A DNA stretch of 64,000 nucleotides from Ruminococcus flavefaciens AE3010 (lineage in GTDB: Bacteria; Bacillota; Clostridia; Oscillospirales; Ruminococcaceae): contig NZ_JAGT01000001.1 in the NCBI RefSeq assembly GCF_000526795.1, positions 2,562,501-2,626,500 on the forward strand. The letters run 5' to 3'. Shown here one piece after another: positions 1 through 64,000 of this stretch. Position numbers and translations under genes: made by a program. The notes beneath the pieces were generated by a model. It had not been told where the DNA came from, did not search any database, and saw only the letters and a list, made by a program, of their open reading frames with translations. Numbering within the stretch: position 1 is the first letter of the stretch; every line of letters begins with the position of its first letter.

Positions 1-950
<950 letters not shown>

Positions 951-1016
951 TCCTTTTTACTTCATTCAGAGTGATCGCCTCGCATTACGCTTTATTCGTT
1001 TCAAAACTTCATATTA

Positions 1017-1132
<116 letters not shown>

Positions 1133-1138
1133 ACAAAA

Positions 1139-1170
1139 CAGGGACTACCAAAGGTAGTCCCTGTTTTATT
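1139..1170 (+). terminator. rRNA operon terminator
   Basis: Perfect 11-bp hairpin CAGGGACTACC / GGTAGTCCCTG with a 3-base loop, followed by TTTTATTTAT, directly after 5S rRNA. It is a Rho-independent terminator for the rRNA operon. Confidence 0.93.
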
Positions 1171-1187
1171 TATGGTATAAAGGTTAA

Positions 1188-1215
1188 GGCTGCCGAAATA
1201 TCGGCAGCCTTTATG
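1188..1215 (-). terminator. terminator of the Cache-GGDEF gene
   Basis: Hairpin GGCTGCCGA / TCGGCAGCC with a four-base loop just after the stop codon of the leftward sensor gene, followed on the minus strand by TTAACCTTTAT. It may also act as a backup for the rRNA terminator on the other strand. Confidence 0.75.
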
Positions 1216-1216
1216 T

Positions 1217-2758
1217 TTATGCGTTTTCATTTGCGTCCATATCAGAATATGTGATGTGACCGAAGTTAGCCTGAGGATCCTTGTTTATCATATCCTTCAG
1301 AACCGTGATAACTGATGAATTTACCTGACCTGACTTTCTTGCAACAGATGCCTTAAAGCCGAAGTTTATCTTGCCCGCAGGGGTAGTCTGGGCGGATGTA
1401 AGTCTCTTGTATACATCAGCAGCGTCTTCAAGTATATCGGTATTCTTTCTGTCGGTTTCGTTGACCTGCATAGCGATAACGAATTCGTCAGAGCCTGAGC
1501 GGTAGATCTTGCAGTTCTTGAATACCTGCTTGATAACATCTACAGTTCTTACAAGGAGCCAGTCACCGATATCATTTCCGTACCGTGAGTTGATATCACT
1601 GAAGTTTGCAATGTTATACATTATAAAGTAGTACGGGCGAGACGGCGGAGAATTGACCTCTTCAAAGTCCATTGGGAATGCGATACGGTTGCTGACGTCT
1701 GTGAGAACGTCCTTGAACATAGCCGTATAAAGGGATTCCTTGGTCTTGTTGCTCTTGATGATAGTGGAAGCGAGCTTCTGATTTGCCTTTTCCTGCTTGT
1801 TGTTGAGGTATGCAAACAGGAGAGTCAGTGCCAGTATAGCAACAGCGAATATTGCCATGTATGAGCGCATTACTCTTGTAAGCGAGTATACCTCGTCCTT
1901 TGTATCATCGATCATGAGGATCCAGTTGTATTTAGGCATATATGAGTAGATCGAGATGTACTTTTTGCCGTCATTTTTATACTGGAAGCTTCCCTCGGAA
2001 CTGCCGCTGCCGGAGCTGAGCTCCTTGCATATGTTGAGGATGTTTTTGTTTGTTGCGGCTGTACCGATCTTCTTGGCATCGTTGTTAAAGATATACTTGT
2101 TATCATTAACATTTATCATAGCATAGGACGATTCCTTTATGCCCTTGATATCAAGGTTGTCCAGATTCTGGACGAGCTCGTTTGTGAATATACCAAGGCC
2201 TACAAAGCCTATGGGCTCACCGCTTTCGTCATAGACAGCCTTATACATTGAAACGATCTGCTTTCCCGATGCAGGTGATATGATGATACCGGTGTTGTAA
2301 ACTCCGTCGTCGCCTGCCTTGAGCAGTGCGTCCTGGAGCTCCTTCTGCTTATCGGGATCCTGACGGGTCTGTATACCTACAGTTCCCGCATTTGTATGTG
2401 CGATACAGTGGGTATCCCATGTACCTATCCACAAGCCCTCTACATTGCCTATATCGGCTGAATACTTCTCTGTATAAGCCTGTGCCTTTGATACATATGT
2501 TGAGTTGTCGGGGAAACGCAGGATATTGCTTACATCCTCAGCGCGGCTGAAGTAAATAAGAGTTTTTTCAGCGTTCTCAACATAGGTCTGGATAATATGA
2601 GCACGTTCATTTGTGATCGTCTGCATGTGGTCTATAGAGTCTTTTCGCGTATTAGAGCTTATTGTTTTAGTAATTCCAAGTGAAAGAATGATCAGAATGA
2701 CAAGCTGGATTATGAGGATCAACCCGACAGTAGATATTTTTTTGTTTGAACCATTCAT
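1217..2758 (-). CDS. Cache-domain membrane sensor with GGDEF domain
   Basis: Membrane signalling protein of 513 aa, probably a diguanylate cyclase or a degenerate relative. Order seen: one transmembrane segment (about 11-30), a large extracytoplasmic region (about 35-290) with the look of a double Cache ligand-binding domain (GFVGLGIF, YSYMPKYNWILMI), a second transmembrane segment (about 296-317), a short coiled region, then a GGDEF domain (LTDVSNRIAF... to the end). The signature reads GSDEF instead of GGDEF, so cyclase activity is uncertain. The start is supported by GGGAGG 11 bases upstream. It lies 19 bases downstream of the deaminase-like gene and probably forms a two-gene operon with it. 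The ligand cannot be told from sequence. Confidence 0.8.
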   Translation of the reverse strand: MNGSNKKISTVGLILIIQLVILIILSLGITKTISSNTRKDSIDHMQTITNERAHIIQTYVENAEKTLIYFSRAEDVSNILRFPDNSTYVSKAQAYTEKYSADIGNVEGLWIGTWDTHCIAHTNAGTVGIQTRQDPDKQKELQDALLKAGDDGVYNTGIIISPASGKQIVSMYKAVYDESGEPIGFVGLGIFTNELVQNLDNLDIKGIKESSYAMINVNDNKYIFNNDAKKIGTAATNKNILNICKELSSGSGSSEGSFQYKNDGKKYISIYSYMPKYNWILMIDDTKDEVYSLTRVMRSYMAIFAVAILALTLLFAYLNNKQEKANQKLASTIIKSNKTKESLYTAMFKDVLTDVSNRIAFPMDFEEVNSPPSRPYYFIMYNIANFSDINSRYGNDIGDWLLVRTVDVIKQVFKNCKIYRSGSDEFVIAMQVNETDRKNTDILEDAADVYKRLTSAQTTPAGKINFGFKASVARKSGQVNSSVITVLKDMINKDPQANFGHITYSDMDANENA

Positions 2759-2777
2759 CTTTTAATACCTCCCTGAA

Positions 2778-3479
2778 TTACTTTTTGAAAAAGCCAAAGC
2801 GCTTTTTCGGCGACGGCAAACTATCCAGAAACTCATCTGTTTCGGGTTCTTCTGCAACTTTAAGCAGGCTGTTTACCCTGTTCTTGAGCATGTCGCCCTT
2901 GGCGTTGACCGTATTTGTGTCCATTGATACAGATTCTCCTGAGGATCGTGGCACGGGAGCTGCTGCCAGAGGAGATGCTGCTGTGTTAGTTGCAGGTCTT
3001 GCTGCCACTGCAATGGGAGATGCCTTGGCGTGTGCGGTATACTGAGGCTGAGGAGCACCGGGAGCATGACCGCCGTATCTGTTTGGTTCGGGGGTATTTC
3101 CCATAGGAGCTGCAAACATACCTACTTCCGATAAGCTTATCATTCTGTCAGGCATCATTATCATGCAGCCTGCATTTGCAGGTGCAAGAGACATGATATA
3201 ACCGATACAGTTATTGCAGGGGAGCATAGGTGTTCTGCTCTGTGTATTTATAAGGAGCAGTCCCTCGATGATATTTTCCCCTGCTGCCAGCATGTTCTGA
3301 ACTGCGTCGATCTCCGCGTGGATAGTGCTGTTCATATCAGTGCGGCTTATGCCTGTGAATATCCTGCCCGATGCAGTCTGGATACTGCATACGGTATCAG
3401 CAGGAGATATGAACGCACCTGATTCAAGTAATCGTATTGCTGTTGAATGAGCAGCGTTGAAGATAGCTTCTGAATTCAT
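2778..3479 (-). CDS. cytidine deaminase-fold protein with Pro/Ala-rich C-terminal extension
   Basis: Protein of 233 aa. The N-terminal ~130 residues look like a zinc-dependent cytidine/deoxycytidylate deaminase fold: HAEIDAVQ (zinc His and proton-shuttle Glu) followed about 40 residues later by PCNNC (two zinc Cys). After that comes an Ala/Pro-rich low-complexity stretch (about 130-185) and a charged tail (LKNRVNSLLK, PSPKKRFGFFKK). Ordinary cytidine deaminases of about 130-150 aa lack such a tail. An in-frame GTG at 3491 overlaps the ribosome binding site AGAGGTG, so the ATG at 3479 is taken as the start. It is followed 19 bases later by the Cache-GGDEF gene. Fold assignment is from motifs only; the substrate is unknown, and a non-nucleoside deaminase role is possible. 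Confidence 0.7.
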   Translation of the reverse strand: MNSEAIFNAAHSTAIRLLESGAFISPADTVCSIQTASGRIFTGISRTDMNSTIHAEIDAVQNMLAAGENIIEGLLLINTQSRTPMLPCNNCIGYIMSLAPANAGCMIMMPDRMISLSEVGMFAAPMGNTPEPNRYGGHAPGAPQPQYTAHAKASPIAVAARPATNTAASPLAAAPVPRSSGESVSMDTNTVNAKGDMLKNRVNSLLKVAEEPETDEFLDSLPSPKKRFGFFKK

Positions 3480-3609
3480 GTTTTGTTTCACCTCTATTCA
3501 TTGAAGCAGCTTGCCGAAAAGTGTTCCGAGAAACTGTGCAGTGAGAGACCCCATAATCCATATATCTTATTTTACCGAAACACTTAAACTGCATCTTTGT
3601 TATACTAAA

Positions 3610-3639
3610 ATTATACACCTTTTTGCATGTGAAATACAA
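3610..3639 (-). promoter_or_regulatory. possible promoter of the deaminase-like/sensor operon
   Basis: Minus-strand TTGTAT, 18-base spacer, TATAAT, about 130 bases before the deaminase-like gene. The -10 is perfect and the -35 weak. Confidence 0.4.
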
Positions 3640-3961
3640 CCGAAAAAATACAGAAAAGGTGGATAATTATCGTACGTATTGTATTTAAAATTGTTATATT
3701 TTATGAATCGAGCAGTAATAATGCAATATAAAAGGCTAACTATAGGCTTTTGCCTTATTTTATAAGAATATATTAAAAATATACTTATAGTTCATATTCT
3801 GCAAGGAATAAGAGTTAATGATTTTACACTTAGTATATTAGTATTCAAACTATATAAAAATCAATGCCTGTTTTTGTGTATGAGCAGTAAAATATGGTTA
3901 AATGAAAAATGGATGCCTGTCCGCCGATATATAAAGGGAAACGCTCTTGAACTGTAAAACA
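3640..3961. other. AT-rich intergenic stretch, no gene seen
   Basis: Very AT-rich DNA between the deaminase-like operon and the rpsI end. Short reading frames across it lack ribosome binding sites and recognisable content. Nothing supportable was found apart from the repeat that follows. Confidence 0.6.
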
Positions 3962-3986
3962 GGTGCATAAAAAGAAAAGTACCTCT

Positions 3987-4075
3987 GCGCGGAGTCCGCG
4001 CTGCCTTGCCACGTTGACGCTCGCAAGCTCGCTTACAATTGATAGAAATGTTACTCGTGTATCGCTTACGGTGCA
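3987..4075 (-). repeat. 88-bp dispersed repeat, copy 1
   Basis: Minus-strand copy of a repeat also at 21819, 43272 and 48766. On its own strand it begins near TGCACCGTAAGCGAT, continues through GAGCGTCAACGTGGCAAGGCA, and ends in the palindrome GCGCGGACTCCGCGC. It lies just downstream of the rpsI terminator and is flanked by a near-exact direct repeat of about 27 bases (3962-3988 and 4070-4097), starting GGTGCATAAAAA and including half of the terminator stem. Confidence 0.8.
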
Positions 4076-4085
4076 TAAAAAAGAA

Positions 4086-4112
4086 AAGTACCTTTGCATA
4101 GCAAAGGTACTT
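4086..4112 (-). terminator. rplM-rpsI terminator
   Basis: Perfect 12-bp hairpin AAGTACCTTTGC / GCAAAGGTACTT with a 3-base loop. On the minus strand it is followed by TTCTTTTTT. It is 33 bases after the rpsI stop. Confidence 0.92.
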
Positions 4113-4145
4113 GTAATCTTTTGTGTAATCCCAGTAGGGATAAAA

Positions 4146-4547
4146 TTATCTCTTTGAGAACTGAGGAGCGCGACGAGCAGCCTTGAGACCGTACTTCTTT
4201 CTCTCCTTCATTCTTGGGTCACGAGTGAGGAGTCCGGCCTTCTTGAGGGTAGGACGGAGCTCGGGATCGAACTCGAGGAGAGCTCTTGAAACGCCGTGTC
4301 TGATAGCGCCGGCCTGACCTGTAACGCCGCCGCCTGCAACAGTGCAGATGATATCGAACTTCTCGATATTGTCTGTGAGAGCGAGGGGCTGACGAACGAT
4401 GAGCTTGAGAGTCTCAAGACCGAAGTAATCGTCGATGCCTCTGCCGTTGATAGTAACATTACCTGAACCGGGGTAGATTCTAACTCTTGCTACGGAGTGC
4501 TTTCTTCTACCTGTTCCGTAGTAGTATTTAACCTTTGATTCGTACAT
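4146..4547 (-). CDS. rpsI: 30S ribosomal protein S9
   Basis: Small-subunit ribosomal protein uS9, 133 aa, the normal length. Seen: the N-terminal [16 protein letters not shown] motif, the [20 protein letters not shown] core, and the basic C-terminal tail [17 protein letters not shown], whose end contacts P-site tRNA in the family. It follows rplM by 17 bases with AGGAGGTGC upstream of the ATG, the widely conserved rplM-rpsI pair, and ends in a strong terminator. Its expression should follow the promoter and leader of rplM. Confidence 0.98.
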
Positions 4548-4564
4548 TTAAAAGCACCTCCTGA

Positions 4565-4993
4565 TTAAAGCTCGTAAGCAACAGGCTTCTGAGCCTCCTG
4601 CTTGTGATTAGCGTCCTTGTAGGTTCTGAGTCTCTTGAGCTGAGCTCTGCCGAGGCTGTTGTTAGGGAGCATACCGTTAACAGCGATCATCATAGCTCTG
4701 TCAGCCTGCTGAGCCATCATGTCCTTGTAAGAGATGGACTTGAGGCCGCCGATCCAGCCTGTGTGCCAGTAGTACTTCTTCTGCTCGAGCTTTCTGCCTG
4801 TGAGAACAGCCTTAGCGCAGTTGATAACGATAACGTGATCTCCGCAATCAACGTTGGGAGTATAAGTGGGCTTGTGCTTACCTCTGAGAATGTGAGCAGC
4901 CTTAGCAGCTACACGACCGAGGGACTGACCCTCAGCGTCGAGGATATACCAAGTACGGCTTACTTCAGCGGGTTTTGCCAGTGTAGTTGACAT
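4565..4993 (-). CDS. rplM: 50S ribosomal protein L13
   Basis: Large-subunit ribosomal protein uL13, 142 aa, full length. Seen: WYILDAEGQSLGRVAAKAAHILRGKHKPTY near the start, the DCGDHVIVINCAKAVLTGRK segment, and GMLPNNSLGRAQLKRLRTY in the C-terminal half. The ATG is preceded by CAGGAGGAAATATTT. It is the first gene of the rplM-rpsI operon, driven by a consensus promoter at 5128-5156 and preceded by a structured leader that may bind L13 itself. Confidence 0.98.
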   Translation of the reverse strand: MSTTLAKPAEVSRTWYILDAEGQSLGRVAAKAAHILRGKHKPTYTPNVDCGDHVIVINCAKAVLTGRKLEQKKYYWHTGWIGGLKSISYKDMMAQQADRAMMIAVNGMLPNNSLGRAQLKRLRTYKDANHKQEAQKPVAYEL

Positions 4994-5019
4994 AAATATT
5001 TCCTCCTGTAATTATATTT

Positions 5020-5120
5020 TGGAAGGAAAGCGCATTCAGAAACAAGAGGCAGAGCCTCCCGAAGAAGCCATGAGGACCTGCCTCTTGCTTCCCGAAAAAA
5101 CGCCTGTTCCTTCGCAGTGC
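5020..5120 (-). promoter_or_regulatory. structured 5' leader of rplM (possible L13 leader)
   Basis: The roughly 100-base untranslated leader can fold into a long stem. CAAGAGGCAG pairs exactly with CTGCCTCTTG, and an outer GAAGGAA pairs with TTCCTTC. Autoregulatory L13 leaders precede rplM in many Firmicutes, so this is a good candidate. Identity with that RNA family was not tested. Confidence 0.55.
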
Positions 5121-5127
5121 AAGAATT

Positions 5128-5156
5128 ATTATACACTATACCAAAGGAGATGTCAA
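5128..5156 (-). promoter_or_regulatory. rplM-rpsI promoter
   Basis: Minus-strand TTGACA (5151-5156), 17-base spacer, TATAAT (5128-5133): both boxes perfect, as expected for a ribosomal protein operon. Confidence 0.92.
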
Positions 5157-5304
5157 GGGGGTTTTGCGGATTTTTTTAATATATACCCTATTTTCTCTTA
5201 AAATCTCTCACTTATGCTCTCTTTCTCTCTCTTTCTCATGTTTCGTTTCAATTTTGGAGAGTAGAAAAAAGGGACAGTATTTCACGGAATTGTGTGCATT
5301 TTGA

Positions 5305-5533
5305 TGTAGGGGGAGCCCGCCCACGGGCTCCCGAGCCATTAGCCATTAGATTGTAGGGGCGGATATTATCCGCCCGCGAAAACGGGGCGATGTTGGCATA
5401 GCCTCCTACACATGGTTTCGGCATAATCGTATGGTGACCTGCGGACGCCCAAAGGGCGCCCCTACATGGCTGCATTGATATACCATGATTTTATAAAGCG
5501 GCATACACGGGCGGATATTATCCGCCCCTACAA
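5305..5533. repeat. GTAGGGG modular palindromic repeat block 1
   Basis: Several short palindromic modules joined together: GTAGGGGGAGCCCGCCCACGG, GTAGGGGCGGATATTATCCG, GGGGCGATG...GCATAG, GCGGACGCCCAAAGGGCGCC and a terminal ATTATCCGCCCCTAC. Two copies of CCATTAG and one ATTGTAG (5336-5356, period 7) run into GTAGGGG. No gene is present. The block lies between the rplM leader and the xylanase promoter. Confidence 0.75.
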
Positions 5534-5617
5534 GCTGACAGCTGATTTGGACTGACCATTTTTGAGCATGTTATAAAGGCAATCTCACCATTTATTGCTG
5601 ACTGTCATTAGTCCTCA

Positions 5618-5646
5618 TTGACTTATTTGCACAAATATGATACAAT
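5618..5646 (+). promoter_or_regulatory. xylanase promoter
   Basis: TTGACT (5618-5623), 17-base spacer, TACAAT (5641-5646), 36 bases before the ATG of the GH10 gene. Confidence 0.8.
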
Positions 5647-5681
5647 AAATACACAAAAATTTATTTTTGGAGGAATTAAAA

Positions 5682-7790
5682 ATGAGAGGAAAAAACACTA
5701 AGAGACTGTTAGCAGGCGTTATGGGTGCAGCAATGGCGCTTACAGCTGCAGTTTCGTCTGTACATGCGGCAGTACCCGCAGATGTACAGCTCACAGGCAA
5801 CAAATTCGCAGACTCCAAAGAGGGTAAGGTAGTTTACGAGTGCGGATTCGAGAGCGAGGCAGATCTCGAGCACTGGTCAAACAGAGGCGGCGACGACACA
5901 ACAAAGCTTACCATATCAGCCGATGCAGCAAAGAGCGGCGACAGCGGTCTTGCAGCTACAGACAGAGGCGACACATGGCACGGTCCCGCATTCAGAATGG
6001 ACGGCTTCCTTGAGCCCGACACTCAGTACTATTTCTCATGCTCAGTAAGAGGCGAGTGGTACACAAATACTACCCTCAGCTTCCAGTTCAGCGTTGACGG
6101 CGAGACTTCGTACTCTAACCTCAAGCAGAATATTCAGGCTACAAGCGGCGGCGGAAACAGCTGGGCAGAGATAAAGAACATACCTATCAGCTACTCAGAG
6201 GGTATGGAAGGCGTATATGTTTACTTCGAGGGCGGTCAGGAGTCCATATTCATCGACGATGTAAAGATCACTGAGGCAGCTAAGGTGGATATCGAAAGCG
6301 ATCTCCCGTCACTCAGCGAGATATACAAGGACAAGTTCAAGATCGGTACAGCACTTTCTCCCGAGGATATGTCCTCACAGCCCTTCATGGATCTTCTCCA
6401 GAAGCACTTCGGCGAGAGCATCACAGTCGGCAACCAGATGAAGCCCGACTACGTTCTCAACAAGACTGCTACACTCAAATACTTAGAGGAGACAGGCGAC
6501 GACGAGACTCCTCAGATAAGCTTTGCACAGGCTAAGCCTGTTCTCAACTACGCAAGAAAGTACGGTATCCCCGTAAGAGTCCACACTCTTGTATGGCACA
6601 GCCAGACTCCCGAGTGGTTCTTCAAGGAGGACTTCGACGAGAAGAAGGATTACGTTTCTCCCGAAAAGATGAAGAAGCGTATGGAGAACTACATCAAGAG
6701 CTTCTTCACAACACTTACAGAGCTCTATCCCGACGTTGACTTCTATGCCTGCGACGTTGTAAACGAGGCATGGACAGACGACGGAAAGCCCCGTGAGGCA
6801 GGTCACTGTTCACAGTCCAACAACTACGGCGCTTCCGACTGGGTTGCTGTATTCGGCGACAACTCATTCATCGACTACGCTTTCGAGTATGCAAGAAAGT
6901 ATGCTCCCGAGGGCTGCAAGCTCTACTACAACGACTTTAACGAGTACATGACAGGCAAGATGACAGCTGTATGCGAAATGGCAGAGAGACTCAAGAAGGC
7001 AGGCAATATCGACGGTATCGGTATGCAGTCTCACCTTGACGTAAGGCAGAGCCTTGACGCTGCATTCCCGTCTATCAGCATGTACGAGAACGCATTAAAG
7101 ACCTATACTTCACTGGGCCTCGACGTTCAGATCACAGAGCTTGACGCTACAGTTCAGGAGAACTCAGGCGACAAATATTTCGACATACAGGCTAAGTACT
7201 ACAAGAGCCTCTTCGACCTCTACGAGAAGTACAGCGACAAGATCTCAGCAGTTATCTTCTGGGGAATCACAGACCCCAAGAGCTGGAGAGCTTCACAGAA
7301 TCCGCTTATCTTCGACAAGGCGTTCATGGCTAAGCCCGCATTCAAGTCCATCGTTGAGGGCAAGACAGCTTCCGACCCTGTAAGAACTACTATCGCAGGC
7401 GGCAGCAAGGTAACTACCACAACAACAACTTCTGTTACAACTACTACAACTTCCGATGTAACTACAGCAACTACATCTGTAACTACAGCAGACAATACAA
7501 CAGTGACTACAACACTGCCAAAGGATATGCCTGACGTAAAGCAGTACGGTGACGCAAACGACGACGACGGAATCGATATGGGCGACGTTGTTATCGTTAT
7601 GCAGGCTCTTGCAAACCCCAACAAGTACGGTATGGAGGGTACAGACGACCACCATATCACAAAGCAGGGCTGGGTAAACGCTGATATCATCGGTACAAGC
7701 TCAGGCGTTACAACAGACGATGCGCTTGCAATTCAGGAGTATCTCCTTAAAAAGCGCACATCTCTTACACCTCCGCCACCTGAGGCTTGA
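5682..7790 (+). CDS. secreted GH10 endo-beta-1,4-xylanase with N-terminal CBM and dockerin
   Basis: Secreted xylan-degrading enzyme of 702 aa. Order: signal peptide (about 1-30, ending VHAA), a beta-sandwich carbohydrate-binding module resembling CBM22 or CBM4/9 (about 49-200, VVYECGFES...FIDDVKI), a GH10 barrel (about 215-575), a Thr-rich linker, and a type I dockerin (about 618-695; loops GDANDDDGIDMGD and GVTTDDALAIQ). The catalytic acid/base is Glu362 (DVVNEAW) and the nucleophile Glu486 (ITELDAT). The ATG at 5682 is chosen because TTGGAGG lies 9 bases upstream; an in-frame TTG at 5667 is part of that site. It has its own promoter and terminator. The dockerin implies attachment to a cellulosome scaffoldin not encoded here. 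Confidence 0.95.
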   Translation: MRGKNTKRLLAGVMGAAMALTAAVSSVHAAVPADVQLTGNKFADSKEGKVVYECGFESEADLEHWSNRGGDDTTKLTISADAAKSGDSGLAATDRGDTWHGPAFRMDGFLEPDTQYYFSCSVRGEWYTNTTLSFQFSVDGETSYSNLKQNIQATSGGGNSWAEIKNIPISYSEGMEGVYVYFEGGQESIFIDDVKITEAAKVDIESDLPSLSEIYKDKFKIGTALSPEDMSSQPFMDLLQKHFGESITVGNQMKPDYVLNKTATLKYLEETGDDETPQISFAQAKPVLNYARKYGIPVRVHTLVWHSQTPEWFFKEDFDEKKDYVSPEKMKKRMENYIKSFFTTLTELYPDVDFYACDVVNEAWTDDGKPREAGHCSQSNNYGASDWVAVFGDNSFIDYAFEYARKYAPEGCKLYYNDFNEYMTGKMTAVCEMAERLKKAGNIDGIGMQSHLDVRQSLDAAFPSISMYENALKTYTSLGLDVQITELDATVQENSGDKYFDIQAKYYKSLFDLYEKYSDKISAVIFWGITDPKSWRASQNPLIFDKAFMAKPAFKSIVEGKTASDPVRTTIAGGSKVTTTTTTSVTTTTTSDVTTATTSVTTADNTTVTTTLPKDMPDVKQYGDANDDDGIDMGDVVIVMQALANPNKYGMEGTDDHHITKQGWVNADIIGTSSGVTTDDALAIQEYLLKKRTSLTPPPPEA

Positions 7791-7835
7791 GAAAAAGGCG
7801 CAGAATTCCGCTGAACCAACATGATATAGCTTATA

Positions 7836-7868
7836 GGGCTGCACGGACAAACCGTGCAGCCCTTTTTG
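7836..7868 (+). terminator. xylanase gene terminator
   Basis: Hairpin GGGCTGCACGG / CCGTGCAGCCC with a 5-6 base loop followed by TTTTT, 46 bases after the stop codon. Confidence 0.92.
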
Positions 7869-8150
7869 TAGGGGCGCCCTTTGGGCGTCCGCAGGTCACC
7901 ATACGATTATGCCGAAACCATGTGTAGGGGCGATGCTTTTTGTAGGGGCGGATAATATCCGCCCGCGAAACACGTTACGTAACAAATGGGACGTCGAGGA
8001 CGCCGTCCCCTACAGTCGGTCATTTGTGGTTTTATGGGTATTGACGGGCGGCGAAACTCCCAACAGGAGCCGCGACCCTCTGTCAGCTTCGCTGACATCT
8101 CCCTACACTGTAGGGAGTAACCCTGTACTACAGGGAGTCACCGCCCCTAC
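7866..8150. repeat. GTAGGGG modular palindromic repeat block 2
   Basis: No gene. Modules in order: GTAGGGGCGCCCTTTGGGCG, GTAGGGGCGATG, GTAGGGGCGGATAATATCCG, GGGACGTCGAGGACGCCGTC, then a 107-base unit (8044-8150) starting ACGGGCGGCGAAACTCCC and ending CCGCCCCTAC. The last unit recurs in inverted orientation at 9774-9880. Confidence 0.78.
8044..8150 (+). repeat. left arm of 107-bp inverted repeat around proS
   Basis: The reverse complement of this stretch matches 9774-9880 at 105 of 107 positions with no gaps. It contains TCAGCTTCGCTGA and CCCTACACTGTAGGG palindromes and ends in CCCCTAC. Confidence 0.9.
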
Positions 8151-8178
8151 ACTCTCAACTCTCAATTCTCAACTCTCA
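8151..8178 (+). repeat. heptamer array abutting the proS inverted repeat
   Basis: Four units of 7 bases: ACTCTCA, ACTCTCA, ATTCTCA, ACTCTCA. They begin directly after CCCCTAC and end 13 bases before the proS -35 box. Confidence 0.85.
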
Positions 8179-8191
8179 ACTAAAAATACGT

Positions 8192-8220
8192 TTGACATTC
8201 TCCATAATAAATGATATAAT
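8192..8220 (+). promoter_or_regulatory. proS promoter
   Basis: TTGACA (8192-8197), 17-base spacer, TATAAT (8215-8220). The leader to the ATG is only about 35 bases, too short for a T-box riboswitch. Confidence 0.9.
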
Positions 8221-8260
8221 AATTGTATCTATTGAAATATAACGGAAAGAGGTCATATTT

Positions 8261-9703
8261 ATGGCAAAAGATAAAAAGCTGGTATCCGAGATAACCTCTA
8301 TGGACGAGGATTTCGCTCAGTGGTATACCGACATTTGCAAAAAGGCAGAGCTTATCGAATATACAAGCGTTAAGGGCTGTATGGTAATACGTCCCTACGG
8401 CTACGCTATCTGGGAGAATATGCAGCATATCCTCGATACCACATTCAAGGAACTGGGTCACGAGAACGTTTGCATGCCTATGTTTATCCCCGAGAGCCTT
8501 CTCCAGAAGGAAAAGGATCACGTTGAGGGCTTCGCACCCGAGGTTGCATGGGTAACTCACGGCGGCAACGAGAAGCTTGAGGACAGACTCTGTGTTCGCC
8601 CTACCTCTGAGACACTTTTCTGCGAGCACTATGCTAATATCGTTCATTCCTACCGCGACCTGCCAAAGCTCTACAATCAGTGGGTAAGCGTTGTGCGCTG
8701 GGAAAAGACCACACGTCCTTTCCTCCGTTCAAGAGAGTTCCTGTGGCAGGAGGGTCATACTATCCACGCAACAGCTGAGGAGGCTATCGAGGAAACAGAG
8801 CGCATGCTCAACGTATACGCTGATTTCTGCGAGAAGTCCCTTGCTATGCCTGTTGTAAAGGGTAAAAAGACAGAGAGCGACAAGTTCGCAGGAGCTGTCT
8901 CCACCTACGCTATCGAAGCTCTTATGCATGACGGCAAGGCTTTACAGGCTGGTACCTCACACTATTTCGGCGACGGCTTTGCAAAGGCTTTCGGCATCGA
9001 GTATACAGACAAGGAAAACAAGAGAGTTAATCCTCACCAGACAAGCTGGGGCGTTACAACACGTCTTATCGGCGCAGTTATCATGACACACGGCGACAAC
9101 AGCGGTCTTGTGCTCCCGCCTGCTGTAGCTCCGATACAGGCAGTTATCGTGCCTATCGCACAGCACAAGGAGGGCGTTCTCGACAAGGCAGGAGAGCTTC
9201 TTAACGAACTCAAAGCCGCAGGTATCAGAGTTAAGCTTGACGACAGTGAGAACTCACCCGGCTGGAAGTTTGCAGAGTACGAGATGAAGGGCGTACCTGT
9301 TCGTATCGAGATAGGTCCCCGTGATATCGAGGAAAATCAGTGCATCGTAGCTGTTCGTTACAGCGGCGAGAAGAAGACAGTCGCACTGGGCGACCTTGCA
9401 GTATACGTAAAGGCTCTTCTCGAAAAGGAGATACCCGAGGGTATGTTCAACAAGGCTGCTGAGAACCGCGCAAACAGAACATATGCCTGCACAACTATCG
9501 ACGAGATAAACAAGTCTCTCGAAAAGGGCGACGGCTTCGTAAAGGCTATGTGGTGCGGCGAGGAAGCCTGCGAGGACGAGGTCAAGGAAAAGACAGGCGT
9601 AGGCTCAAGATGTATCCCATTCGATCAGGAGCAGATAAGCGACAAGTGCGTATGCTGCGGCAAGCCTGCAAAGTGCATGGTATACTGGGGCAAGGCTTAT
9701 TGA
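8261..9703 (+). CDS. proS: prolyl-tRNA synthetase, archaeal/eukaryotic-like type
   Basis: Class II aminoacyl-tRNA synthetase that charges tRNA-Pro, 480 aa. It is the short form without the editing insertion of the E. coli type (about 570 aa). Seen: motif 2 region [13 protein letters not shown] and [24 protein letters not shown], motif 3 region [17 protein letters not shown], an anticodon-binding domain (about 285-390), and the C-terminal zinc domain typical of this type with Cys at [16 protein letters not shown] and the ending YWGKAY. Start ATG follows AAAGAGG at good spacing. The gene is bracketed by a 107-bp inverted repeat, and has its own perfect promoter but no clear hairpin terminator. 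Confidence 0.96.
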
Positions 9704-9707
9704 TCAG

Positions 9708-9776
9708 CCATTAGCTATCAGCCTTTAGCCATTAGCTTGCAGGGACGGCTGGTTTAATTCGTAATTCGGAATTGTA
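9708..9776 (+). repeat. two period-7 arrays after proS
   Basis: First array 9708-9742: CCATTAG, CTATCAG, CCTTTAG, CCATTAG, CTTGCAG, running into GGACGG. Second array 9756-9776: AATTCGT, AATTCGG, AATTGTA, running into GGGGCGG of the right inverted-repeat arm. Every unit is exactly 7 bases. Confidence 0.8.
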
Positions 9777-9880
9777 GGGGCGGTGACTCCCTGTAGTACA
9801 GGGTTACTCCCTACAGTGTAAGGAGATGTCAGCGAAGCTGACAGAGGGTCGCGGCTCCTGTTGGGAGTTCCGCCGCCCGT
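9774..9880 (-). repeat. right arm of 107-bp inverted repeat around proS
   Basis: Inverted partner of 8044-8150, 105/107 identical. It begins GTAGGGGCGGTGACTCCC and ends CGCCGCCCGT. Confidence 0.9.
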
Positions 9881-10065
9881 TAAAACACACTATGACATTT
9901 GTGGGGACGCCCATTGGGCGTCCGCAGCAATAAATCACAAATGATTGCAAATAACGGGGCGATGCCTATATCGCCCCGTTGGTTTTATTGTTATATCTCG
10001 GGCGGATATTATCCGCCCCTACATACTGTATTTTGTGGGACGTCGAGGACGCCGTCCCCTACAAT
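9881..10065. repeat. GTAGGGG modular palindromic repeat block 3
   Basis: No gene. Continuation of the repeat block after the inverted-repeat arm: GGGGACGCCCATTGGGCG, GGGGCGATGCCTATATCGCC, GGGCGGATATTATCCGCCCC and GGGACGTCGAGGACGCCGTC, ending CCCCTACAATGAGC just before the rnhA start region. Confidence 0.75.
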
Positions 10066-10076
10066 GAGCTAAGAAG

Positions 10077-10526
10077 GTGAGTAACATAAAAACAGTTGAA
10101 ATATTCACAGACGGTGCCTGCAGCGGCAATCCGGGGCCTGGGGGATACGGCGTAGTGCTTCGCTTCGGCAGCGTTGAAAAGGAGCTTTCGGGCGGCGACA
10201 GCGCCACCACCAACAACAGAATGGAGCTTCTCGGCGTAATAACGGGACTTTCCGCGCTGAAAGAGCCCTGCAAGGTAATACTCACCACCGACAGCAAGTA
10301 CGTGGTGGACAGCGTAACAAAGGGCTGGGTCTACGGCTGGAAGAAAAAGGGCTGGATAAAGTCCGACAAGAAGCCTGCCCTCAACGTTGACCTGTGGGAG
10401 CAGCTGCTGCCCTTGCTTGAAAAGCACGACGTTACCTTCAACTGGGTAAAGGGTCACGCAGGACACCCCGAAAACGAGCGCTGCGACCGCCTTGCAGTCG
10501 AGCAGAGGGACATACACGCAAAATAA
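10077..10526 (+). CDS. rnhA: ribonuclease HI
   Basis: Endonuclease that cuts the RNA strand of RNA-DNA hybrids, 149 aa, close to the E. coli length. The catalytic carboxylates are visible in [14 protein letters not shown] (Asp), RMELLGV (Glu), TTDSKYVVD (Asp) and ERCDRLA (Asp), with the flexible-loop His in GHAGHPENE and the basic handle [12 protein letters not shown]. The start is a GTG at 10077 with only weak Shine-Dalgarno pairing (AAGAAGG); no better in-frame start precedes FTDGAC. The EF-Tu domain 2 protein follows 33 bases later and may be cotranscribed. A repeat block lies right upstream, so the promoter is unclear. Confidence 0.93.
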
Positions 10527-10559
10527 CGGAACAAGACTTACTTAACGGGGAGTGATATC

Positions 10560-10964
10560 ATGGGAATTTTAGACAACATCAAGAATATGATCTTTAACCG
10601 CGAGCCCAAGGACGACAGCTTTATGACCGATGACGAAAAGGAGCTCCGCGAGTACGAGCAGTACTATACCCCACAATCGGGAGTTGCCGAGGGAACTTAC
10701 TCCGAGTTCGTAGTGAGCGATGTGTTTTCTATCACAGGCAGGGGAACTGTGGTCACAGGTACGGTCACAGGCGGAGTTTTTCGCGTGGGCGACGAGGTGC
10801 TTTTGGTTCACGGCAATAACGACGGCATACCCACGACTATAGTCGGCATAGAGCAGTTCCGCAAGATATGCGACAGCGTATCCGAGGGCGCGAATGCAGG
10901 ATTTATCCTCAAAGATGTTGACAGGAAACAGGTATCACGCAACGATATCATCAAGAAGAAGTAA
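10560..10964 (+). CDS. small protein with a stand-alone EF-Tu domain 2
   Basis: Protein of 134 aa. After an acidic, charged N-terminus (about 1-48) the remainder matches the beta-barrel domain 2 of translational GTPases: FSITGRGTVVTGTVTGGVFRVGDEV, then TTIVGIEQFRK and EGANAGFILKDVDRKQVSRND, closely parallel to EF-Tu domain 2. There is no GTPase domain and no domain 3, so it is not a truncated EF-Tu with residual P-loop. GGGGAGTGATATC precedes the ATG. It follows rnhA by 33 bases. The role is unknown; binding to tRNA ends, other EF-Tu partners or membrane stress roles are all guesses. Confidence 0.75.
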   Translation: MGILDNIKNMIFNREPKDDSFMTDDEKELREYEQYYTPQSGVAEGTYSEFVVSDVFSITGRGTVVTGTVTGGVFRVGDEVLLVHGNNDGIPTTIVGIEQFRKICDSVSEGANAGFILKDVDRKQVSRNDIIKKK

Positions 10965-10970
10965 CAGCAT

Positions 10971-11066
10971 GGCGCCCAAAGGGCGCCTGCAAGTGAGTAG
11001 TGAGTAGAAAGTAGTAGGGGCGCCGTTTCGGCGCCCGCAAACGGGTGCACACTGTGCGCCCCTACA
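10971..11066. repeat. GTAGGGG modular palindromic repeat block 4 with heptamers
   Basis: Begins GGCGCCCAAAGGGCGCC. Then comes an array of period 7 (10993-11013: GTGAGTA, GTGAGTA, GAAAGTA) running straight into GTAGGGGCGCCGTTTCGGCG, and the block ends CGCCCCTAC. Confidence 0.75.
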
Positions 11067-11074
11067 CATTTTTG

Positions 11075-11106
11075 CAAAAAAAGACGGCATAAAGCCGTCT
11101 TTTTTA
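11075..11106 (-). terminator. bidirectional terminator
   Basis: Hairpin AAGACGGC / GCCGTCTT with a 5-base loop, flanked by A-tract and T-tract, so it can stop both the leftward LRR operon and rightward transcription from rnhA. Confidence 0.88.
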
Positions 11107-11111
11107 TGTTA

Positions 11112-12593
11112 TTATTCTTCCTCGTCGTCGGGAGCGTCGTCCTCAGCTTCATCAACTTCGGACTTCTCGTCAGCCTTGTCCTCGTCGTCGGACATTATCT
11201 TCTTGTAGCTTTTCTCCTCCTCGGCTTCCTTTTTAGCCTTTATGGCTTTTTTGGCGCCTGCCGAAGCAGCCTTGGAGCTCCTGCGCATGAGCACTATTGC
11301 AAATACCACAATGAGTATTGCAAGTCCAGCCATAGCAGCTATGAATGCCACCTTTTTCAGGTTCACGTCTGTAACTGTACGGGATATATTTTCGGACTTG
11401 GCGTACCTTTCGCCTTCCGAGCCCGAGAATACGCTGAGATTGAAGCCATTAATGAGCTGTCTCTCGGAGTTCTCGACCGTGTATCCGAAAGCATTTGTGC
11501 CTATGGTCTTGACACTCTTGGGTATGCTGACCTGTTTGAGAGCGTCGCATACGAAAAATGCTTCTGTGCCTATGGACTCTATGCCCTCGGGGAGAATGAC
11601 CTTGTTCAGCGCCATGCAGTAAGCAAAGGCGTTGTCGTCTATCTTTTTCAGGGTCGTAGGCAGTGAGAGGGATTCTATCTTCTGGTCGAACATGAAAGCT
11701 CCGAAGCCGATAGTGTCAAGTCCCTCTGCGAAGTCCACGCTCTTTATCTCCGAGCAGTAGCTGAAAGCCTCGTCCTGTATCTGTGTAAGTGAACCGGGGA
11801 AATGTACGGCGTTCAGCTTTGCACAGGTGGAGAATGCTCCCGAGCGTATTTTTTCCACGCAGTCGGGAATGATTATCTCGCCGCTTATCTGAGATGATGC
11901 GCGTATGATCTCGGTCTTGTTCTTATCCATGAGCATATCGTTCACATAGATAAATGAGCTGTTTGCGGAAGCGTCCATATCGCTTATGCTGAACCAGCTT
12001 CCCATAGCATTGTCGCCTATGGTTTTCAGCGAAGCAGGCAGCCTGAATGAAGTAACTCCGCTGCACTGATAGAAAGCATACTCGCCCAGTGAGGTCACTG
12101 TATCGGGGAGAGTTATCTCCGAAAGAGTATCGCACAGTGCAAAGGAATAATCGGGTATCTCTGTGAGAGTTTCGGGTATCTCAATGCTTGTAAGGGACTT
12201 GCAGCCGAAAAAAGCATGGTCGCCCATATATGAAAGCTTTCTCGGCAGAGTGACTTCGCTGAGAGACTCGCAGCCGTAAAAAGCATTTTTGCCGATAGAA
12301 GTGATAGAATCGGGTATCTCCAGTGTGGTTATACCTGTGCAGTAGGCAAAAGCCTCGTCGCCGATGGCAGTTACAGCCTTGCCGTTTCTGATGGACGGCA
12401 CCTTTTCAACGATTATAGCGCTGCATTTTGTTATGGTATAGGTGTCGTCGTCGTTGAGCTCATAGTAGTAGGAGCCGTCGTAGAGCGCGTCGCTCACACC
12501 CTGTAGATCGTCGGCAGCAGCGCCCATCGGCAGTATAAAGCAGGCAGCCGAACACAGAGCAGCAACAGCTGCGGCAATATTCTTAATCCTCAT
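11112..12593 (-). CDS. membrane-anchored BspA-type leucine-rich repeat protein
   Basis: Protein of 493 aa. Order: signal peptide (about 1-28), about ten LRR_5 (Treponema/BspA-type) repeats of about 23 residues (pattern IGDEAFAYCTGITTLEIPDS) from about 60 to 390, a transmembrane segment near 415-435 (AFIAAMAGLAILIVVFAIVL), then a basic and strongly acidic cytoplasmic tail (EEKSYKKIMSDDEDKADEKSE, ending DDEEE). The ATG at 12593 overlaps the end of the upstream LRR gene by 11 bases; a TTG at 12599 is less likely. Such repeats usually mediate surface contacts with hosts, other cells or polymers. The pair looks duplicated, with translational coupling. Confidence 0.85.
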   Translation of the reverse strand: MRIKNIAAAVAALCSAACFILPMGAAADDLQGVSDALYDGSYYYELNDDDTYTITKCSAIIVEKVPSIRNGKAVTAIGDEAFAYCTGITTLEIPDSITSIGKNAFYGCESLSEVTLPRKLSYMGDHAFFGCKSLTSIEIPETLTEIPDYSFALCDTLSEITLPDTVTSLGEYAFYQCSGVTSFRLPASLKTIGDNAMGSWFSISDMDASANSSFIYVNDMLMDKNKTEIIRASSQISGEIIIPDCVEKIRSGAFSTCAKLNAVHFPGSLTQIQDEAFSYCSEIKSVDFAEGLDTIGFGAFMFDQKIESLSLPTTLKKIDDNAFAYCMALNKVILPEGIESIGTEAFFVCDALKQVSIPKSVKTIGTNAFGYTVENSERQLINGFNLSVFSGSEGERYAKSENISRTVTDVNLKKVAFIAAMAGLAILIVVFAIVLMRRSSKAASAGAKKAIKAKKEAEEEKSYKKIMSDDEDKADEKSEVDEAEDDAPDDEEE

Positions 12594-14844
12594 CTTCAAG
12601 GGTATCTTCCTCCTCGTCGGTATCCTCTGCGTCAGTATCCTCGTCCTTTTCCTCCTGACGCTGTTTGCGGCGCTCGGCAGCCTTTTCCTGTTTTTCTGCC
12701 TTTTCCTTTTCAGCCTTGTTCTTTTTGAGCTTCTTGCCTGTCAGAACGCCGATGATACCAAGGATAAATGCAGCTATGATGCCGCCTATGGTATAAAGGA
12801 AGCCTGTGGAGACATTCTTGCCGAGGACCTCGGTAGTTCCCGTTATGACCTCTATGCCCGCAGATTTTGCGTACTGATAAGCTGTGCTGTCCTTGACAGT
12901 ATAGAGCTTGAAGCCCTCTATCAGCTTGTCGGCATCTTCGTCGTTTTCCGTGTCGGCATCATCATCGTGATAGAAGCCGAAAGCACAGATACCGATATTT
13001 ACCAGAGACTCGGGGAGATGCAGGGCCTTCAGGGAGGTGCAGTTGTAGAAAGCGTCAATGCCGAGGGTAGTCAGATTATCCGACAGCTTTACCTCGGTGA
13101 GGTTCGTACACTCCTCAAAGGCATAGTCGTTGATAACGTCAGCCTCGGGTATCTCTACCTTTTTGAGGTTCTGAGCGCGTATGAAAGCTGACTGAGCTAT
13201 TTCCTTTACGCCCTTTGGAGCTATGAATTCCGTTTCGGGCTTTGCAGGCGGATAAGCGATGAGCAGGGACTTGTCCTTGTTGTAGAGCACTCCGTTTTCC
13301 GAGCTGTAATTGCCGCTGCCCTCGGTAATGGTGATATCTTCAAGAGCGATGCAGTATAAGAAAGGTTCGTCGTCGTCCCATTTCTGCAGGCAGCCGTCGG
13401 CTTTTACGGTCTTTAAGGCTGTACACTCGCGGAATATCTGGCTGCCGATATTTTCAACGCCGAGAAATTCAACGTGTTCAAGAGCCTTGCAGCTGTCAAA
13501 GGCATTGTCGCCGATAGTCTTTAAGCTGGCAGGAGTAGTGATCTTTTTGAGGCTGCCGCATTCATAGAAGGCTCTTCTCTTGATCTCCTTGATGCCCTCG
13601 GGAATGATTATCTCCGAAGCAGGACAGCTTATATTGAAGCATGAGGTATATATAGCGTCTACCTTTTTGCCGTCAATGGTATCGGGGACTGTTATAACGT
13701 CCTCGGTGGAATAGCAGGTGATAAGGGCTACCTGACCGTCAACTACAGCATAATCATAGTCACCCGATCTTGTGCTGTTGAGAGCCTGCATTTCAAGCTG
13801 CTTTTCCTCGTATTGCTCGGGAGTGAGGAACGAGAAGTTATTCTTGTAATCGTAATCGGAATCAGTGTCGTGAGCGTAGAGCGACGCAGCAGAGCCCTGC
13901 TTTCCCACAATGATGAAAGCCTCGTCCTTTGAAGCAGTCTGACCGCTGGCACTGATATAGTAGCCAAAGGCACAGTAGCCGATAGACTGTACGGAATCGG
14001 GGATTATCACCTCGGTAAGTCCCGTGTCAAAGAAAGCGTACTGACCGATAGTCTGGAGATTTTTGGGAAGAGTTATCTCGTCAAGTCCCGTACAGCTTGC
14101 AAAGGTACCGCCGCCTATGTGCTCCACAGTATCGGGGAGCAGTACCTCATGGAGATGAGTGCAGTTGGTGAAAGCGTAGTCGTCGAGATATTCAAGCTTT
14201 GTATTGCTGAAATCCGCAGATGTCAGATTAGTGGACGCAAATGCGAAGTGCTCGACCTGTTCAAGAGAATCAGGCATCTTGATGTCAAGGAGCACTGTGT
14301 TGTAAAAGGCGGAAGCGCCTATTTTCTTGACTGTATCGGGGATATCGATGCCTTCCTCCTTTTTGCAGCTTGGGAAGCATATCAGCTCCGTTTTGTCCTT
14401 ATTATATAATACGCCGTCAACTGCGCAGTAATCCTTATTGTCCTCTGCAACCTTTATGGTATTGAGCTGAGTGCAGTACACAAAGGGGTTCTCAGCTGAG
14501 ATATAATTTATGGAAGCAGGAAGAGTGACTGTCTTGAACGGGCTGTTCTCGTGGTCTTTTCCGAGAGCTGTCTTGCCCAGCTCTGTAACAGTGATGCCGT
14601 CGATAGTGTCGGGGATAACAAGGTCCTCGGCAGTGCTTGTGCAGTCCTCGATGCAGATATTTCCGTCGGTAGTCAGCGAGTACATGAAATCGCCGCTGAT
14701 AGTGTAGGTATCAGCGCTTGTTGTCGCCTCTGTCGCTCCCTCAACAAGGTATTCCTCGGCGAATGCGTTTACGGCAGGAACAGCCGAATAAGCGCAGATA
14801 AGCAGTCCTGCAATGAAAGCAGCTGTTTTTTTGCGGTCAAACAT
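12583..14844 (-). CDS. large membrane-anchored BspA-type leucine-rich repeat protein
   Basis: Protein of 753 aa with the same plan as its downstream neighbour. It has a signal peptide (about 1-29), two runs of LRR_5 repeats (about 55-320 and 360-640; for example IPDTVKKIGASAFYNT and LPESLVNIGICAFGFY), a transmembrane segment near 675-698 (TIGGIIAAFILGIIGVL), and a tail that turns from Lys-rich to very acidic (TDAEDTDEEEDTLEDED). Start ATG follows GAGAGGG at 9 bases. It is first in a two-gene operon; the 3' end overlaps the second gene. Surface exposure with a long charged cytoplasmic tail is seen; a sensing or adhesion role is inference. Confidence 0.85.
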   Translation of the reverse strand: MFDRKKTAAFIAGLLICAYSAVPAVNAFAEEYLVEGATEATTSADTYTISGDFMYSLTTDGNICIEDCTSTAEDLVIPDTIDGITVTELGKTALGKDHENSPFKTVTLPASINYISAENPFVYCTQLNTIKVAEDNKDYCAVDGVLYNKDKTELICFPSCKKEEGIDIPDTVKKIGASAFYNTVLLDIKMPDSLEQVEHFAFASTNLTSADFSNTKLEYLDDYAFTNCTHLHEVLLPDTVEHIGGGTFASCTGLDEITLPKNLQTIGQYAFFDTGLTEVIIPDSVQSIGYCAFGYYISASGQTASKDEAFIIVGKQGSAASLYAHDTDSDYDYKNNFSFLTPEQYEEKQLEMQALNSTRSGDYDYAVVDGQVALITCYSTEDVITVPDTIDGKKVDAIYTSCFNISCPASEIIIPEGIKEIKRRAFYECGSLKKITTPASLKTIGDNAFDSCKALEHVEFLGVENIGSQIFRECTALKTVKADGCLQKWDDDEPFLYCIALEDITITEGSGNYSSENGVLYNKDKSLLIAYPPAKPETEFIAPKGVKEIAQSAFIRAQNLKKVEIPEADVINDYAFEECTNLTEVKLSDNLTTLGIDAFYNCTSLKALHLPESLVNIGICAFGFYHDDDADTENDEDADKLIEGFKLYTVKDSTAYQYAKSAGIEVITGTTEVLGKNVSTGFLYTIGGIIAAFILGIIGVLTGKKLKKNKAEKEKAEKQEKAAERRKQRQEEKDEDTDAEDTDEEEDTLEDED

Positions 14845-14896
14845 AAGTATTACCCTCTCATATTTTTTACTCGTAAAGAGCCGTTAATTCTTATAC

Positions 14897-14925
14897 ATTA
14901 TATCATAGTAGGCTTGATATTGCAA
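14897..14925 (-). promoter_or_regulatory. promoter of the LRR operon
   Basis: Minus-strand TTGCAA (14920-14925), 17-base spacer, TATAAT (14897-14902), about 53 bases before the ATG. Confidence 0.75.
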
Positions 14926-14962
14926 TGAATTTCACGCAGTTTTCGTAATTCGGCGGCTTTTT

Positions 14963-16006
14963 TCAGATTCTGCCCACATTATCGCCTGTCAGAGCCGTCA
15001 GAAGCTTTTTCAGCGAGGTGCAGCTGAAATAGTCCTCGGTGCGGAAGAGCTCAATGAGCTGCTCCATATTCTCGTCGGAGTACTCCACCTCTTTTGAGTA
15101 GTTCTTGGCTATCTCCGCACACTCCTCAAAGCCGCAGGTTCCCTCGGCAGCTTTGCAGCGGTAAAGGCTGCTTATGACGATAACGCTGACCAACCCGAAT
15201 TTTGCGTAAGCAAGTACCTCGCCGTCGTAAACGCTTTTCAGCAGATAGCGGAATATGAGGTACTGGACTATCCTGCGCAGATAGGGCAGGTGATCGCTGT
15301 CTGCGGCAGGAGCCGCCGGCAGCTTCGCCTTACAGTCCTGTATATAGGGCAGCCAGTTCTCGTCAATGGGCTCAAGCTCCTCAAGGCAGCCGAATATAGC
15401 TCTCAGAGCGTCCTCAGGCACTGTTTCTGCCGCTTCTGCGGCAGGCATGTCTATGTACTGCTGAGCCTCTTCGGCTATGTCCAGAACGCGGCAGAGGGAT
15501 TCATTAAGCGGGATAGTCTCGTCGCCAAGTACTGCGAACATCTCCTCGCGCACATCAAGGAGCAGGCTGAGGAGCTCCTCGTCGTATTCTCCCGATGCCG
15601 ATTCAAATGGGACTTCCTCCTCACACAGGGCAAAGGGACGTGAGAGTATGAGCCTTGCTGCGGCTTCGCAGCAAAGTCCCACACCGCCCTCCTTGAAGGC
15701 GCCGAACCACTCGAAATAACGGGGGTGGTCAGAGCATATCTGGCAGAGCTTATCCCCGCCAAGCTCGGTGTATATATCGCAGAGCCCCTGCTCATTGAGA
15801 AATGGGCAGCGCTCGTCTTCGGTCAGGGTAAAGCAGCCGTCCTGTATGCTGTTTCTGAGCCTTTCGCCGAATTCTCCGCCCACGCTCATGTAGTATCCAT
15901 AGGTATCGCTGTCGATGTCTATTTCCCAGCCCCTGCAGCAGCTGTCTCGGCAGTCCCCTGCGATACATCGGAAGTCTCGGCAGTATTGGGGAGTTCTGTA
16001 TATCAT
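14963..16006 (-). CDS. FliB-like Cys-rich protein (lysine N-methylase family)
   Basis: Protein of 347 aa with the N-terminal Cys cluster of the FliB/YkgJ type: FRCIAGDCRDSCCRGWEI, CPFLNEQGLCDIY, LCQICSDHPRY and LCCEAAARL, spaced as in flagellin lysine-N-methylase homologues. The Cys cluster probably binds a metal or an iron-sulfur centre. The ATG at 16006 has AGGTGG upstream; a longer frame running back into the CapD-like gene has no such site. It is third in an operon with a CpsB-like phosphatase and a CapD-like dehydratase. No flagellar gene is in the window, so the name should not be taken as proof of flagellin modification. Confidence 0.75.
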   Translation of the reverse strand: MIYRTPQYCRDFRCIAGDCRDSCCRGWEIDIDSDTYGYYMSVGGEFGERLRNSIQDGCFTLTEDERCPFLNEQGLCDIYTELGGDKLCQICSDHPRYFEWFGAFKEGGVGLCCEAAARLILSRPFALCEEEVPFESASGEYDEELLSLLLDVREEMFAVLGDETIPLNESLCRVLDIAEEAQQYIDMPAAEAAETVPEDALRAIFGCLEELEPIDENWLPYIQDCKAKLPAAPAADSDHLPYLRRIVQYLIFRYLLKSVYDGEVLAYAKFGLVSVIVISSLYRCKAAEGTCGFEECAEIAKNYSKEVEYSDENMEQLIELFRTEDYFSCTSLKKLLTALTGDNVGRI

Positions 16007-16055
16007 ATTGTCCACCTCAAAAATAAAGGGACTGTAAGCCAGTCCCTTTGGAATA

Positions 16056-18041
16056 TCAGTTTTTCTTAGGATAGCGGATATCGTATTCCTCTTCCTGAAG
16101 CTTCGGGTTTTTCTTTTCCTTGATAAGCTCTGCACGGTTGAACTCCTCGGGAGTTGTGAACGTGGGAACTATCTCGTGGAGAGCCTCAACAGCCACATCG
16201 TTGATGTTTTCCTTGGCTGCGTTGCGTAGCTTTCTCAGCTGCTTGATGAACTTCTCGCTGTCAAGCTCTATCTGCTTGCCGATGAATATGAGCTCGTTGG
16301 AGGTCTTCTGCAGTCCCTCCTCGTCCATAAGGAGCTCTTCGCGGAGCTTCTCACCGGGGCGGAGTCCCGTGAACTTTATCTCCACATCTTTATAGGGTAC
16401 TTTTCCGTACATGCGGATAAGGTTTTCCGCAAGTCTTACGATGTGTACGGGCTTGCCCATATCAAGTACGAATATCTCACCGCCGTTAGCGATAGCGGCA
16501 GCCTCCATAACAAGGCTTACAGCCTCGGGGATAGTCATAAAGTATCTTATAACGTCGGGGTGAGTTACCGTAACAGGCTTTCCTGTCTCTATCTGACGTC
16601 TGAAAAGCGGTATAACAGAGCCGTGTGAGCCGAGAACATTGCCGAAACGTGTGGTCACGAACTCGGTGCAGCCGTCATGCTGCTGTGACAGATACTGTAT
16701 TATCATCTCGCAGCAGCGCTTTGAAGCGCCCATGACGTTGGTGGGATTTACCGCCTTGTCTGTTGATATCATAACGAACTTCTTTACGCCGTGGAACTGT
16801 GCAAGGGTAGCGGTATTGAACGTACCGATGACATTGTTCTTGATAGCCTCCATGGGCGAGTTCTCCATAAGGGGAACATGCTTGTGAGCAGCCGCATGGA
16901 ACACGATATCGGGCTTGTAGCGTGAGAATATGCAGTTCATACGGTAGTAGTCCCTTACGGAGGCGATAAGCACCGTCAGGTTAAGGGAGTCGCCGTACTC
17001 CATGATAAGCTCCTGCTGAACCTCGTAGGCGTTGTTTTCGTAAATATCTACTATGATTATCTGTGCGGGATCGTACTTGGCTATCTGACGGGCAAGCTCC
17101 GAGCCGATGGAACCGCCGCCTCCTGTGACCATGCAGACCTTGCCGCTGATGAAGCTGCGTATCTCTGCGTTGTCGAACTTAACGGGAGCACGTCCCAGAA
17201 GATCCTCCACCTTGATATCGCGCATCTGAGTGAGGAGGGGAGTATTGCCGCCGTCGAAGATAAGGCTTCCGATGAAGGGCACTATCTTGACCTTGACATT
17301 GGTTCCCGAGCATATATCGAGGATACGCTTGCGCTCGTCCTCAAGGCATGAGGGAATGGCGAAGATTATCTGCTCGATGTGCTGCTGATCCACGAATTTG
17401 TGTATCTCATTGGTAGTACCAACAACGGTAACGCCGTTTATCTCGGTACCTATCTTGTTCCTGTCGTCGTCGATGATACATACAGGGTCGTATACTGCGG
17501 ACACCTTGTCGTCCTCATAGGGCGAATTCTTGGCGTTCTCGATCTCTGTGAGTATCATGCGGCAGGTCTGACCGCCGCCCACTATCATAGTGCGCTTGCG
17601 GCTGCCGTCTGTCTTGGACTTGGAGAACGTAACGAAAGTCTCCTTGAACAGCAGTCTGAACAGGCATACCCCGACCATTGTAATGGCTGCCTGTACGGTC
17701 AGGAACAGTGCAGGAACGTCCTTGCGTATGATATAGACTATGATCCCTGCTGTAAGGAAGCCGAAAACGACTCCGTGAATACAGGACAGGTAGTCTCTCT
17801 TGTGGAAGAATCTCCACAGCTTGCTGTAGGCTCCGAAGATGAACAGTGAGCCGCAGCAGGTCAGCGAGCACAGGGCAAAGCTCATAAGCACGTCGGATCG
17901 GCTTATATCCGCTTTAAAGAACGAAAGCACAAAATTGGCAATAAGTGCTGCTGAAATTACGATGAATACATCGGCAAACGCGAGAATTATCCTGCGTATG
18001 CTGAATTTCTCAAGTGTTTTTTTCAATTTTCTTCCCCCCAT
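16056..18041 (-). CDS. membrane nucleoside-diphosphate-sugar 4,6-dehydratase (CapD/PglF-like)
   Basis: Polysaccharide or glycan biosynthesis enzyme of 661 aa that likely converts a UDP-HexNAc. The N-terminal third has four transmembrane segments (within about 15-130) followed by a Rossmann-like domain with GGGQTCRMIL. The catalytic short-chain dehydrogenase domain begins near 295 with TGGGGSIGSELARQI, and has HAAAHKHVPLME and GRFGNVLGSHGSV-type segments near FVTTRFGNVLGS. This is the membrane-bound CapD/WbpM/PglF architecture. The ATG at 18041 has no clear site upstream. GGGGGGAAGAAAA inside the frame precedes a TTG at 18026, which may be the real start. It follows the CpsB-like gene by 28 bases. 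Confidence 0.9.
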   Translation of the reverse strand: MGGRKLKKTLEKFSIRRIILAFADVFIVISAALIANFVLSFFKADISRSDVLMSFALCSLTCCGSLFIFGAYSKLWRFFHKRDYLSCIHGVVFGFLTAGIIVYIIRKDVPALFLTVQAAITMVGVCLFRLLFKETFVTFSKSKTDGSRKRTMIVGGGQTCRMILTEIENAKNSPYEDDKVSAVYDPVCIIDDDRNKIGTEINGVTVVGTTNEIHKFVDQQHIEQIIFAIPSCLEDERKRILDICSGTNVKVKIVPFIGSLIFDGGNTPLLTQMRDIKVEDLLGRAPVKFDNAEIRSFISGKVCMVTGGGGSIGSELARQIAKYDPAQIIIVDIYENNAYEVQQELIMEYGDSLNLTVLIASVRDYYRMNCIFSRYKPDIVFHAAAHKHVPLMENSPMEAIKNNVIGTFNTATLAQFHGVKKFVMISTDKAVNPTNVMGASKRCCEMIIQYLSQQHDGCTEFVTTRFGNVLGSHGSVIPLFRRQIETGKPVTVTHPDVIRYFMTIPEAVSLVMEAAAIANGGEIFVLDMGKPVHIVRLAENLIRMYGKVPYKDVEIKFTGLRPGEKLREELLMDEEGLQKTSNELIFIGKQIELDSEKFIKQLRKLRNAAKENINDVAVEALHEIVPTFTTPEEFNRAELIKEKKNPKLQEEEYDIRYPKKN

Positions 18042-18069
18042 ATCAGCGTAAAAGCTGAGTATGTTTTAT

Positions 18070-18780
18070 TTATCCCTCTCCAATTACTTCGTTTGCTGCA
18101 GGCTTCAGAAACTCATTTGAAGCCTTTAAAATATCGGGATCACATCTCTCCAAAATAATATCCCAATTAGGTCGGCGCGTGTCCGTGTTATGGGCATCGC
18201 TGCCGAAAATGATACTGCGCTTGTCGTCGGTGAGCTGTTTAATGAGCTTTGCCTCTCTCTCCAGCAGGAAAACCTCATTATTGAACTGAAAAACAGCGTC
18301 AGTCTGCAGTATCCTTTCAAAGTTCTCGGGCGTATAATACGCAAGATAGCGATGTATATGAGCGAGAACGATAGTCAGTCCGTATTCGGACCTGATCGCG
18401 TTTATCTCCTCGGACATCCAGTCCTCATAGTCGCGGAAAGGCAGCTCCAGCAGGATAAGATCCGAATCCTCAATGGCGAGCTTGTCGATTCCGTGTATCT
18501 TAGAGATGCCGTGCTCGATGGCGACCTCTGCTCCGAGCACCATATTCGGTAAAGCTATATTCTGCGCAGCAGCAAGGGACTCCATACTCTCATAGGCGTC
18601 CTCACGTCTCAGCAGGTACTCTGTCAGGGACCGTTCCTCGTGGGCATAGAAATGGGGCGTAGCAATAATACGCTCTACGCCCTGCTCTTTCATGATGTTC
18701 AACATCTCCAGAGAGGTCTCTGCGTCCTTAGCACCGTCGTCAAATTCAGGCAGAATATGGCAATGGTAATCTGTAAGCAT
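18070..18780 (-). CDS. CpsB/YwqE-type tyrosine-protein phosphatase (PHP fold)
   Basis: Manganese-dependent PHP-family phosphatase of 236 aa. Metal-binding motifs: DYHCHILPEFDDGAKD at the start, ATPHFYAHEE near 41, ELPFRDYEDW near 130, VLAHIHRY near 152 and the late GSDAHN near 198. In Gram-positive capsule loci this enzyme dephosphorylates the BY-kinase that controls chain length and export. No BY-kinase is encoded next to it, but a Wzz-like protein is at 27464. It is first in the operon with the CapD-like and FliB-like genes. ATG follows GGAAGACAACTGA at moderate spacing. Confidence 0.88.
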   Translation of the reverse strand: MLTDYHCHILPEFDDGAKDAETSLEMLNIMKEQGVERIIATPHFYAHEERSLTEYLLRREDAYESMESLAAAQNIALPNMVLGAEVAIEHGISKIHGIDKLAIEDSDLILLELPFRDYEDWMSEEINAIRSEYGLTIVLAHIHRYLAYYTPENFERILQTDAVFQFNNEVFLLEREAKLIKQLTDDKRSIIFGSDAHNTDTRRPNWDIILERCDPDILKASNEFLKPAANEVIGEG

Positions 18781-18963
18781 ATTCAGTTGTCTTCCTTTTG
18801 TACTGTTTTGAACTACATATCATTTCCCCGTAGTCAAATCCAAAGCAAAACAAATCTATCGGGGCAATGCAGCATATTTTTTTCTCTGCTGCCGTTTTAT
18901 TTTTTTACTGACTGCCGCATAATACTTTTTCCTTAAAAATAGCTTAAAAGCGGCGCCGATATA

Positions 18964-18993
18964 ATTATATAACAGTTTATAGCCGTTTGTCAA
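18964..18993 (-). promoter_or_regulatory. promoter of the phosphatase/CapD/FliB operon
   Basis: Minus-strand TTGACA (18988-18993), 18-base spacer, TATAAT (18964-18969). It gives an untranslated leader of about 180 bases, AT-rich with no convincing regulatory fold. The rest of 18781-19059 holds no gene. Confidence 0.7.
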
Positions 18994-19059
18994 TAGGTAA
19001 CAAAAGTTAATATTAAATAATATGTAAACTTGGCAAGTATTTTACCTAAATTAGTAATA

Positions 19060-19090
19060 AAAAAATACAGCTGCCATTGGCAGCTGTATT
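19060..19090 (-). terminator. GH5 gene terminator
   Basis: Perfect 11-bp hairpin ATACAGCTGCC / GGCAGCTGTAT with a 3-base loop; on the minus strand it is followed by a run of seven T. Confidence 0.92.
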
Positions 19091-19122
19091 CAGAGGTATA
19101 TGAAAAACGTAAAATCTTTTTA

Positions 19123-21423
19123 TTAGCCAACAACTGTGCCTGCGGGAACAGGGAGCTCTGTAACGAGCTTGAGGAGATACATCTGGATAGCAAGTGCGTC
19201 CTGAGTTGTAACACCGTTGTTCTCATAAACGTCAGCAGCTGCTGAAGCCTTTTCATCAAGCTTGTACTTGTTGGGGTTTGCAAGAGACTGCATGATAAGA
19301 ACTACGTCAGACATATCTACCTGACCGTCCTGGTTAGCGTCACCGTTGCCGCCCTTCTTAGGCTCGGGAGCAGTAGTTGTAGCTGTTGTTGTCTCTGATG
19401 TAGTTGTATCAGAGGAAGTGATAGTTGTGGTTGTTGTAGTTGTTGTAGGAACAGAAGTTGTAGTTGATGTAGTTGTTGTAGTTGTTTGAGCTGTGTTGAC
19501 GAAGCTGATTCCCTCAAAGTCAACAAGTTCTGCCTGATACCAGATCTGAGCTTCAGCGGAAGTAAGACCTGCAGGGAATTTGCTCATTGGAAAACTAACA
19601 AAGAGAATACCTTTATCGTCAGTCTTGCCTTCCCACTCTATCTGCTCCCAGCCGTCGCCGTTGTAGCCGATAGCGCCGTTTGTATCGGTGTTGGGTTCGC
19701 CCTTGATTGTGATAACGAGAGTATCATCTGACTTAGCATTTGATAAGTCGATTGTTTTCTTCTTTGTCTTGTCAACAGGAACGTCGATCTTAACATCGGG
19801 AGCATCGAGGATAACGATCTTTTCGATGTTTGTCTTGCCTGGTGTTCTTGCCTGCATATGGTTGATAGTTGAAAGGTCACCTGAGTAAGCCTTTGGAACC
19901 TGCTGATCTACGAGATAGTAAGCGATACCGTTAGCTTCGTCAACTGTGTAAGCAGCCATTTCAGACCAGCCCTTGTAGTCCTTATCGGAAACTGCAAGGA
20001 TAGGCTGATCGCCTGTGTACTTGATAGCAACTTCCTTGCCCTTGAGGTCATCCCAAGAGATCTCCTTACCGGGAGTTGAGTTGCCGTATTCCTTTTCCTT
20101 TGCTACATCGATCTCAGCATTCTCGAGGAATACCTTACCTGTTGAGAGATCCTGGTGGTCGTAAGTAGGCATCTTGCCATCGCTGCCCCAAACGATAGAC
20201 TTATCGTTCATGATCTCCATCATCTTGTTGATGATAGGAAGGTTGTTTTCAAACCATTCGCCTGTCTCACGGTCGATATAGCCGTGTACCTCACCCGGGT
20301 TCTGAGTGGGATCGCTGGCATCCTTTTTCTGTCCGTTATCCCAGAGAACGCAGGGGATACCGTATTTCTTTGTAGTCTCGAAGTACTGAGTTGTCCACTC
20401 AACACGAGCCTGTGTGTTTCCGAAGTCGGAAGTACCCATTTCGCCGATTACTACAGGAATGTCCTTATTGATGAACATATCGCGGAAGTTCTGGAGGTTG
20501 TAAGCCAGATCGTTGCTGAACTCCTTTGTGAAGGTGTCGTGGTAAGCGCCTTCTGCCTCGTTTGTGTTCATTGTGAAGTTGTAAGGAGTATAAGCGTGGA
20601 TAGAAACTGCAAGGAAGTCGTCATTCTCGGGAAGAACGATCTGATTGAGGAAGGTCTTGTCCGAGCTTGCAACATAGCCGGGGAGCATAAGGAGACGGGT
20701 CTTAGCGTAAGGACCGTCCATGCCTCTGATGAGCTTAACGAAGTCAGCCTCCAGCTTGTTGATAACGTCAGCCTCAGCAACAGGCTTTGCATACCACCAT
20801 TCATGGTCTGTGCCCTTAGCACGGGGCTCGTTCATGCACTCAAAAATGAGGTGCTGATCGTAATCCTTGAATTCTGTAGCGATCTGCTCCCAGAGCTTCA
20901 TGAGTCTGGGCTTGATATCGTCATAAGCTGTAGCGAGATCAGGTCTGTTGATCCAGCCCTCTTCATGGTGAACGTTAAGGATAACGTACATGTCGTTCTT
21001 GTAAGCGTAGTCAACTACCTGATGAACTCTTGCGAGCCATGCGGGGTCGATGTTGTCGTTTTCGTCAAGGTGCTGGAACCATGTTGTGGGGATACGGACT
21101 GTATTGAAGCCCTTTGCCTTGAGAGACTTGAAGAGAGTCTCGTTTGCCTTTGCGCAGCCCCAGCAGGTCTCTGTCTCAAGTCCTGCGCTTGCAACGGGGA
21201 TATAGGTTTTGGGATCGTTGGGATCGGGCTCCTGAGCATAAGCGTCGAGGGTGTTGCCGAGGTTCCAACCCACCTTCATGTTTTCTGTGATCTCAAATGC
21301 TGTCATTGTCTTGTCCGCGGCGTCGGAAACGCTGAGCGGAGCGATGCGAAGCGAAGACAGAATGCATGCTGCAGCAGCAGAAATGCTTACGAAACGCTTC
21401 ACATTCATAGAATTCTTGAACAT
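19123..21423 (-). CDS. secreted GH5 endoglucanase with C-terminal binding module and dockerin
   Basis: Cellulase of 766 aa. Order: signal peptide (about 1-36), a GH5 barrel of the endoglucanase type (about 40-410; GWNLGNTLDAY, VHHEEGW, acid/base Glu199 in IFECMNEP, HAYTPYNF, nucleophile Glu328 in VIGEMG), then a beta-rich region (about 428-665) that may be one or two carbohydrate-binding modules (KEISWDDLKGKEVAIKYTGD; GYNGDGWEQIEWEG). A Thr/Ser linker follows, then a type I dockerin (about 700-760; GDANQDGQVDMSDVVLIMQ and GVTTQDALAIQMYLL). The start has AGGGAGGAAAG upstream. The binding-module family was not identified with confidence. It is a single-gene unit with its own promoter and terminator. 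Confidence 0.95.
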   Translation of the reverse strand: MFKNSMNVKRFVSISAAAACILSSLRIAPLSVSDAADKTMTAFEITENMKVGWNLGNTLDAYAQEPDPNDPKTYIPVASAGLETETCWGCAKANETLFKSLKAKGFNTVRIPTTWFQHLDENDNIDPAWLARVHQVVDYAYKNDMYVILNVHHEEGWINRPDLATAYDDIKPRLMKLWEQIATEFKDYDQHLIFECMNEPRAKGTDHEWWYAKPVAEADVINKLEADFVKLIRGMDGPYAKTRLLMLPGYVASSDKTFLNQIVLPENDDFLAVSIHAYTPYNFTMNTNEAEGAYHDTFTKEFSNDLAYNLQNFRDMFINKDIPVVIGEMGTSDFGNTQARVEWTTQYFETTKKYGIPCVLWDNGQKKDASDPTQNPGEVHGYIDRETGEWFENNLPIINKMMEIMNDKSIVWGSDGKMPTYDHQDLSTGKVFLENAEIDVAKEKEYGNSTPGKEISWDDLKGKEVAIKYTGDQPILAVSDKDYKGWSEMAAYTVDEANGIAYYLVDQQVPKAYSGDLSTINHMQARTPGKTNIEKIVILDAPDVKIDVPVDKTKKKTIDLSNAKSDDTLVITIKGEPNTDTNGAIGYNGDGWEQIEWEGKTDDKGILFVSFPMSKFPAGLTSAEAQIWYQAELVDFEGISFVNTAQTTTTTTSTTTSVPTTTTTTTTITSSDTTTSETTTATTTAPEPKKGGNGDANQDGQVDMSDVVLIMQSLANPNKYKLDEKASAAADVYENNGVTTQDALAIQMYLLKLVTELPVPAGTVVG

Positions 21424-21505
21424 AAGTATCTTTCCTCCCTGAAAAAGTATCAGTAGTTTTTTTGTTAAGGTCCAGTGCAGTAAACCCTAACTATCTTATA
21501 ACTAA

Positions 21506-21534
21506 ATTTTAGCATAATTACAAAATATTGTCAA
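21506..21534 (-). promoter_or_regulatory. GH5 gene promoter
   Basis: Minus-strand TTGACA (21529-21534), 17-base spacer, TAAAAT (21506-21511), about 83 bases before the ATG. The DNA from 21535 to 21818 is AT-rich with no gene. Confidence 0.82.
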
Positions 21535-21818
21535 GCCTGTTTGTGCAAAATGCAACAATATTTGCATAGAAATTATGGTGGATTATTTAGTGCAAATGCC
21601 AGTGAGAAGCCCGAAAATACGCTGAATTTGTTGCAATAATATTATTTAGGCAGATATTTTTTAAGGTATTGTTTATACTATTTCAAATTATGACAATAGA
21701 ATTTACATAGAAATAATTTGTTAACAAGTGAGTTTTCATTTTACTATTTTTTGATAAAAATTACCATTAAGGAAAAGCCTCGTATATTGTGCTTGACCAT
21801 ATGCTCGGCATACTTATA

Positions 21819-21926
21819 GTGCTGTAAGCGATGTACGATCAACACTTTTTATAAGAGTGAGCGAGTTTATGAGCGACAACGCGGCAAGGCAGCGCGGGCT
21901 CCGCGCCGAGCGACAACGCGGCAAGG
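21819..21926 (+). repeat. 88-bp dispersed repeat, copy 2, with partial duplication
   Basis: Plus-strand copy 21819-21906 starting GTGCTGTAAGCGATGTACG and ending GCGCGGGCTCCGCGC. A piece of the unit (GAGCGACAACGCGGCAAGG at 21871-21889) is repeated at 21908-21926, so the copy is partly tandem. It lies just beyond the terminator of the YfhO-type gene. Confidence 0.8.
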
Positions 21927-21942
21927 GGGCAGCGTCACGCTG

Positions 21943-21969
21943 CAAAAAGCCCCCGCAAATGCGGGGGCG
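21943..21969 (-). terminator. terminator of the YfhO-type gene
   Basis: Perfect GC-rich hairpin GCCCCCGCA / TGCGGGGGC; on the minus strand it is followed by TTTTTGC. It is 6 bases after the stop codon. Confidence 0.92.
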
Positions 21970-21974
21970 TAAGA

Positions 21975-24900
21975 TCACTTCTTCTTTTTCTTATTGCCGT
22001 TGTTGTTTTTCTTAGGAGCGGTCTTTTCAGCAGCTTCCTTAACGGTCTCTGCTGCTTCTTCAGCTGTTTCCTTGATCTCCTCGGCAGCTTCTTCCGCTTC
22101 TTCGATGATATCCTCAGCGGCTTCCTCTGCCTTTTCCACAGCAGCTTCGGTCTTGTCGGCAGCCTTTTTGAACTCTTCATCGGCATTTGCGATGAATCTT
22201 TCGGCGTCGTTCACGACCTCTTCAGCTGTTTCTTCGGCTTTCTTTATGGGCTCGGCAGTTACCGCACCCTTGGATTTGATTATCTCGACCTTTTTCTTGT
22301 TGGGGTCGCTTGGCTTCTTGTTCTCCTTGGGCTTTTTGGACTCCTTGGTATCCTTGTCGTCCTTGGCTTTCTTGGTGTCCTCGGGTTCTTCCTCGGGCTC
22401 TTCCTCTACCTTTTCGCCCTTGAGTATCTTCTTTGCATTCTTTTTTGCAATGAGCACCTTGTTGTGCTTCTTGTCATATACATAGAAGTATACCAGACAA
22501 GCAAGACCCAGTATAAGTGCTATAAGACCCATATTGAAGCCGGGAGGAGTGTACTTCATGGATACGGTGTGGTGTCCTGACGGAACGCGTATGCCCATGA
22601 GAGCTCCCAGAACGATAACGGGACCCTCTGTGCCCTCATTGTTTCTGAGTATCTTCTGACCCGATTCAAGAGTTTCTTCCGAGATAAGGCTGTCAACGGT
22701 CTTGCCGTCGATCTGTACCTCCCAGCCCGGCTCGTAAGGGATCGATGTCATGAGTATCTGACCGTCCTGAGCGTCAATGTCGCCTACAAGGTAACGGTCG
22801 TTGGTCTTGCTCATGTCAAGGTTCCACGGATTAGCCTTCAGCTTCTGGATATCCTCTGTGAAAGCCTCTTCGTCAAGGTAGTAGAAGTTGAAGCCTGCTT
22901 CCTTTCTTATCATTATATACTCGTCGGTTCCGTCGTACTGACCGTTCTCGCCTGAGGGCGGGATAGTAAGTCTTATTTCTACCTCGTCTCCGGCCTCAAA
23001 GGGACCCATTCTTACGATAGGTGAAGAGTTTGTATTGAAGTATGTGCCGTAGCCGTCATAAGCCTCTGTACCTGACTTCTGACCTCTGTATACGCCGTCC
23101 TCGCCCTTTACGGCTACCCATACGTTGGTAGCTCTTCTCATTTCGGAGCCCAGGTGCATATAGATGTTTCCCTTGTGAGGAACAGTTACGTCAACGTTGA
23201 TAACAGCATCGTCAACACCTGCGTATGCTTCGTAGCAGTCGTGCATAGTGCCGTTGTTGTTGTAATCGTGGAGATATACCTTTGAATCGTCGTAGTGTAT
23301 ATCACAGTCAAAAGGAACATAGTACTGCTTTGGCTCTATTGGTACAGTTGAATAGTCAGCAGTATTGCCCGTCATAGAGCTGAGGAAGTTGTTAAGGCTG
23401 TTGAATGGGTTATCGTTGCCGAGACCCGAAAGGATAAGGATATCGTCGTCAGCCATATAACCGATGCCGAGAGCGTTGGGGTTCTCCCAGATATCGATGG
23501 TCCCTGTTACATTATTGTCCTTTTTATATGTTGTTGTTAAACGCTTGATGTAAGATGAATCAAGCATTTCCGAGCTTGATATTCTTCTGTCGGGATCGTC
23601 AAGAACGTACTTGATGCCGAGTATCGAGTCTGCAAGAGGATTGCAGCCCTCATACTTGGACTCGAAGCTCTGGGTGAAATAACCCATAGTCTCGATAAAT
23701 GTGATAGCTCTTGAGTTCATTACCGAGCTGGAGTGTGAGATACCCTTGAGACCGTATGCAAGGTCGTCGTTTACCATACGGCTGTAGGTCTTTTCGGCGC
23801 GGTAGAAGCCGCCGTCGTATTCTTCAAGCTCCTTTACAACGTCGGGAGCGCTCATGATATCGGTATAAGTGTTCTTGCCCGAGTTGCCGACCTCTTTGTA
23901 GATCTTTCTGAATGAGTCGAAGCAGTTGAAGCCTGTTTCAAAGAATATAAGGAGAGCCATAGCCACTGTTATGGCGTTTCTGCCCTTCTTTGTCCTTGAA
24001 TGGCTGTACATATATACGCCTACAAGGTATATGCCTGCAAGTGTAAGACCGAATGCGATAGTACCAAGCCATATCTGCTGCTTTGCGTCGGAGGAGTCAA
24101 GGTATTCCTTGTACGGCAGTATAGCAACGTACTTGTACCTGTCCTCGTTGTAGTTGAAGCTCTTCATCATAGTGCAGAATATTGCAGTAAGACCGCTTAT
24201 GATACCGCCCGATACGAGAACGCTGGGCAGCGTCAGCTTGTAGCCGTCGAGGTGAGAGAATACCTCCGCAGCCATTGATACAAGAATGAATGAGAGCAGG
24301 AATGAATATCTGTATGGGAGCCAGTTAGGATCCTGTCCGCCGTGCCACATCATATTTATGGGCTTGATGAACATACTGAACAGCAGTACGAATACCATGA
24401 AGCCGTAGCCGATCTTGTTGTTTCTCTTTATCTTCTTGTTTGCGAAGAACAGCGGTATGAGAACGAATGTGAGCACGCCGCAGTATATCTCGGGACGTCC
24501 GTACATACGTGTGCCCTCGTCAACGTTTACCGAGTAATACTGGTTAGGCATGAGACAGGGTACCAGCTCAATGGGGTTGAACATTGCCCTGAGACTGTAA
24601 TCGGGAACAGAGAAATCGAACTTACCGAGAGCAAGTGCATTGTAAACGGGGAGTATCATTATTGCACTGCACAGCACCGTTACAAAAGCAGCAATGCCCA
24701 TTCTTACGAATACAGTGAAGTATTCGCTGAGTCCCTTGAATTTCCGCTGTGTTCCGAAGAATACATAATAAAGGAAGTACAAAGCGATGAAAATGGCTAT
24801 CATAAAGCCGATATAGAAGTTTGCGATGAACATTATCGCTGTGGGGATAATGAAGTTCAGCTTGCGTCCGTCGTCCACCAGATATTCAACGCCGAGGATT

Positions 24901-25505
24901 ATCAGCGGCAGGAATATGGGACCGTCGATCCACATGGGGTCGATGAGCTGGATAACGACATATGCCATCATTGCGTACATCGTTGAGAACATGACAGACT
25001 GAAGAGGCTTGAGGTTCTTTGACTTCTGAGCGTATACACAGAAGGTAAGACCTGCTGCGCCCACCTTTGTCATCTGCATGATCATTACGCTTTCGAGGAT
25101 CATCTTCCTCGGCAGCAGCATTACGATCAGCGTGAAAGGACTTGCGAGATAGTATCCGATGATACCCATGAAGCCGCCGGACAGGTTTCTGCTCCAGCTG
25201 TAGAAAAAGCTTCCGTCGCCCCAGAATGCTTTTCTGAGGTACTCGAAATAGTAGATGTACTGACCGTTGAGGTCAAGTGTGAGCACTGAGCGCTCTCCGA
25301 ATGGGTAGACATCAAAGCAGATGTATGACACGAATGTCAGCAAGAACGGAACGAGAAAAGACAGTATATAGAATACAGGTCTGAACTTGTGTCCGCGCTT
25401 CTCGGCTATGATGTCTGCGGCAGTAACGGCGGGTTTTGTGCTGCCGATCTTGTTGCGGGCAGCGGCTGTGCCTGCCTTTGTGCCCGTAGCTTTTGACTTA
25501 GCCAA
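21975..25505 (-). CDS. large YfhO-type polytopic membrane protein with charged helical tail
   Basis: Membrane protein of 1176 aa of the YfhO family, proteins thought to act in glycosylation of cell-envelope polymers. A Lys/Ala-rich cytoplasmic N-terminus (about 1-45) is followed by roughly a dozen transmembrane helices (about 45-510; family segment LDLNGQYIYYFEYLRKAFW) and a large extracellular domain (about 520-990). One more transmembrane helix near 1000-1020 leads to a tail of about 150 residues. The tail is Lys-rich at first (KKAKDDKDTKESKKPKENKK), then Ala/Glu heptad-like (EEAAEDIIEEAEEAAEEIKE), and ends KKKKK. Start: TTG at 25505, seven bases after AAAGGAGG. The ATG at 25541 would place that perfect site inside the gene and is rejected. 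Confidence 0.87.
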   Translation of the reverse strand: MAKSKATGTKAGTAAARNKIGSTKPAVTAADIIAEKRGHKFRPVFYILSFLVPFLLTFVSYICFDVYPFGERSVLTLDLNGQYIYYFEYLRKAFWGDGSFFYSWSRNLSGGFMGIIGYYLASPFTLIVMLLPRKMILESVMIMQMTKVGAAGLTFCVYAQKSKNLKPLQSVMFSTMYAMMAYVVIQLIDPMWIDGPIFLPLIILGVEYLVDDGRKLNFIIPTAIMFIANFYIGFMIAIFIALYFLYYVFFGTQRKFKGLSEYFTVFVRMGIAAFVTVLCSAIMILPVYNALALGKFDFSVPDYSLRAMFNPIELVPCLMPNQYYSVNVDEGTRMYGRPEIYCGVLTFVLIPLFFANKKIKRNNKIGYGFMVFVLLFSMFIKPINMMWHGGQDPNWLPYRYSFLLSFILVSMAAEVFSHLDGYKLTLPSVLVSGGIISGLTAIFCTMMKSFNYNEDRYKYVAILPYKEYLDSSDAKQQIWLGTIAFGLTLAGIYLVGVYMYSHSRTKKGRNAITVAMALLIFFETGFNCFDSFRKIYKEVGNSGKNTYTDIMSAPDVVKELEEYDGGFYRAEKTYSRMVNDDLAYGLKGISHSSSVMNSRAITFIETMGYFTQSFESKYEGCNPLADSILGIKYVLDDPDRRISSSEMLDSSYIKRLTTTYKKDNNVTGTIDIWENPNALGIGYMADDDILILSGLGNDNPFNSLNNFLSSMTGNTADYSTVPIEPKQYYVPFDCDIHYDDSKVYLHDYNNNGTMHDCYEAYAGVDDAVINVDVTVPHKGNIYMHLGSEMRRATNVWVAVKGEDGVYRGQKSGTEAYDGYGTYFNTNSSPIVRMGPFEAGDEVEIRLTIPPSGENGQYDGTDEYIMIRKEAGFNFYYLDEEAFTEDIQKLKANPWNLDMSKTNDRYLVGDIDAQDGQILMTSIPYEPGWEVQIDGKTVDSLISEETLESGQKILRNNEGTEGPVIVLGALMGIRVPSGHHTVSMKYTPPGFNMGLIALILGLACLVYFYVYDKKHNKVLIAKKNAKKILKGEKVEEEPEEEPEDTKKAKDDKDTKESKKPKENKKPSDPNKKKVEIIKSKGAVTAEPIKKAEETAEEVVNDAERFIANADEEFKKAADKTEAAVEKAEEAAEDIIEEAEEAAEEIKETAEEAAETVKEAAEKTAPKKNNNGNKKKKK

Positions 25506-25567
25506 TTTTGTTCCTCCTTTATTTCGGGTGGCAGAAGCCATAATACCCGATTATAATACTATTTCTT

Positions 25568-25596
25568 ATTATACTACAAAACGCGAGCTTTTGCAA
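25568..25596 (-). promoter_or_regulatory. promoter of the YfhO-type gene
   Basis: Minus-strand TTGCAA (25591-25596), 17-base spacer, TATAAT (25568-25573). It supports the TTG start at 25505. Confidence 0.75.
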
Positions 25597-25759
25597 TAGT
25601 AAAATTATCATAATATACCAAAAAACTATCTGCGCCGCTCACCTTAAAACAGCCCCTGCATATATTAGACGTATGAGCTCCCCGAATCTCTCACCTTTTA
25701 TCCCAAAATACAGCGCAGCAGATTATTCGATTAATTTTGTGAATTATTTATTAAATCCG

Positions 25760-25788
25760 TTGACTACTCTGCGGCAAGGTGCTATAAT
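25760..25788 (+). promoter_or_regulatory. glmM promoter
   Basis: TTGACT (25760-25765), 17-base spacer, TATAAT (25783-25788), 64 bases before the GTG start. Confidence 0.87.
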
Positions 25789-25852
25789 TAAAGTGTTCGG
25801 GCTTTTTTGAGCCTGTACGGAAACAGAATCATTGATAAAGGAGATAATTTAA

Positions 25853-27238
25853 GTGGGAAAATATTTTGGAACTGATGGATTCAGAGGTACGGCTAATGAA
25901 AATCTTACAGCCGATCATGCATATAAAGTAGGACGCTTTCTGGGCTGGTATTACGGCGAGCTCAAAAGAAGAAAGGGCGACGACAGTGCTGCACGCATAG
26001 TAATAGGCAAGGACACACGCCGTTCAAGCTATATGTTCGAGTACTCACTGGTAGGCGGACTTACCGCATCGGGCGCAGACGCATATCTGCTCCATGTTAC
26101 AACGACCCCCTCTGTGGCATACATATCAAGAGTTGACAGCTTTGACTGCGGTATAATGATATCCGCAAGCCACAACCCTTACCACGATAACGGCATCAAG
26201 CTCATAAACGGACAGGGCGAGAAAATGGAGGACGAGGTGATTGACCTTGTTGAGGCATACCTTGACGGGAACCTTGAAGCTTTCGGACAGAAGTGGGACG
26301 AGGTACCCTTTGCACACGGCGAGAAGATAGGCAAGAGCGTGGACTATGTTTCGGGCAGAAACCGCTATCTCGGCTATCTCATCTCTCTTGGCATGTATTC
26401 ATTCAGAGGCATGAAGATAGGTCTTGACTGCGCAAACGGCTCCGCATGGAACATTGCAAAGTCTGTATTTGAGGCTCTCGGCGCAGAGACTCACGTTATA
26501 AATGCAGCTCCTACAGGCATAAACATCAACAACAATGCAGGCTCCACACATATCGAGGGACTTCAGAAGTTCGTAGTTGAGAACGGTCTTGACGTGGGCT
26601 TTGCCTACGATGGTGACGCTGACCGCTGCCTGTGTGTTGACGAAAAGGGAAATGTCATTACAGGCGACCATATCCTTTATATCTACGGCAGATACATGAA
26701 AGAGGGCGGCAGACTCCTCAACAATACAGTTGTTACCACAGTAATGTCCAACTTCGGTCTTTACAGAGCCTTTGACGAGATAGGCATCGAATACGCAAAG
26801 ACAGCAGTAGGCGACAAGTACGTTTACGAATACATGAAGGAGCACGGCTGCTGCATCGGCGGCGAACAGTCGGGACACATTATCTTCTCCAAGTACGCTT
26901 CAACAGGCGACGGTATCCTCACCAGCCTGAAGATAATGCAGGTCATCATGTCCCGTCAGAAGAAGCTCAGCGAGCTTGCAGCTCCATTCGTAGTATATCC
27001 TCAGGTCCTTGAGAACGTAAAGGTCAAGGACAAGGCTGCCGCACAGGCTGATCCCGATGTACGCGCAGAGGTCGACAAGGTAGCAGCAGAGCTTGGCGAC
27101 GCAGGAAGAATACTCGTCCGTGAGAGCGGTACAGAGCCTCTTGTAAGAGTTATGGTAGAGGCTCGGGACGAGTCTGTATGCCGCAGCTGCGTTGACAGAG
27201 TGGTAAATGTTATCAAGCAGAAGGGGCATACATTATAA
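25853..27238 (+). CDS. glmM: phosphoglucosamine mutase
   Basis: Cytosolic enzyme that interconverts glucosamine-6-phosphate and glucosamine-1-phosphate on the way to UDP-GlcNAc, 461 aa, normal length. Seen: FGTDGFRG near the start, the phosphoserine loop MISASHNPYHDNGIK (about 100), the magnesium loop YDGDADRCLCVD (about 250), the sugar-binding GGEQSGHI (about 340) and the phosphate-binding RESGTEPLVRVM near 420. GTG start with AAGGAGATAATTTAA upstream. It is monocistronic with its own promoter. The hexosamine product links it to the envelope genes around it (CapD-like, YfhO-type, Wzz-like), but also to peptidoglycan. Confidence 0.96.
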   Translation: MGKYFGTDGFRGTANENLTADHAYKVGRFLGWYYGELKRRKGDDSAARIVIGKDTRRSSYMFEYSLVGGLTASGADAYLLHVTTTPSVAYISRVDSFDCGIMISASHNPYHDNGIKLINGQGEKMEDEVIDLVEAYLDGNLEAFGQKWDEVPFAHGEKIGKSVDYVSGRNRYLGYLISLGMYSFRGMKIGLDCANGSAWNIAKSVFEALGAETHVINAAPTGININNNAGSTHIEGLQKFVVENGLDVGFAYDGDADRCLCVDEKGNVITGDHILYIYGRYMKEGGRLLNNTVVTTVMSNFGLYRAFDEIGIEYAKTAVGDKYVYEYMKEHGCCIGGEQSGHIIFSKYASTGDGILTSLKIMQVIMSRQKKLSELAAPFVVYPQVLENVKVKDKAAAQADPDVRAEVDKVAAELGDAGRILVRESGTEPLVRVMVEARDESVCRSCVDRVVNVIKQKGHTL

Positions 27239-27376
27239 TAATTATATATAAAGCAAATCAGCTCTCCGCGGCAAAGGCTGCGGGGAGCCATTCTGTATTA
27301 TTGGTACGATATGTAGAATAATACAGAGGGCTTATGGGACAATTTCAGCGAAATATCGGAAATTTCTGTCAAGCTA

Positions 27377-27405
27377 TTGACGATGTGCCTTTTTAGTGAT
27401 ATAAT
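27377..27405 (+). promoter_or_regulatory. promoter of the Wzz-like gene
   Basis: TTGACG (27377-27382), 17-base spacer, TATAAT (27400-27405), 59 bases before the ATG. Confidence 0.82.
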
Positions 27406-27463
27406 GAACAGTACGGCGTGTTATGCCGTTATATAAGGAACGAACAATAAAACGGAGGGTAAA

Positions 27464-29032
27464 ATGGCTAAGAACAACAGGCGCGGTCTCGGCGCTGCGC
27501 TCAGAAATCAGGATAAAAAAGATGAAGCTGTCATTTCGGGTCCCGCAATAATCAAGCAGCTCAAAAGGCATCTTGCAGCATGGCTGGTGATCGCTATCAT
27601 CGCGGGTCTTCTCACATTCTGCTATTCGGCATACAAGACTTTTTCCGCAAGAACTCCCGTAAGCGCTCTTGTAAGCTTTACATATACGGGCATTGAAAAG
27701 GGTCTTGACCCCAAGGGACGCAAGTTCGAGATCGAAAGCATGAAGAATACCAAGGTAGTTGAAAATGCTCTTAAAGAAGTCGGACTCGGAACTGATAAGA
27801 TCGAGGATATAAGAACAGGCATCAGCTTTGATTACAAGATACCCCAGTCGGCTTACGATCAGCTCACAGCTCACAGCAGTGTAATGGATCAGGCCTCCAA
27901 CGGAAGTCTCTCGGCTGCACAGGCTATGCTTGATACAAAGTACTATCCCACACAGTTCACTGTAAAGCTTGACCTGGGCAAGGCAGGGCTCAGCAGACAG
28001 GAGGGCGCTGACTTCCTTAATGCTCTGCTCAAAAAGTACGGCGAGCACTTCTATGAGGAGTACGGCTACAACGAGCCCCTCGGTACAGCTGTCACAAGTC
28101 TTGAATACAAGGACTATGACTATGCTCAGCAGGTTGACCTTTTCAGAAACTCACTGAAAACAGTCAAGAATTACCTCGACAGCCTTGCAAAGGACGACAA
28201 TACAACATTCCGTTCAAGCGTTACAGGCTATACATTCAATGATCTTTCGGATTATGCAAAGACTATCACAAGCATCGACCTTGACAGGATCTCATCTTAT
28301 GTTTCTGTAAACAACGTAACAAAGGATAAGGATTCCGCTCTTGCTTACTACAATTACAGAATAGAGAACCTCAACCGCGATAAGGACGAATACACAGAGC
28401 GCCTTGCTGCTCTTGACACATCTATCGCTCAGTATCAGAAGGACGTTATTCAGGTATTCGGCAACGGTACAGACAATACAAATACCGAATCCACACTTCA
28501 TTCCGAGCAGTACGACTCGTTGTTCAAGCAGAAGACAAGCGTTGAAGCAAGCCTTGCACAGACAAAGCAGGATATAGACTACTATATCTCGAGACGCGAT
28601 GCTCTCCAGAACAACAAGAACAGCTCAAAGGCTAACGTTGACAAGGTAGAGGCTGACATCGCAGCCCTCAGCAATAAGGTAAATGATCTTGTTGATCTCA
28701 CAAAAAAGACAGCAAGCGACTACTATGAGAATGTACAGTTCGCAAACGCTTACAATATACTTGTTCCCGCAGCAAATTCAGTAGGCGCAGGCATTAAGCA
28801 GGCTGTAAACGATTCCATAAAGACTATCGTTATAGTTGAGTTCTTTATCCTTGCTGTTTACCTTGCTGCTGCATTTATCGGTGCTGTTAAGGCAGCCTGC
28901 GGCAGAAAGGCTGCAAAGGCAGGCGCTGACGACGACGATGATGATGACTTTGAAGAGATCGTTGACGCAGTTAAGGAAAAGGCAGAAAAAGCCAAAAAGG
29001 CTGTAAACAATAAAAAGAACAAGAAAAAGTAA
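27464..29032 (+). CDS. Wzz-like membrane protein with two transmembrane helices
   Basis: Protein of 522 aa laid out like polysaccharide chain-length or co-polymerase proteins: a basic cytoplasmic N-terminus, one transmembrane helix (about 38-58, AAWLVIAIIAGLLTFCYSAY), a large mostly helical extracytoplasmic domain with coiled-coil stretches (about 290-430), and a second helix near 448-470 (TIVIVEFFILAVYLAAAFIGAV). The tail has seven Asp in a row and a Lys-rich end. Sequence motifs are not strong enough to prove the family. It has its own promoter and terminator. A role with the CpsB/CapD genes in exopolysaccharide assembly is inference; no tyrosine kinase domain is attached. Confidence 0.65.
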   Translation: MAKNNRRGLGAALRNQDKKDEAVISGPAIIKQLKRHLAAWLVIAIIAGLLTFCYSAYKTFSARTPVSALVSFTYTGIEKGLDPKGRKFEIESMKNTKVVENALKEVGLGTDKIEDIRTGISFDYKIPQSAYDQLTAHSSVMDQASNGSLSAAQAMLDTKYYPTQFTVKLDLGKAGLSRQEGADFLNALLKKYGEHFYEEYGYNEPLGTAVTSLEYKDYDYAQQVDLFRNSLKTVKNYLDSLAKDDNTTFRSSVTGYTFNDLSDYAKTITSIDLDRISSYVSVNNVTKDKDSALAYYNYRIENLNRDKDEYTERLAALDTSIAQYQKDVIQVFGNGTDNTNTESTLHSEQYDSLFKQKTSVEASLAQTKQDIDYYISRRDALQNNKNSSKANVDKVEADIAALSNKVNDLVDLTKKTASDYYENVQFANAYNILVPAANSVGAGIKQAVNDSIKTIVIVEFFILAVYLAAAFIGAVKAACGRKAAKAGADDDDDDDFEEIVDAVKEKAEKAKKAVNNKKNKKK

Positions 29033-29041
29033 AAAGCAATT

Positions 29042-29072
29042 AAGGGACTATCTTGTGATAGTCCCTTTTGTT
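29042..29072 (+). terminator. terminator of the Wzz-like gene
   Basis: Perfect 11-bp hairpin AAGGGACTATC / GATAGTCCCTT with a 4-base loop and following TTTGTT. Confidence 0.92.
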
Positions 29073-29106
29073 ATGTTAAATCCACGTTAAAGAATGGCGC
29101 AAATCC

Positions 29107-29134
29107 TTGACTTGGATTTTTATCCTGATATAAT
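29107..29134 (+). promoter_or_regulatory. promoter of the Na/Pi symporter gene
   Basis: TTGACT (29107-29112), 16-base spacer, TATAAT (29129-29134). No Pho-box-like direct repeats were noticed. Confidence 0.78.
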
Positions 29135-29176
29135 AATAATTAGAAGTGGGAAAATATTTTTTATCAGGAGAAAATC

Positions 29177-30970
29177 ATGGAAGAATTTTCTATTTTTAAC
29201 ATCTTTACTCTCCTCGGCGGACTTGCCTTTTTCTTATACGGTATGAAGGTAATGTCCACGGGACTTGAAAAGCTCACAGGCGGCAAGCTGGAGCTGGCAC
29301 TTAAAAAAATGACCTCTAACCAAATCAAAGCACTGCTGCTCGGAATGGGCATAACTATTGCGATACAGTCGTCGTCAGCAATGACTGTTATGCTGGTAGG
29401 TTTTGTAAACTCGGGCATTATGTCACTTGAGCAGACTATCGGCGTGTGCTTTGGCTCTGACATCGGAACAACACTTACTGCGTGGATACTCAGCCTTGCA
29501 GGTGTTGACGGAAAGAATCCGTTTATAAAGATGCTCAAGCCTTCATCATTTGCACCGTTAGTTGCACTTATAGGTGTTATAATGATAATGGCAGCAAAGA
29601 AAAACAAGAAAAAGGACATAGGACGTATCCTTGTAGGCTTTGCCATTATAATGACAGGTATGACTCTTATGTCAGATGCGGTATCACCTCTTGCTGATTC
29701 GCCTAAGTTCCAGAATGTACTTACCGCATTCCAGAATCCTATCCTCGGCGTTCTTGTAGGAGCAGGCTTTACAGGCATAATCCAGAGCTCCGCTGCCTCT
29801 GTCGGAATATTACAGGCGTTTTCACAGACAGGTGCGCTGACATATGGTATGGCGCTTCCTATAATCATGGGACTTAATATCGGTACTTGCGTAACAGCTC
29901 TCATTTCTAGTATCGGAGTAAACAAAAACGCCAAGCGCGTGGCTTGTATACACATACTGATAAAGATACTCGGAACGCTTATACTGCTTCCTATATCAAT
30001 GATACTTGAAAGCGTGATCCATCTTAGTATATTCGATCAGACTGTTGGCTATGTCGGAATTGCGGTCATGCACTCTATATTCAATATAGCAACGACAATC
30101 ATTCTCTTGCCGTTCTCAAAGCATATCGTAAACCTTTCAAAGATAATAATCAAGGACGATGCTGCCGAGGAGGAAAGCTCGAAAAAGACAATTACAGGTC
30201 TGGACACTATACTCCTCAAAACTCCTGCTGTAGCTGTACACACCTGTATCTCAGCTACAAATCAGATGGCTGAACTCACAAGAGAGACTATCCTCAAGGC
30301 GCTGGAGCTATTAAAGGGCTACGACGAGGAAGCCTGTGACCTGATAATCGAAAACGAGGACATAATCGACGGCTATGAGGACAAGATAAACAGCTATCTT
30401 ATAAAGCTTTCAAAGTCCAGTATCACAGGTGCAGACAGCCGAAGCGTTTCCAAGATGATGCACTGCGTAGGAAACTTCGAGAGAATATCCGACCATGCGG
30501 TAAATCTTGTGGAATCGGTTCAGGAAATGCACGAAAAGGGCATAATGTTCTCTGATGAATGTATCAACGAGATAACAGTCATCACCGACGCTATTGCGGA
30601 GAATATAAACAAGGCTTTCGACTCATATGTGAACAGCGACCTTGCTACAGCACATAAGGTAGAGCCTCTTGAAGAAGTGGTGGACAACCTGAGCACAGAG
30701 CTCAAAAACCGCCATATCCGCAGACTTCAGAACGACGAATGTACAGTTGAGCTGGGATATATCTTCCAGGACGTGCTCACCAATCTGGAGCGTGTATCCG
30801 ACCACTGCTCAAATATAGCAGGCTGTCTTATCGAGACAGACGAGAAGAAAACTCTCCATGCGTATCTCCATGACGTCAAGGAGAACGACGAGACATTCAG
30901 AAATGAATACCGCGAGTATGCAGAGGAGTACTTCCGCAGGCTCAGCGGTGACAGCGTAAAGGCGTCATAA
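29177..30970 (+). CDS. Na+/phosphate symporter with C-terminal PhoU-like domain
   Basis: Membrane transporter of 597 aa in the Na/Pi cotransporter (NptA/PNaS) family. The two inverted membrane repeats each carry the family QSS signature: AIQSSSAMTVMLVGFVNSGIM (about 62) and IIQSSAASVGILQAF (about 195), with GSDIGTTLTAW and GLNIGTCVTALI following. From about 345 there is a helical PhoU-like region (MMHCVGNFERISDHAVNL; VLTNLERVSDHCSNIAGCL), as in many bacterial members. Its start has CAGGAGAAAATC upstream. It stands alone with promoter and terminator. Substrate phosphate is by family; regulation by phosphate is not visible. Confidence 0.92.
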   Translation: MEEFSIFNIFTLLGGLAFFLYGMKVMSTGLEKLTGGKLELALKKMTSNQIKALLLGMGITIAIQSSSAMTVMLVGFVNSGIMSLEQTIGVCFGSDIGTTLTAWILSLAGVDGKNPFIKMLKPSSFAPLVALIGVIMIMAAKKNKKKDIGRILVGFAIIMTGMTLMSDAVSPLADSPKFQNVLTAFQNPILGVLVGAGFTGIIQSSAASVGILQAFSQTGALTYGMALPIIMGLNIGTCVTALISSIGVNKNAKRVACIHILIKILGTLILLPISMILESVIHLSIFDQTVGYVGIAVMHSIFNIATTIILLPFSKHIVNLSKIIIKDDAAEEESSKKTITGLDTILLKTPAVAVHTCISATNQMAELTRETILKALELLKGYDEEACDLIIENEDIIDGYEDKINSYLIKLSKSSITGADSRSVSKMMHCVGNFERISDHAVNLVESVQEMHEKGIMFSDECINEITVITDAIAENINKAFDSYVNSDLATAHKVEPLEEVVDNLSTELKNRHIRRLQNDECTVELGYIFQDVLTNLERVSDHCSNIAGCLIETDEKKTLHAYLHDVKENDETFRNEYREYAEEYFRRLSGDSVKAS

Positions 30971-30977
30971 TAAAAGT

Positions 30978-31006
30978 AAGCGGCTGATAAACTCAGCCGC
31001 TTTTGT
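30978..31006 (+). terminator. terminator of the Na/Pi symporter gene
   Basis: Hairpin AAGCGGCTGA / TCAGCCGCTT with a 5-base loop followed by TTGTTAT. The opposite strand also carries a T-rich end, so it may serve the leftward lipoprotein gene too. Confidence 0.9.
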
Positions 31007-31011
31007 TATCC

Positions 31012-31197
31012 TGTAGGGGCGGCGTTTCGCCGCCCGTGCCTTGCAATGAGATTAACATGAATACGCTGTAGGGGCTGGCGTCCCCGACAGCCTGTCAAAT
31101 TTTAGAAAAGGCACGGGGCGATGTAGGCATCGCCCCCTACACAGGGTCATTTATAATTCGTGGGGTATTGACGGGCGGATAATATCCGCCCCTACAA
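31012..31197. repeat. GTAGGGG modular palindromic repeat block 5
   Basis: Modules: GTAGGGGCGGCGTTTCGCCG, GTAGGGGCTGGCGTCCCCGA, GGGGCGATGTAGGCATCGCC, then ATTGACGGGCGGATAATATC ending CGCCCCTAC. No gene. Confidence 0.75.
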
Positions 31198-31205
31198 TAA
31201 CGGCT

Positions 31206-31979
31206 TTAATAAGGCAGCGTGAACTGTCCTGCTTTCCATACGCCGTCGGCATCGATAACTGCGGAGAAATCACGCTTTTCGGTGTAAGCTTCCTCGCCGA
31301 AGTCGCTGCCGTCGTAGTAATCCTCAACTGTGAAGAATATCTCGTCATCAGTCTTGGACTTTATCTCCGTTACCTTAGAGGACGAATAGTAGATATCAGA
31401 ACCGCGGTTGCCGCAGAGCGCGTAGACCGAGCCGCTGCTCTCCATATAGAGGGAGTCGAGCTGATGTGGGTAGCGGTCGCTGAATACCTTGTGGTAGGCG
31501 TTCTCAACGTCGCTGAATGACTTGATGCTGCTGTCGGTTATGCGGTAAAAACGCCATGATAAGCTGTTTTCAACGTAGTCGTTGTAGTCCACATCAAAGG
31601 GACAGCCCACTGTGAACTGCATTTCTGTGCGGCAGGCAGACTCGTAAAGCGCCTGTGCAGCTGCCAGAAGAGTCTTATCGTCAGCCTTTGAGCTGTCCTC
31701 GCTGAAAACAACAGCTCCGTCAGCATTGTATTCAAAGGCTCCGCCGCCGAGAGGGTCGGGCTGTGCGGTAGTTGTCTGAGTAGTTACAGCTGTAGTCGTT
31801 GTGACATTTGCGGTAGTTGTGGAGACAGTTGTGGTCTCTGCGCTGTCTGCACTTGTCGTCGTTGCAGCCTCAGTAGTCTCGGGCTTTGTCGGCTGAGAAG
31901 CTGTGCCCGCCTTTTTGCCGCAGGATACTGCTGCTGCTGTGAGAGCAGCTGCTGCCATTAATGCTAATATCTTTTTCAT
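31206..31979 (-). CDS. secreted lipoprotein with Thr-rich linker, function unknown
   Basis: Protein of 257 aa that I do not recognise. It has a lipoprotein signal peptide (MKKILALMAAAALTAAAVSC, lipid-bearing Cys at 20), a Thr-rich spacer (about 33-73) like those in the dockerin enzymes, and a globular C-terminal domain of about 180 residues with a mixed helix/strand look (FSDVENAYHKVFSDRYPH; YALCGNRGSDIYY). The start ATG overlaps the rnr stop codon as ATGA, so it is translationally coupled to rnr. It may sample the cell surface; nothing in the sequence gives a ligand. Confidence 0.8.
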   Translation of the reverse strand: MKKILALMAAAALTAAAVSCGKKAGTASQPTKPETTEAATTTSADSAETTTVSTTTANVTTTTAVTTQTTTAQPDPLGGGAFEYNADGAVVFSEDSSKADDKTLLAAAQALYESACRTEMQFTVGCPFDVDYNDYVENSLSWRFYRITDSSIKSFSDVENAYHKVFSDRYPHQLDSLYMESSGSVYALCGNRGSDIYYSSSKVTEIKSKTDDEIFFTVEDYYDGSDFGEEAYTEKRDFSAVIDADGVWKAGQFTLPY

Positions 31980-34156
31980 TGTTCTTCCTCCTGTTCATCG
32001 TCGTCAAGGACGAAATCTATCGTTCCGTCGCTGACGTTTACTGCGGCGCAGACCACCTGAACGGTCTGACCCAGTGTATATGACACTCCGCTGAACCTCT
32101 CTGTAAGAGAGACAGGCTCGGAGTAATCGTATTCGCCCTCGGGGAGCGTCCTTATATGGACAAGTCCCTCCACGGTGTTGGGGAGCTCAGCATAGAAGCC
32201 GAACTCCGTAACGCCCGATATCTTAGCTGTGAAGCTCTCACCAAGGTGAGCCTTCATGTATTCCGCCTTGTAGCAGTCCTCGCACTCGCGCTCGATAGTT
32301 ACGGCGCGTATCTCCGCCGCCGATGAACGCTCCGCAGCATTGACTGCAAAGCCCTCGTAGCGCTTGCTGAGCCAGTCGTTGTTGTAGCCAGCCAGTATAT
32401 CGGTGATTATGCGGTGTATAGCAAGGTCGGGATAGCGGCGTATAGGCGAGGTGAAGTGTGCGTAGTCCTCCAGCACCAGTCCGAAATGTCCCAGCGGTTC
32501 GTGGGAGTACTTTGCCTTTGCCATTGAGCGGAGCACCAGCATATTGACTGCCTCGAACTTGTCCGTGCCCTTGGCTTCTTCAAGTATCTTAGCCGCGTGA
32601 ACGGGCTTGAACTCGCTGAAATGGGGACACTCAAAGCCGTATTTCGGCAGTATCTCGTGGAGCGCCTCTGTCTTTGCTTCGGGGGGAGCTTCATGTATAC
32701 GGTACACGAAGGGGACTTTCTTATCCTTGGCAAGCTTTGCTGCCGCTTCGTTGGCTGTGAGCATGAACTCCTCGATGATGCGCTCGGACTTGCCTCGCTC
32801 GCGGGGCTGTACGTCGCAGCATATGCCGTCCTCATTGATTATGAGCTTGCTTTCGGTGGTCTCTATTTCTGGAGCACGGCGCAGCTTTTTCTTCTCTATG
32901 AGCTTGTCAGCCAGCTCGTTCATAAGGTCTATGCTCTTGCGGACCATGGCGTATTTTGCGTTTATCTCATCTGTTGCTGTGCCGTCAAGTATGCGGTTTA
33001 TCTCCGAATATACGCCCTTTACGCGGGAGCGGATAACGCTCTTGCAGAAGCGGTAGGAGAGCATATTTCCCTCTTTGTCAAGCTCCATGAAAGCCGACAG
33101 CGTAAGCCTGTCCTCGTCGGGATTGAGGGAGCAGATACCGTTTGACAGCTCTTTGGGGAGCATGGGAATGACCTTGTCGGCGTAGTATATACTTGTACCG
33201 CGCATGAGGGCTTCCTTGTCAAGAGCGCTGTTGCCCTTGACATAGTGGGAGACATCGGCGATGTGAACGCCGAGGCAGTAGCCCTTTCTCGTCTTTGTAA
33301 CGGATACCGCGTCGTCCAGGTCCTTGGACTCGGCGCTGTCAATGGTGAATATATCCATATCGCGGAGATCCTCACGGTTGTTGAAGGAGTACTCCTGCAC
33401 GCCGCCCTCGGCTATCTTGCGGGCTTCTCTCAGCACCTCCTCGGGGAAGGCTGTGGGAGCGCCGTGAATCACAAGTATTGAAGCCGCCGATGAAGCCGCG
33501 TACTCCGAGCTGCCGAAAACGAGAGTTATCTTTACCTTATGCTCGGCGTGGCGTCTGCCGCGGTAGACTATCTCCGCCAGCACCTTGTCGCCGTTTTCAA
33601 AAGGGACGCTCTCCTCTTTTACTATGATGACGTGGTTTCGGGAAGCAGTATCGGGGACGAGATAAGGCTTGCCGTCCTCGAATTCGATACGTCCCGTCAG
33701 CTGTGAGCTGCCGAACTCCAGTATATCCAGCACCTCGCCCTCGGGCTCACCTGAGCGTGAGGGGATAGCGGAGATGAGCACCCTGTCGTTGGGCATAGCG
33801 CCAAGCATACATTTTCCCGGGATAAAGTACTCAATGCCCTCGTCGGTAACAGCAAAGCCGAATGTTCTGCTGAGCCTTGTGACAGTACCGGGGTACACGT
33901 TCATACGTGAGCACAGAGCTGCTTTCATGCCCTTTTTCATCATGACAACGCCCTCGGTGCGGAGTTCCGCAAAGGCTGCGGTGAAGTTCTCCCTGCCTGA
34001 TTTTTTCGTCCTGCACTTGGACTCCAGCTCGCTGAGGGGCATGGACTTCTTGCCGTATGCTTTCAGGAATGTGACTATTTTATTTTTATAGCTTTCCACG
34101 GAAAGGGGAGAGCTGACTTTTTTGGCTGATTGTTTCTTTTTTGGTTTTTCTGACAT
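31976..34156 (-). CDS. rnr: ribonuclease R
   Basis: 3'-5' exoribonuclease that degrades structured RNA, 726 aa. Order: Lys-rich N-terminus and helix-turn-helix-like region (about 1-75), cold-shock-like OB domains (about 80-225), the RNB catalytic domain (about 245-575) with the metal-binding Asp cluster IDSAESKDLDDAVSV near 257, then MLPKELSNGICSLNP and HFGLVLEDYAHFTSPIRRYPDL, and a C-terminal S1 domain (about 625-705). The ATG at 34156 has AAGGAGAG upstream; a longer in-frame extension to 34180 lacks support. It follows secG, the conserved secG-rnr order, with a hairpin between. The lipoprotein gene follows with an ATGA overlap. Confidence 0.96.
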   Translation of the reverse strand: MSEKPKKKQSAKKVSSPLSVESYKNKIVTFLKAYGKKSMPLSELESKCRTKKSGRENFTAAFAELRTEGVVMMKKGMKAALCSRMNVYPGTVTRLSRTFGFAVTDEGIEYFIPGKCMLGAMPNDRVLISAIPSRSGEPEGEVLDILEFGSSQLTGRIEFEDGKPYLVPDTASRNHVIIVKEESVPFENGDKVLAEIVYRGRRHAEHKVKITLVFGSSEYAASSAASILVIHGAPTAFPEEVLREARKIAEGGVQEYSFNNREDLRDMDIFTIDSAESKDLDDAVSVTKTRKGYCLGVHIADVSHYVKGNSALDKEALMRGTSIYYADKVIPMLPKELSNGICSLNPDEDRLTLSAFMELDKEGNMLSYRFCKSVIRSRVKGVYSEINRILDGTATDEINAKYAMVRKSIDLMNELADKLIEKKKLRRAPEIETTESKLIINEDGICCDVQPRERGKSERIIEEFMLTANEAAAKLAKDKKVPFVYRIHEAPPEAKTEALHEILPKYGFECPHFSEFKPVHAAKILEEAKGTDKFEAVNMLVLRSMAKAKYSHEPLGHFGLVLEDYAHFTSPIRRYPDLAIHRIITDILAGYNNDWLSKRYEGFAVNAAERSSAAEIRAVTIERECEDCYKAEYMKAHLGESFTAKISGVTEFGFYAELPNTVEGLVHIRTLPEGEYDYSEPVSLTERFSGVSYTLGQTVQVVCAAVNVSDGTIDFVLDDDEQEEEQ

Positions 34157-34177
34157 AAACTCTCCTTGCTGAGGTAT

Positions 34178-34213
34178 CAAAAAATATAAGCCCCATGACC
34201 TAAAGTCACAGGG
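34178..34213 (-). terminator. hairpin between secG and rnr
   Basis: CCCTGTGAC / GTCATGGGG stem with a 4-5 base loop, followed on the minus strand by CTTATATTTTTT. It may be an attenuating or full terminator after secG. rnr has no obvious separate promoter, so partial read-through is likely. Confidence 0.7.
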
Positions 34214-34221
34214 CAGCTTTT

Positions 34222-34479
34222 TTACTTTGTGAAGATCGGTATGATATTTACCGCAAGTACAACAATGAAAAGAAGGATTGAAAGGAATCTTGTGATCTTA
34301 GCAAGAATAGCTTCCTTAGTTCTGCCCTCGTTCTTGCCGTAGAAAGAATCAGCGCTTGCACCTGTAAGAGCAGCAGTCATGCTGTCCTGTGATTTCTGCT
34401 CCTGTGAAAGGCAGAGGATAATGGTGATAAGGCTGATGACGAGTATAGCGATACCGCCGGCGATCTCTAAAGTTGACAT
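34222..34479 (-). CDS. secG: preprotein translocase subunit SecG
   Basis: Small membrane subunit of the SecYEG channel, 85 aa, normal length. Two transmembrane helices (about 7-24 and 65-83) flank a polar loop with LSQEQKSQDSMTAALTGASADSFYGKNEGRTKEA, which matches the SecG loop pattern, and the second helix begins after ILAKITRF. The start is preceded by GGAGGTAGTTTTT. It lies directly upstream of rnr as in many Firmicutes. It helps export all the Sec-dependent secreted enzymes seen here. Confidence 0.93.
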   Translation of the reverse strand: MSTLEIAGGIAILVISLITIILCLSQEQKSQDSMTAALTGASADSFYGKNEGRTKEAILAKITRFLSILLFIVVLAVNIIPIFTK

Positions 34480-34547
34480 AAAAACTACCTCCGAAATATA
34501 CAGTTATGATTTACGGCAAAAGCCGAAACATTTCAATTAGCTTTACT

Positions 34548-34576
34548 ATTATATCACAGAAGCGGCGGATTTGCAA
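34548..34576 (-). promoter_or_regulatory. secG promoter
   Basis: Minus-strand TTGCAA (34571-34576), 17-base spacer, TATAAT (34548-34553), about 70 bases before secG. Confidence 0.75.
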
Positions 34577-34693
34577 GGGCTTTCGGCGAAAAAGCAAGAC
34601 AAAAAAATGCAGCAAAATTGTGGAAATCGTACAAGTTTGCGTGAAAGCATAAAAAAGCAGCTCCGAGGGGAGCCCCCTCTGGCAAAATTGTGG

Positions 34694-34731
34694 CAAAAAA
34701 TTACCGAGCCCATAATTTCAGGCTCGGTAAT
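34694..34731 (-). terminator. terminator of the first GH9 gene
   Basis: Perfect 10-bp hairpin TTACCGAGCC / GGCTCGGTAA; on the minus strand it is followed by TTTTTTG. It is about 50 bases after the stop codon. Confidence 0.92.
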
Positions 34732-34781
34732 CTAATTTTTCTGTTAATGTAAGATGACTAATGGGGAGCTGCTTTGTGTCA

Positions 34782-37412
34782 TCAAACCTGATCTACAGGA
34801 AGTGAGCTTATAAGGTTGAGGAGCTTCATCTGGATAGCGAGAGCGTCGTTTGAAGTAACACCGTTACCTCTTCTGTGAACGTCTGCGTTAGCCTGACCCT
34901 GCTCAGTCAAGTGTGTTCTGTCAGAACCGTTGAGACCGTACTTGTTGGGGTTAGCAAGTGACTGCATGATAAGAACTACGTCTGAAAGGTCTACCTGATT
35001 ATCGCAGTTTGCGTCACCGAGGAGCTTAGCGTCGAGTTCCTTGTTAGGAGCTGTAGTAGTTGTAGTTCTTGTGGTTGTGGTTGTTTCCTTTGTAGTTGTT
35101 CTTGTAGTAGTTGTTGTAACTCTTGTTGTTGTTACGTTGCTTGAAGAGCCGCTTGTGTGGAGAACTACCTTTTCGATAGTAACATCGTCACCGTGAGGCC
35201 AGAATACCATAGCCTTTATAGTTGAGCCAACCTTTGACGGGAATGTGTAGTCGATAGCTACAGTCTTGTCAGAGCCTACCTTTACGCCCTTGAAGTCTTC
35301 CTGCTCCCACTCGCCTGTCCATGTGCCGAAAGCACCTGAAACCTCTGTGTCGCTGGAGTTTACCTTGAGGTAAAGTGTGCATGACTTAGCTCCGTCCGGT
35401 GCGAACTCAGCATAGTTGTTGATCTTGCCGTCGTCGCCTTCCTCTGTATCGACCTTCATGTCAGAAGCAGTGAGGACCTTGTCGTTTCCGCTGCTTGATG
35501 AAGAGCTGTTGTCTGGCTTTGTAGTTGTTGTGGTATTGTTGCCGTTGTTTGGCTTTGTTGTTGTCTTTGCGCTTGCGCTGTTGTTGCTGCCGTCGCCGTC
35601 GAGAACTATCTTCTCGATAGTAACGCCGTTGCCGTGAGGCCACCAAACCATAGCCTTGATAGTTGAACCGACCTTTGATGGGATATCGTAGTCGATAGCA
35701 ACTGTCTTGTCAGAGTTAACCTTAACGCCTGAGAACTCTACCTGATCCCATGTACCTGTCCATGTACCGAAGCCGCCTGATACCTCAGTGTCGTTTGTGT
35801 TTACCTTGAGGTAAAGTGTAGCCTTCTTAGCACCGTCGGGGCTGAACTCAGCGTAGTTGTTCATCTCGCCGTCGTCACCCTCTTCAACGCCTACCTTCAT
35901 GTCAGCAGGGAGAAGAGTCTTGCCGCTGCCTGATGAAGTGTTTGGCTTTGTTGTGGTTGTTGTATTATTATTGTTGTTGCCGTTGTCGGGCTTGGTTGTT
36001 GTGGTTGTAGGAGTTGTTACAGGGTCGGGAGTGCTTGAAGAAGAACCGCTGTAGATCTTCTTAACGCCCTCGATAGTTGATACAGTAGAGCCTGTCTTGT
36101 AGAAGTGGTAAAGACCTGCTGCTGCACCAACGAAGCCTGCGTTATAGTCAACAGCGACCTCGTTGCCCTGATAGTCTGAACGAACGTCCTGATATGTTCC
36201 GTTAGCATCAAGAGGACCGCCGCAGAGAGCACCTACAAGGAGGTACTTGTTGTTCTGTCCGTCGTTGCCCTTGCTTGCGTCAACATCGGGAGAAGCTGCT
36301 CTGTGGTGAGGATTCTTAGATGAATTGGACTTGAAGCCTACAACGAGACAGTGTGACTGTCCGTTTGCGAATGCCTTGTCACCTGTGAGGTACTGCATCT
36401 GACCCTTAGCCCATGAGGAATTAGCCTTGTTGTACTTAGCTGCGACCAGTGAGCAGAGCTGAGCAGTAGCGTTATGTCTTGCAGAGCCCCATTCGTTAGC
36501 GAAGTAGTAGCCGTCGCCGTTGAACTTGCCGAGCTCGCTTGCGTTGCCCCAGTCGCCTGTGATCTCACCCTTGAGGATAGCAGCACCGAGCTGTACGCTC
36601 TCCCATGAGTGAACTGAGTAAGCGATAGGACAGTTCTTCAGGTCATTGAGGTATGTATCTTCCTTGGTAGCAAGGTACAGCCAGCCTGCTGCCCAAGCTA
36701 TTTCGTCCTCAGAGCCTGTCCAGTGTGCATCGTAGAAGGTGCCTGCTGAATAGAAGCCTTTATCCTTCTTTGAGAATTCGTAAAGAGCCTTAGCGTACTT
36801 GAGGTCGTCAGCGTTGCCGAAGTTTACGTAGTTAGCTGCGAGAGCTGCTGCGTACTCGGCTGTAACGTTTGCTGCACCGCCTGAGGACCAGAGCATACGG
36901 CCTCTGTCGCCCTGTGTTTCGGGAGCGCCCCAGTAAGCGTGGTCTGTGTTTCCTTCGCCCTTTTCGATAAGTACCTCAGAAACTGTATTGCCGTTGAGCT
37001 TTGTAGCGTCACGGAAGAATTTACAGAATTTGTCAGTTATTACCTTGAGATGTGCGCCCTGACCTGTAGCCTCGTAAGCGTCCTTGAACTCGTAGTAGGA
37101 CCAGCCAAGTGTAGAAGCTGCATAGCCCTGTGGCTGACCGAACATTACGTGGTCGCCTGCGTCGTGGAAACCGCCCGGAACTACATCGTTCATGTGGCAG
37201 TTGCCTCTCCATGTGAGAGCACAGTCGGAGTTGTTGCCGCACATATTTGCGTCATAGAAATAGAGGGAGTACTGAAGGAGCTTTGCATAGTTATCGCCGT
37301 CAGCCGCAGTTGCTGTGAGAGAGGGAGACACCGCTGAGAGAGGTGCTGCAAGAGCGGAAACAGCGACAGCGCCGCTGATGATGGCTGATTTCAGCCTGTT
37401 TAATTTGTTCAT
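34782..37412 (-). CDS. secreted GH9 cellulase with two tandem binding modules and dockerin
   Basis: Endoglucanase-type enzyme of 876 aa. Order: signal peptide (about 1-37), GH9 catalytic domain (about 40-440) with GGFHDAGDH (Asp84, Asp87), HHRAASPD (369-375) and the acid Glu418 in NEVAVDYNAG. Then a Thr/Asn linker, two beta-sandwich modules of about 108 residues (499-606 and 646-753) that are close copies of each other, a second Thr-rich linker, and a type I dockerin (about 797-870; GDANCDNQVDLSDVVLIMQ and GVTSNDALAIQ). The paired modules recall the CBM79-type tandem described in R. flavefaciens GH9 enzymes, but that match is from memory. It is the second of two adjacent GH9 genes, each with its own terminator. 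Confidence 0.94.
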   Translation of the reverse strand: MNKLNRLKSAIISGAVAVSALAAPLSAVSPSLTATAADGDNYAKLLQYSLYFYDANMCGNNSDCALTWRGNCHMNDVVPGGFHDAGDHVMFGQPQGYAASTLGWSYYEFKDAYEATGQGAHLKVITDKFCKFFRDATKLNGNTVSEVLIEKGEGNTDHAYWGAPETQGDRGRMLWSSGGAANVTAEYAAALAANYVNFGNADDLKYAKALYEFSKKDKGFYSAGTFYDAHWTGSEDEIAWAAGWLYLATKEDTYLNDLKNCPIAYSVHSWESVQLGAAILKGEITGDWGNASELGKFNGDGYYFANEWGSARHNATAQLCSLVAAKYNKANSSWAKGQMQYLTGDKAFANGQSHCLVVGFKSNSSKNPHHRAASPDVDASKGNDGQNNKYLLVGALCGGPLDANGTYQDVRSDYQGNEVAVDYNAGFVGAAAGLYHFYKTGSTVSTIEGVKKIYSGSSSSTPDPVTTPTTTTTKPDNGNNNNNTTTTTKPNTSSGSGKTLLPADMKVGVEEGDDGEMNNYAEFSPDGAKKATLYLKVNTNDTEVSGGFGTWTGTWDQVEFSGVKVNSDKTVAIDYDIPSKVGSTIKAMVWWPHGNGVTIEKIVLDGDGSNNSASAKTTTKPNNGNNTTTTTKPDNSSSSSSGNDKVLTASDMKVDTEEGDDGKINNYAEFAPDGAKSCTLYLKVNSSDTEVSGAFGTWTGEWEQEDFKGVKVGSDKTVAIDYTFPSKVGSTIKAMVFWPHGDDVTIEKVVLHTSGSSSNVTTTRVTTTTTRTTTKETTTTTRTTTTTAPNKELDAKLLGDANCDNQVDLSDVVLIMQSLANPNKYGLNGSDRTHLTEQGQANADVHRRGNGVTSNDALAIQMKLLNLISSLPVDQV

Positions 37413-37623
37413 GTTATCACACTACTTTCTAAATTTTTTCGCCTATAATATGTCTCAAAATCTATTATACAGGTTTTGCATTGAAATTTGGTTACAAATC
37501 GGTAACTAAAATATTACAATACGGTTAAATAAGGCTTTTTGCTTATATTTTCGGCATAGTGTGCAATCAGAAGCCTTACACATTGTGCATAATCACGATG
37601 AAATTATTAGGCAACAGGTGGAC
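37413..37623. other. intergenic region between the two GH9 genes
   Basis: AT-rich, no gene. A minus-strand TATAAT at 37464-37469, about 52 bases before the downstream GH9 gene, may be a -10 box, but no good -35 is at the proper distance. Confidence 0.4.
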
Positions 37624-37664
37624 AAAAAATGTCCGCGCAGATAAAATATTCTGCACGGACATTT
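37624..37664 (-). terminator. terminator of the second GH9 gene
   Basis: 13-base stem AATGTCCGTGCAG / CTGCGCGGACATT with a 10-base loop, then TTTTTTG on the minus strand, 14 bases after the stop. Confidence 0.9.
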
Positions 37665-37677
37665 TGGAGGTGATGAG

Positions 37678-40182
37678 TTATGATCTTACTGGTAATGTTT
37701 TGATGATCTTCAGCAGGTACTGCTGTATGCAGAGAGCGTCCTCTGTGGTAACACCGCTCTGCATGTTTACATCAGCGTTTGAAAGTCCGAATTCTGTGAT
37801 ATGTGACTTCTCCGTGCCGTTGAGACCATACTTGTTTGGATTTGCAAGGGACTGCATGATAAGCACAACGTCTGCAAGGTCAACGCCGCCGTCGCAGTTT
37901 GCGTCGCCGAAGTCAACGCCTGTGCCTACTGAGATAGTAACAGACTTTGTCTGACCTGCGGGACCTGTGAAGCTTATGCGTGCCGAGCCCTCTTTCAGTC
38001 CGATGATCTCATAGGTATTCTCACCGCTCTTTGTCAAGGAGATAAGGTCTTCATCGTAGTTCAGAGTACCGAATGGAATGAGGTTTGCGCCCTTTTCAAA
38101 TTTCAGTATCGCCTTGTCGCCTACAGCTATCCTTTCGCGGCTGATGCTTATCTCAAAGTCTGAGCCGTCAAGGTTTGTAGTAGGTTCCGAAGCGTCCTTG
38201 TATGTGATCTTCTGTTTGTAGTTCAGCAAATGAACGCCTTCGGGGTAATTGTCGGGATATATCGTTGTATTGGCTGTGACAAAATATTCGCCTGCGGGCA
38301 GAGTATTTGCCATTTCGCCTTTCCATATAGCGCCGTTTTCGCCGCCTATAGATACGTCTCTTGCAGAGATAGCGATATTGTCTACTGTGCGAGGTGTGCC
38401 GTAGAATATACCTGACCTGTTTCCGTTTGCTTCTACCCAGCGTGTCTCAGAGTGTATCTTTAAGGAAACGCCTGTAAAATCGAGATCTTCACCTACAGTA
38501 TAAACTGTTTTTGTGGGATATGAGACTACCTCCTCCACATAGTATTCAGGTCTGAAAGTAATTGTTTCTTTAGGTGCCGGTGATGTGGTCGTAGTAGTTG
38601 TAGTTGTTGGCTCAGTATTTGAAACGGTAGTTGTGGTCGTAGTCTCAGTTGTAACGATAGACGAGCTGTCGCCGAACTTGAAATCTGCATTTATTTCGTC
38701 TGCTTTCTTTGCAAGTGCGGGCATTGCAGCCGCGTCGCCGCCGTAGAGGTTGGCGATACCTGCGCAGGCAATTGCGAAGCAGCCGTTGTAGTCCAGCGCA
38801 CCCTCGGTGTACTGGTATTTGTCTGTCTGATCCTGATAGCCGCTCTTGTCGTCGCCGCCTACGAGGAGACCGTAAGCTGTGTACTTAGCGGAAGGATTGG
38901 ACGAAGCACCGTTTGCGTCGTTGCCCGGGTTTGCTGCGCGGTGGTGGATATGTACGGGCCACTTGTCGCCGTAGCCCAGCAGGAAGCTGTAGCCGAGACT
39001 GTTGTTTCCAAGGATATGATCCATCTGATACTTTGCAGCCTTTGCGTAGGCAGCGTCCTTGTCGCCCTTTGCAAGAGCGATAGCGTCCATCTGCTTAGCG
39101 CAGTTGTAGCGTGAAGCGCCCCAGCCGTCAGCGTTGTATGTGCCTACTACAAGGTCGCCCTGCTTCTGGAGCTCAGCCTTGAGCTCATCAGCAAAGACCT
39201 GATCCTCTGTAGCCTTGTACATCAGAGCTGCATAGCCCTGCCAAACCTTGTTCCAGCAGTATACCCAGCCGTCATACTGCTGATTGCCGTAGTCACCGTT
39301 CTTTGGGACGGGTGTGGGCTTGCTGCCCTCGCCGCAGAGCCAGAGCCAAGCCTGAGCCATAGCTTCCTCGTCCTGATACTGAGCCTCAGTGCCGTAGAAG
39401 TCGGCAAGACCGCCGCCCTCGTTGCCTGTGTGCTTCTGACCGAATTCAAGGAGCGCCTTGGCGTATTTGATACACTTTGCGGAGTATTCGGGATCTGAGT
39501 CCTTCACTATATAAGCCGTACCTGCCAGACCTGCTGCCATTTCGCAGCATACCGCGGAATTGTTCTTGCCTGCTGTGAGCCAGTATATAGGTCTTGCATA
39601 GGTCTGAGTCTCTGGAGATGACCATATAGCGTGATCCTCGCCGCCGTTTGCAACAACGTGAGCTACAGCAGCCACATTGCCCGAGCTGTCGAGGAAGGTA
39701 GTCTTCATAAGGTAGTCAGCGCCCCATTTCAGCTCGTATATAAGGTGATCCTTGCAGCCTGCCTTCTCGTAGATGCCCTCGTTGAGGTACTCGGAGAGTG
39801 CCAGACTGTTTATGCCGAAGCCGATAGTGAGGTTGAATTTGATGTGGTCGCCTGCGTCGTGGAAGCCCCCCGAAACATCGACTTTCCCGTCGCCGTCGGG
39901 ATCGACTGCGGACTTTGCCGAGCCGTCAAGACTTCCCACAGACGCCTGTGCGTCGTAGGTGTGGCAGTCTCCGCGCCATGTGAGCGGACCGTCGGTGATA
40001 CCGCTTCCGCAGGCATTTGCGTCGTACATATAGAGCGACATTGCAAGTGCTTCATAGTAGTTGTTGTCTGCGTCCGCAGCGACCGTTGTTACAGGCTGTA
40101 ACGACGCCGTTGAAGTCAGCGCCATAACGGCTGATGCGGCGGCAGCAGTAAGCTTTCTCGAAAGCTTTGCTAAATTCTTCAT
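37678..40182 (-). CDS. secreted GH9 cellulase with C-terminal Ig-like region and dockerin
   Basis: Enzyme of 834 aa. Order: signal peptide (about 1-36), GH9 catalytic domain (about 40-485) with a calcium-loop-like DPDGDGKVD before GGFHDAGDH (Asp109, Asp112), HIHHRAANPG near 411 and acid Glu460 in YTEGALDYNG. Next a Thr-rich linker (about 508-540), a beta-rich region (about 545-760) whose second half resembles a bacterial Ig-like (Big_2) fold and whose first half I do not recognise, and a dockerin (about 765-834; GDANCDGGVDLADVVLIMQ and GVTTEDALCIQ). Start: the ATG at 40182 with GAGAGGGG 8 bases upstream; an ATG at 40200 would include that site. It is upstream of the other GH9 gene and probably separately transcribed. 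Confidence 0.93.
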   Translation of the reverse strand: MKNLAKLSRKLTAAAASAVMALTSTASLQPVTTVAADADNNYYEALAMSLYMYDANACGSGITDGPLTWRGDCHTYDAQASVGSLDGSAKSAVDPDGDGKVDVSGGFHDAGDHIKFNLTIGFGINSLALSEYLNEGIYEKAGCKDHLIYELKWGADYLMKTTFLDSSGNVAAVAHVVANGGEDHAIWSSPETQTYARPIYWLTAGKNNSAVCCEMAAGLAGTAYIVKDSDPEYSAKCIKYAKALLEFGQKHTGNEGGGLADFYGTEAQYQDEEAMAQAWLWLCGEGSKPTPVPKNGDYGNQQYDGWVYCWNKVWQGYAALMYKATEDQVFADELKAELQKQGDLVVGTYNADGWGASRYNCAKQMDAIALAKGDKDAAYAKAAKYQMDHILGNNSLGYSFLLGYGDKWPVHIHHRAANPGNDANGASSNPSAKYTAYGLLVGGDDKSGYQDQTDKYQYTEGALDYNGCFAIACAGIANLYGGDAAAMPALAKKADEINADFKFGDSSSIVTTETTTTTTVSNTEPTTTTTTTTSPAPKETITFRPEYYVEEVVSYPTKTVYTVGEDLDFTGVSLKIHSETRWVEANGNRSGIFYGTPRTVDNIAISARDVSIGGENGAIWKGEMANTLPAGEYFVTANTTIYPDNYPEGVHLLNYKQKITYKDASEPTTNLDGSDFEISISRERIAVGDKAILKFEKGANLIPFGTLNYDEDLISLTKSGENTYEIIGLKEGSARISFTGPAGQTKSVTISVGTGVDFGDANCDGGVDLADVVLIMQSLANPNKYGLNGTEKSHITEFGLSNADVNMQSGVTTEDALCIQQYLLKIIKTLPVRS

Positions 40183-40355
40183 TGTAAAAACCCCTCTCAT
40201 GTTTTGTCACAGAAGCATAGCTTCTATACTAACATTATAACATATTGAGGGCGGTTTTTGTGAACGTTTTATGTATATTTGCACAATACAACTAAACTTT
40301 GGAGAATGTATCAAAAACCTTTACAGCAATTTGTTGCATTTTACTATCAGAGAAC

Positions 40356-40383
40356 AAAAAGGACGGCTTGCGCCGTCCTTTGT
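40356..40383 (-). terminator. terminator after the solute-binding lipoprotein gene
   Basis: Hairpin GGACGGC / GCCGTCC with a 4-base GCAA/TTGC loop; on the minus strand it is followed by TTTTTGTTC. A repeat block separates it from the stop codon of the lipoprotein gene. Confidence 0.82.
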
Positions 40384-40386
40384 CAG

Positions 40387-40490
40387 CCTTTAGCCATTAG
40401 CCGTTAGCCTTTAGCTATAGGGGCGGATAAAATCCGCCAATGCTATTGACGGGGCGATGTGGGCATCGCCCCCCTACTTAGTTCTTAGTT
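40387..40490. repeat. GTAGGGG-type repeat block 6 with heptamers on both sides
   Basis: Four heptamers CCTTTAG, CCATTAG, CCGTTAG, CCTTTAG (40387-40414) run into CTATAGGGGCGGATAAAATCC. The block continues ATTGACGGGGCGATG and ends GCCCCCCTA. At the other end CTTAGTT occurs twice (40477-40490), overlapping the stop codon of the lipoprotein gene. Confidence 0.78.
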
Positions 40491-41855
40491 ATACTTCTTT
40501 ATCTCCTCGTCGATAATGGGAGACATTCTGTCGCGGAGCTCCTCCCATGAGCCTACGGGAGAGCTGCCCTCCAAAAAGGCTGTGGATATATTGTCCATAG
40601 CGCCTCTTGTGTCGAAATTGCAGTCGCCGTCCTTCAGCATAGTCTCACCCATGCCGTAGCCGAAATCAAAGACAGGCTGGGACTTTGCGATGTTTTTATA
40701 CTCCTGAAGTGCGTTGTACTGCTCCTCGGTCATGGTCTTGAGAGCCTGTTCCTTTGCCTTGGCTGTGAACTTCTCGTCGGAAGCCGCAATGCGCTCGCAT
40801 TTGAGATATGTTGCAACAGCTCTGCCCTTTGAGGAATTCTTCACCAGCATTCTTGCGTCGTAGTCGCAGGCAACGTGGTACTTGTCGGTCTCGGGACACC
40901 TCGGGAAAGGAACTATCATAAGGTCTGCCTCGGAGAATATCCTGTTTGATGTAGCCAGAGTGCTGTCGCTCGAAGCGTAGAACAGAGTGCTGTAATCTGT
41001 CTGGAATGAGCCTTTGAGACTCTTGTTGTACAGCCAGCGCGACTGGATATCCTGCATTATCACCTCTGCTCTGGCTATCTTGGGGTCTGCGATGTTGTTC
41101 TTGAAGCTGTCACCCTCAAGGCTTACAACGGAGGTGCCGCTTGAAGCCAGCATAGCTCTGCCGTAGAAGCCGCTTATGCCGAAGTGGTGGAGCGAGGACT
41201 CCTTTAATGCGAATGTATTTATCATATTATGGAAGACGTTCCAGTCCCATTTGCCGTCCTTGTAGAGAGTATACGGGTCGTCGATGCCCGAGTCCTTCAT
41301 AAGCTTTCTGCTGTAGGTCAGTATCTGGGGCTCCGAAACAGAAAACGGGACCACATAGTGCTTGCCCTTGTATGCGAACATATCTATGACAGGAGACATA
41401 TCCTCCCACATTCCGTCGTCCACGCCCATATCCTTGAAATAGGAGTCAAGGGGCTGGAACCTGTCCTTGATAACGCCCTCGGGGAACACGCTCATATCGT
41501 AGGGGAACATGTCCACTTCTTCGCCTGCCTGTATCATCTGGTCGAGCTTTGTGAACTTCTCCTCGGGGGAAACGGGCACAAAGGTAATGCTGCCGCCGTA
41601 GACGTCCTCAAATATGGACAGAGCCGTGGACTTTGCGCCCTCCTCGGGATTGAGGTCGAAATCCGACAGCCATACTATATCCATGCTGCCGCTTTCGGTG
41701 ACAGTATGGGAGCTGCTCTCCTTTTTGCCTGTAGAAACAACAGATTCGGGAGAACTGTCGGAAGATGTATCATTTTTCTTTTTGCTGCACGAAGCTGCGG
41801 AGAAGACGGTTCCCACTGCGAGAACGGCAGCAAATATCCTTTTCATATCTGACAT
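40485..41855 (-). CDS. extracellular solute-binding lipoprotein (ABC-type)
   Basis: Lipoprotein of 456 aa with signal peptide and lipobox (about 5-22, GTVFSAASC), a polar Ser/Lys spacer, then a fold typical of family 1 sugar-binding proteins: MDIVWLSDFDL, a middle MIQAGEEVDMFPYDMSVFPEGVI, and the hinge segment GKHYVVPFSVSEPQILTYSRKLM. The ATG at 41855 is chosen for AAAGGAGT 7 bases upstream; the longer frame from 41903 lies over the promoter region. No permease or ATPase gene is adjacent, so partners must be elsewhere. The promoter is perfect and a palindrome lies just after it, hinting at repression control. Confidence 0.85.
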   Translation of the reverse strand: MSDMKRIFAAVLAVGTVFSAASCSKKKNDTSSDSSPESVVSTGKKESSSHTVTESGSMDIVWLSDFDLNPEEGAKSTALSIFEDVYGGSITFVPVSPEEKFTKLDQMIQAGEEVDMFPYDMSVFPEGVIKDRFQPLDSYFKDMGVDDGMWEDMSPVIDMFAYKGKHYVVPFSVSEPQILTYSRKLMKDSGIDDPYTLYKDGKWDWNVFHNMINTFALKESSLHHFGISGFYGRAMLASSGTSVVSLEGDSFKNNIADPKIARAEVIMQDIQSRWLYNKSLKGSFQTDYSTLFYASSDSTLATSNRIFSEADLMIVPFPRCPETDKYHVACDYDARMLVKNSSKGRAVATYLKCERIAASDEKFTAKAKEQALKTMTEEQYNALQEYKNIAKSQPVFDFGYGMGETMLKDGDCNFDTRGAMDNISTAFLEGSSPVGSWEELRDRMSPIIDEEIKKYN

Positions 41856-41883
41856 AGAACTACTCCTTTCGGACACTGTACAG

Positions 41884-41937
41884 TACATGCACAGTATGAG
41901 CATATATTATTATACTCGTTTCGGATAGGCGTGTCAA
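41884..41937 (-). promoter_or_regulatory. promoter and operator-like palindrome of the lipoprotein gene
   Basis: Minus-strand TTGACA (41932-41937), 17-base spacer, TATAAT (41909-41914). Between the -10 box and the start is the perfect 10-base palindrome ACTGTACAGT with a related half-site ACTGTGCATGT beside it, a plausible repressor site. Confidence 0.75.
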
Positions 41938-42056
41938 GGACGCTGTGATTTTAACCGCATTGTAACCAAAACAGCGAGCCTTTGTTGAAAAACGCCAAAA
42001 AAGGTGCGTGTTATATGTCAAAGTGTTCAAAAAATGCGGAATTGACATAAAATTGC

Positions 42057-42085
42057 GTGACATTTCATTTTACCTGTGATATAAT
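42057..42085 (+). promoter_or_regulatory. promoter of the carboxypeptidase gene
   Basis: GTGACA (42057-42062), 17-base spacer, TATAAT (42080-42085), 66 bases before the ATG. Confidence 0.65.
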
Positions 42086-42151
42086 ATTAATAAGGTATTT
42101 AACAGGCAGTAATCATGTCCTGCCGAAAATCATAGAAAGGGCTTTATCACC

Positions 42152-43273
42152 ATGGACAACAACAGATATGATAGATATGAATCCCACCGTCCCCGCAAGA
42201 GAGTATCCCGCAAGACACTGAGAAACAGACGTCTTGCAGCTCTTTTCATCATAGCACTGATCGTACTTATTTTCGTGATACTTATTGCGAAAGGCTGCTC
42301 CAAGAGCGACAAGAAAAGCAAATCAAGCAAGGTAACTTCAAATACTACCATTACAACTACATCGACCACTACGGATCCCGCTATCACCACAACAGCTCCG
42401 ACTACCACAACGCTGGCAGATCCTGTAAACAAGAGCGACTTCAAGCTTGACAAGACAAGCGTTTACATTGCGGTGGGCGAGCAGGATACACCTATGGTAC
42501 AGGCTTATCCCGAGGGAACCTACGAATCCGACGAGCGCTGGTCATCAGGCGATCCGAGCATTGCTACAGTTGACAGCTACGGACATATCAAGGGTATCTC
42601 CAAGGGAGTATGCTACGTAACTCTCAGATCAGCGGCTGACCCGAAGCAGGAAGTTATGATAAAGGTAACTGTCCGCGGCGACGATACTGACGATACATCA
42701 ACGCCTCAGTCCAACAAGGCTGAGGCTCCAGAGCCCCCTGTGTACGATACAGAGGGGCTTACTTATATAGAAGGGGTATTGATAGCGAACAAGTCCTACA
42801 GTCTGCCTGCGAGCTTTGCTCCGGGGCTTGAACCTCTCTGTTATACCCAGTTTCAAGCCCTTTCCGGTGCGGCAGCCAAGGAAGGGCTTAGCATTTGGAT
42901 AGGCTCGGGCTACCGCTCCTATCACGATCAGGAGATAATCTACGACAACTACGTAAAAGAGGACGGCAAGGATGCGGCTGATACCTATTCCGCACGTCCC
43001 GGGTACTCCGAGCACCAGACAGGACTTGTCATAGACTGCAATACCATTGACGACGCTTTCGGCTATACTCCCGAAGCTGCATGGCTTGCGGAGCATGCCC
43101 ACGAGTACGGCTTCATAATCCGCTACCCGCAGGGCAAGGAGGAGTATACAGGCTACAAGTACGAGCCGTGGCATATCAGATATGTGGGCTCAAAGCTGGC
43201 AACAAAGCTCCACAAGAGCGGACAGTGCCTTGAGGAATATCTGAACATCAAATCCGAATATAAATCTTCATGA
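42152..43273 (+). CDS. membrane-anchored VanY-type D-Ala-D-Ala carboxypeptidase with Ig-like domain
   Basis: Peptidoglycan enzyme of 373 aa. Order: basic cytoplasmic N-terminus (about 1-28), one transmembrane helix (about 29-48), a Thr-rich spacer (about 62-90), a bacterial Ig-like domain (about 95-175; WSSGDPSIATVDSYGHIKGI), a short linker, and an M15B peptidase domain (about 195-373). Zinc ligands and catalytic Glu are visible in GYSEHQTGLVIDC (His, Asp) and YEPWHIRYV (Glu, His), with GSGYRSYHDQ before them. It trims the terminal D-Ala of peptidoglycan stems in the family. No van resistance regulators are nearby, so a housekeeping wall role is more likely. The stop codon overlaps a dispersed repeat. 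Confidence 0.9.
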   Translation: MDNNRYDRYESHRPRKRVSRKTLRNRRLAALFIIALIVLIFVILIAKGCSKSDKKSKSSKVTSNTTITTTSTTTDPAITTTAPTTTTLADPVNKSDFKLDKTSVYIAVGEQDTPMVQAYPEGTYESDERWSSGDPSIATVDSYGHIKGISKGVCYVTLRSAADPKQEVMIKVTVRGDDTDDTSTPQSNKAEAPEPPVYDTEGLTYIEGVLIANKSYSLPASFAPGLEPLCYTQFQALSGAAAKEGLSIWIGSGYRSYHDQEIIYDNYVKEDGKDAADTYSARPGYSEHQTGLVIDCNTIDDAFGYTPEAAWLAEHAHEYGFIIRYPQGKEEYTGYKYEPWHIRYVGSKLATKLHKSGQCLEEYLNIKSEYKSS

Positions 43274-43360
43274 GCGCAGAGCCTGCGCTCCCGACCACGT
43301 TGACGTTCACGGGCTCGCTCACTTTTTGCAGAAGGTTAACTTTGCTTTCGCTTACGGCAA
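43272..43360 (-). repeat. 88-bp dispersed repeat, copy 4
   Basis: Minus-strand copy, more diverged than the others. On its own strand it reads TTGCCGTAAGCGAAAGC, then GTGAGCGAGCCCGTGAACGT, and ends with GAGCGCAGGCTCTGCGCTC. It fills the gap between the carboxypeptidase stop codon and the rsmE start region. Confidence 0.72.
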
Positions 43361-43403
43361 TAGTAAACGGATTTTTACATATGAACAGGAAGGGCTGAAG
43401 GCT

Positions 43404-44129
43404 ATGCCAAGATTCTTTACTAATGAGATAGACGAGAATAATATAGTTCTCACGGGAAGCGACGCCAATCACATAGGGCGCTCCCTCCGCATGAGAGTGG
43501 GAGAGGCTGTGACGGTGTGCTGCAGCGGCGTGGACTACTGCTGTACTATCGGCAGCATAACCGCAGATTCCGTATATCTCGACCTTGTGGAGAAGCACAG
43601 ATGCGCGGCAGAGCCCAATGTGGAAGTGACACTGTTTCAGGCTGTCCCCAAGCTTGACAAGCTGGAGTACATCATACAGAAAAGCGTAGAGCTTGGTGTG
43701 TCGCGGATAGTTCCCGTACTTACAAGGCGCTGTATTTCACGTCCCGATGAGAAGGACTTCGCCAAAAAGAAGCTGCCCCGACTTAACAAGATAGCCGAGG
43801 AAGCCGCAAAGCAGTCGGGCAGGGGACTGATCCCCGAAGTGACTCCTATGGTGGATCTCAGGGAAGCAATTGAGATGATGAAGCAGCTTGACCGCACCGT
43901 GCTCCTCTATGAGGAGGAGGGAGGCTGCTCCTTCGGAGACGTGGAGCTTTCGGGAGTCAGGACAGTTGGGCTCTTTATCGGCAGCGAGGGCGGATTCGAC
44001 AGGGAAGAAGCGGAAATGGCGGTGAATTCAGGCGCAAAACAGGTCTGGCTGGGCAAGAGGATACTGCGTTGTGAAACTGCACCAATAACTGCCCTTTCAA
44101 TTTTGATGTTTTTAACAAATAATATGTAA
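43404..44129 (+). CDS. rsmE: 16S rRNA m3U1498 methyltransferase
   Basis: SPOUT-class rRNA methyltransferase of 241 aa, normal length. Seen: the N-terminal PUA-like part MPRFFTNEID with ANHIGRSLRMRVGE, then TLFQAVPKLDKLEYIIQKSVELGV, and the knotted SAM-binding end FIGSEGGFDREEAEM, LGKRILRCETAPITALSIL. The ATG at 43404 is used because homology begins there; AGGAAGG lies about 11 bases upstream. A longer frame to 43326 would run through the dispersed repeat and is rejected. It may be cotranscribed with the carboxypeptidase gene across the repeat. Confidence 0.95.
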   Translation: MPRFFTNEIDENNIVLTGSDANHIGRSLRMRVGEAVTVCCSGVDYCCTIGSITADSVYLDLVEKHRCAAEPNVEVTLFQAVPKLDKLEYIIQKSVELGVSRIVPVLTRRCISRPDEKDFAKKKLPRLNKIAEEAAKQSGRGLIPEVTPMVDLREAIEMMKQLDRTVLLYEEEGGCSFGDVELSGVRTVGLFIGSEGGFDREEAEMAVNSGAKQVWLGKRILRCETAPITALSILMFLTNNM

Positions 44130-44133
44130 AGAG

Positions 44134-44162
44134 TTGAAATTTCAGAAATAGTATGATATAAT
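44134..44162 (+). promoter_or_regulatory. promoter of the small acidic membrane protein gene
   Basis: TTGAAA (44134-44139), 17-base spacer, TATAAT (44157-44162). Confidence 0.78.
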
Positions 44163-44237
44163 ATTTATAGATTATCGTAATCCGTTCGCAAGCGGTTCGG
44201 TAAGTACTAATTCTTGCGGAGAAAAGAGGAAAATAAA

Positions 44238-44501
44238 ATGAATAAGTTTTTAGTAGCTATTTTAGCTGCTGGTGCAGCAGCTGCCGTTGGATATGTCGCA
44301 GCACAGGCTCTCAAGGACAAGGGTTCGGATTCAGACTATGATGACGACGATTACGATGATTTCGATAATTTCGATACAGACGAAAGCATCGATTTTGAGA
44401 TCAGCGAGGACGCTGCTGATGAGATAAAGGACAAGGCAGAGGACGTTGCTGAGGATATCAAGGACGCTGCTGAGGATATCGCAGAGGATATCAAGGACTA
44501 A
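44238..44501 (+). CDS. small membrane-anchored acidic protein (YtxH-like layout)
   Basis: Protein of 87 aa: one N-terminal hydrophobic segment (MNKFLVAILAAGAAAAVGYVA), then an extremely acidic stretch (DSDYDDDDYDDFDNFDTDE), and a short amphipathic helix with repeated units (ADEIKDKAEDVAEDIKD, AAEDIAEDIKD). The layout resembles YtxH-type stress proteins, but the sequence is too simple to assign. Its repeated tail resembles the Ala/Glu tail of the YfhO-type protein. The ATG at 44238 has AGAGGAAAATAAA upstream. It has its own promoter and terminator, so it is a real gene; the role is unknown. Confidence 0.8.
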   Translation: MNKFLVAILAAGAAAAVGYVAAQALKDKGSDSDYDDDDYDDFDNFDTDESIDFEISEDAADEIKDKAEDVAEDIKDAAEDIAEDIKD

Positions 44502-44511
44502 TGTTTTTTAT

Positions 44512-44536
44512 AAGGGAGCTGCGGCTCCCTTTTTAT
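44512..44536 (+). terminator. terminator of the small acidic protein gene
   Basis: Hairpin AAGGGAGC / GCTCCCTT with a 4-base loop and a T-tract. Confidence 0.87.
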
Positions 44537-44611
44537 TTTATCTGCTTTCGGCAAAAAACACCGAAAACATAAGATGATATTGTGAAATCTTACAAAATGC
44601 GATATCAGTGC

Positions 44612-44640
44612 TTGACAAGCAGGATTTGTTCTGATATAAT
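44612..44640 (+). promoter_or_regulatory. tRNA-Pro promoter
   Basis: TTGACA (44612-44617), 17-base spacer, TATAAT (44635-44640), 42 bases before the tRNA. Confidence 0.88.
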
Positions 44641-44682
44641 ATAAAAGCTGTCTGTCACAGACGTGTCAGTTACCATGATCAC

Positions 44683-44759
44683 CGAGGCGTAACTCAGTTT
44701 GGTAGAGTGCTTGCTTTGGGAGCAAGATGCCGCAGGTTCAAGTCCTGTCGCCTCGACCA
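44683..44759 (+). tRNA. tRNA-Pro (anticodon TGG)
   Basis: Cloverleaf with acceptor CGAGGCG / CGCCTCG, anticodon stem CTTGC / GCAAG around loop TTTGGGA, T-loop TTCAAGT, and encoded CCA. Confidence 0.96.
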
Positions 44760-44790
44760 GATTTTTTTTGAAAAAACTTCAAAAAAGTAC

Positions 44791-44819
44791 TTGACAATCG
44801 CAGCAAACTATGATATAAT
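44791..44819 (+). promoter_or_regulatory. tRNA-Thr promoter
   Basis: TTGACA (44791-44796), 17-base spacer, TATAAT (44814-44819). Both this tRNA and the one before it have their own perfect promoter. Confidence 0.88.
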
Positions 44820-44834
44820 AATTAAGCGTTAAAC

Positions 44835-44910
44835 GCTGGTGTAGCTCAGTTGGTAGAGCAGCTGATTTGTAATCAGCAGGTCGGGGGTTCGAGTCCGTCC
44901 ACCAGCTCCA
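44835..44910 (+). tRNA. tRNA-Thr (anticodon TGT)
   Basis: Acceptor GCTGGTG / CACCAGC, anticodon stem CTGAT / ATCAG around loop TTGTA, T-arm with TTCGAGT, encoded CCA at 44908-44910. Confidence 0.96.
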
Positions 44911-44947
44911 TTATTTTGTCCTGAGACAAAATACAACAACTCTTATT

Positions 44948-45033
44948 GGGAGAGTTCCCGAGTGGCCAAAGGGGGCAGACTGTAAATCTGTTGCTTTTCA
45001 GCTTCGATGGTCCGAATCCATCCTCTCCCACCA
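44948..45033 (+). tRNA. tRNA-Tyr (anticodon GTA)
   Basis: 86 bases with the long variable arm of bacterial tRNA-Tyr. Acceptor GGGAGAG / CTCTCCC, anticodon stem CAGAC / ATCTG region around TGTAAAT, encoded CCA. Confidence 0.95.
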
Positions 45034-45038
45034 GAAAC

Positions 45039-45067
45039 GCCCCGAAAAACTTTCGGGGCTGTTTTTG
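45039..45067 (+). terminator. tRNA-Tyr terminator
   Basis: Hairpin GCCCCGAAA / TTTCGGGGC followed by TGTTTTTG, six bases after the tRNA. Confidence 0.9.
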
Positions 45068-45252
45068 TTTCATTCGCCGTAAACCTTGCAAATTCCCTGC
45101 AAGGGCTTTTTTATGCCCGGAAAAAAAGAGGATTTGCACGGAAACATAGTCCATATGTTCAGAAATGTATATATAATGCAGGGAAAGATCGGCGGAAGCC
45201 GCTTACATATATAAACACAAGAAAGTCAAAGACTATCTGGAGGAAAGAAAAT

Positions 45253-47076
45253 ATGATAAGAGAAGATTTAAGAAACATCGCCATTATCGCTCACGTTGAC
45301 CACGGCAAGACCACTCTCGTTGACGAGATGCTCAAGCAGGGCGGCGTGTTCCGTGAGAATCAGGCTGTTGCAGAGCGTGTAATGGACTCAAACGACATCG
45401 AGAGGGAAAGAGGTATCACTATCCTTGCAAAGAATACCTCGGTAATGTACAACGGCACAAAGATAAATATCATCGACACCCCCGGCCATGCTGACTTCGG
45501 CGGCGAGGTAGAGCGTGTACTGGAAATGGTTGACGGCGTTCTCCTCCTTGTTGACGCAGCTGAGGGTCCTATGCCGCAGACACGTTTCGTGCTCTCAAAG
45601 GCTCTGGAAATGGGACACAAGATAATCGTAGTAGTTAACAAGATAGACCGTCCCGACGCCCGTCTTGACGAGATCGGCGACGAAGTTCTCGAGCTTCTCC
45701 TTGACCTTGACGCAAACGAGGAGCAGCTTGAGAGCCCCCTGCTTTTCTGCTCGGGCAGAAGCGGTACAGCTTCTCTCAGCCAGTATGAGGCAGGCACAGA
45801 CCTGAAGCCCCTTTTCGACACTATCATCAACTACATCGAGCCTCCTAAGGGCGAGGAGAACGACCCGCTCCAGATGCTCATTTCCTCTATCGATTACAAC
45901 GAGTACGTTGGACGTATCGGTATCGGCCGTATCGTAAGAGGCAAGATAGCCGTAAACCAGCAGGTAACAGTCTGTGATTACACAGGCTCAAAGAAGAACT
46001 ACAACGCCAAGATAGTTTCACTTCTCCAGATACAGGGACTCAACCGTGTTCCCGTTCAGGAGGCTCAGATGGGCGATATCGTGTGGATATCGGGTATCGA
46101 GAACATCACTATCGGCGATACTATCTGCGCAACTGACGCTCCCGACCCGCTCCCGTTCGTAAAGATAAGCGAGCCTACCGTTGAGATGACATTCTCCGTA
46201 AACGACAGCCCATTCGCAGGACGCGAGGGTAAGTTCGTAACATCACGTCAGCTCCGCGAGAGACTTTTCAGGGAGCTCTTAAAGGACGTTTCTCTCCGCG
46301 TTGAGGAGACAGACTCCACAGACTCATTCCGTGTAGCAGGCAGAGGTGAGATGCACCTTTCTATCCTCATTGAAAATATGCGCCGTGAGGGCTATGAGCT
46401 GGGCGTATCAACTCCCCGCGTTCTCTTCAAGCAGGATGAGAACGGCAGAAAGCTCGAGCCTATCGAGCGCCTTGTTATCGACGTTCCCGAGGACTGCGTA
46501 GGCTCCGTAATGGAAAAGATAGGCGCACGCAAGGGCGATATGGTGGATATGCACCCACAGGGAAGCCGCATGCGTATCGAGTTCCTTATCCCTGCAAGAG
46601 GACTTTTCGGCTATAAGAGCGAGTTCCTTACAGATACAAAGGGCGAGGGCATCATGAGCCACGTATTCGACGGCTATCAGCCTTACAAGGGCGATATTGA
46701 GCGCAGAAACACAGGCTCTCTCGTTTCATTCGAGACAGGCGAGGCTGTAACATACGGTCTTTACAACGCTCAGGAGCGCGGACAGCTCTTCATCACATCT
46801 GGTACTCCCGTATATGAGGGCATGATCGTAGGAGCTTCACCAAAGACAGAGGACCTTGTTGTTAATGTCTGCAAGAAGAAGCACCTTACAAATACCCGTG
46901 CCAGCGGAAGCGACGACGCTCTCCGTCTTGTTCCTCCGAGAATACTCAGCCTTGAGGACTGCCTTGAATTCCTTGCAGATGACGAGCTCCTTGAGGTAAC
47001 TCCCGAGTCTCTCCGTATCAGAAAGAGAGTCCTCAGCAATACTCAGAGAGCTAAGGACAGAAGCAAAAAGGCTTGA
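45253..47076 (+). CDS. typA: translational GTPase TypA/BipA
   Basis: Ribosome-binding GTPase of 607 aa with a role in ribosome assembly and stress adaptation. Seen: G1 AHVDHGKTTLVD, switch region RERGITILAKNTSV, G3 DTPGHADFGGEVERVL, G4 NKIDRPDARL, domain 2 (about 200-290), EF-G-like domains (RGEMHLSILIENMRREGYEL; GSVMEKIGARKGDM) and the BipA-specific C-terminal domain (about 480-607; NTRASGSDDALRLVPPR). The ATG at 45253 has GGAGGAAAGAAA upstream. An in-frame ATG at 45007 lies inside tRNA-Tyr and is rejected. A TATAAT near 45172 may be its -10 box but lacks a good partner. Confidence 0.96.
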   Translation: MIREDLRNIAIIAHVDHGKTTLVDEMLKQGGVFRENQAVAERVMDSNDIERERGITILAKNTSVMYNGTKINIIDTPGHADFGGEVERVLEMVDGVLLLVDAAEGPMPQTRFVLSKALEMGHKIIVVVNKIDRPDARLDEIGDEVLELLLDLDANEEQLESPLLFCSGRSGTASLSQYEAGTDLKPLFDTIINYIEPPKGEENDPLQMLISSIDYNEYVGRIGIGRIVRGKIAVNQQVTVCDYTGSKKNYNAKIVSLLQIQGLNRVPVQEAQMGDIVWISGIENITIGDTICATDAPDPLPFVKISEPTVEMTFSVNDSPFAGREGKFVTSRQLRERLFRELLKDVSLRVEETDSTDSFRVAGRGEMHLSILIENMRREGYELGVSTPRVLFKQDENGRKLEPIERLVIDVPEDCVGSVMEKIGARKGDMVDMHPQGSRMRIEFLIPARGLFGYKSEFLTDTKGEGIMSHVFDGYQPYKGDIERRNTGSLVSFETGEAVTYGLYNAQERGQLFITSGTPVYEGMIVGASPKTEDLVVNVCKKKHLTNTRASGSDDALRLVPPRILSLEDCLEFLADDELLEVTPESLRIRKRVLSNTQRAKDRSKKA

Positions 47077-47232
47077 TTTTCATCAAATAAACACATACAA
47101 AACATACAGTTTGCAGATTTGGGAGCTATGATAGATAAAAATCTCTATCTGTGCTCCCTGATCTGTATTTATGGTCATGAGCAGGCAATAATACAGAAAA
47201 AGCCTGTAAACGACAAAGTGAGAGGAAAAAGG

Positions 47233-48045
47233 ATGATGGATAAAAAAAGGCTTACGGCACTGGCGCTTGCAGCTGTATCGCTTCAGTGTCTTGCAGGCTG
47301 CGGCAAAAAGAAAAATGACAGCATGCCCAGCTATGCTGAAACTCCCGTTGAGACCACCACAGAGCCTCCTGTCGGCGGAGCTGATATCTCGGGAGACAAT
47401 TTCGACAGCGAGGCTTATATGGCTAAGATCACCGAGCACGTAAACGCTGCGGAGGTCACTGACGAGCCCCTTGTGCTGGGCAGTATCGGAAAGGACGTCA
47501 TAGTCCCCGAGGACGACGCTGTGGACGTGGGACTGGGCTCGTACCGCGTGAGCAGCTGCGGTATAAAGCTGTACTATGATGAGACAGAGTTCTCCGAAGA
47601 ACTGCTGCTCACTCTCGAAAAGTACTTCATTGCATTGTCGTCGGCGGATTATGCCACCTATATACGCTGCGTGTGTCCAAGCTATATCGAAGAAATGGAG
47701 AAATTCCTTGACGAGAAATACGGCTACGACCTTAAAACTTCATTTGCGAATCAGTGCTCCACATTGGCACAGCAGATGAAGGGCGACTACAGGATAACAC
47801 GCATAAAGCTTGAACCCGCTCCTGTGTATACAGAGGGCAAGGATAATCTGGAGACCTTTTTCTCCTCACTTGACGAGCTGTTCGGAAAGGACTACTACAG
47901 CCTTGTAAAGGAAGAGAATGACGAGGTCATCGACGCGAATTTCTACATCATGGCGGAAGACCCATACGGTCAGGAGCAGCTCCTTGTCAGCGACTGTGAG
48001 ATAGTCTTTGTTGCCAAGGACGGCAAATACTATACATTTGGATGA
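47233..48045 (+). CDS. lipoprotein of unknown function, first of a pair
   Basis: Protein of 270 aa: lipoprotein signal (about 5-25, ALAAVSLQCLAGC), a polar Thr/Pro spacer, and a globular domain from about 70 on (LLLTLEKYFIALSSADYATY, LSSLDELFGKDYYS, ending EIVFVAKDGKYYTFG). I do not recognise the family; the size and helix-then-strand pattern recall small NTF2-like extracytoplasmic domains, which is only an impression. The ATG at 47233 follows GAGAGGAAAAAGG; an upstream in-frame extension has no signal peptide. A second lipoprotein gene follows 14 bases later with a similar plan. Confidence 0.82.
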   Translation: MMDKKRLTALALAAVSLQCLAGCGKKKNDSMPSYAETPVETTTEPPVGGADISGDNFDSEAYMAKITEHVNAAEVTDEPLVLGSIGKDVIVPEDDAVDVGLGSYRVSSCGIKLYYDETEFSEELLLTLEKYFIALSSADYATYIRCVCPSYIEEMEKFLDEKYGYDLKTSFANQCSTLAQQMKGDYRITRIKLEPAPVYTEGKDNLETFFSSLDELFGKDYYSLVKEENDEVIDANFYIMAEDPYGQEQLLVSDCEIVFVAKDGKYYTFG

Positions 48046-48059
48046 GGTGAACCTATAAG

Positions 48060-48725
48060 ATGAATGGTCATATCAGAAAAGCGGCAGCTCTGCTTGCTGC
48101 AATGCTAATAGCTGCTTCTGCGGCAGCCTGCGGCGAAAAGAAGAACAGCGAAAACGCAGGTATACATCAGGATAATAATCTTGCGAAAATAGACGCTCCC
48201 GACGGAGACTACTCTGATTATGCCGAGAGAGAGCTGAAGCCCGATACCTCGGATGTACCGCTGATGATAACTTTCCGCGCCACATTTGCCACAGACGAAG
48301 AGGCAAAGAAGATATCCGAATTCTATTATGCTATATCCGAGAAGAACGCTGAGTACCTTGAAAAAAGCGTTCAGCCAGATGTGCTCAAATATATGCTTGA
48401 CGGTTCATCGGCTCAGGATTATCTCAACAGCGAATATGATTTTATAAAGGATACCCTCATAGGAGCAGATTTTGAGTTCTCGGCAGCAGCTATTGATGAT
48501 GACAACACCAACGACGATACTATCTATCAGTATGACTCGCTGCTTGCAAAGGCTGCGCCTGACGTAAAGCCCACAAGCAAAAAGGTGTTCAAGGTAAATT
48601 GCCTGTATAATAAAAAAGGCGAATCGGGACAGCTTTCACTGGCAAACAGACTTCAGGAGAACAATATGGACGAGCTGCAGGTGGCAGTCTATACCATAGA
48701 CGGCAAGCCGTATATCATATTCTGA
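48060..48725 (+). CDS. lipoprotein of unknown function, second of a pair
   Basis: Protein of 221 aa: lipoprotein signal (about 8-24, ALLAAMLIAASAAAC), a polar spacer, and a domain that begins with a helix of similar pattern to its neighbour (AKKISEFYYAISEKNAEYLEKSV) and ends in a strand (LQVAVYTIDGKPYIIF) parallel to the neighbour's end. The two may be diverged duplicates. GAGGTGAACCTATAAG precedes the ATG. A terminator follows. Function unknown; both are probably exposed on the outer face of the membrane. Confidence 0.82.
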   Translation: MNGHIRKAAALLAAMLIAASAAACGEKKNSENAGIHQDNNLAKIDAPDGDYSDYAERELKPDTSDVPLMITFRATFATDEEAKKISEFYYAISEKNAEYLEKSVQPDVLKYMLDGSSAQDYLNSEYDFIKDTLIGADFEFSAAAIDDDNTNDDTIYQYDSLLAKAAPDVKPTSKKVFKVNCLYNKKGESGQLSLANRLQENNMDELQVAVYTIDGKPYIIF

Positions 48726-48733
48726 TAAATATA

Positions 48734-48760
48734 AAAGGCGGACTTTATGTCCGCCTTTAC
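48734..48760 (+). terminator. terminator of the lipoprotein pair
   Basis: Perfect 10-bp hairpin AAAGGCGGAC / GTCCGCCTTT with a 5-base loop. The end TACAT is not T-rich on the plus strand; the TATATTTAT on the other side could serve leftward transcription leaving guaB. Confidence 0.78.
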
Positions 48761-48765
48761 ATATT

Positions 48766-48853
48766 GTGCCGTAAGCGATGTACGATCAACGGTTTTGATG
48801 ATAGTAAACGAGTTTACGAGTGACAACGTGGTCAGCCGGCGCGGGCTCCGCGC
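48766..48853 (+). repeat. 88-bp dispersed repeat, copy 3
   Basis: Plus-strand copy starting GTGCCGTAAGCGATGTACG, continuing GAGTTTACGAGTGACAACGT and ending GCGCGGGCTCCGCGC. Its last base touches the stop codon of guaB. Confidence 0.8.
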
Positions 48854-50428
<1,575 letters not shown>

Positions 50429-50499
50429 TCAAAAAAGGTCGGTTTTTGGCGAAAAAGCAGTTTGTTATATTAAAGTAATTCAGTGTTAAAGCAGTAATA

Positions 50500-51717
50500 T
50501 CAGTGCTTTACGGCGTTTTCCGCGTATTTTTCAAGTATCAGCGAAGCGTCAACTGCGTTTGCCGTGCCGTTGTCGTCATAGTCGGCGGCAATGTTCTGCT
50601 CAGCATTGAACGACAGGGGACTGCCCGTGGAGATAAGAGCGTACTCGGTGAGTACAGCAGAAGCGTCCACCGCGTCGATAATGCCGTCGCCTGTGACGTC
50701 GCCCTTCTGACATATCCTCGTGCCGAAGATGATACCGCAGTCCGATGCGTACTTTTCGGCAGCAGAGCCCTTTTCGCCCTTTATTACGAAATTCGGGATA
50801 TTCTGTGTGGAACCCGTGTAGGTATTGTATCTTCTTCCCAATGCGTTTTCGCCGATGGAAGTCACGCTTTTGGGTAGCTTTATACCGCTGAGACCTGCGC
50901 AGCTGTAAAAGGCTTCATAGCCGATGCTTGTGATATTGTCGGGGATAATGATGTTGTTGAGAGCTGTACAGGAGAGGAAGCATTTGTCGGGAATGGCAGT
51001 CACTCCGCTTCCTATGCGCACCTTTGAAAGTGATGTGCAGCTCATGAAACACCTTGCGCTGAGTGTAGTTACCGAGTCGGGGATATCCACTGATCTCAGT
51101 TCAAGGCAGCCCGAAAAGGCATTTTCACCAATAGTCTTCACCGAGTCGGGGATAGTTACCGAAGTGATATCCGCTCTTTCAAAGAAAGCGAAATCGGCGA
51201 TGGTTTTTGTTTTGTCGGGCACCACCGCCTTGCTGCTGCCTGCATAGAGAATAAGAGTATCACCGCTCTTATTGAAAAGGCAGCCGTCAACGGAAGAATA
51301 TGTGGGATTATCCTTGCTGACGGTGAATGATGTGAGATTAAGAGAATCGGCAAATGAGTACTCTCCTATGGAAGAGACACCGCTGCCAATGCTTACGGTG
51401 GTCAGCTTGGGACAGCCTACGAATGTCTGCTTGTTTATTGACGTAACACTGTCGGGAATAACACATGAGGTCATCTCCTCAAGGTGAAAAAATGCATTTT
51501 TGCCGATAGAGGTAACAGGCAGTCCGTCTATGGTCTCGGGGATCATCAGTTCCTTGATGTCAGTGTTTACGCAGTCTGTTACGCATATCTCATTATTATC
51601 GGTTTTTTGGTAATAGAAATCCTTGCTTTCATCCTTTTTTTCGGCATATGAAGTAACTGCGGGAGCTGCTGCAAAGAAAAGCAGGGCAGCTGCGGCAAAG
51701 GATATCAGCCTTTTCAT
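50500..51717 (-). CDS. secreted BspA-type LRR protein with a divergent dockerin
   Basis: Protein of 405 aa: signal peptide (about 1-25), about nine LRR_5 repeats (about 55-320; IPDSVTSINKQTFVGCPKLT), then a C-terminal type I dockerin (about 337-400) with two calcium loops, GDVTGDGIIDAVDASAVL and YDDNGTANAVDASLILE. Both loops carry the same AVDAS positions, unlike the MS/LS then TT pairs of the four enzymes in this window, so it should bind another cohesin type. It has no enzyme domain and no membrane anchor. The ATG abuts the stop codon of the amidohydrolase gene, with GGGAGG in that gene's end. It is the last gene of the fabD-aroE-aroK operon. Confidence 0.88.
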   Translation of the reverse strand: MKRLISFAAAALLFFAAAPAVTSYAEKKDESKDFYYQKTDNNEICVTDCVNTDIKELMIPETIDGLPVTSIGKNAFFHLEEMTSCVIPDSVTSINKQTFVGCPKLTTVSIGSGVSSIGEYSFADSLNLTSFTVSKDNPTYSSVDGCLFNKSGDTLILYAGSSKAVVPDKTKTIADFAFFERADITSVTIPDSVKTIGENAFSGCLELRSVDIPDSVTTLSARCFMSCTSLSKVRIGSGVTAIPDKCFLSCTALNNIIIPDNITSIGYEAFYSCAGLSGIKLPKSVTSIGENALGRRYNTYTGSTQNIPNFVIKGEKGSAAEKYASDCGIIFGTRICQKGDVTGDGIIDAVDASAVLTEYALISTGSPLSFNAEQNIAADYDDNGTANAVDASLILEKYAENAVKH

Positions 51718-52887
51718 TTAAACCTCCCTGCGGCAGATATTGCCGTTTACCATAACGAGTACGGGCTCGGACATGAGGTCGAGTGGATTGTCGCCCTTTC
51801 TGTAGAGCTGTAAATCCGCGTCCTTTCCCTCTGTGAGAGAGCCTGTGGTATCGTCTATGCCGAGTATCTCGGCAGGATAAACAGTGAGAGTTTTCAGCGC
51901 CTCGTCAAAGTCAAGTCCGCCCTTTACCGCAGCCTGTGCGGAGAGGGGGAGGTACTGTATTGGGATAACGGTATGGTCTGTGCAGATAGCTATCTTTACG
52001 CCGCTGTCGTGGAGGACTGAGGCGTTTTTCAGTTCAAGTCCGCGCATTTCGGGCTTGCAGCGGTCGCAGATAACGGGACCGCATATGACGGGGATATTCT
52101 CCTCGGCGATGATGTCGGCTATCTTGTGACCCTCTGTTCCGTGGATAATTACGGCGTCAAGGCTGAACTCCTTGGCAATGCGCATAGCCGTGCAGATATC
52201 GTCGGCACGGTGGCAGTGGAAGAAAGCCTTTTCCTTGCGCTCAAGCAGGGGCATGAGGGCTTCGCACTTGATATCATACTCAGGCGGGTCGTAGTTCTCG
52301 CTGTCGGAGTAATAGCTGTCCATATCGTGAACATAGCGGCGGGCTTTGTAAAGTCCCTCGCGTATGAGAGCGGTTATCGCCATACGGGTTATGGGAGTCT
52401 CCTCGCGTCCGTTGTAGACGTTCTTGGGGTTCTCGCCCAGAGCGAATTTGATGCCGCAGCTTCTTATGAGCATATCGTCCACGCGTCTGCCATATGTTTT
52501 TACAGCGGCTATCTCACCGCCGCAGGCATTGGCGCTTCCGGGACTTGAAGCCGCCGCGGTGATCCCGCGCATACGGGCTTCCTCAAAGCAGCGGTCAAAG
52601 GGATTGATACCGTCAACGGCTCTCATCTGCGGAGTGAAGGGGTCTGTGGACTCGTTGCAGTCATCGCCCTCAAAGTCCAGACCGTCCTCGATTATGCCAA
52701 GGTGATTGTGGGCGTCGATGAATCCGGGGAGGAGCATACCGCCCTTTGCGTCTATGCTGTCCTTATCGTCACGGGGCAGAAAACCGCTGCCCACGTTTTT
52801 TATTTTGCCGTTTTGGATATCTATCCAGCCGTCTTTTATTACTCCTAAGGGACCCATGGTATGGATCTCAGCGTTATAAATAAGCAT
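51718..52887 (-). CDS. amidohydrolase-superfamily metal-dependent hydrolase
   Basis: Cytosolic hydrolase of 389 aa resembling imidazolonepropionase-like amidohydrolases. Seen: the N-terminal beta-sandwich start YNAEIHTM, the metal-binding PGFIDAHNHLG (about 56), ACGGEIAAVKTYG, a later His pair region FFHCHRADD (about 218) and VIIHGTEGHK (about 242), and the metal Asp in KIAICTDHTV (about 305). No neighbouring gene of histidine breakdown is present, so the substrate is unknown. It starts six bases after aroK's stop region and is translationally adjacent to the LRR-dockerin gene. Confidence 0.87.
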   Translation of the reverse strand: MLIYNAEIHTMGPLGVIKDGWIDIQNGKIKNVGSGFLPRDDKDSIDAKGGMLLPGFIDAHNHLGIIEDGLDFEGDDCNESTDPFTPQMRAVDGINPFDRCFEEARMRGITAAASSPGSANACGGEIAAVKTYGRRVDDMLIRSCGIKFALGENPKNVYNGREETPITRMAITALIREGLYKARRYVHDMDSYYSDSENYDPPEYDIKCEALMPLLERKEKAFFHCHRADDICTAMRIAKEFSLDAVIIHGTEGHKIADIIAEENIPVICGPVICDRCKPEMRGLELKNASVLHDSGVKIAICTDHTVIPIQYLPLSAQAAVKGGLDFDEALKTLTVYPAEILGIDDTTGSLTEGKDADLQLYRKGDNPLDLMSEPVLVMVNGNICRREV

Positions 52888-52893
52888 ACAGGC

Positions 52894-53391
52894 TCACTTT
52901 CTCAGGATAGCAGCTATCTTTTCCGCATTTTCAACGGGGCTGCCGTTACATTCCAGTCTTATGGTGGAGTGTGCAAGATAAACGTCTCTGCGTGAGTTGT
53001 AGAGAGTCTCCAGCTCCTCCTTTGTGGATTTTACAACGATAGGACGGTTTGTGTCGTCCTTTATGCGCTCGTAGCATACCTCAAAGGGAACATCGAGGAA
53101 TACCACAGCCGCACCTGCGTCCTTTGCAGCCTTTGCGGTATCGGGATTGAGCATGGCACCGCCGCCGCAGGCAGCAACAGTGGTCTTGCCGCAGAGGGAC
53201 TTGACTATCTCGGCCTCGGTCTGACGGAAGAAGGGCTCGCCCTTTTTCTCAAATATCTCGGGGATAGTCATTTCAAGAGTGCGGACGATGAGGTCGTCCG
53301 TGTCGCAGAAGCCGCAGCCCAGTTTCTTTGCCGCAAGCTTTCCTATAGTTGATTTTCCGCAGCCCATAAAGCCGCATAAAAATACAGTCAT
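52894..53391 (-). CDS. aroK: shikimate kinase
   Basis: Phosphorylates shikimate with ATP on the way to chorismate, 165 aa, normal length. Seen: Walker A GFMGCGKSTIGK (about 7), CDTDDLI (substrate Asp), FFRQTEAEIV (Arg/Glu), the ACGGGAML loop (about 78) and the lid region KDDTNRPIV. The ATG at 53391 has AAGGAGAATTAT upstream, overlapping the stop of the acetyltransferase gene; a longer frame lacks a site. It lies in an operon with aroE two genes upstream, so two steps of the shikimate pathway are together. Confidence 0.95.
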   Translation of the reverse strand: MTVFLCGFMGCGKSTIGKLAAKKLGCGFCDTDDLIVRTLEMTIPEIFEKKGEPFFRQTEAEIVKSLCGKTTVAACGGGAMLNPDTAKAAKDAGAAVVFLDVPFEVCYERIKDDTNRPIVVKSTKEELETLYNSRRDVYLAHSTIRLECNGSPVENAEKIAAILRK

Positions 53392-53401
53392 ATAATTCTC
53401 C

Positions 53402-53857
53402 TTATTTCTGCTTGATGCGAACAAGCTTAACCAGCGGCACCCATTCGTCCTCCATCATCTTCTCGCCTGTGAGCTCGAAGCCGTGACGCTTGTAAAAGGC
53501 GATGCCGCGTTCATTGTATTCCAGCGCCCAGAGGTTGTCCGCACCGAATTTCTCAACGGCAAAGCCGAGAAGCTCTGCGCCTATGCCGCTGTTCTGGAAC
53601 TGAGGCTCAACGTAGAGCTTGACCACCTCCGTGCCGTTTACGCGGATAATGCCCTTGATAACGCCGCCGTCGTCGTAGACATAGGTGTTTGTCAGCTCCT
53701 CCGAGCCCTCGGTGTACTCCGCCGCCATATCCACAACGTTCAGCTCAGAGAAATAGAACTCATCGTTGCGGAAAAAGGGGTAGAAGTTCACGCGGTAGTT
53801 GGTTATGATCATCTCGGCGATGCGTGAAGCGTCGCCTGCCTTTGCGGGGCGTATCAT
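53402..53857 (-). CDS. GNAT-family N-acetyltransferase
   Basis: Acetyl-CoA-dependent transferase of 151 aa. Seen: N-terminal IRPAKAGDASRIAEMI, the central strand VVKLYVEPQFQNSGIGAELL with the acetyl-CoA pyrophosphate loop QNSGIG, and the C-terminal LEYNERGIAFYKRHGFE motif. The substrate is not apparent; many such enzymes modify small amines or proteins. It sits between aroE (1-base gap) and aroK (10-base gap) and is surely cotranscribed, but it has no known part in the shikimate pathway. Confidence 0.9.
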   Translation of the reverse strand: MIRPAKAGDASRIAEMIITNYRVNFYPFFRNDEFYFSELNVVDMAAEYTEGSEELTNTYVYDDGGVIKGIIRVNGTEVVKLYVEPQFQNSGIGAELLGFAVEKFGADNLWALEYNERGIAFYKRHGFELTGEKMMEDEWVPLVKLVRIKQK

Positions 53858-53858
53858 A

Positions 53859-54695
53859 TCACTTGTTCATGCTGTCAACAGCGTTCTCCACGTCGGAGAT
53901 TATCCTTGCGATATCCTCAGTTCTGAAGCTTCCGCCGTACCATATCTCATGAGCCTTTACAGCCTGATATACCAGCATCGAAGCGCCGCCTACGGCTATT
54001 TTGCCGAGGGCACGGGCTTTCTTCATGAGGAGGGTCTCCTTGGGATTGTAGATAACGTCGAATACGCTGCCGCTGTTTTCGATTATGGTATCGCTTACTG
54101 CGCAGGCATCCACCTTTGGGTACATACCTACGGGAGTAGCGTTTATGAGCAGGTCGTAGCTGCCGTCAAGTGTGGATATATCGGCGATCCTCACGGAAGC
54201 ACCGCTGCACTTTGCCAGTATCTCAGCCATGAGTATCTGGGCATTCTTTACGTCCTGCGGGATAACTGCAAGGGTGATGTTTCCGCCGTGACGGGCTACC
54301 TCGATAGCTATCATTCTGCCGACGCCGCCGCAGCCAAGTATAGCCACATTGCCGCCGATAGGGAGCTGCTCTGCTGAGCGCAGGAAGCCGTCGCAGTCGG
54401 TGTTGTAGCCAACAAGATGACCGTTGTCGTTGTTGATGCAGTTCACGGAGTTGTAGCGCTGAGCGCTTTCAGCAAGCTCGTCCACCAGTGAGATAACAGC
54501 CTGCTTGTGGGGGATAGTGACATTGAGACCGCGGAGCGCTTCAAGAGTGCTGCGGCTGCCTGCCATATCCTCGGGAGCTATGTCGATGAGCTCGTATGAT
54601 GTATCTGCAAGTCCGCTGAGAGCGAACAGCTTTTCGTGGATAAGAGGGGACATTGAGTGTCCCAGGGGGTGTCCTATAAGTGCAAATTTATTCAT
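53859..54695 (-). CDS. aroE: shikimate dehydrogenase
   Basis: NADPH-dependent reduction of 3-dehydroshikimate to shikimate, 278 aa, normal length. Seen: GHPLGHSMSPLIHEKLF (substrate Ser pair), NVTIPHKQAV with the catalytic Lys, NTDCDGFLRS with the catalytic Asp, the nucleotide-binding GCGGVGRMIAIEVA near 135, and INATPVGMYPK. Its start overlaps the fabD stop as ATGA, so it is translationally coupled to fabD. aroK lies downstream after the acetyltransferase gene. Confidence 0.96.
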   Translation of the reverse strand: MNKFALIGHPLGHSMSPLIHEKLFALSGLADTSYELIDIAPEDMAGSRSTLEALRGLNVTIPHKQAVISLVDELAESAQRYNSVNCINNDNGHLVGYNTDCDGFLRSAEQLPIGGNVAILGCGGVGRMIAIEVARHGGNITLAVIPQDVKNAQILMAEILAKCSGASVRIADISTLDGSYDLLINATPVGMYPKVDACAVSDTIIENSGSVFDVIYNPKETLLMKKARALGKIAVGGASMLVYQAVKAHEIWYGGSFRTEDIARIISDVENAVDSMNK

Positions 54696-55600
54696 GATAA
54701 TGCTCCTTCAAGTGTTTCCATATTTTCAACGTTTACTGCTGTCACGTCCTTGAGTGTCTTCTTTACCAGACCGGTGAGAGTTCTTCCGGGACCGAACTCA
54801 ACGAACTTGTCAGCGCCTGCCTCCTGCATAGCTGCAAGCTCAGATGTGAAGCGCACAGGTGATACGATGTGCTTTGCAAGCATGGAAGCCATATCCGAGA
54901 AGTCTGTCAGCTCGCCGCCTGTGAGATTTGAGTAGTACTTCACTTGGGGAGCCTTGAACTCGATAGTCTTTGCTGTTTCGTAGAACTTGTCCGCAGCAGG
55001 CTGCATGAGCTTTGAATGGAAAGCGCCTGCAACGTTGAGCGGGATAACTCTTGCCTTCATTTCTGCGAATATCTCGCTTACCTCGGCGATACCCTCGGGA
55101 GTGCCTGCGATAACGGTCTGAACAGGTGAGTTGTAGTTTACGGCTGTGACATATTCCTTAGCCTCGCCGCACACTCTCTCAACTTCCTCGGGAGCTATCT
55201 TCATGATAGCTGCCATAGCGCCCTTTGAAGAAGCTGTAGCCTCCTCCATAGCGGCAGCTCTTGCCTTTATAAGGCGGAATGCGTCCTCAAGGGATATCAT
55301 TCCCGAAGCGTACATTGCAGCGTACTCTCCGAGGGAGTGACCTGCAACTCCGTCGAATGTGAAGCCCTTTGACTGAGCAGCTTTCAGGCACACGATGGAA
55401 GTTGCCATGATAGCGGGCTGAGAGTTGATAGTCCTCGATAATTCATCAAGGGGAGCATTGAAGCATATCTCTTTCAGGTCTGTGCCCAGTATTTCGGAGC
55501 CTGTCTCGTAAACGGAGAGAAGCTCGGGCATTGCTTCTGCGATGTCCTTGCCCATTCCCTCATACTGAGAGCCCTGTCCCGAAAATAGTGAAATTGTCAT
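54692..55600 (-). CDS. fabD: malonyl-CoA:ACP transacylase
   Basis: Loads malonyl groups onto acyl carrier protein for fatty acid elongation, 302 aa. Seen: FSGQGSQYEGMGKD at the start, the nucleophile Ser in GHSLGEYAAM (about 89), Arg in FRLIKARAAAM, the catalytic His in GAFHSKLMQ (about 198) and the end region EFGPGRTLTGLVKK. AAGGAAGTTTAATATT precedes the ATG. It is divergent from fabH, unlike the usual position inside the rightward fab cluster, and heads an operon with aro genes. A 285-base gap separates it from fabH. Confidence 0.96.
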   Translation of the reverse strand: MTISLFSGQGSQYEGMGKDIAEAMPELLSVYETGSEILGTDLKEICFNAPLDELSRTINSQPAIMATSIVCLKAAQSKGFTFDGVAGHSLGEYAAMYASGMISLEDAFRLIKARAAAMEEATASSKGAMAAIMKIAPEEVERVCGEAKEYVTAVNYNSPVQTVIAGTPEGIAEVSEIFAEMKARVIPLNVAGAFHSKLMQPAADKFYETAKTIEFKAPQVKYYSNLTGGELTDFSDMASMLAKHIVSPVRFTSELAAMQEAGADKFVEFGPGRTLTGLVKKTLKDVTAVNVENMETLEGALS

Positions 55601-55885
55601 AATATTAAACTTCCTTTCTGTATGTTATATACAAAGTAATGGTGAAAATTCACTTATGTATTATTGTAAATTTGTGAGAAATGCCGATATTTTGTCTTTA
55701 GCTTGTCAAAGTGCTGAAATATCGTTGCAAAAAAACTCAAAATGATTTACAATATATTATGTGTGGTATTCTGTCTGCTCATAAATATTCCCCTGCAAAC
55801 GGGATACCGACATTACTACTATAACATAATTTTTTGGTTTTTACAACCATGTTTTATAATTTTGTTGATTCTAAGGAGCTAATTA
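55601..55885. promoter_or_regulatory. divergent fabD/fabH control region
   Basis: AT-rich, no gene. A plus-strand TTGCAA (55725-55730), 17-base spacer and TACAAT (55748-55753) is a fair promoter for fabH; a TATAAT nearer to fabH at about 55853-55858 has a poor -35. No convincing leftward promoter for fabD was settled. No known FapR or FabT site was recognised. Confidence 0.45.
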
Positions 55886-56875
55886 ATGGGTATAAGCATT
55901 TTGGGAACGGGCAGCTATGTGCCTGACCAGATAATGACAAACGACGATTTTACCCGATTTGTTGAGACTGACGACGAGTGGATACGCACAAGAACGGGCA
56001 TATCGCAGCGCCGTATGGCAGGCTGGGAGCCCACATGGTATATGGGCGCACAGGCTTCTCTGAAAGCTGTAAAGGCGTCGGGCATCGACCCTGCGGACAT
56101 CGGGCTTATCATATCCTGTACTGCTACATCGGACTTCCTCACCCCCAGCATGGCGAGCGTTATCCAGCATGAAGTGGGCGCTGTCAATGCTGCTGCCTTT
56201 GATATGAACGCAGCCTGTTCGGGCTTCGTATACGCCACAGACGTGGCAAGGCGCTTCCTTGAGACAGATGATTCACTGAAATACGTTCTTGTTGTTGCCA
56301 ATGAGGCGCTTTCACGCTTCCTTGACTTCACCGACAGATCGTCATGCATACTTTTCGGCGACGGTGCTGCCGCAGTCATACTGGAAAAGAGCGACAAGCT
56401 TTATTCATCGGCGCTGTGCTCTGACGGCAGCGGCGCGGGACTGCTCTGTGCAAGATCTCTGAACGTAGCTCCCGAGGTTGCAGTTGAGAAAAGCGATTTT
56501 GAGGATCCGTTCCCCGATGTTCCCATACACAAGCTTCAGCAGAACGGAAAAGAGGTATACAAGTTCGCAGTAGCGGCCCTGCCAAAGTCCTTCGAGCTTG
56601 CAGCCGCAAAGGTGGGCATCACCAAGGACGATATCGACTGGTTCGTACCTCATCAGGCTAATATAAGAATTATCGAGACAGCTGCCAAGAAGCTGGGCGC
56701 ACCTATGGAGAAGTTCATCGTGACTCTCGATCACTACGGAAATACCTCCAGCGCTTCAATTCCTCTTGCTCTCTGCGAGGGCATAGAAAAGGGACTTATC
56801 AAGCGCGGACAGAAGATAGCCCTCATAGGCTTCGGAGCAGGTCTTACCTACGGCGGAATTATTTGTGAGTATTAA
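55886..56875 (+). CDS. fabH: 3-oxoacyl-ACP synthase III
   Basis: Starts fatty acid synthesis by condensing acyl-CoA with malonyl-ACP, 329 aa, normal length. Catalytic triad visible: Cys in NAACSGFVYA (about 110), His in VPHQANIRI (about 255) and Asn in HYGNTSSASIP (about 285); also TDDEWIRTRTGISQRR at the N-terminus. AAGGAGCTAATTA precedes the ATG. First gene of the rightward fab-acc operon. A heptamer array and a GTAGGGG block start right at its stop codon and separate it from fabK. Confidence 0.96.
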   Translation: MGISILGTGSYVPDQIMTNDDFTRFVETDDEWIRTRTGISQRRMAGWEPTWYMGAQASLKAVKASGIDPADIGLIISCTATSDFLTPSMASVIQHEVGAVNAAAFDMNAACSGFVYATDVARRFLETDDSLKYVLVVANEALSRFLDFTDRSSCILFGDGAAAVILEKSDKLYSSALCSDGSGAGLLCARSLNVAPEVAVEKSDFEDPFPDVPIHKLQQNGKEVYKFAVAALPKSFELAAAKVGITKDDIDWFVPHQANIRIIETAAKKLGAPMEKFIVTLDHYGNTSSASIPLALCEGIEKGLIKRGQKIALIGFGAGLTYGGIICEY

Positions 56876-56965
56876 GAGCTAATAACTAAGATGTAGGGGC
56901 TGGCGTCCCCGACAGCCCGTGAGTTTTGAACGTATCGCGGGACGTCGGGACGCCGTCCCCTACAA
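56872..56965. repeat. heptamers plus GTAGGGG block 7, inside the fab operon
   Basis: Heptamers TTAAGAG, CTAATAA, CTAAGAT (56872-56892) begin at the fabH stop codon and run directly into GTAGGGGCTGGCGTCCCCGA. The block ends GGGACGCCGTCCCCTAC. It lies between fabH and fabK, so it is probably transcribed. Confidence 0.78.
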
Positions 56966-56990
56966 GGATATGAGAAAAAGGAGAACTACT

Positions 56991-57917
56991 ATGAAAACAC
57001 GCATCACTGAGCTTCTCGGCTGCGAATACCCCATAATTCAGGGCGGTATGGCATGGGTAGCCGAGCATACACTTGCTTCCGCAGTATCCAACGCAGGCGG
57101 AATAGGACTTATCGCAGGCGGCAGTGCTCCCATAGACTATCTTCGTGAGCAGATTCGTCTGTGCAAGGAAAAGACAAACAAGCCTTTCGGCGTAAACATA
57201 ATGCTTATGAGCCCCAATGCCGACGATCTGGCACAGCTCTGTATCGATGAGGGCGTTAAGGTCATCACCACAGGTGCGGGCAACCCCGGCAAGTACATGG
57301 CTGCATGGAAGGAAGCAGGCATAAAGGTGATGCCTGTAGTTCCGTCGGTAGCTCTTGCAAAGAGAATGGAGAAGTCAGGTGCTGACGCTGTTATCGCTGA
57401 GGGTACAGAGTCGGGCGGACATATCGGTGAAAACACAACAATGTGTCTCGTGCCTCAGGTAGTTGACGCTGTTGAGATACCCGTTATCGCCGCAGGCGGC
57501 ATCGCTGATGGCAGAGGTATGGCAGCTGCATTCATGCTGGGCGCCGAGGGCGTTCAGATAGGCACACGCTTCCTCGCTTCCGAGGAGTGTCAGATACACC
57601 CCACATTCAAGGACCTTGTCATCAAGGCTAAGGATACTGACAATATCGTAACGGGACGCTATACAGGTCATCCGTGCAGAAATATCAAGACCAAGTTCGC
57701 CAAGAAGCTTGCTGCAGGCGAAAAGGAGGGAACACTCTCTCCCGAGGAGTTCGAGCAGCTCACAGTGGGCGCTCTCCGCAGAGCTGTAGTTGACGGCGAC
57801 GTGGACAGCGGTTCATTCCTCTGCGGAGCTATCTCAGGCATGGTCAACGACATAAAGACCTGTGCAGACATAGTCAAGGAAATAAACGACGGCGCGGAGA
57901 AGCTTTTAAAGATATGA
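56991..57917 (+). CDS. fabK: enoyl-ACP reductase II (FMN-dependent)
   Basis: Last reduction of the fatty acid cycle, replacing FabI in this organism; 308 aa. Seen: CEYPIIQGGMAWVAEHTLASAVSNAGGIG at the start, GVNIMLMSP, the catalytic-region AEGTESGGHIGENT (about 140), and the FMN phosphate site PVIAAGGIADGRGMAAA followed by GTRFLASEE. The ATG at 56991 follows AAAAAGGAGAACTACT. FabK enzymes are naturally poorly sensitive to triclosan in studied species. Its end overlaps the next small gene by ATGA. Confidence 0.95.
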   Translation: MKTRITELLGCEYPIIQGGMAWVAEHTLASAVSNAGGIGLIAGGSAPIDYLREQIRLCKEKTNKPFGVNIMLMSPNADDLAQLCIDEGVKVITTGAGNPGKYMAAWKEAGIKVMPVVPSVALAKRMEKSGADAVIAEGTESGGHIGENTTMCLVPQVVDAVEIPVIAAGGIADGRGMAAAFMLGAEGVQIGTRFLASEECQIHPTFKDLVIKAKDTDNIVTGRYTGHPCRNIKTKFAKKLAAGEKEGTLSPEEFEQLTVGALRRAVVDGDVDSGSFLCGAISGMVNDIKTCADIVKEINDGAEKLLKI

Positions 57918-58120
57918 AGTACATTTATGTTAAAGCCAGAAGAAAGCTCAGCGGCAGCTTTTATATAAAAAGCCGCGACGGAGAGCTCAGACCCCGCGAG
58001 GTAATAGACAAAATGGCAGGGCAGGGCTACAGGTACGTAGGTCACGTTCCCGTTTATATCGGTGACAACGGCGCACTGGAAGAGTACGACATGATATTTG
58101 AGGAATGCGGCAAACAGTGA
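57914..58120 (+). CDS. small protein of unknown function coupled to fabK
   Basis: 68 aa, not recognised. Basic N-terminal strand (MKYIYVKARRKLSGSFYIK), a helix (PREVIDKMAGQGYRYVG), a strand (VPVYIGDNGALEEYDMIFE). The shape resembles the short DUF4177-like proteins, without proof. Its ATG overlaps the fabK stop codon, which supports translation. It separates fabK from fabG. Confidence 0.7.
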   Translation: MKYIYVKARRKLSGSFYIKSRDGELRPREVIDKMAGQGYRYVGHVPVYIGDNGALEEYDMIFEECGKQ

Positions 58121-58146
58121 CATTTGTAACCGAAAAAGTGACATTT
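58116..58146 (+). promoter_or_regulatory. direct repeat upstream of fabG
   Basis: AGTGACATTT occurs at 58116-58125 and again at 58137-58146, spaced exactly 21 bases, two helical turns. The first copy overlaps the end of the small gene. A weak TAAAAT -10 lies further down at about 58177. It may be a regulator site for an internal fabG promoter; no known factor was matched. Confidence 0.4.
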
Positions 58147-58218
58147 CTCACTTTAAAATGTGTGTGAATATGTGTTAAAATAAGAATACAGATTATACTT
58201 GTAACGGAGGTAACAAAA

Positions 58219-58959
58219 ATGGCAACAGCAATAATCACAGGCGCTTCACAGGGCATAGGCGCCTGTATCGCAAAGAGACTGGCAAAGGACGGCTTTGATG
58301 TAGTTATAAATCATTATCCCAGTGACGGAGATAAGGAAAAGGCTCTCGCAGTAGCAGAGGAATGCCGCGCATTCGGCGTAAAGGCTGAGTGCTATGCGGC
58401 AGACGTTTCAAAATTCGACCAGTGCGAGGCTATGGTGAAGCAGGTCAAGGCTGACTTCGGCACTATCGACGCTCTTGTAAACAATGCAGGCATCACAAAG
58501 GATAAGCTCCTTGCGAGAATGAGCGAGGACGAGTACGACGCTGTTATCGCAGTAAACCAGAAGAGCGTGTTCAATATGACCAAGCACGTTACTGCTGTAA
58601 TGATGAAGCAGAGACACGGCAGGATAGTAAATGTATCCTCTGTTGCAGGACTTTACGGAAACCCGGGTCAGATGAATTATTCAGCTTCAAAGGCTGCCAT
58701 AATCGGAATGACAAAGACAACAGCCAAGGAGTTCGGTTCACGAAACATCACATGCAATGCTGTAGCTCCGGGATTTATACACACTCCTATGACAGACGGG
58801 CTTTCCGAAGAGCTGAAGGAGAGAATGATAAATGCAGTAGCTCTCAGACGCTACGGCGAACCCGAGGAGATCGCGTCTGTAGTATCCTTCCTCGTTTCCG
58901 AAAATGCGTCCTACGTTACGGGACAGGTCATCGAGATCTCAGGCGGTCTCGAAATGTAA
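58219..58959 (+). CDS. fabG: 3-oxoacyl-ACP reductase
   Basis: NADPH-dependent short-chain dehydrogenase that reduces 3-oxoacyl-ACP, 246 aa. Seen: nucleotide loop TGASQGIGACIAKRLA, NNAGITKD (about 87), the catalytic Ser in NVSSVAGLYGNPGQ, and YSASKAAIIGM with Tyr and Lys, then PGFIHTPM and the C-terminal VTGQVIEISGGLEM typical of FabG. CGGAGGTAACAAAA precedes the ATG. Next is fabF after 73 bases. Confidence 0.95.
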   Translation: MATAIITGASQGIGACIAKRLAKDGFDVVINHYPSDGDKEKALAVAEECRAFGVKAECYAADVSKFDQCEAMVKQVKADFGTIDALVNNAGITKDKLLARMSEDEYDAVIAVNQKSVFNMTKHVTAVMMKQRHGRIVNVSSVAGLYGNPGQMNYSASKAAIIGMTKTTAKEFGSRNITCNAVAPGFIHTPMTDGLSEELKERMINAVALRRYGEPEEIASVVSFLVSENASYVTGQVIEISGGLEM

Positions 58960-59032
58960 CAATAAATGCAGCACGGAGCGAAAGCTCCATATACACTAAA
59001 GGTTTTATATAATTGGTAAGAGAGGAAAATAT

Positions 59033-60289
59033 ATGAGCAGAAGAGTCGTTATCACAGGAATGGGTGCAATAACCCCGCTTGGAACAGGTGTTGAGAAGTT
59101 CTGGAAGGGCATAAGGGAAAACAGACTTGGAATATCCTTTATAGATATGTTCGATACCGAGCGTACAGGCGTTAAGATAGCAGGTATCGTCAGGGACTTC
59201 AATGAAGAGGATTATTACGGTGTGGAGGGCTGCTTTGAAAAGAAAGAGGCACGCCACATGGACAGATTCACCAAGTATGCGGTAGTAGCCGCACATGAAG
59301 CCCTTACAGACGCAGGTACAAGCTTCAAGGACATGGACCCGTACAAAGTGGGCGTACTTGTGGGCTCGGGCATCGGCGGCATCGACCTTACTCTTTCCGA
59401 GTACACAAAGTACCTTGAAAAGGGCCCCGGAAGAATGTCGGCGTTCTACATTCCTATGATGATAAGCAATATGGCAGCAGGGACCATATCCATGAAAACA
59501 GGCTTCAGAGGTGCTAATTTCGATATCACCACAGCATGCGCAACAGGTACTCACTGCATAGGCGAAGCCTTCCGCAAGATAAAGGACGGCTACCTTGACG
59601 CTTGTCTTGCAGGCGGTACAGAGTCAACGGCAGAAGAGTTCACATTCGGCGGATTCTCAAATATGAAAGCCCTTACAAAGTCGGGCGACCTCACAAGAGC
59701 CTCCATTCCCTTCGACAAGGAGAGAAGCGGCTTTGTACTTGGCGAGGGAAGCGCAGTCCTCGTGCTTGAGGAATACGAGCACGCAAAGGCAAGAGGCGCT
59801 AAGATATACGCAGAGGTGGCAGGCTACGGCGCTACCTGCGACGGCTACCATATGACTTCACCTATGCCCGGCGGCGAGGCTGCTGCAAAGGGCATGGAGC
59901 TTGCAATGGAGGAAGCAGGATTAAAGCCTGCTGATATAGATTATATCAACGCACACGGCACATCGACAGGTCTCAACGACAAGTATGAGACAGCCGCTAT
60001 AAAGCTGGCTCTGGGCGACTGTGCGAAAACAGTAAAGATAAGCTCTACCAAGTCCATGACAGGACATCTTCTCGGCGCAGCAGGCGCTGTTGAAGCGGTA
60101 GTATGTGCAAAGTCCATACAGGAGGGCTTCATTCACGCAACAGTGGGATATAAGGTGCCCGATGAGGAATGTGACCTCGATTACTGCGGAAGCGGTAATA
60201 TAGAGCAGGAGGTCAATGCCGCTCTGTCCAATTCACTTGGCTTCGGCGGACATAATGCGACACTTTGCTTCAAAAGGGTAAAAGACTGA
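59033..60289 (+). CDS. fabF: 3-oxoacyl-ACP synthase II
   Basis: Elongating condensing enzyme, 418 aa, normal length. Catalytic residues visible: Cys in TTACATGTHCIGEAF (about 168), His in INAHGTSTGLND (about 306) and His in KSMTGHLLGAAGAVEA (about 344), plus GFGGHNATLCF at the end. AGAGGAAAATAT precedes the ATG. It is followed by accB after 12 bases. Confidence 0.97.
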   Translation: MSRRVVITGMGAITPLGTGVEKFWKGIRENRLGISFIDMFDTERTGVKIAGIVRDFNEEDYYGVEGCFEKKEARHMDRFTKYAVVAAHEALTDAGTSFKDMDPYKVGVLVGSGIGGIDLTLSEYTKYLEKGPGRMSAFYIPMMISNMAAGTISMKTGFRGANFDITTACATGTHCIGEAFRKIKDGYLDACLAGGTESTAEEFTFGGFSNMKALTKSGDLTRASIPFDKERSGFVLGEGSAVLVLEEYEHAKARGAKIYAEVAGYGATCDGYHMTSPMPGGEAAAKGMELAMEEAGLKPADIDYINAHGTSTGLNDKYETAAIKLALGDCAKTVKISSTKSMTGHLLGAAGAVEAVVCAKSIQEGFIHATVGYKVPDEECDLDYCGSGNIEQEVNAALSNSLGFGGHNATLCFKRVKD

Positions 60290-60301
60290 GGAGGACATTA
60301 A

Positions 60302-60778
60302 ATGGAGAAAATTTACGGTCAGATAGACCTTGAGACAATAGAGAAGCTTGCAGACATAATCAATAAGAAGGAGCTCTCCGAGCTTACTATTGCAAGCGGC
60401 GAGAATACTATCACATTAAAGGGCAAGAAGGCTATGCCTATGCCCATGCCTGTACCTGTAGCTGCGGCAGCTCCCCAGCAGGCTCAGCTCCCGGCAGAGA
60501 GCGCACTCTCGGCAAGCGAGGCTTCAATGGCTGAGGAGGTAAGCGGCAAGATAGTAAAGTCGCCTATCGTAGGTACATTCTACTCTGCCCCCTCACCTGA
60601 CAAGCCGCCTTTCGTAAAGACAGGCGACGAGGTCAAGAAGGGCGACGTTATAATGATAATCGAGTCCATGAAGCTCATGAACGAGATACAGTCCGAGTTC
60701 GACGGCGTTGTTGAGCAGATACTTGTATCCGACGGACAGGCAGTGGAATTCGACCAGCCCATAATGGTCATAAAGTGA
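60302..60778 (+). CDS. accB: acetyl-CoA carboxylase biotin carboxyl carrier protein
   Basis: Carries the biotin that shuttles CO2 between AccC and the carboxyltransferase, 158 aa. Seen: N-terminal helix region, a Pro/Ala/Gln-rich flexible linker (about 44-75), then the biotinyl domain with VKSPIVGTFYSAPSPDKPPF and the biotin-accepting Lys in ESMKLMNEI (about 124). GAGGAGGACATTAA precedes the ATG. Its stop TGA overlaps the ATG of the next gene (TGATG). Confidence 0.96.
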   Translation: MEKIYGQIDLETIEKLADIINKKELSELTIASGENTITLKGKKAMPMPMPVPVAAAAPQQAQLPAESALSASEASMAEEVSGKIVKSPIVGTFYSAPSPDKPPFVKTGDEVKKGDVIMIIESMKLMNEIQSEFDGVVEQILVSDGQAVEFDQPIMVIK

Positions 60779-61374
60779 TGACCTACAGGTACATCGATCA
60801 GAGTACTATAGATTCGGGCGGTAAGAACATAACCTCTCCCGAAGCCTTTGCGGAAGCCCGCACCTATAACATGGAAGCGGTAAAGAACTACAGCAGGCGT
60901 CACCGTACCCATGCCATATTCAATGTATGGATAATAGCTCAGTACGTCATACTGTTCTTCATGGTGTTCCTGTATCTGGCAAGTCTGGAGGGCGTCCATA
61001 TGCCCGACGTGAGCACAAAGGCGTTCAACTGGCGCTTTGCCATAGGTGCTGTCGGATATTTTGCATATCTGATACTTGTGACATGGTTCGCCTTTGTAAA
61101 GCACAGCCGCGATAAGTTCACGCTGGCGCTCGTTTCAATGCCTGCGGTGCTGATATCACTTGTGTTCGTTATCTTTCCCGTAGGAAATTTTCTTGCCTGC
61201 ATATACTATAATGTTGTGGAGGAAGAGCTCTCAAAGGAGCTTGGCTACCCATCGTTCCCGAGACTGAATGTCACCACCATAAACAGCAGCGCAGACAACA
61301 TTGCAAATATGACCTACGACAGCATACGTGAAAAGATAAACAGAGACCACCCCCACGACGGGACATTTCTTTGA
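60778..61374 (+). CDS. polytopic membrane protein of unknown function, first of a paralogous pair
   Basis: 198 aa, not recognised. A polar N-terminal segment YRYIDQSTIDSGGKNITSPE with AEARTYNMEAVKNY, then transmembrane helices at about 46-66, 86-106 and a long or double one at about 112-142, and a polar tail containing ELSKELGYPSFPRL. The next protein has the same order and the same short motifs, so the two are paralogues. The ATG overlaps the accB stop (TGATG) with no separate ribosome site, implying translational coupling; GTG at 60775 is the alternative start. The place between accB and fabZ suggests a link to lipid synthesis, but no motif gives a function. Confidence 0.8.
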   Translation: MTYRYIDQSTIDSGGKNITSPEAFAEARTYNMEAVKNYSRRHRTHAIFNVWIIAQYVILFFMVFLYLASLEGVHMPDVSTKAFNWRFAIGAVGYFAYLILVTWFAFVKHSRDKFTLALVSMPAVLISLVFVIFPVGNFLACIYYNVVEEELSKELGYPSFPRLNVTTINSSADNIANMTYDSIREKINRDHPHDGTFL

Positions 61375-61376
61375 TA

Positions 61377-62033
61377 ATGGAACTGAAATACATTACACAG
61401 GAAAATATAGATGATTCCCATATAAACATCACCTCTGCGGAGATGTATGGGGAATTCAAGAAATACAACCAGAAAATGCTTGACATGAGCAAGATACGCT
61501 GGAGATTTCTCCGTGATTTCTGGGGAATGTGGATAATGAACGCCATAATCGTCCCCTTTATATTCATCTTAACGTATTTCAGAGTGCTCTCACCTATTAT
61601 ATGGTACGGCGGCAGTACAGGGCTGTGTCTTGCAGTGGTGCTCATAAGCGAGGCGCTTCTGGTATACCTTGTGGGCATAAGGAAGATGTACAGCTGGATC
61701 ATTGGATTTCTTGTGACTTTGCTTATGCTGCCCGCGAATCTGTGCTATGTAATGCTTGCCGTGGCAAATGCCGTGATAATTTATGTCATGGGCAGGATAG
61801 ACGACAGCATCAGGGACGAGACAGGCTATCCCCATTTCGTGCAGCTGAGAGGCTCCTATAAGAGCTTCGTCAAGGACGGCGAGGTCTTCGGCATAGAGGG
61901 CGAGAGCGTATACGGCACGGATATAAAGGCAGACTATGTAGTCCCCGAGGATCCCTTTGCAAAGTACAGGATACGCCCCGAGGACGATATGGGTATGCTT
62001 GCCGACAACGATATTAATAACAATAAGGAGTAA
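61377..62033 (+). CDS. polytopic membrane protein of unknown function, second of a paralogous pair
   Basis: 218 aa, not recognised. Shares with its neighbour the N-terminal pattern KYITQENIDDSHINITSAEM with GEFKKYNQKMLDM, three or four transmembrane helices (about 47-68, 74-98, 102-140) and the post-membrane DSIRDETGYPHFVQL. It ends in a longer acidic tail (YVVPEDPFAKYRIRPEDDMG). ATG at 61377 lies 2 bases after the neighbour's stop; an in-frame TTG at 61371 would overlap it. Its stop is followed by fabZ within 6 bases. Composition and codon use look like those of neighbouring genes, with no sign of recent insertion. Confidence 0.8.
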   Translation: MELKYITQENIDDSHINITSAEMYGEFKKYNQKMLDMSKIRWRFLRDFWGMWIMNAIIVPFIFILTYFRVLSPIIWYGGSTGLCLAVVLISEALLVYLVGIRKMYSWIIGFLVTLLMLPANLCYVMLAVANAVIIYVMGRIDDSIRDETGYPHFVQLRGSYKSFVKDGEVFGIEGESVYGTDIKADYVVPEDPFAKYRIRPEDDMGMLADNDINNNKE

Positions 62034-62038
62034 CGATC

Positions 62039-62482
62039 ATGGCTGATATACTTATGAATAAAGAACAGATAATGGAAATAATCCCCCACCGCGACCCCTT
62101 TCTTCTCATTGACGAGATAGTTGATATGGAAATCGGCGTAAAGGTACACGCAAGAAAGTACATCAAGGAAGAGGACTTCTGGTTCAAGGGTCACTTCCCG
62201 GGATATCCCGTGACTCCGGGCGTTCTTATGGTTGAGATGCTGGCTCAGGCAGGAGCTGTCTGCATGCTATCAAAGCCTGAATTCAAGGGCAAGATAGGAC
62301 TTTTCGGCGGCATCGACAAGGCTAAGTTCCGCAGACAGGTAGTCCCGGGGGACGTACTCGACCTTGAAGTGGAGATAATCCGTCAGAGAGGACCTGTGGG
62401 AACAGGTCAGGCGCTTGCCTCAGTAGGCGGCGAAAAGGCTGTATCCTGCGAGATAACCTTCGTTGTGACAGATAATAAATAA
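62039..62482 (+). CDS. fabZ: 3-hydroxyacyl-ACP dehydratase
   Basis: Dehydrates 3-hydroxyacyl-ACP in the fatty acid cycle, 147 aa. Catalytic His in IIPHRDPFLLIDEIV and Glu in PVTPGVLMVEMLAQAG with the hot-dog helix GHFPGYP are visible. AAGGAG overlaps the stop of the membrane protein gene, 8 bases before the ATG. accC follows after 21 bases. Confidence 0.96.
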   Translation: MADILMNKEQIMEIIPHRDPFLLIDEIVDMEIGVKVHARKYIKEEDFWFKGHFPGYPVTPGVLMVEMLAQAGAVCMLSKPEFKGKIGLFGGIDKAKFRRQVVPGDVLDLEVEIIRQRGPVGTGQALASVGGEKAVSCEITFVVTDNK

Positions 62483-62503
62483 CTCATACAGGAGATAAGA
62501 TAA

Positions 62504-63856
62504 ATGTTCAGAAAAGTACTTATCGCCAACAGAGGCGAGATAGCTGTACGAATCATCAGAGCGTGCCGAGAGCTGAATATACGCTGTGTTGCAGTATATT
62601 CAACTGCCGACCGCAATTCGCTCCATGCACAGATAGCCGACGAGGCTGTATGCATCGGACCTGCGGCAACAAAGGACAGCTACCTTAACATGAACGCTAT
62701 CATACAGGCGGCACTGAATACAGGCGCAGAAGCCATACATCCAGGCTTCGGCTTCCTTTCCGAGAACGCCGAGTTCGCAAAGCTCTGCGAGGCTAACGGA
62801 ATAGTTTTCATCGGTCCGTCATATAAGTCAATAGAGATGCTTGGCGACAAGGCAGCTGCAAAGGAAACTATGGCAGCAGCGGGAGTACCTGTTATCCCGG
62901 GCTCAAAGGGCGCAGTCAAGTCCCTTGAGGAAGCCCGCGAGATAGCCGAAAAGGCAGGCTACCCCGTACTGGTAAAGGCTTCCGCAGGCGGCGGCGGACG
63001 CGGCATACGCCGTGTTGACAGTGCAGACGAGCTTGAAGCTCAGATGACAGCCGCTCAGCAGGAGGCAAAGAACTTCTTCGGTGACGACGCCGTATATATC
63101 GAGAAGTTCCTCATAAATCCGCACCATGTTGAGATACAGATAATTGCAGACAAGCACGGCAACTACCTCCACCTCTGCGAGCGTGACTGCTCAATGCAGC
63201 GCCGCAACCAGAAGATGCTGGAGGAGTGTCCCAGCCCTATCGTAAGCCCCGAGCTTCGCGCAAAAATGGGAGCTGCGGCAGTTACCGCTGCCAAGGAGTG
63301 CGGCTACTACAACGCAGGTACTATCGAGTTCCTCGTTGACGAGAACCGCGACTTCTACTTCATGGAGATGAATACCAGAATACAGGTCGAGCACCCTATT
63401 ACCGAGGAGGTAACGGGCTTCGACCTTGTAAAGGCTCAGATAGAGATAGCAGACGGCAAGCCTCTTGAATTAAAGCAGGAGGACATCACCATACGCGGTC
63501 ACGCTATCGAGTGCAGAATAAATGCGGAGAACCCCGACAAGGGCTTCCGTCCCTCGCCCGGTACTATCACCGCGCTCTATATGCCCGGAGGTCCCGGAAT
63601 AAGAATTGACGGCGCCGTATATCAGGGCTACACCATCACACCTTACTATGACTCTATGATAAGCAAGCTCATTGCTCACGGCTCAGACCGAGATGACGCC
63701 ATAAACAAGATGAAATGGGCGCTTTCGGAGTTCATCGTGGAGGGCGTTGATACAAATATCGACTTCCAGCTGGAGATAATCAAAAATGCCGATTTCAAGG
63801 CAGGTAAATATGATATAGGCTTCCTTGGAAGATACATGGAAGAAAAGAAGAAATAA
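62504..63856 (+). CDS. accC: acetyl-CoA carboxylase biotin carboxylase subunit
   Basis: ATP-dependent carboxylation of biotin on AccB, 450 aa, normal length. Seen: KVLIANRGEIAVRIIRA at the start, the Gly-rich ATP loop KASAGGGGRGIRRV (about 160), RDCSMQRRNQKMLEE, MEMNTRIQVEHPITEEVTG (metal ligands, about 288) and the end GKYDIGFLGRYME. CAGGAGATAAGATAA precedes the ATG. It lies between fabZ and the probable accD. Confidence 0.97.
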   Translation: MFRKVLIANRGEIAVRIIRACRELNIRCVAVYSTADRNSLHAQIADEAVCIGPAATKDSYLNMNAIIQAALNTGAEAIHPGFGFLSENAEFAKLCEANGIVFIGPSYKSIEMLGDKAAAKETMAAAGVPVIPGSKGAVKSLEEAREIAEKAGYPVLVKASAGGGGRGIRRVDSADELEAQMTAAQQEAKNFFGDDAVYIEKFLINPHHVEIQIIADKHGNYLHLCERDCSMQRRNQKMLEECPSPIVSPELRAKMGAAAVTAAKECGYYNAGTIEFLVDENRDFYFMEMNTRIQVEHPITEEVTGFDLVKAQIEIADGKPLELKQEDITIRGHAIECRINAENPDKGFRPSPGTITALYMPGGPGIRIDGAVYQGYTITPYYDSMISKLIAHGSDRDDAINKMKWALSEFIVEGVDTNIDFQLEIIKNADFKAGKYDIGFLGRYMEEKKK

Positions 63857-63875
63857 CCGATAGGGGAGAAAAGAA

Positions 63876-64000
63876 TTGTTTGAAGATTTTTTCAACGTTG
63901 TAAAAAAGCGCTTCAATGACGGTGAGGAGGAATATAAGCCCCCCATGTTCAAATGCCCCCGCTGTCAGGGAACGAGCCCTCTTTATAAATATGAAGAGCT
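63876..64000 (+). CDS. accD: probable acetyl-CoA carboxylase carboxyltransferase beta subunit, 5' end only
   Basis: Open frame cut by the window end, 41 residues: MFEDFFNVVKKRF at the start and MFKCPRCQGTSPLYKYEE at the end. TTG start with GGGGAGAAAAGAA upstream. The CPRC pair would be the first half of the zinc ribbon of AccD, and the position after accC is the usual one, but too little is present to be certain. Confidence 0.6.
   Translation, partial: MFEDFFNVVKKRFNDGEEEYKPPMFKCPRCQGTSPLYKYEE

What the first reader, a model, noticed from the sequence alone, without database searches (positions are those of the whole stretch)
5336..56892. Period-7 tandem arrays that always run into GTAGGGG repeat elements
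At several separate places short arrays of exact 7-base units lie directly against one end of a GTAGGGG element. They are: 5336 (CCATTAG x2, ATTGTAG); 8151 (ACTCTCA x4 with one change, after CCCCTAC); 9708 (CCATTAG, CTATCAG, CCTTTAG, CCATTAG, CTTGCAG); 9756 (AATTCGT, AATTCGG, AATTGTA); 10993 (GTGAGTA x2, GAAAGTA); 40387 (four CCNTTAG-type units); 40477 (CTTAGTT x2); 56872 (TTAAGAG, CTAATAA, CTAAGAT). Units agree within a locus but often differ between loci, while the period and the abutment stay fixed. At 40477 and 56872 the array overlaps a stop codon, as if the heptamer were copied from local sequence. This suggests that whatever inserts or extends these elements works in 7-base steps, for example by repeated target duplication or templated slippage. 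I know of heptamer repeats in cyanobacteria but not of this coupling.
Basis: partly seen in the sequence, partly recalled or inferred. Interest (0 to 1): 0.8.

Follow-up and report, generated by a model that had tools for sequence, protein, structure and literature searches.

The report
Heptamer arms around bacterial hairpin repeats
In a probable Ruminococcus genome, short runs of 7-letter DNA repeats sit right against small hairpin-shaped repeats, most likely because they are the outer arms of dispersed palindromic elements, which ties two poorly understood kinds of bacterial repeat together.

Summary
All eight arrays are there. In 864 kb of the genome, intergenic arrays have period 7 in 50 cases and any other period from 4 to 13 in at most 4. 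Of 57 lag-7 arrays 27 lie within 20 nt of GTAGGGG; no array of another lag 4-13 does. GTAGGGG elements are GTAG-foot hairpins (REP type), and a RAYT transposase gene is in the genome. But only 31 of 124 such hairpins carry a recognised array; arrays also flank a second, unrelated hairpin-dimer core, on both sides and inverted; unit classes recur at many loci, so they are not copied from local sequence; and in a same-genus relative 12 of 12 fetched copies of a dispersed palindrome carry near-identical heptamer arms. Best reading: heptamer arrays are arms of dispersed palindromic elements with hairpins in the middle; array length drifts in 7-bp steps (three sites). Arrays abound without hairpins in a cyanobacterium, so the hairpin inserter is not a general 7-step machine.

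The parts
5334..5349 (+). Heptamer array class A (TTAGCCN type) in the linker between the 3' end of one GTAG hairpin and the GTAG of the next
5353..5375 (+). GTAG hairpin (REP) GTAGGGGCGGATATTATCCGCCC
8151..8182 (-). Heptamer array class C (on the - strand GTTGAGA/ATTGAGA units running into GTAGGGG)
8144..8150 (-). GTAGGGG foot of a hairpin cluster
9706..9738 (+). Heptamer array class A running into a degenerate foot GCAGGGACGG
9756..9773 (+). Heptamer array class D (AATTCGT, AATTCGG, AATT) ending at GTAGGGG; the same junction AATT|GTAG occurs in the cyanobacterium Amazonocrinis nigriterrae
9774..9783 (+). GTAG foot and start of a hairpin cluster (GTAGGGGCGG)
10993..11013 (+). Heptamer array class B (GTGAGTA, GTGAGTA, GAAAGTA)
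11014..11065 (.). Inverted pair of GTAG hairpins (11014-11036 + and foot at 11059-11065 -)
40385..40415 (+). Heptamer array class A (TTAGCCN x4) running into degenerate foot TATAGGGGCGG at 40416
40478..40490 (-). Heptamer array class E (CTAAGAA type) ending at GTAGGGG 40471-40477; overlaps the stop codon of ORF 40485..41903 (-)
56872..56892 (+). Loose heptamer array class E (TTAAGAG, CTAATAA, CTAAGAT); overlaps the stop codon of ORF 55886..56875 (+)
56893..56963 (.). Inverted pair of GTAG hairpins (feet 56893-56899 + and 56957-56963 -)

Best explanation
The period-7 arrays are the outer arms (the stretch 5' of the foot) of small dispersed palindromic elements whose middle holds hairpin repeats. 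Complete elements have the same unit class, inverted, on both sides; worn or rebuilt ones keep an array on one side only, which is the 'array runs into GTAGGGG' picture. The arms travel with the element (shown in one relative), and in place they lengthen or shorten by steps of one or two units (shown at three sites of another pair of relatives). Shown: coupling, orientation rule, two-sided arms of the second kind, dispersal of arms with one element, 7-bp length steps. Inferred: that the one-armed GTAGGGG cases in the window derive from such elements, that RAYT-type single-strand transposition moves them, and that ordinary replication slippage gives the 7-bp steps.
For: Dispersal with arms: 12 of 12 copies fetched from relative G047 (chosen because one search listed paired arrays there) share 73 bp of arm-core-arm, column-block identity 0.93-1.00; 9 of 12 (reading) also share both outer hairpins, 154 bp in all, and outside identity falls to about 0.4. 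No 3-5 nt target duplication in the 7 copies whose ends were parsed; 5 of 12 were not. Two-sided arms: in relative G008 12 of 14 listed + strand TTAGC arrays (11 of 13 elements) have an inverted partner within 150 nt; in the own sample the two-armed type-2 elements agree in class in 5 of 5. Class-B arms surround at least three unlike middles (L325/L326 single hairpin, L327/L328 GTAG dimer, L332 type-2 dimer). Orientation and end: 31 of 124 vs 0 on the other strand; 0 of 28 resume behind the hairpin. Length steps 14, 14, 7 bp: three of the six gap sites printed (the other three are an N run and two poorly alignable places). REP identity: RAYT gene in the genome. Array presence tracks RAYT matches, 21 of 22 vs 8 of 58; genus only 20 of 20 vs 5 of 28, with at least 4 forced changes of the label on a one-gene tree of 30 genomes.
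Against: Two-armed GTAG clusters of the own sample mostly disagree in class (1 agrees, 7 do not, of 8 read; one of the 8 also holds a type-2 foot), so here arms look assembled module by module. L327, which agrees, was fetched because of its two arms. The automatic pair test found only 2 inverted among 12 adjacent pairs in the own sample (chance fraction 0.10). Array class and hairpin stem combine freely (listing), so a fixed array-plus-hairpin unit does not explain the GTAG cases. The variable unit position is not mirrored between the arms (reading). Dispersed arm-plus-core copies were shown in G047, not in the window's own genome. No empty site was found for any window array; the nearest relatives are about 81% identical at the locus compared. 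Some RAYT matches are fragments (G004, G006, G007, G039, G040), 9 of 30 genomes with at least 16 GTAGGGGCG have no array, and RAYT-bearing genomes look larger by eye, so genome size may confound the association.
Confidence: 0.57

Rival explanations
1. Landing pads: heptamer arrays exist first as ordinary tandem repeats, and the single-strand transposase puts GTAG hairpins into them because units such as GTAGTGA or TTAGCCA resemble its target.
For: Fixed orientation and abutment; arrays are common without hairpins elsewhere; L218 (Prevotellaceae) has a hairpin with AATTCGT units on both sides; one own site (L059:19071) has TTAGCC units on both sides.
Against: 0 of 28 arrays that end at a foot show their class again within 45 nt behind the hairpin; most hairpins have no array.
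Confidence: 0.17
2. One reading: insertion or extension of the hairpin element itself makes the heptamers (repeated target duplication or templated slippage in 7-base steps).
For: 7-bp steps, arrays end at the foot on one strand only, and arrays track RAYT matches among relatives.
Against: Same unit classes at many unrelated loci; same arrays around an unrelated core; abundant arrays with little hairpin association in two genomes of other phyla; REPs without arrays in 200 kb of E. coli K-12.
Confidence: 0.08
3. Functional arrays: the repeats are spaced binding sites (for a protein or RNA) kept by selection next to hairpins.
For: Between G008 and G037 aligned arrays are 96-97% and cores 95-98% identical against 89% for distant intergenic DNA and 76% at third codon positions.
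Against: The 40 nt outside the arms are about as conserved (99.5% and 92.5%), and only 18 of 37 and 19 of 28 arrays were aligned, so survivors are biased to conserved sites; arrays show no preference for the sense strand of tandem genes (27 vs 25); no Rfam family at gathering threshold in the window, L046, L056, L313 or L332 lies on the elements.
Confidence: 0.12
4. Stalled replication: polymerase pauses at the hairpin foot and re-anneals one heptamer back, so that arrays grow in place only in front of hairpins.
For: One-sided contact with the foot, 7-bp steps.
Against: Local growth should give local, varied units, but classes are shared; arrays without hairpins elsewhere.
Confidence: 0.05

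Closest known systems
GTAG-tagged REP elements and RAYT transposases (Di Nocera et al. 2013, PMC3733652: abstract, sections 7 and 16 and passages seen)
   Same: Unpaired GTAG foot plus short hairpin, inverted dimers, intergenic clusters, RAYT genes. The paper also reports REP dimers inserted within longer palindromes in A. variabilis and H. neapolitanus and elements within small palindromes in T. roseum, and REPs inside genes (abstract).
   Different: The words Firmicutes, Ruminococc- and heptamer do not occur in its main text as held; here the enclosing arms are tandem heptamers of several classes.
REPINs / MITE-like palindromic elements (PMC3116915: search listing only)
   Same: Short dispersed palindromes with hairpins and no gene of their own, presumably moved in trans.
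   Different: Arms are period-7 tandem arrays; dispersal as a unit was shown here only for the G047 element.
Heptameric repeats of Xanthomonas and Nostoc (PMC4692102: section 10 and passages seen) and TAACTGA repeats of Beggiatoaceae, Cyanobacteria and Bacteroidetes (PMC4679880: abstract seen)
   Same: Intergenic period-7 arrays with degenerate unit positions; section 10 reports 70 cases in one Xanthomonas (186 repeats) and 75 in another (183) of two sites in convergent orientation close together.
   Different: No hairpin element in or beside the arrays is described in the parts I saw.
Small dispersed repeats of Nostoc embedded in tandem heptamers (Elhai et al. 2008; recalled, nothing seen)
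   Same: Small repeats embedded in heptamer arrays.
   Different: Cyanobacteria; relation to GTAG hairpins not compared here.

Membership tests
GTAG REP (RAYT-mobilised) | GTAG foot outside a GC-rich hairpin | tested here: met
   124 of 241 GTAGGG occurrences in 864 kb start a hairpin by the script's rule, some of them probably by chance
GTAG REP (RAYT-mobilised) | High copy number above chance | tested here: met
   GTAGGGGCGG 71+82 in the genome, reversed-pattern control 0; GTAGGGG 22 in the window, 3.70 expected
GTAG REP (RAYT-mobilised) | RAYT gene in the genome with the same REPs at it | tested here: met
   C1:2474027-2474545(-); 747 homologs, a few named RayT by their source; an inverted REP pair lies inside the ORF
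GTAG REP (RAYT-mobilised) | Movement by the RAYT | not testable with these tools
   needs an assay
MITE / REPIN-like element | Many copies with common ends at unrelated sites | tested here: met
   G047 element: arm-core-arm in 12 of 12 copies, both outer ends in 9 of 12; not shown for the window's own arrays
MITE of a DDE transposon | Target-site duplication | tested here: not met
   0 of 7 parsed copies with a 3-5 nt duplication at three offsets; 5 of 12 not parsed
Heptameric simple sequence repeats of bacteria | Period 7 dominant over neighbouring periods in intergenic DNA | tested here: met

The most novel reading that the evidence does not exclude
Period 7 is the signature of one dedicated repeat-making activity shared by several phyla. 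In the five genome samples with arrays, from three phyla, lag-7 arrays outnumber every other lag from 4 to 13 by five-fold or more in intergenic DNA; the same unit and junction (AATTCGTAATT|GTAG) stands before unrelated stems in the window genome and in one cyanobacterial species; and among relatives arrays come and go together with the RAYT transposase. The activity would extend the free 3' end in front of a GTAG foot in 7-nt steps, in the manner of a small telomerase-like or slippage reaction, with the arrays then surviving on their own. (Probability lowered from 0.10 to 0.08 on recount: the shared junction rests on one cyanobacterial species.)
Probability: 0.08. Interest if true: 0.88.

Novelty: new variant of a known kind. 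Interest (0 to 1): 0.52.

Why it matters
Heptamer repeats have been noted in bacteria for decades without an accepted origin, and REP hairpins are a textbook repeat (both recalled, and in the papers seen). Here the two turn out to be parts of the same dispersed palindromes in one genus, with a rule (same strand, ends at the foot, not seen again behind it) and a comparative handle (arrays almost only where a RAYT match is). That makes the origin of heptamers testable in culturable relatives. It also warns against reading array-hairpin contact as proof of a 7-step insertion machine.

Tried and rejected
Strand switch of the hairpins at about 2.5 Mb: noted (and written in the notebook), then rejected and corrected, because that listing stops at 50 forward and 50 reverse places; in the sample the bias is modest (left of the skew change 21+/43-, right 32+/19-, window 11/11).

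Co-mobilisation of one array with one hairpin: rejected for the GTAG type, since array classes stand before many stem variants (listing).

Arrays as RNA-sense signals: no sense bias (27 vs 25), no Rfam match on the elements.

Cross-phylum coupling as a general law: the genome scan (32 stretches) was conditioned on coupling; samples of two of those genomes, taken by contig and coordinate, showed 4% and 17% coupling. The G081 contigs were taken largely from those listed with arrays, so its array density is not a fair estimate, and the two genomes are not random members of their phyla. L219 is weak: its genome (G083) has no longer AATTCGT array.

First tree used loci of mixed orientation and is discarded. 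Adjacent-pair statistic: own genome 2 inverted of 12 pairs, G008 3 of 6, G037 4 of 5, not clear-cut.

Orthologous empty sites for the window's arrays: none found; nearest relatives about 81% identical, and I did not fetch their syntenic stretches.
Full report
What the window holds. The window is G000:C1:2562501-2626500 of a 3.7-Mb genome. That it is Ruminococcus is inferred from source names of some transposase homologs, not from a direct identification. All eight sites are as described. The GTAGGGG elements are hairpins with a GTAG foot and stems of many kinds (GGATATTATCC, GCCCTTTGGGC, GACGGCGTCCTCGACGTCC and others), single, in tandem, or as inverted pairs with the feet outside.

Is the coupling more than chance? 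I took 40 evenly spaced 20-kb stretches plus the window. Soft lag-7 arrays: 57; within 20 nt of GTAGGGG 27, at 21-150 nt 11, farther 19. All other lags from 4 to 13 together have none within 20 nt. In non-ORF DNA lag 7 gives 50 arrays and the next best lag 4; block-shuffled intergenic DNA gives 0-1. A hairpin within 45 nt is seen at 63% of arrays and 6% of random positions.

Rules of the contact. Of 124 GTAGGG hairpins, 31 have a class array within 45 nt on the 5' side and same strand, none on the opposite strand. Of 28 arrays ending within 10 nt of the foot, none shows a unit of the same class in the 45 nt behind the hairpin; permuted labels give 0.23, so this is absence where the landing-pad idea predicts presence, not a depletion below chance. 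The classes were defined by eye on the same sample. Junctions are class-specific: TTAGCTT|GTAG in 6 of 9 class-A cases, AGTA|GTAG in 6 of 11 class-B cases, GAGAGT|GTAG in 2 of 2 class-C cases; AATT|GTAG for class D and GAGAAT|GTAG for the AATTGAG class are my reading.

Arrays away from GTAGGGG. I printed the surroundings of 26 own arrays more than 20 nt away; many lie at a second hairpin dimer, TGGTRTCGC..GCGATA-TTATTTAAATAA-GTCCGC..GCGGACACCA, flanked on both outer sides by arrays of one class in inverted orientation. In relative G008 12 of 14 listed TTAGC arrays have an inverted partner within 150 nt; in the own sample all five two-armed type-2 cases agree in class. Two-armed GTAG clusters mostly do not agree (1 of 8).

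Are the arms mobile? One search listed class-B arrays in relative G047 as pairs at fixed 47-bp spacing; I fetched 12 of those places. Aligned without gaps, arm-core-arm (73 bp) is common to all 12, with block identity 0.93-1.00; the left outer hairpin blocks are 0.88-0.97 and the right ones 0.77-0.83; outside it is about 0.4. By reading, 9 of 12 have both outer hairpins (L315 lacks the left one, L313 and L319 the right one), 154 bp in all. No 3-5 nt target duplication in the 7 copies parsed. Class-B arms surround at least three unlike middles in G000, G017, G019 and G047. So arms can be parts of dispersed palindromes, and middles are exchangeable.

How do arrays change? Between G008 and G037 (third codon positions 76% identical) many arrays stand at the same places. 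Of six gap sites near arrays printed, three are clean differences of 14, 14 and 7 bp; the other three are an N run and two poorly alignable places. In the G008-to-G037 direction, 21 of 51 arrays could be placed and 16 of the 21 have equal length (a few of those are coding or misplaced); the 51 were called with a looser threshold. Aligned arrays are 96-97% identical, distant intergenic DNA 89%; since about half the arrays could be aligned and their outer flanks are about equally conserved, I do not claim selection.

Link to the transposase. The genome has one intact RAYT-like gene and a second match with two stops. Over 80 genomes (own included) three array patterns occur in 22; 21 of these have a RAYT match, against 8 of the 58 without arrays. 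Within the genus 20 of 20 against 5 of 28. In at least five of the array genomes the match is a fragment or broken (G004, G006, G007, G039, G040). On a 30-genome, one-gene tree the array label needs 9 changes, at least 4 forced by well-supported branches, and is not clustered (shuffled mean 10.1), so shared ancestry alone does not explain the association. Genome size and completeness remain confounders. PF01797 alone had missed some of these genes, e.g. in G008.

Other phyla. A scan conditioned on AATTCGT arrays before GTAGRGRCG found 32 stretches: 29 in records named as cyanobacterial genera, two Bacteroidetes records and one labelled Gracilibacteria. Of 33 printed matches 17 have array, then AATT|GTAGAGACG, all in one species, Amazonocrinis nigriterrae, with a stem unlike that of the window genome. 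Samples from two of these genomes show period 7 far ahead of other lags (66 vs at most 6; 105 vs at most 20) but little or no coupling to hairpins (17% vs 8%; 4% vs 2%). E. coli K-12 (200 kb, 9 REPs by one pattern) has no lag-7 array. In these samples hairpins are neither needed nor enough for heptamers.

Judgement. The coupling is real and specific, and in this genus is best read as composite palindromes whose arms are heptamer arrays. The arrays change in 7-bp steps, most simply by slippage. That the hairpin inserter itself works in 7-base steps is not supported. Literature: the listings showed no paper that joins REP hairpins and heptamers in Firmicutes. (the letters GTAGGGGC) matched 440 papers, 15 were listed and none read. 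The library is open-licence only. Elhai et al. 2008 and Mrazek 2007 were not seen; the latter's finding is taken from passages of PMC4692102.

Noticed in passing
G000:C1:2474027-2474545(-), L110:1456-1974; also L338, L339, L340: The RAYT gene carries an inverted pair of REP hairpins inside the ORF, read in frame (VGADIIRP ... GRMISAPT). 4 of 4 loci checked at DNA level have it; of the 120 homologs listed (of 747) 119 have such a motif at the first place, in several REP types (ADIIRP 54, NAALG-like 37, DGVLDVP 25, other V-G-x-P 3, none 1). A transposase gene that contains its own presumed substrate in frame deserves its own study.
   Followed up: partly
G000 C1, 0-1.25 Mb versus 1.25-3.5 Mb: GTAG hairpins look scarce in about one third of the chromosome away from the GC-skew change at about 2.5 Mb: 2 GTAGGGG in 14 sampled stretches below 1.25 Mb; 5 of the 50 reverse-strand GTAGGGGCGG places listed up to 2.40 Mb lie there.
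   Followed up: no
G008/G037 orthologous intergenic regions, e.g. g8_C13 61700-61950: In the sites aligned, intergenic DNA around the composite elements is nearly identical while the flanking genes differ clearly.
   Followed up: partly
G081 (Prevotellaceae MAG, L273-L292): Dense AATTACG/AATTCGT heptamers: 66 lag-7 arrays in 21 kb of non-ORF DNA of the contigs taken, several as inverted pairs with short loops. The contigs were largely chosen from those listed with arrays.
   Followed up: no
window 27860-27877: CAGCTCACAGCTCACAGC, the one exact lag-7 run (of 5 found) in the window that is not beside a hairpin element.
   Followed up: no
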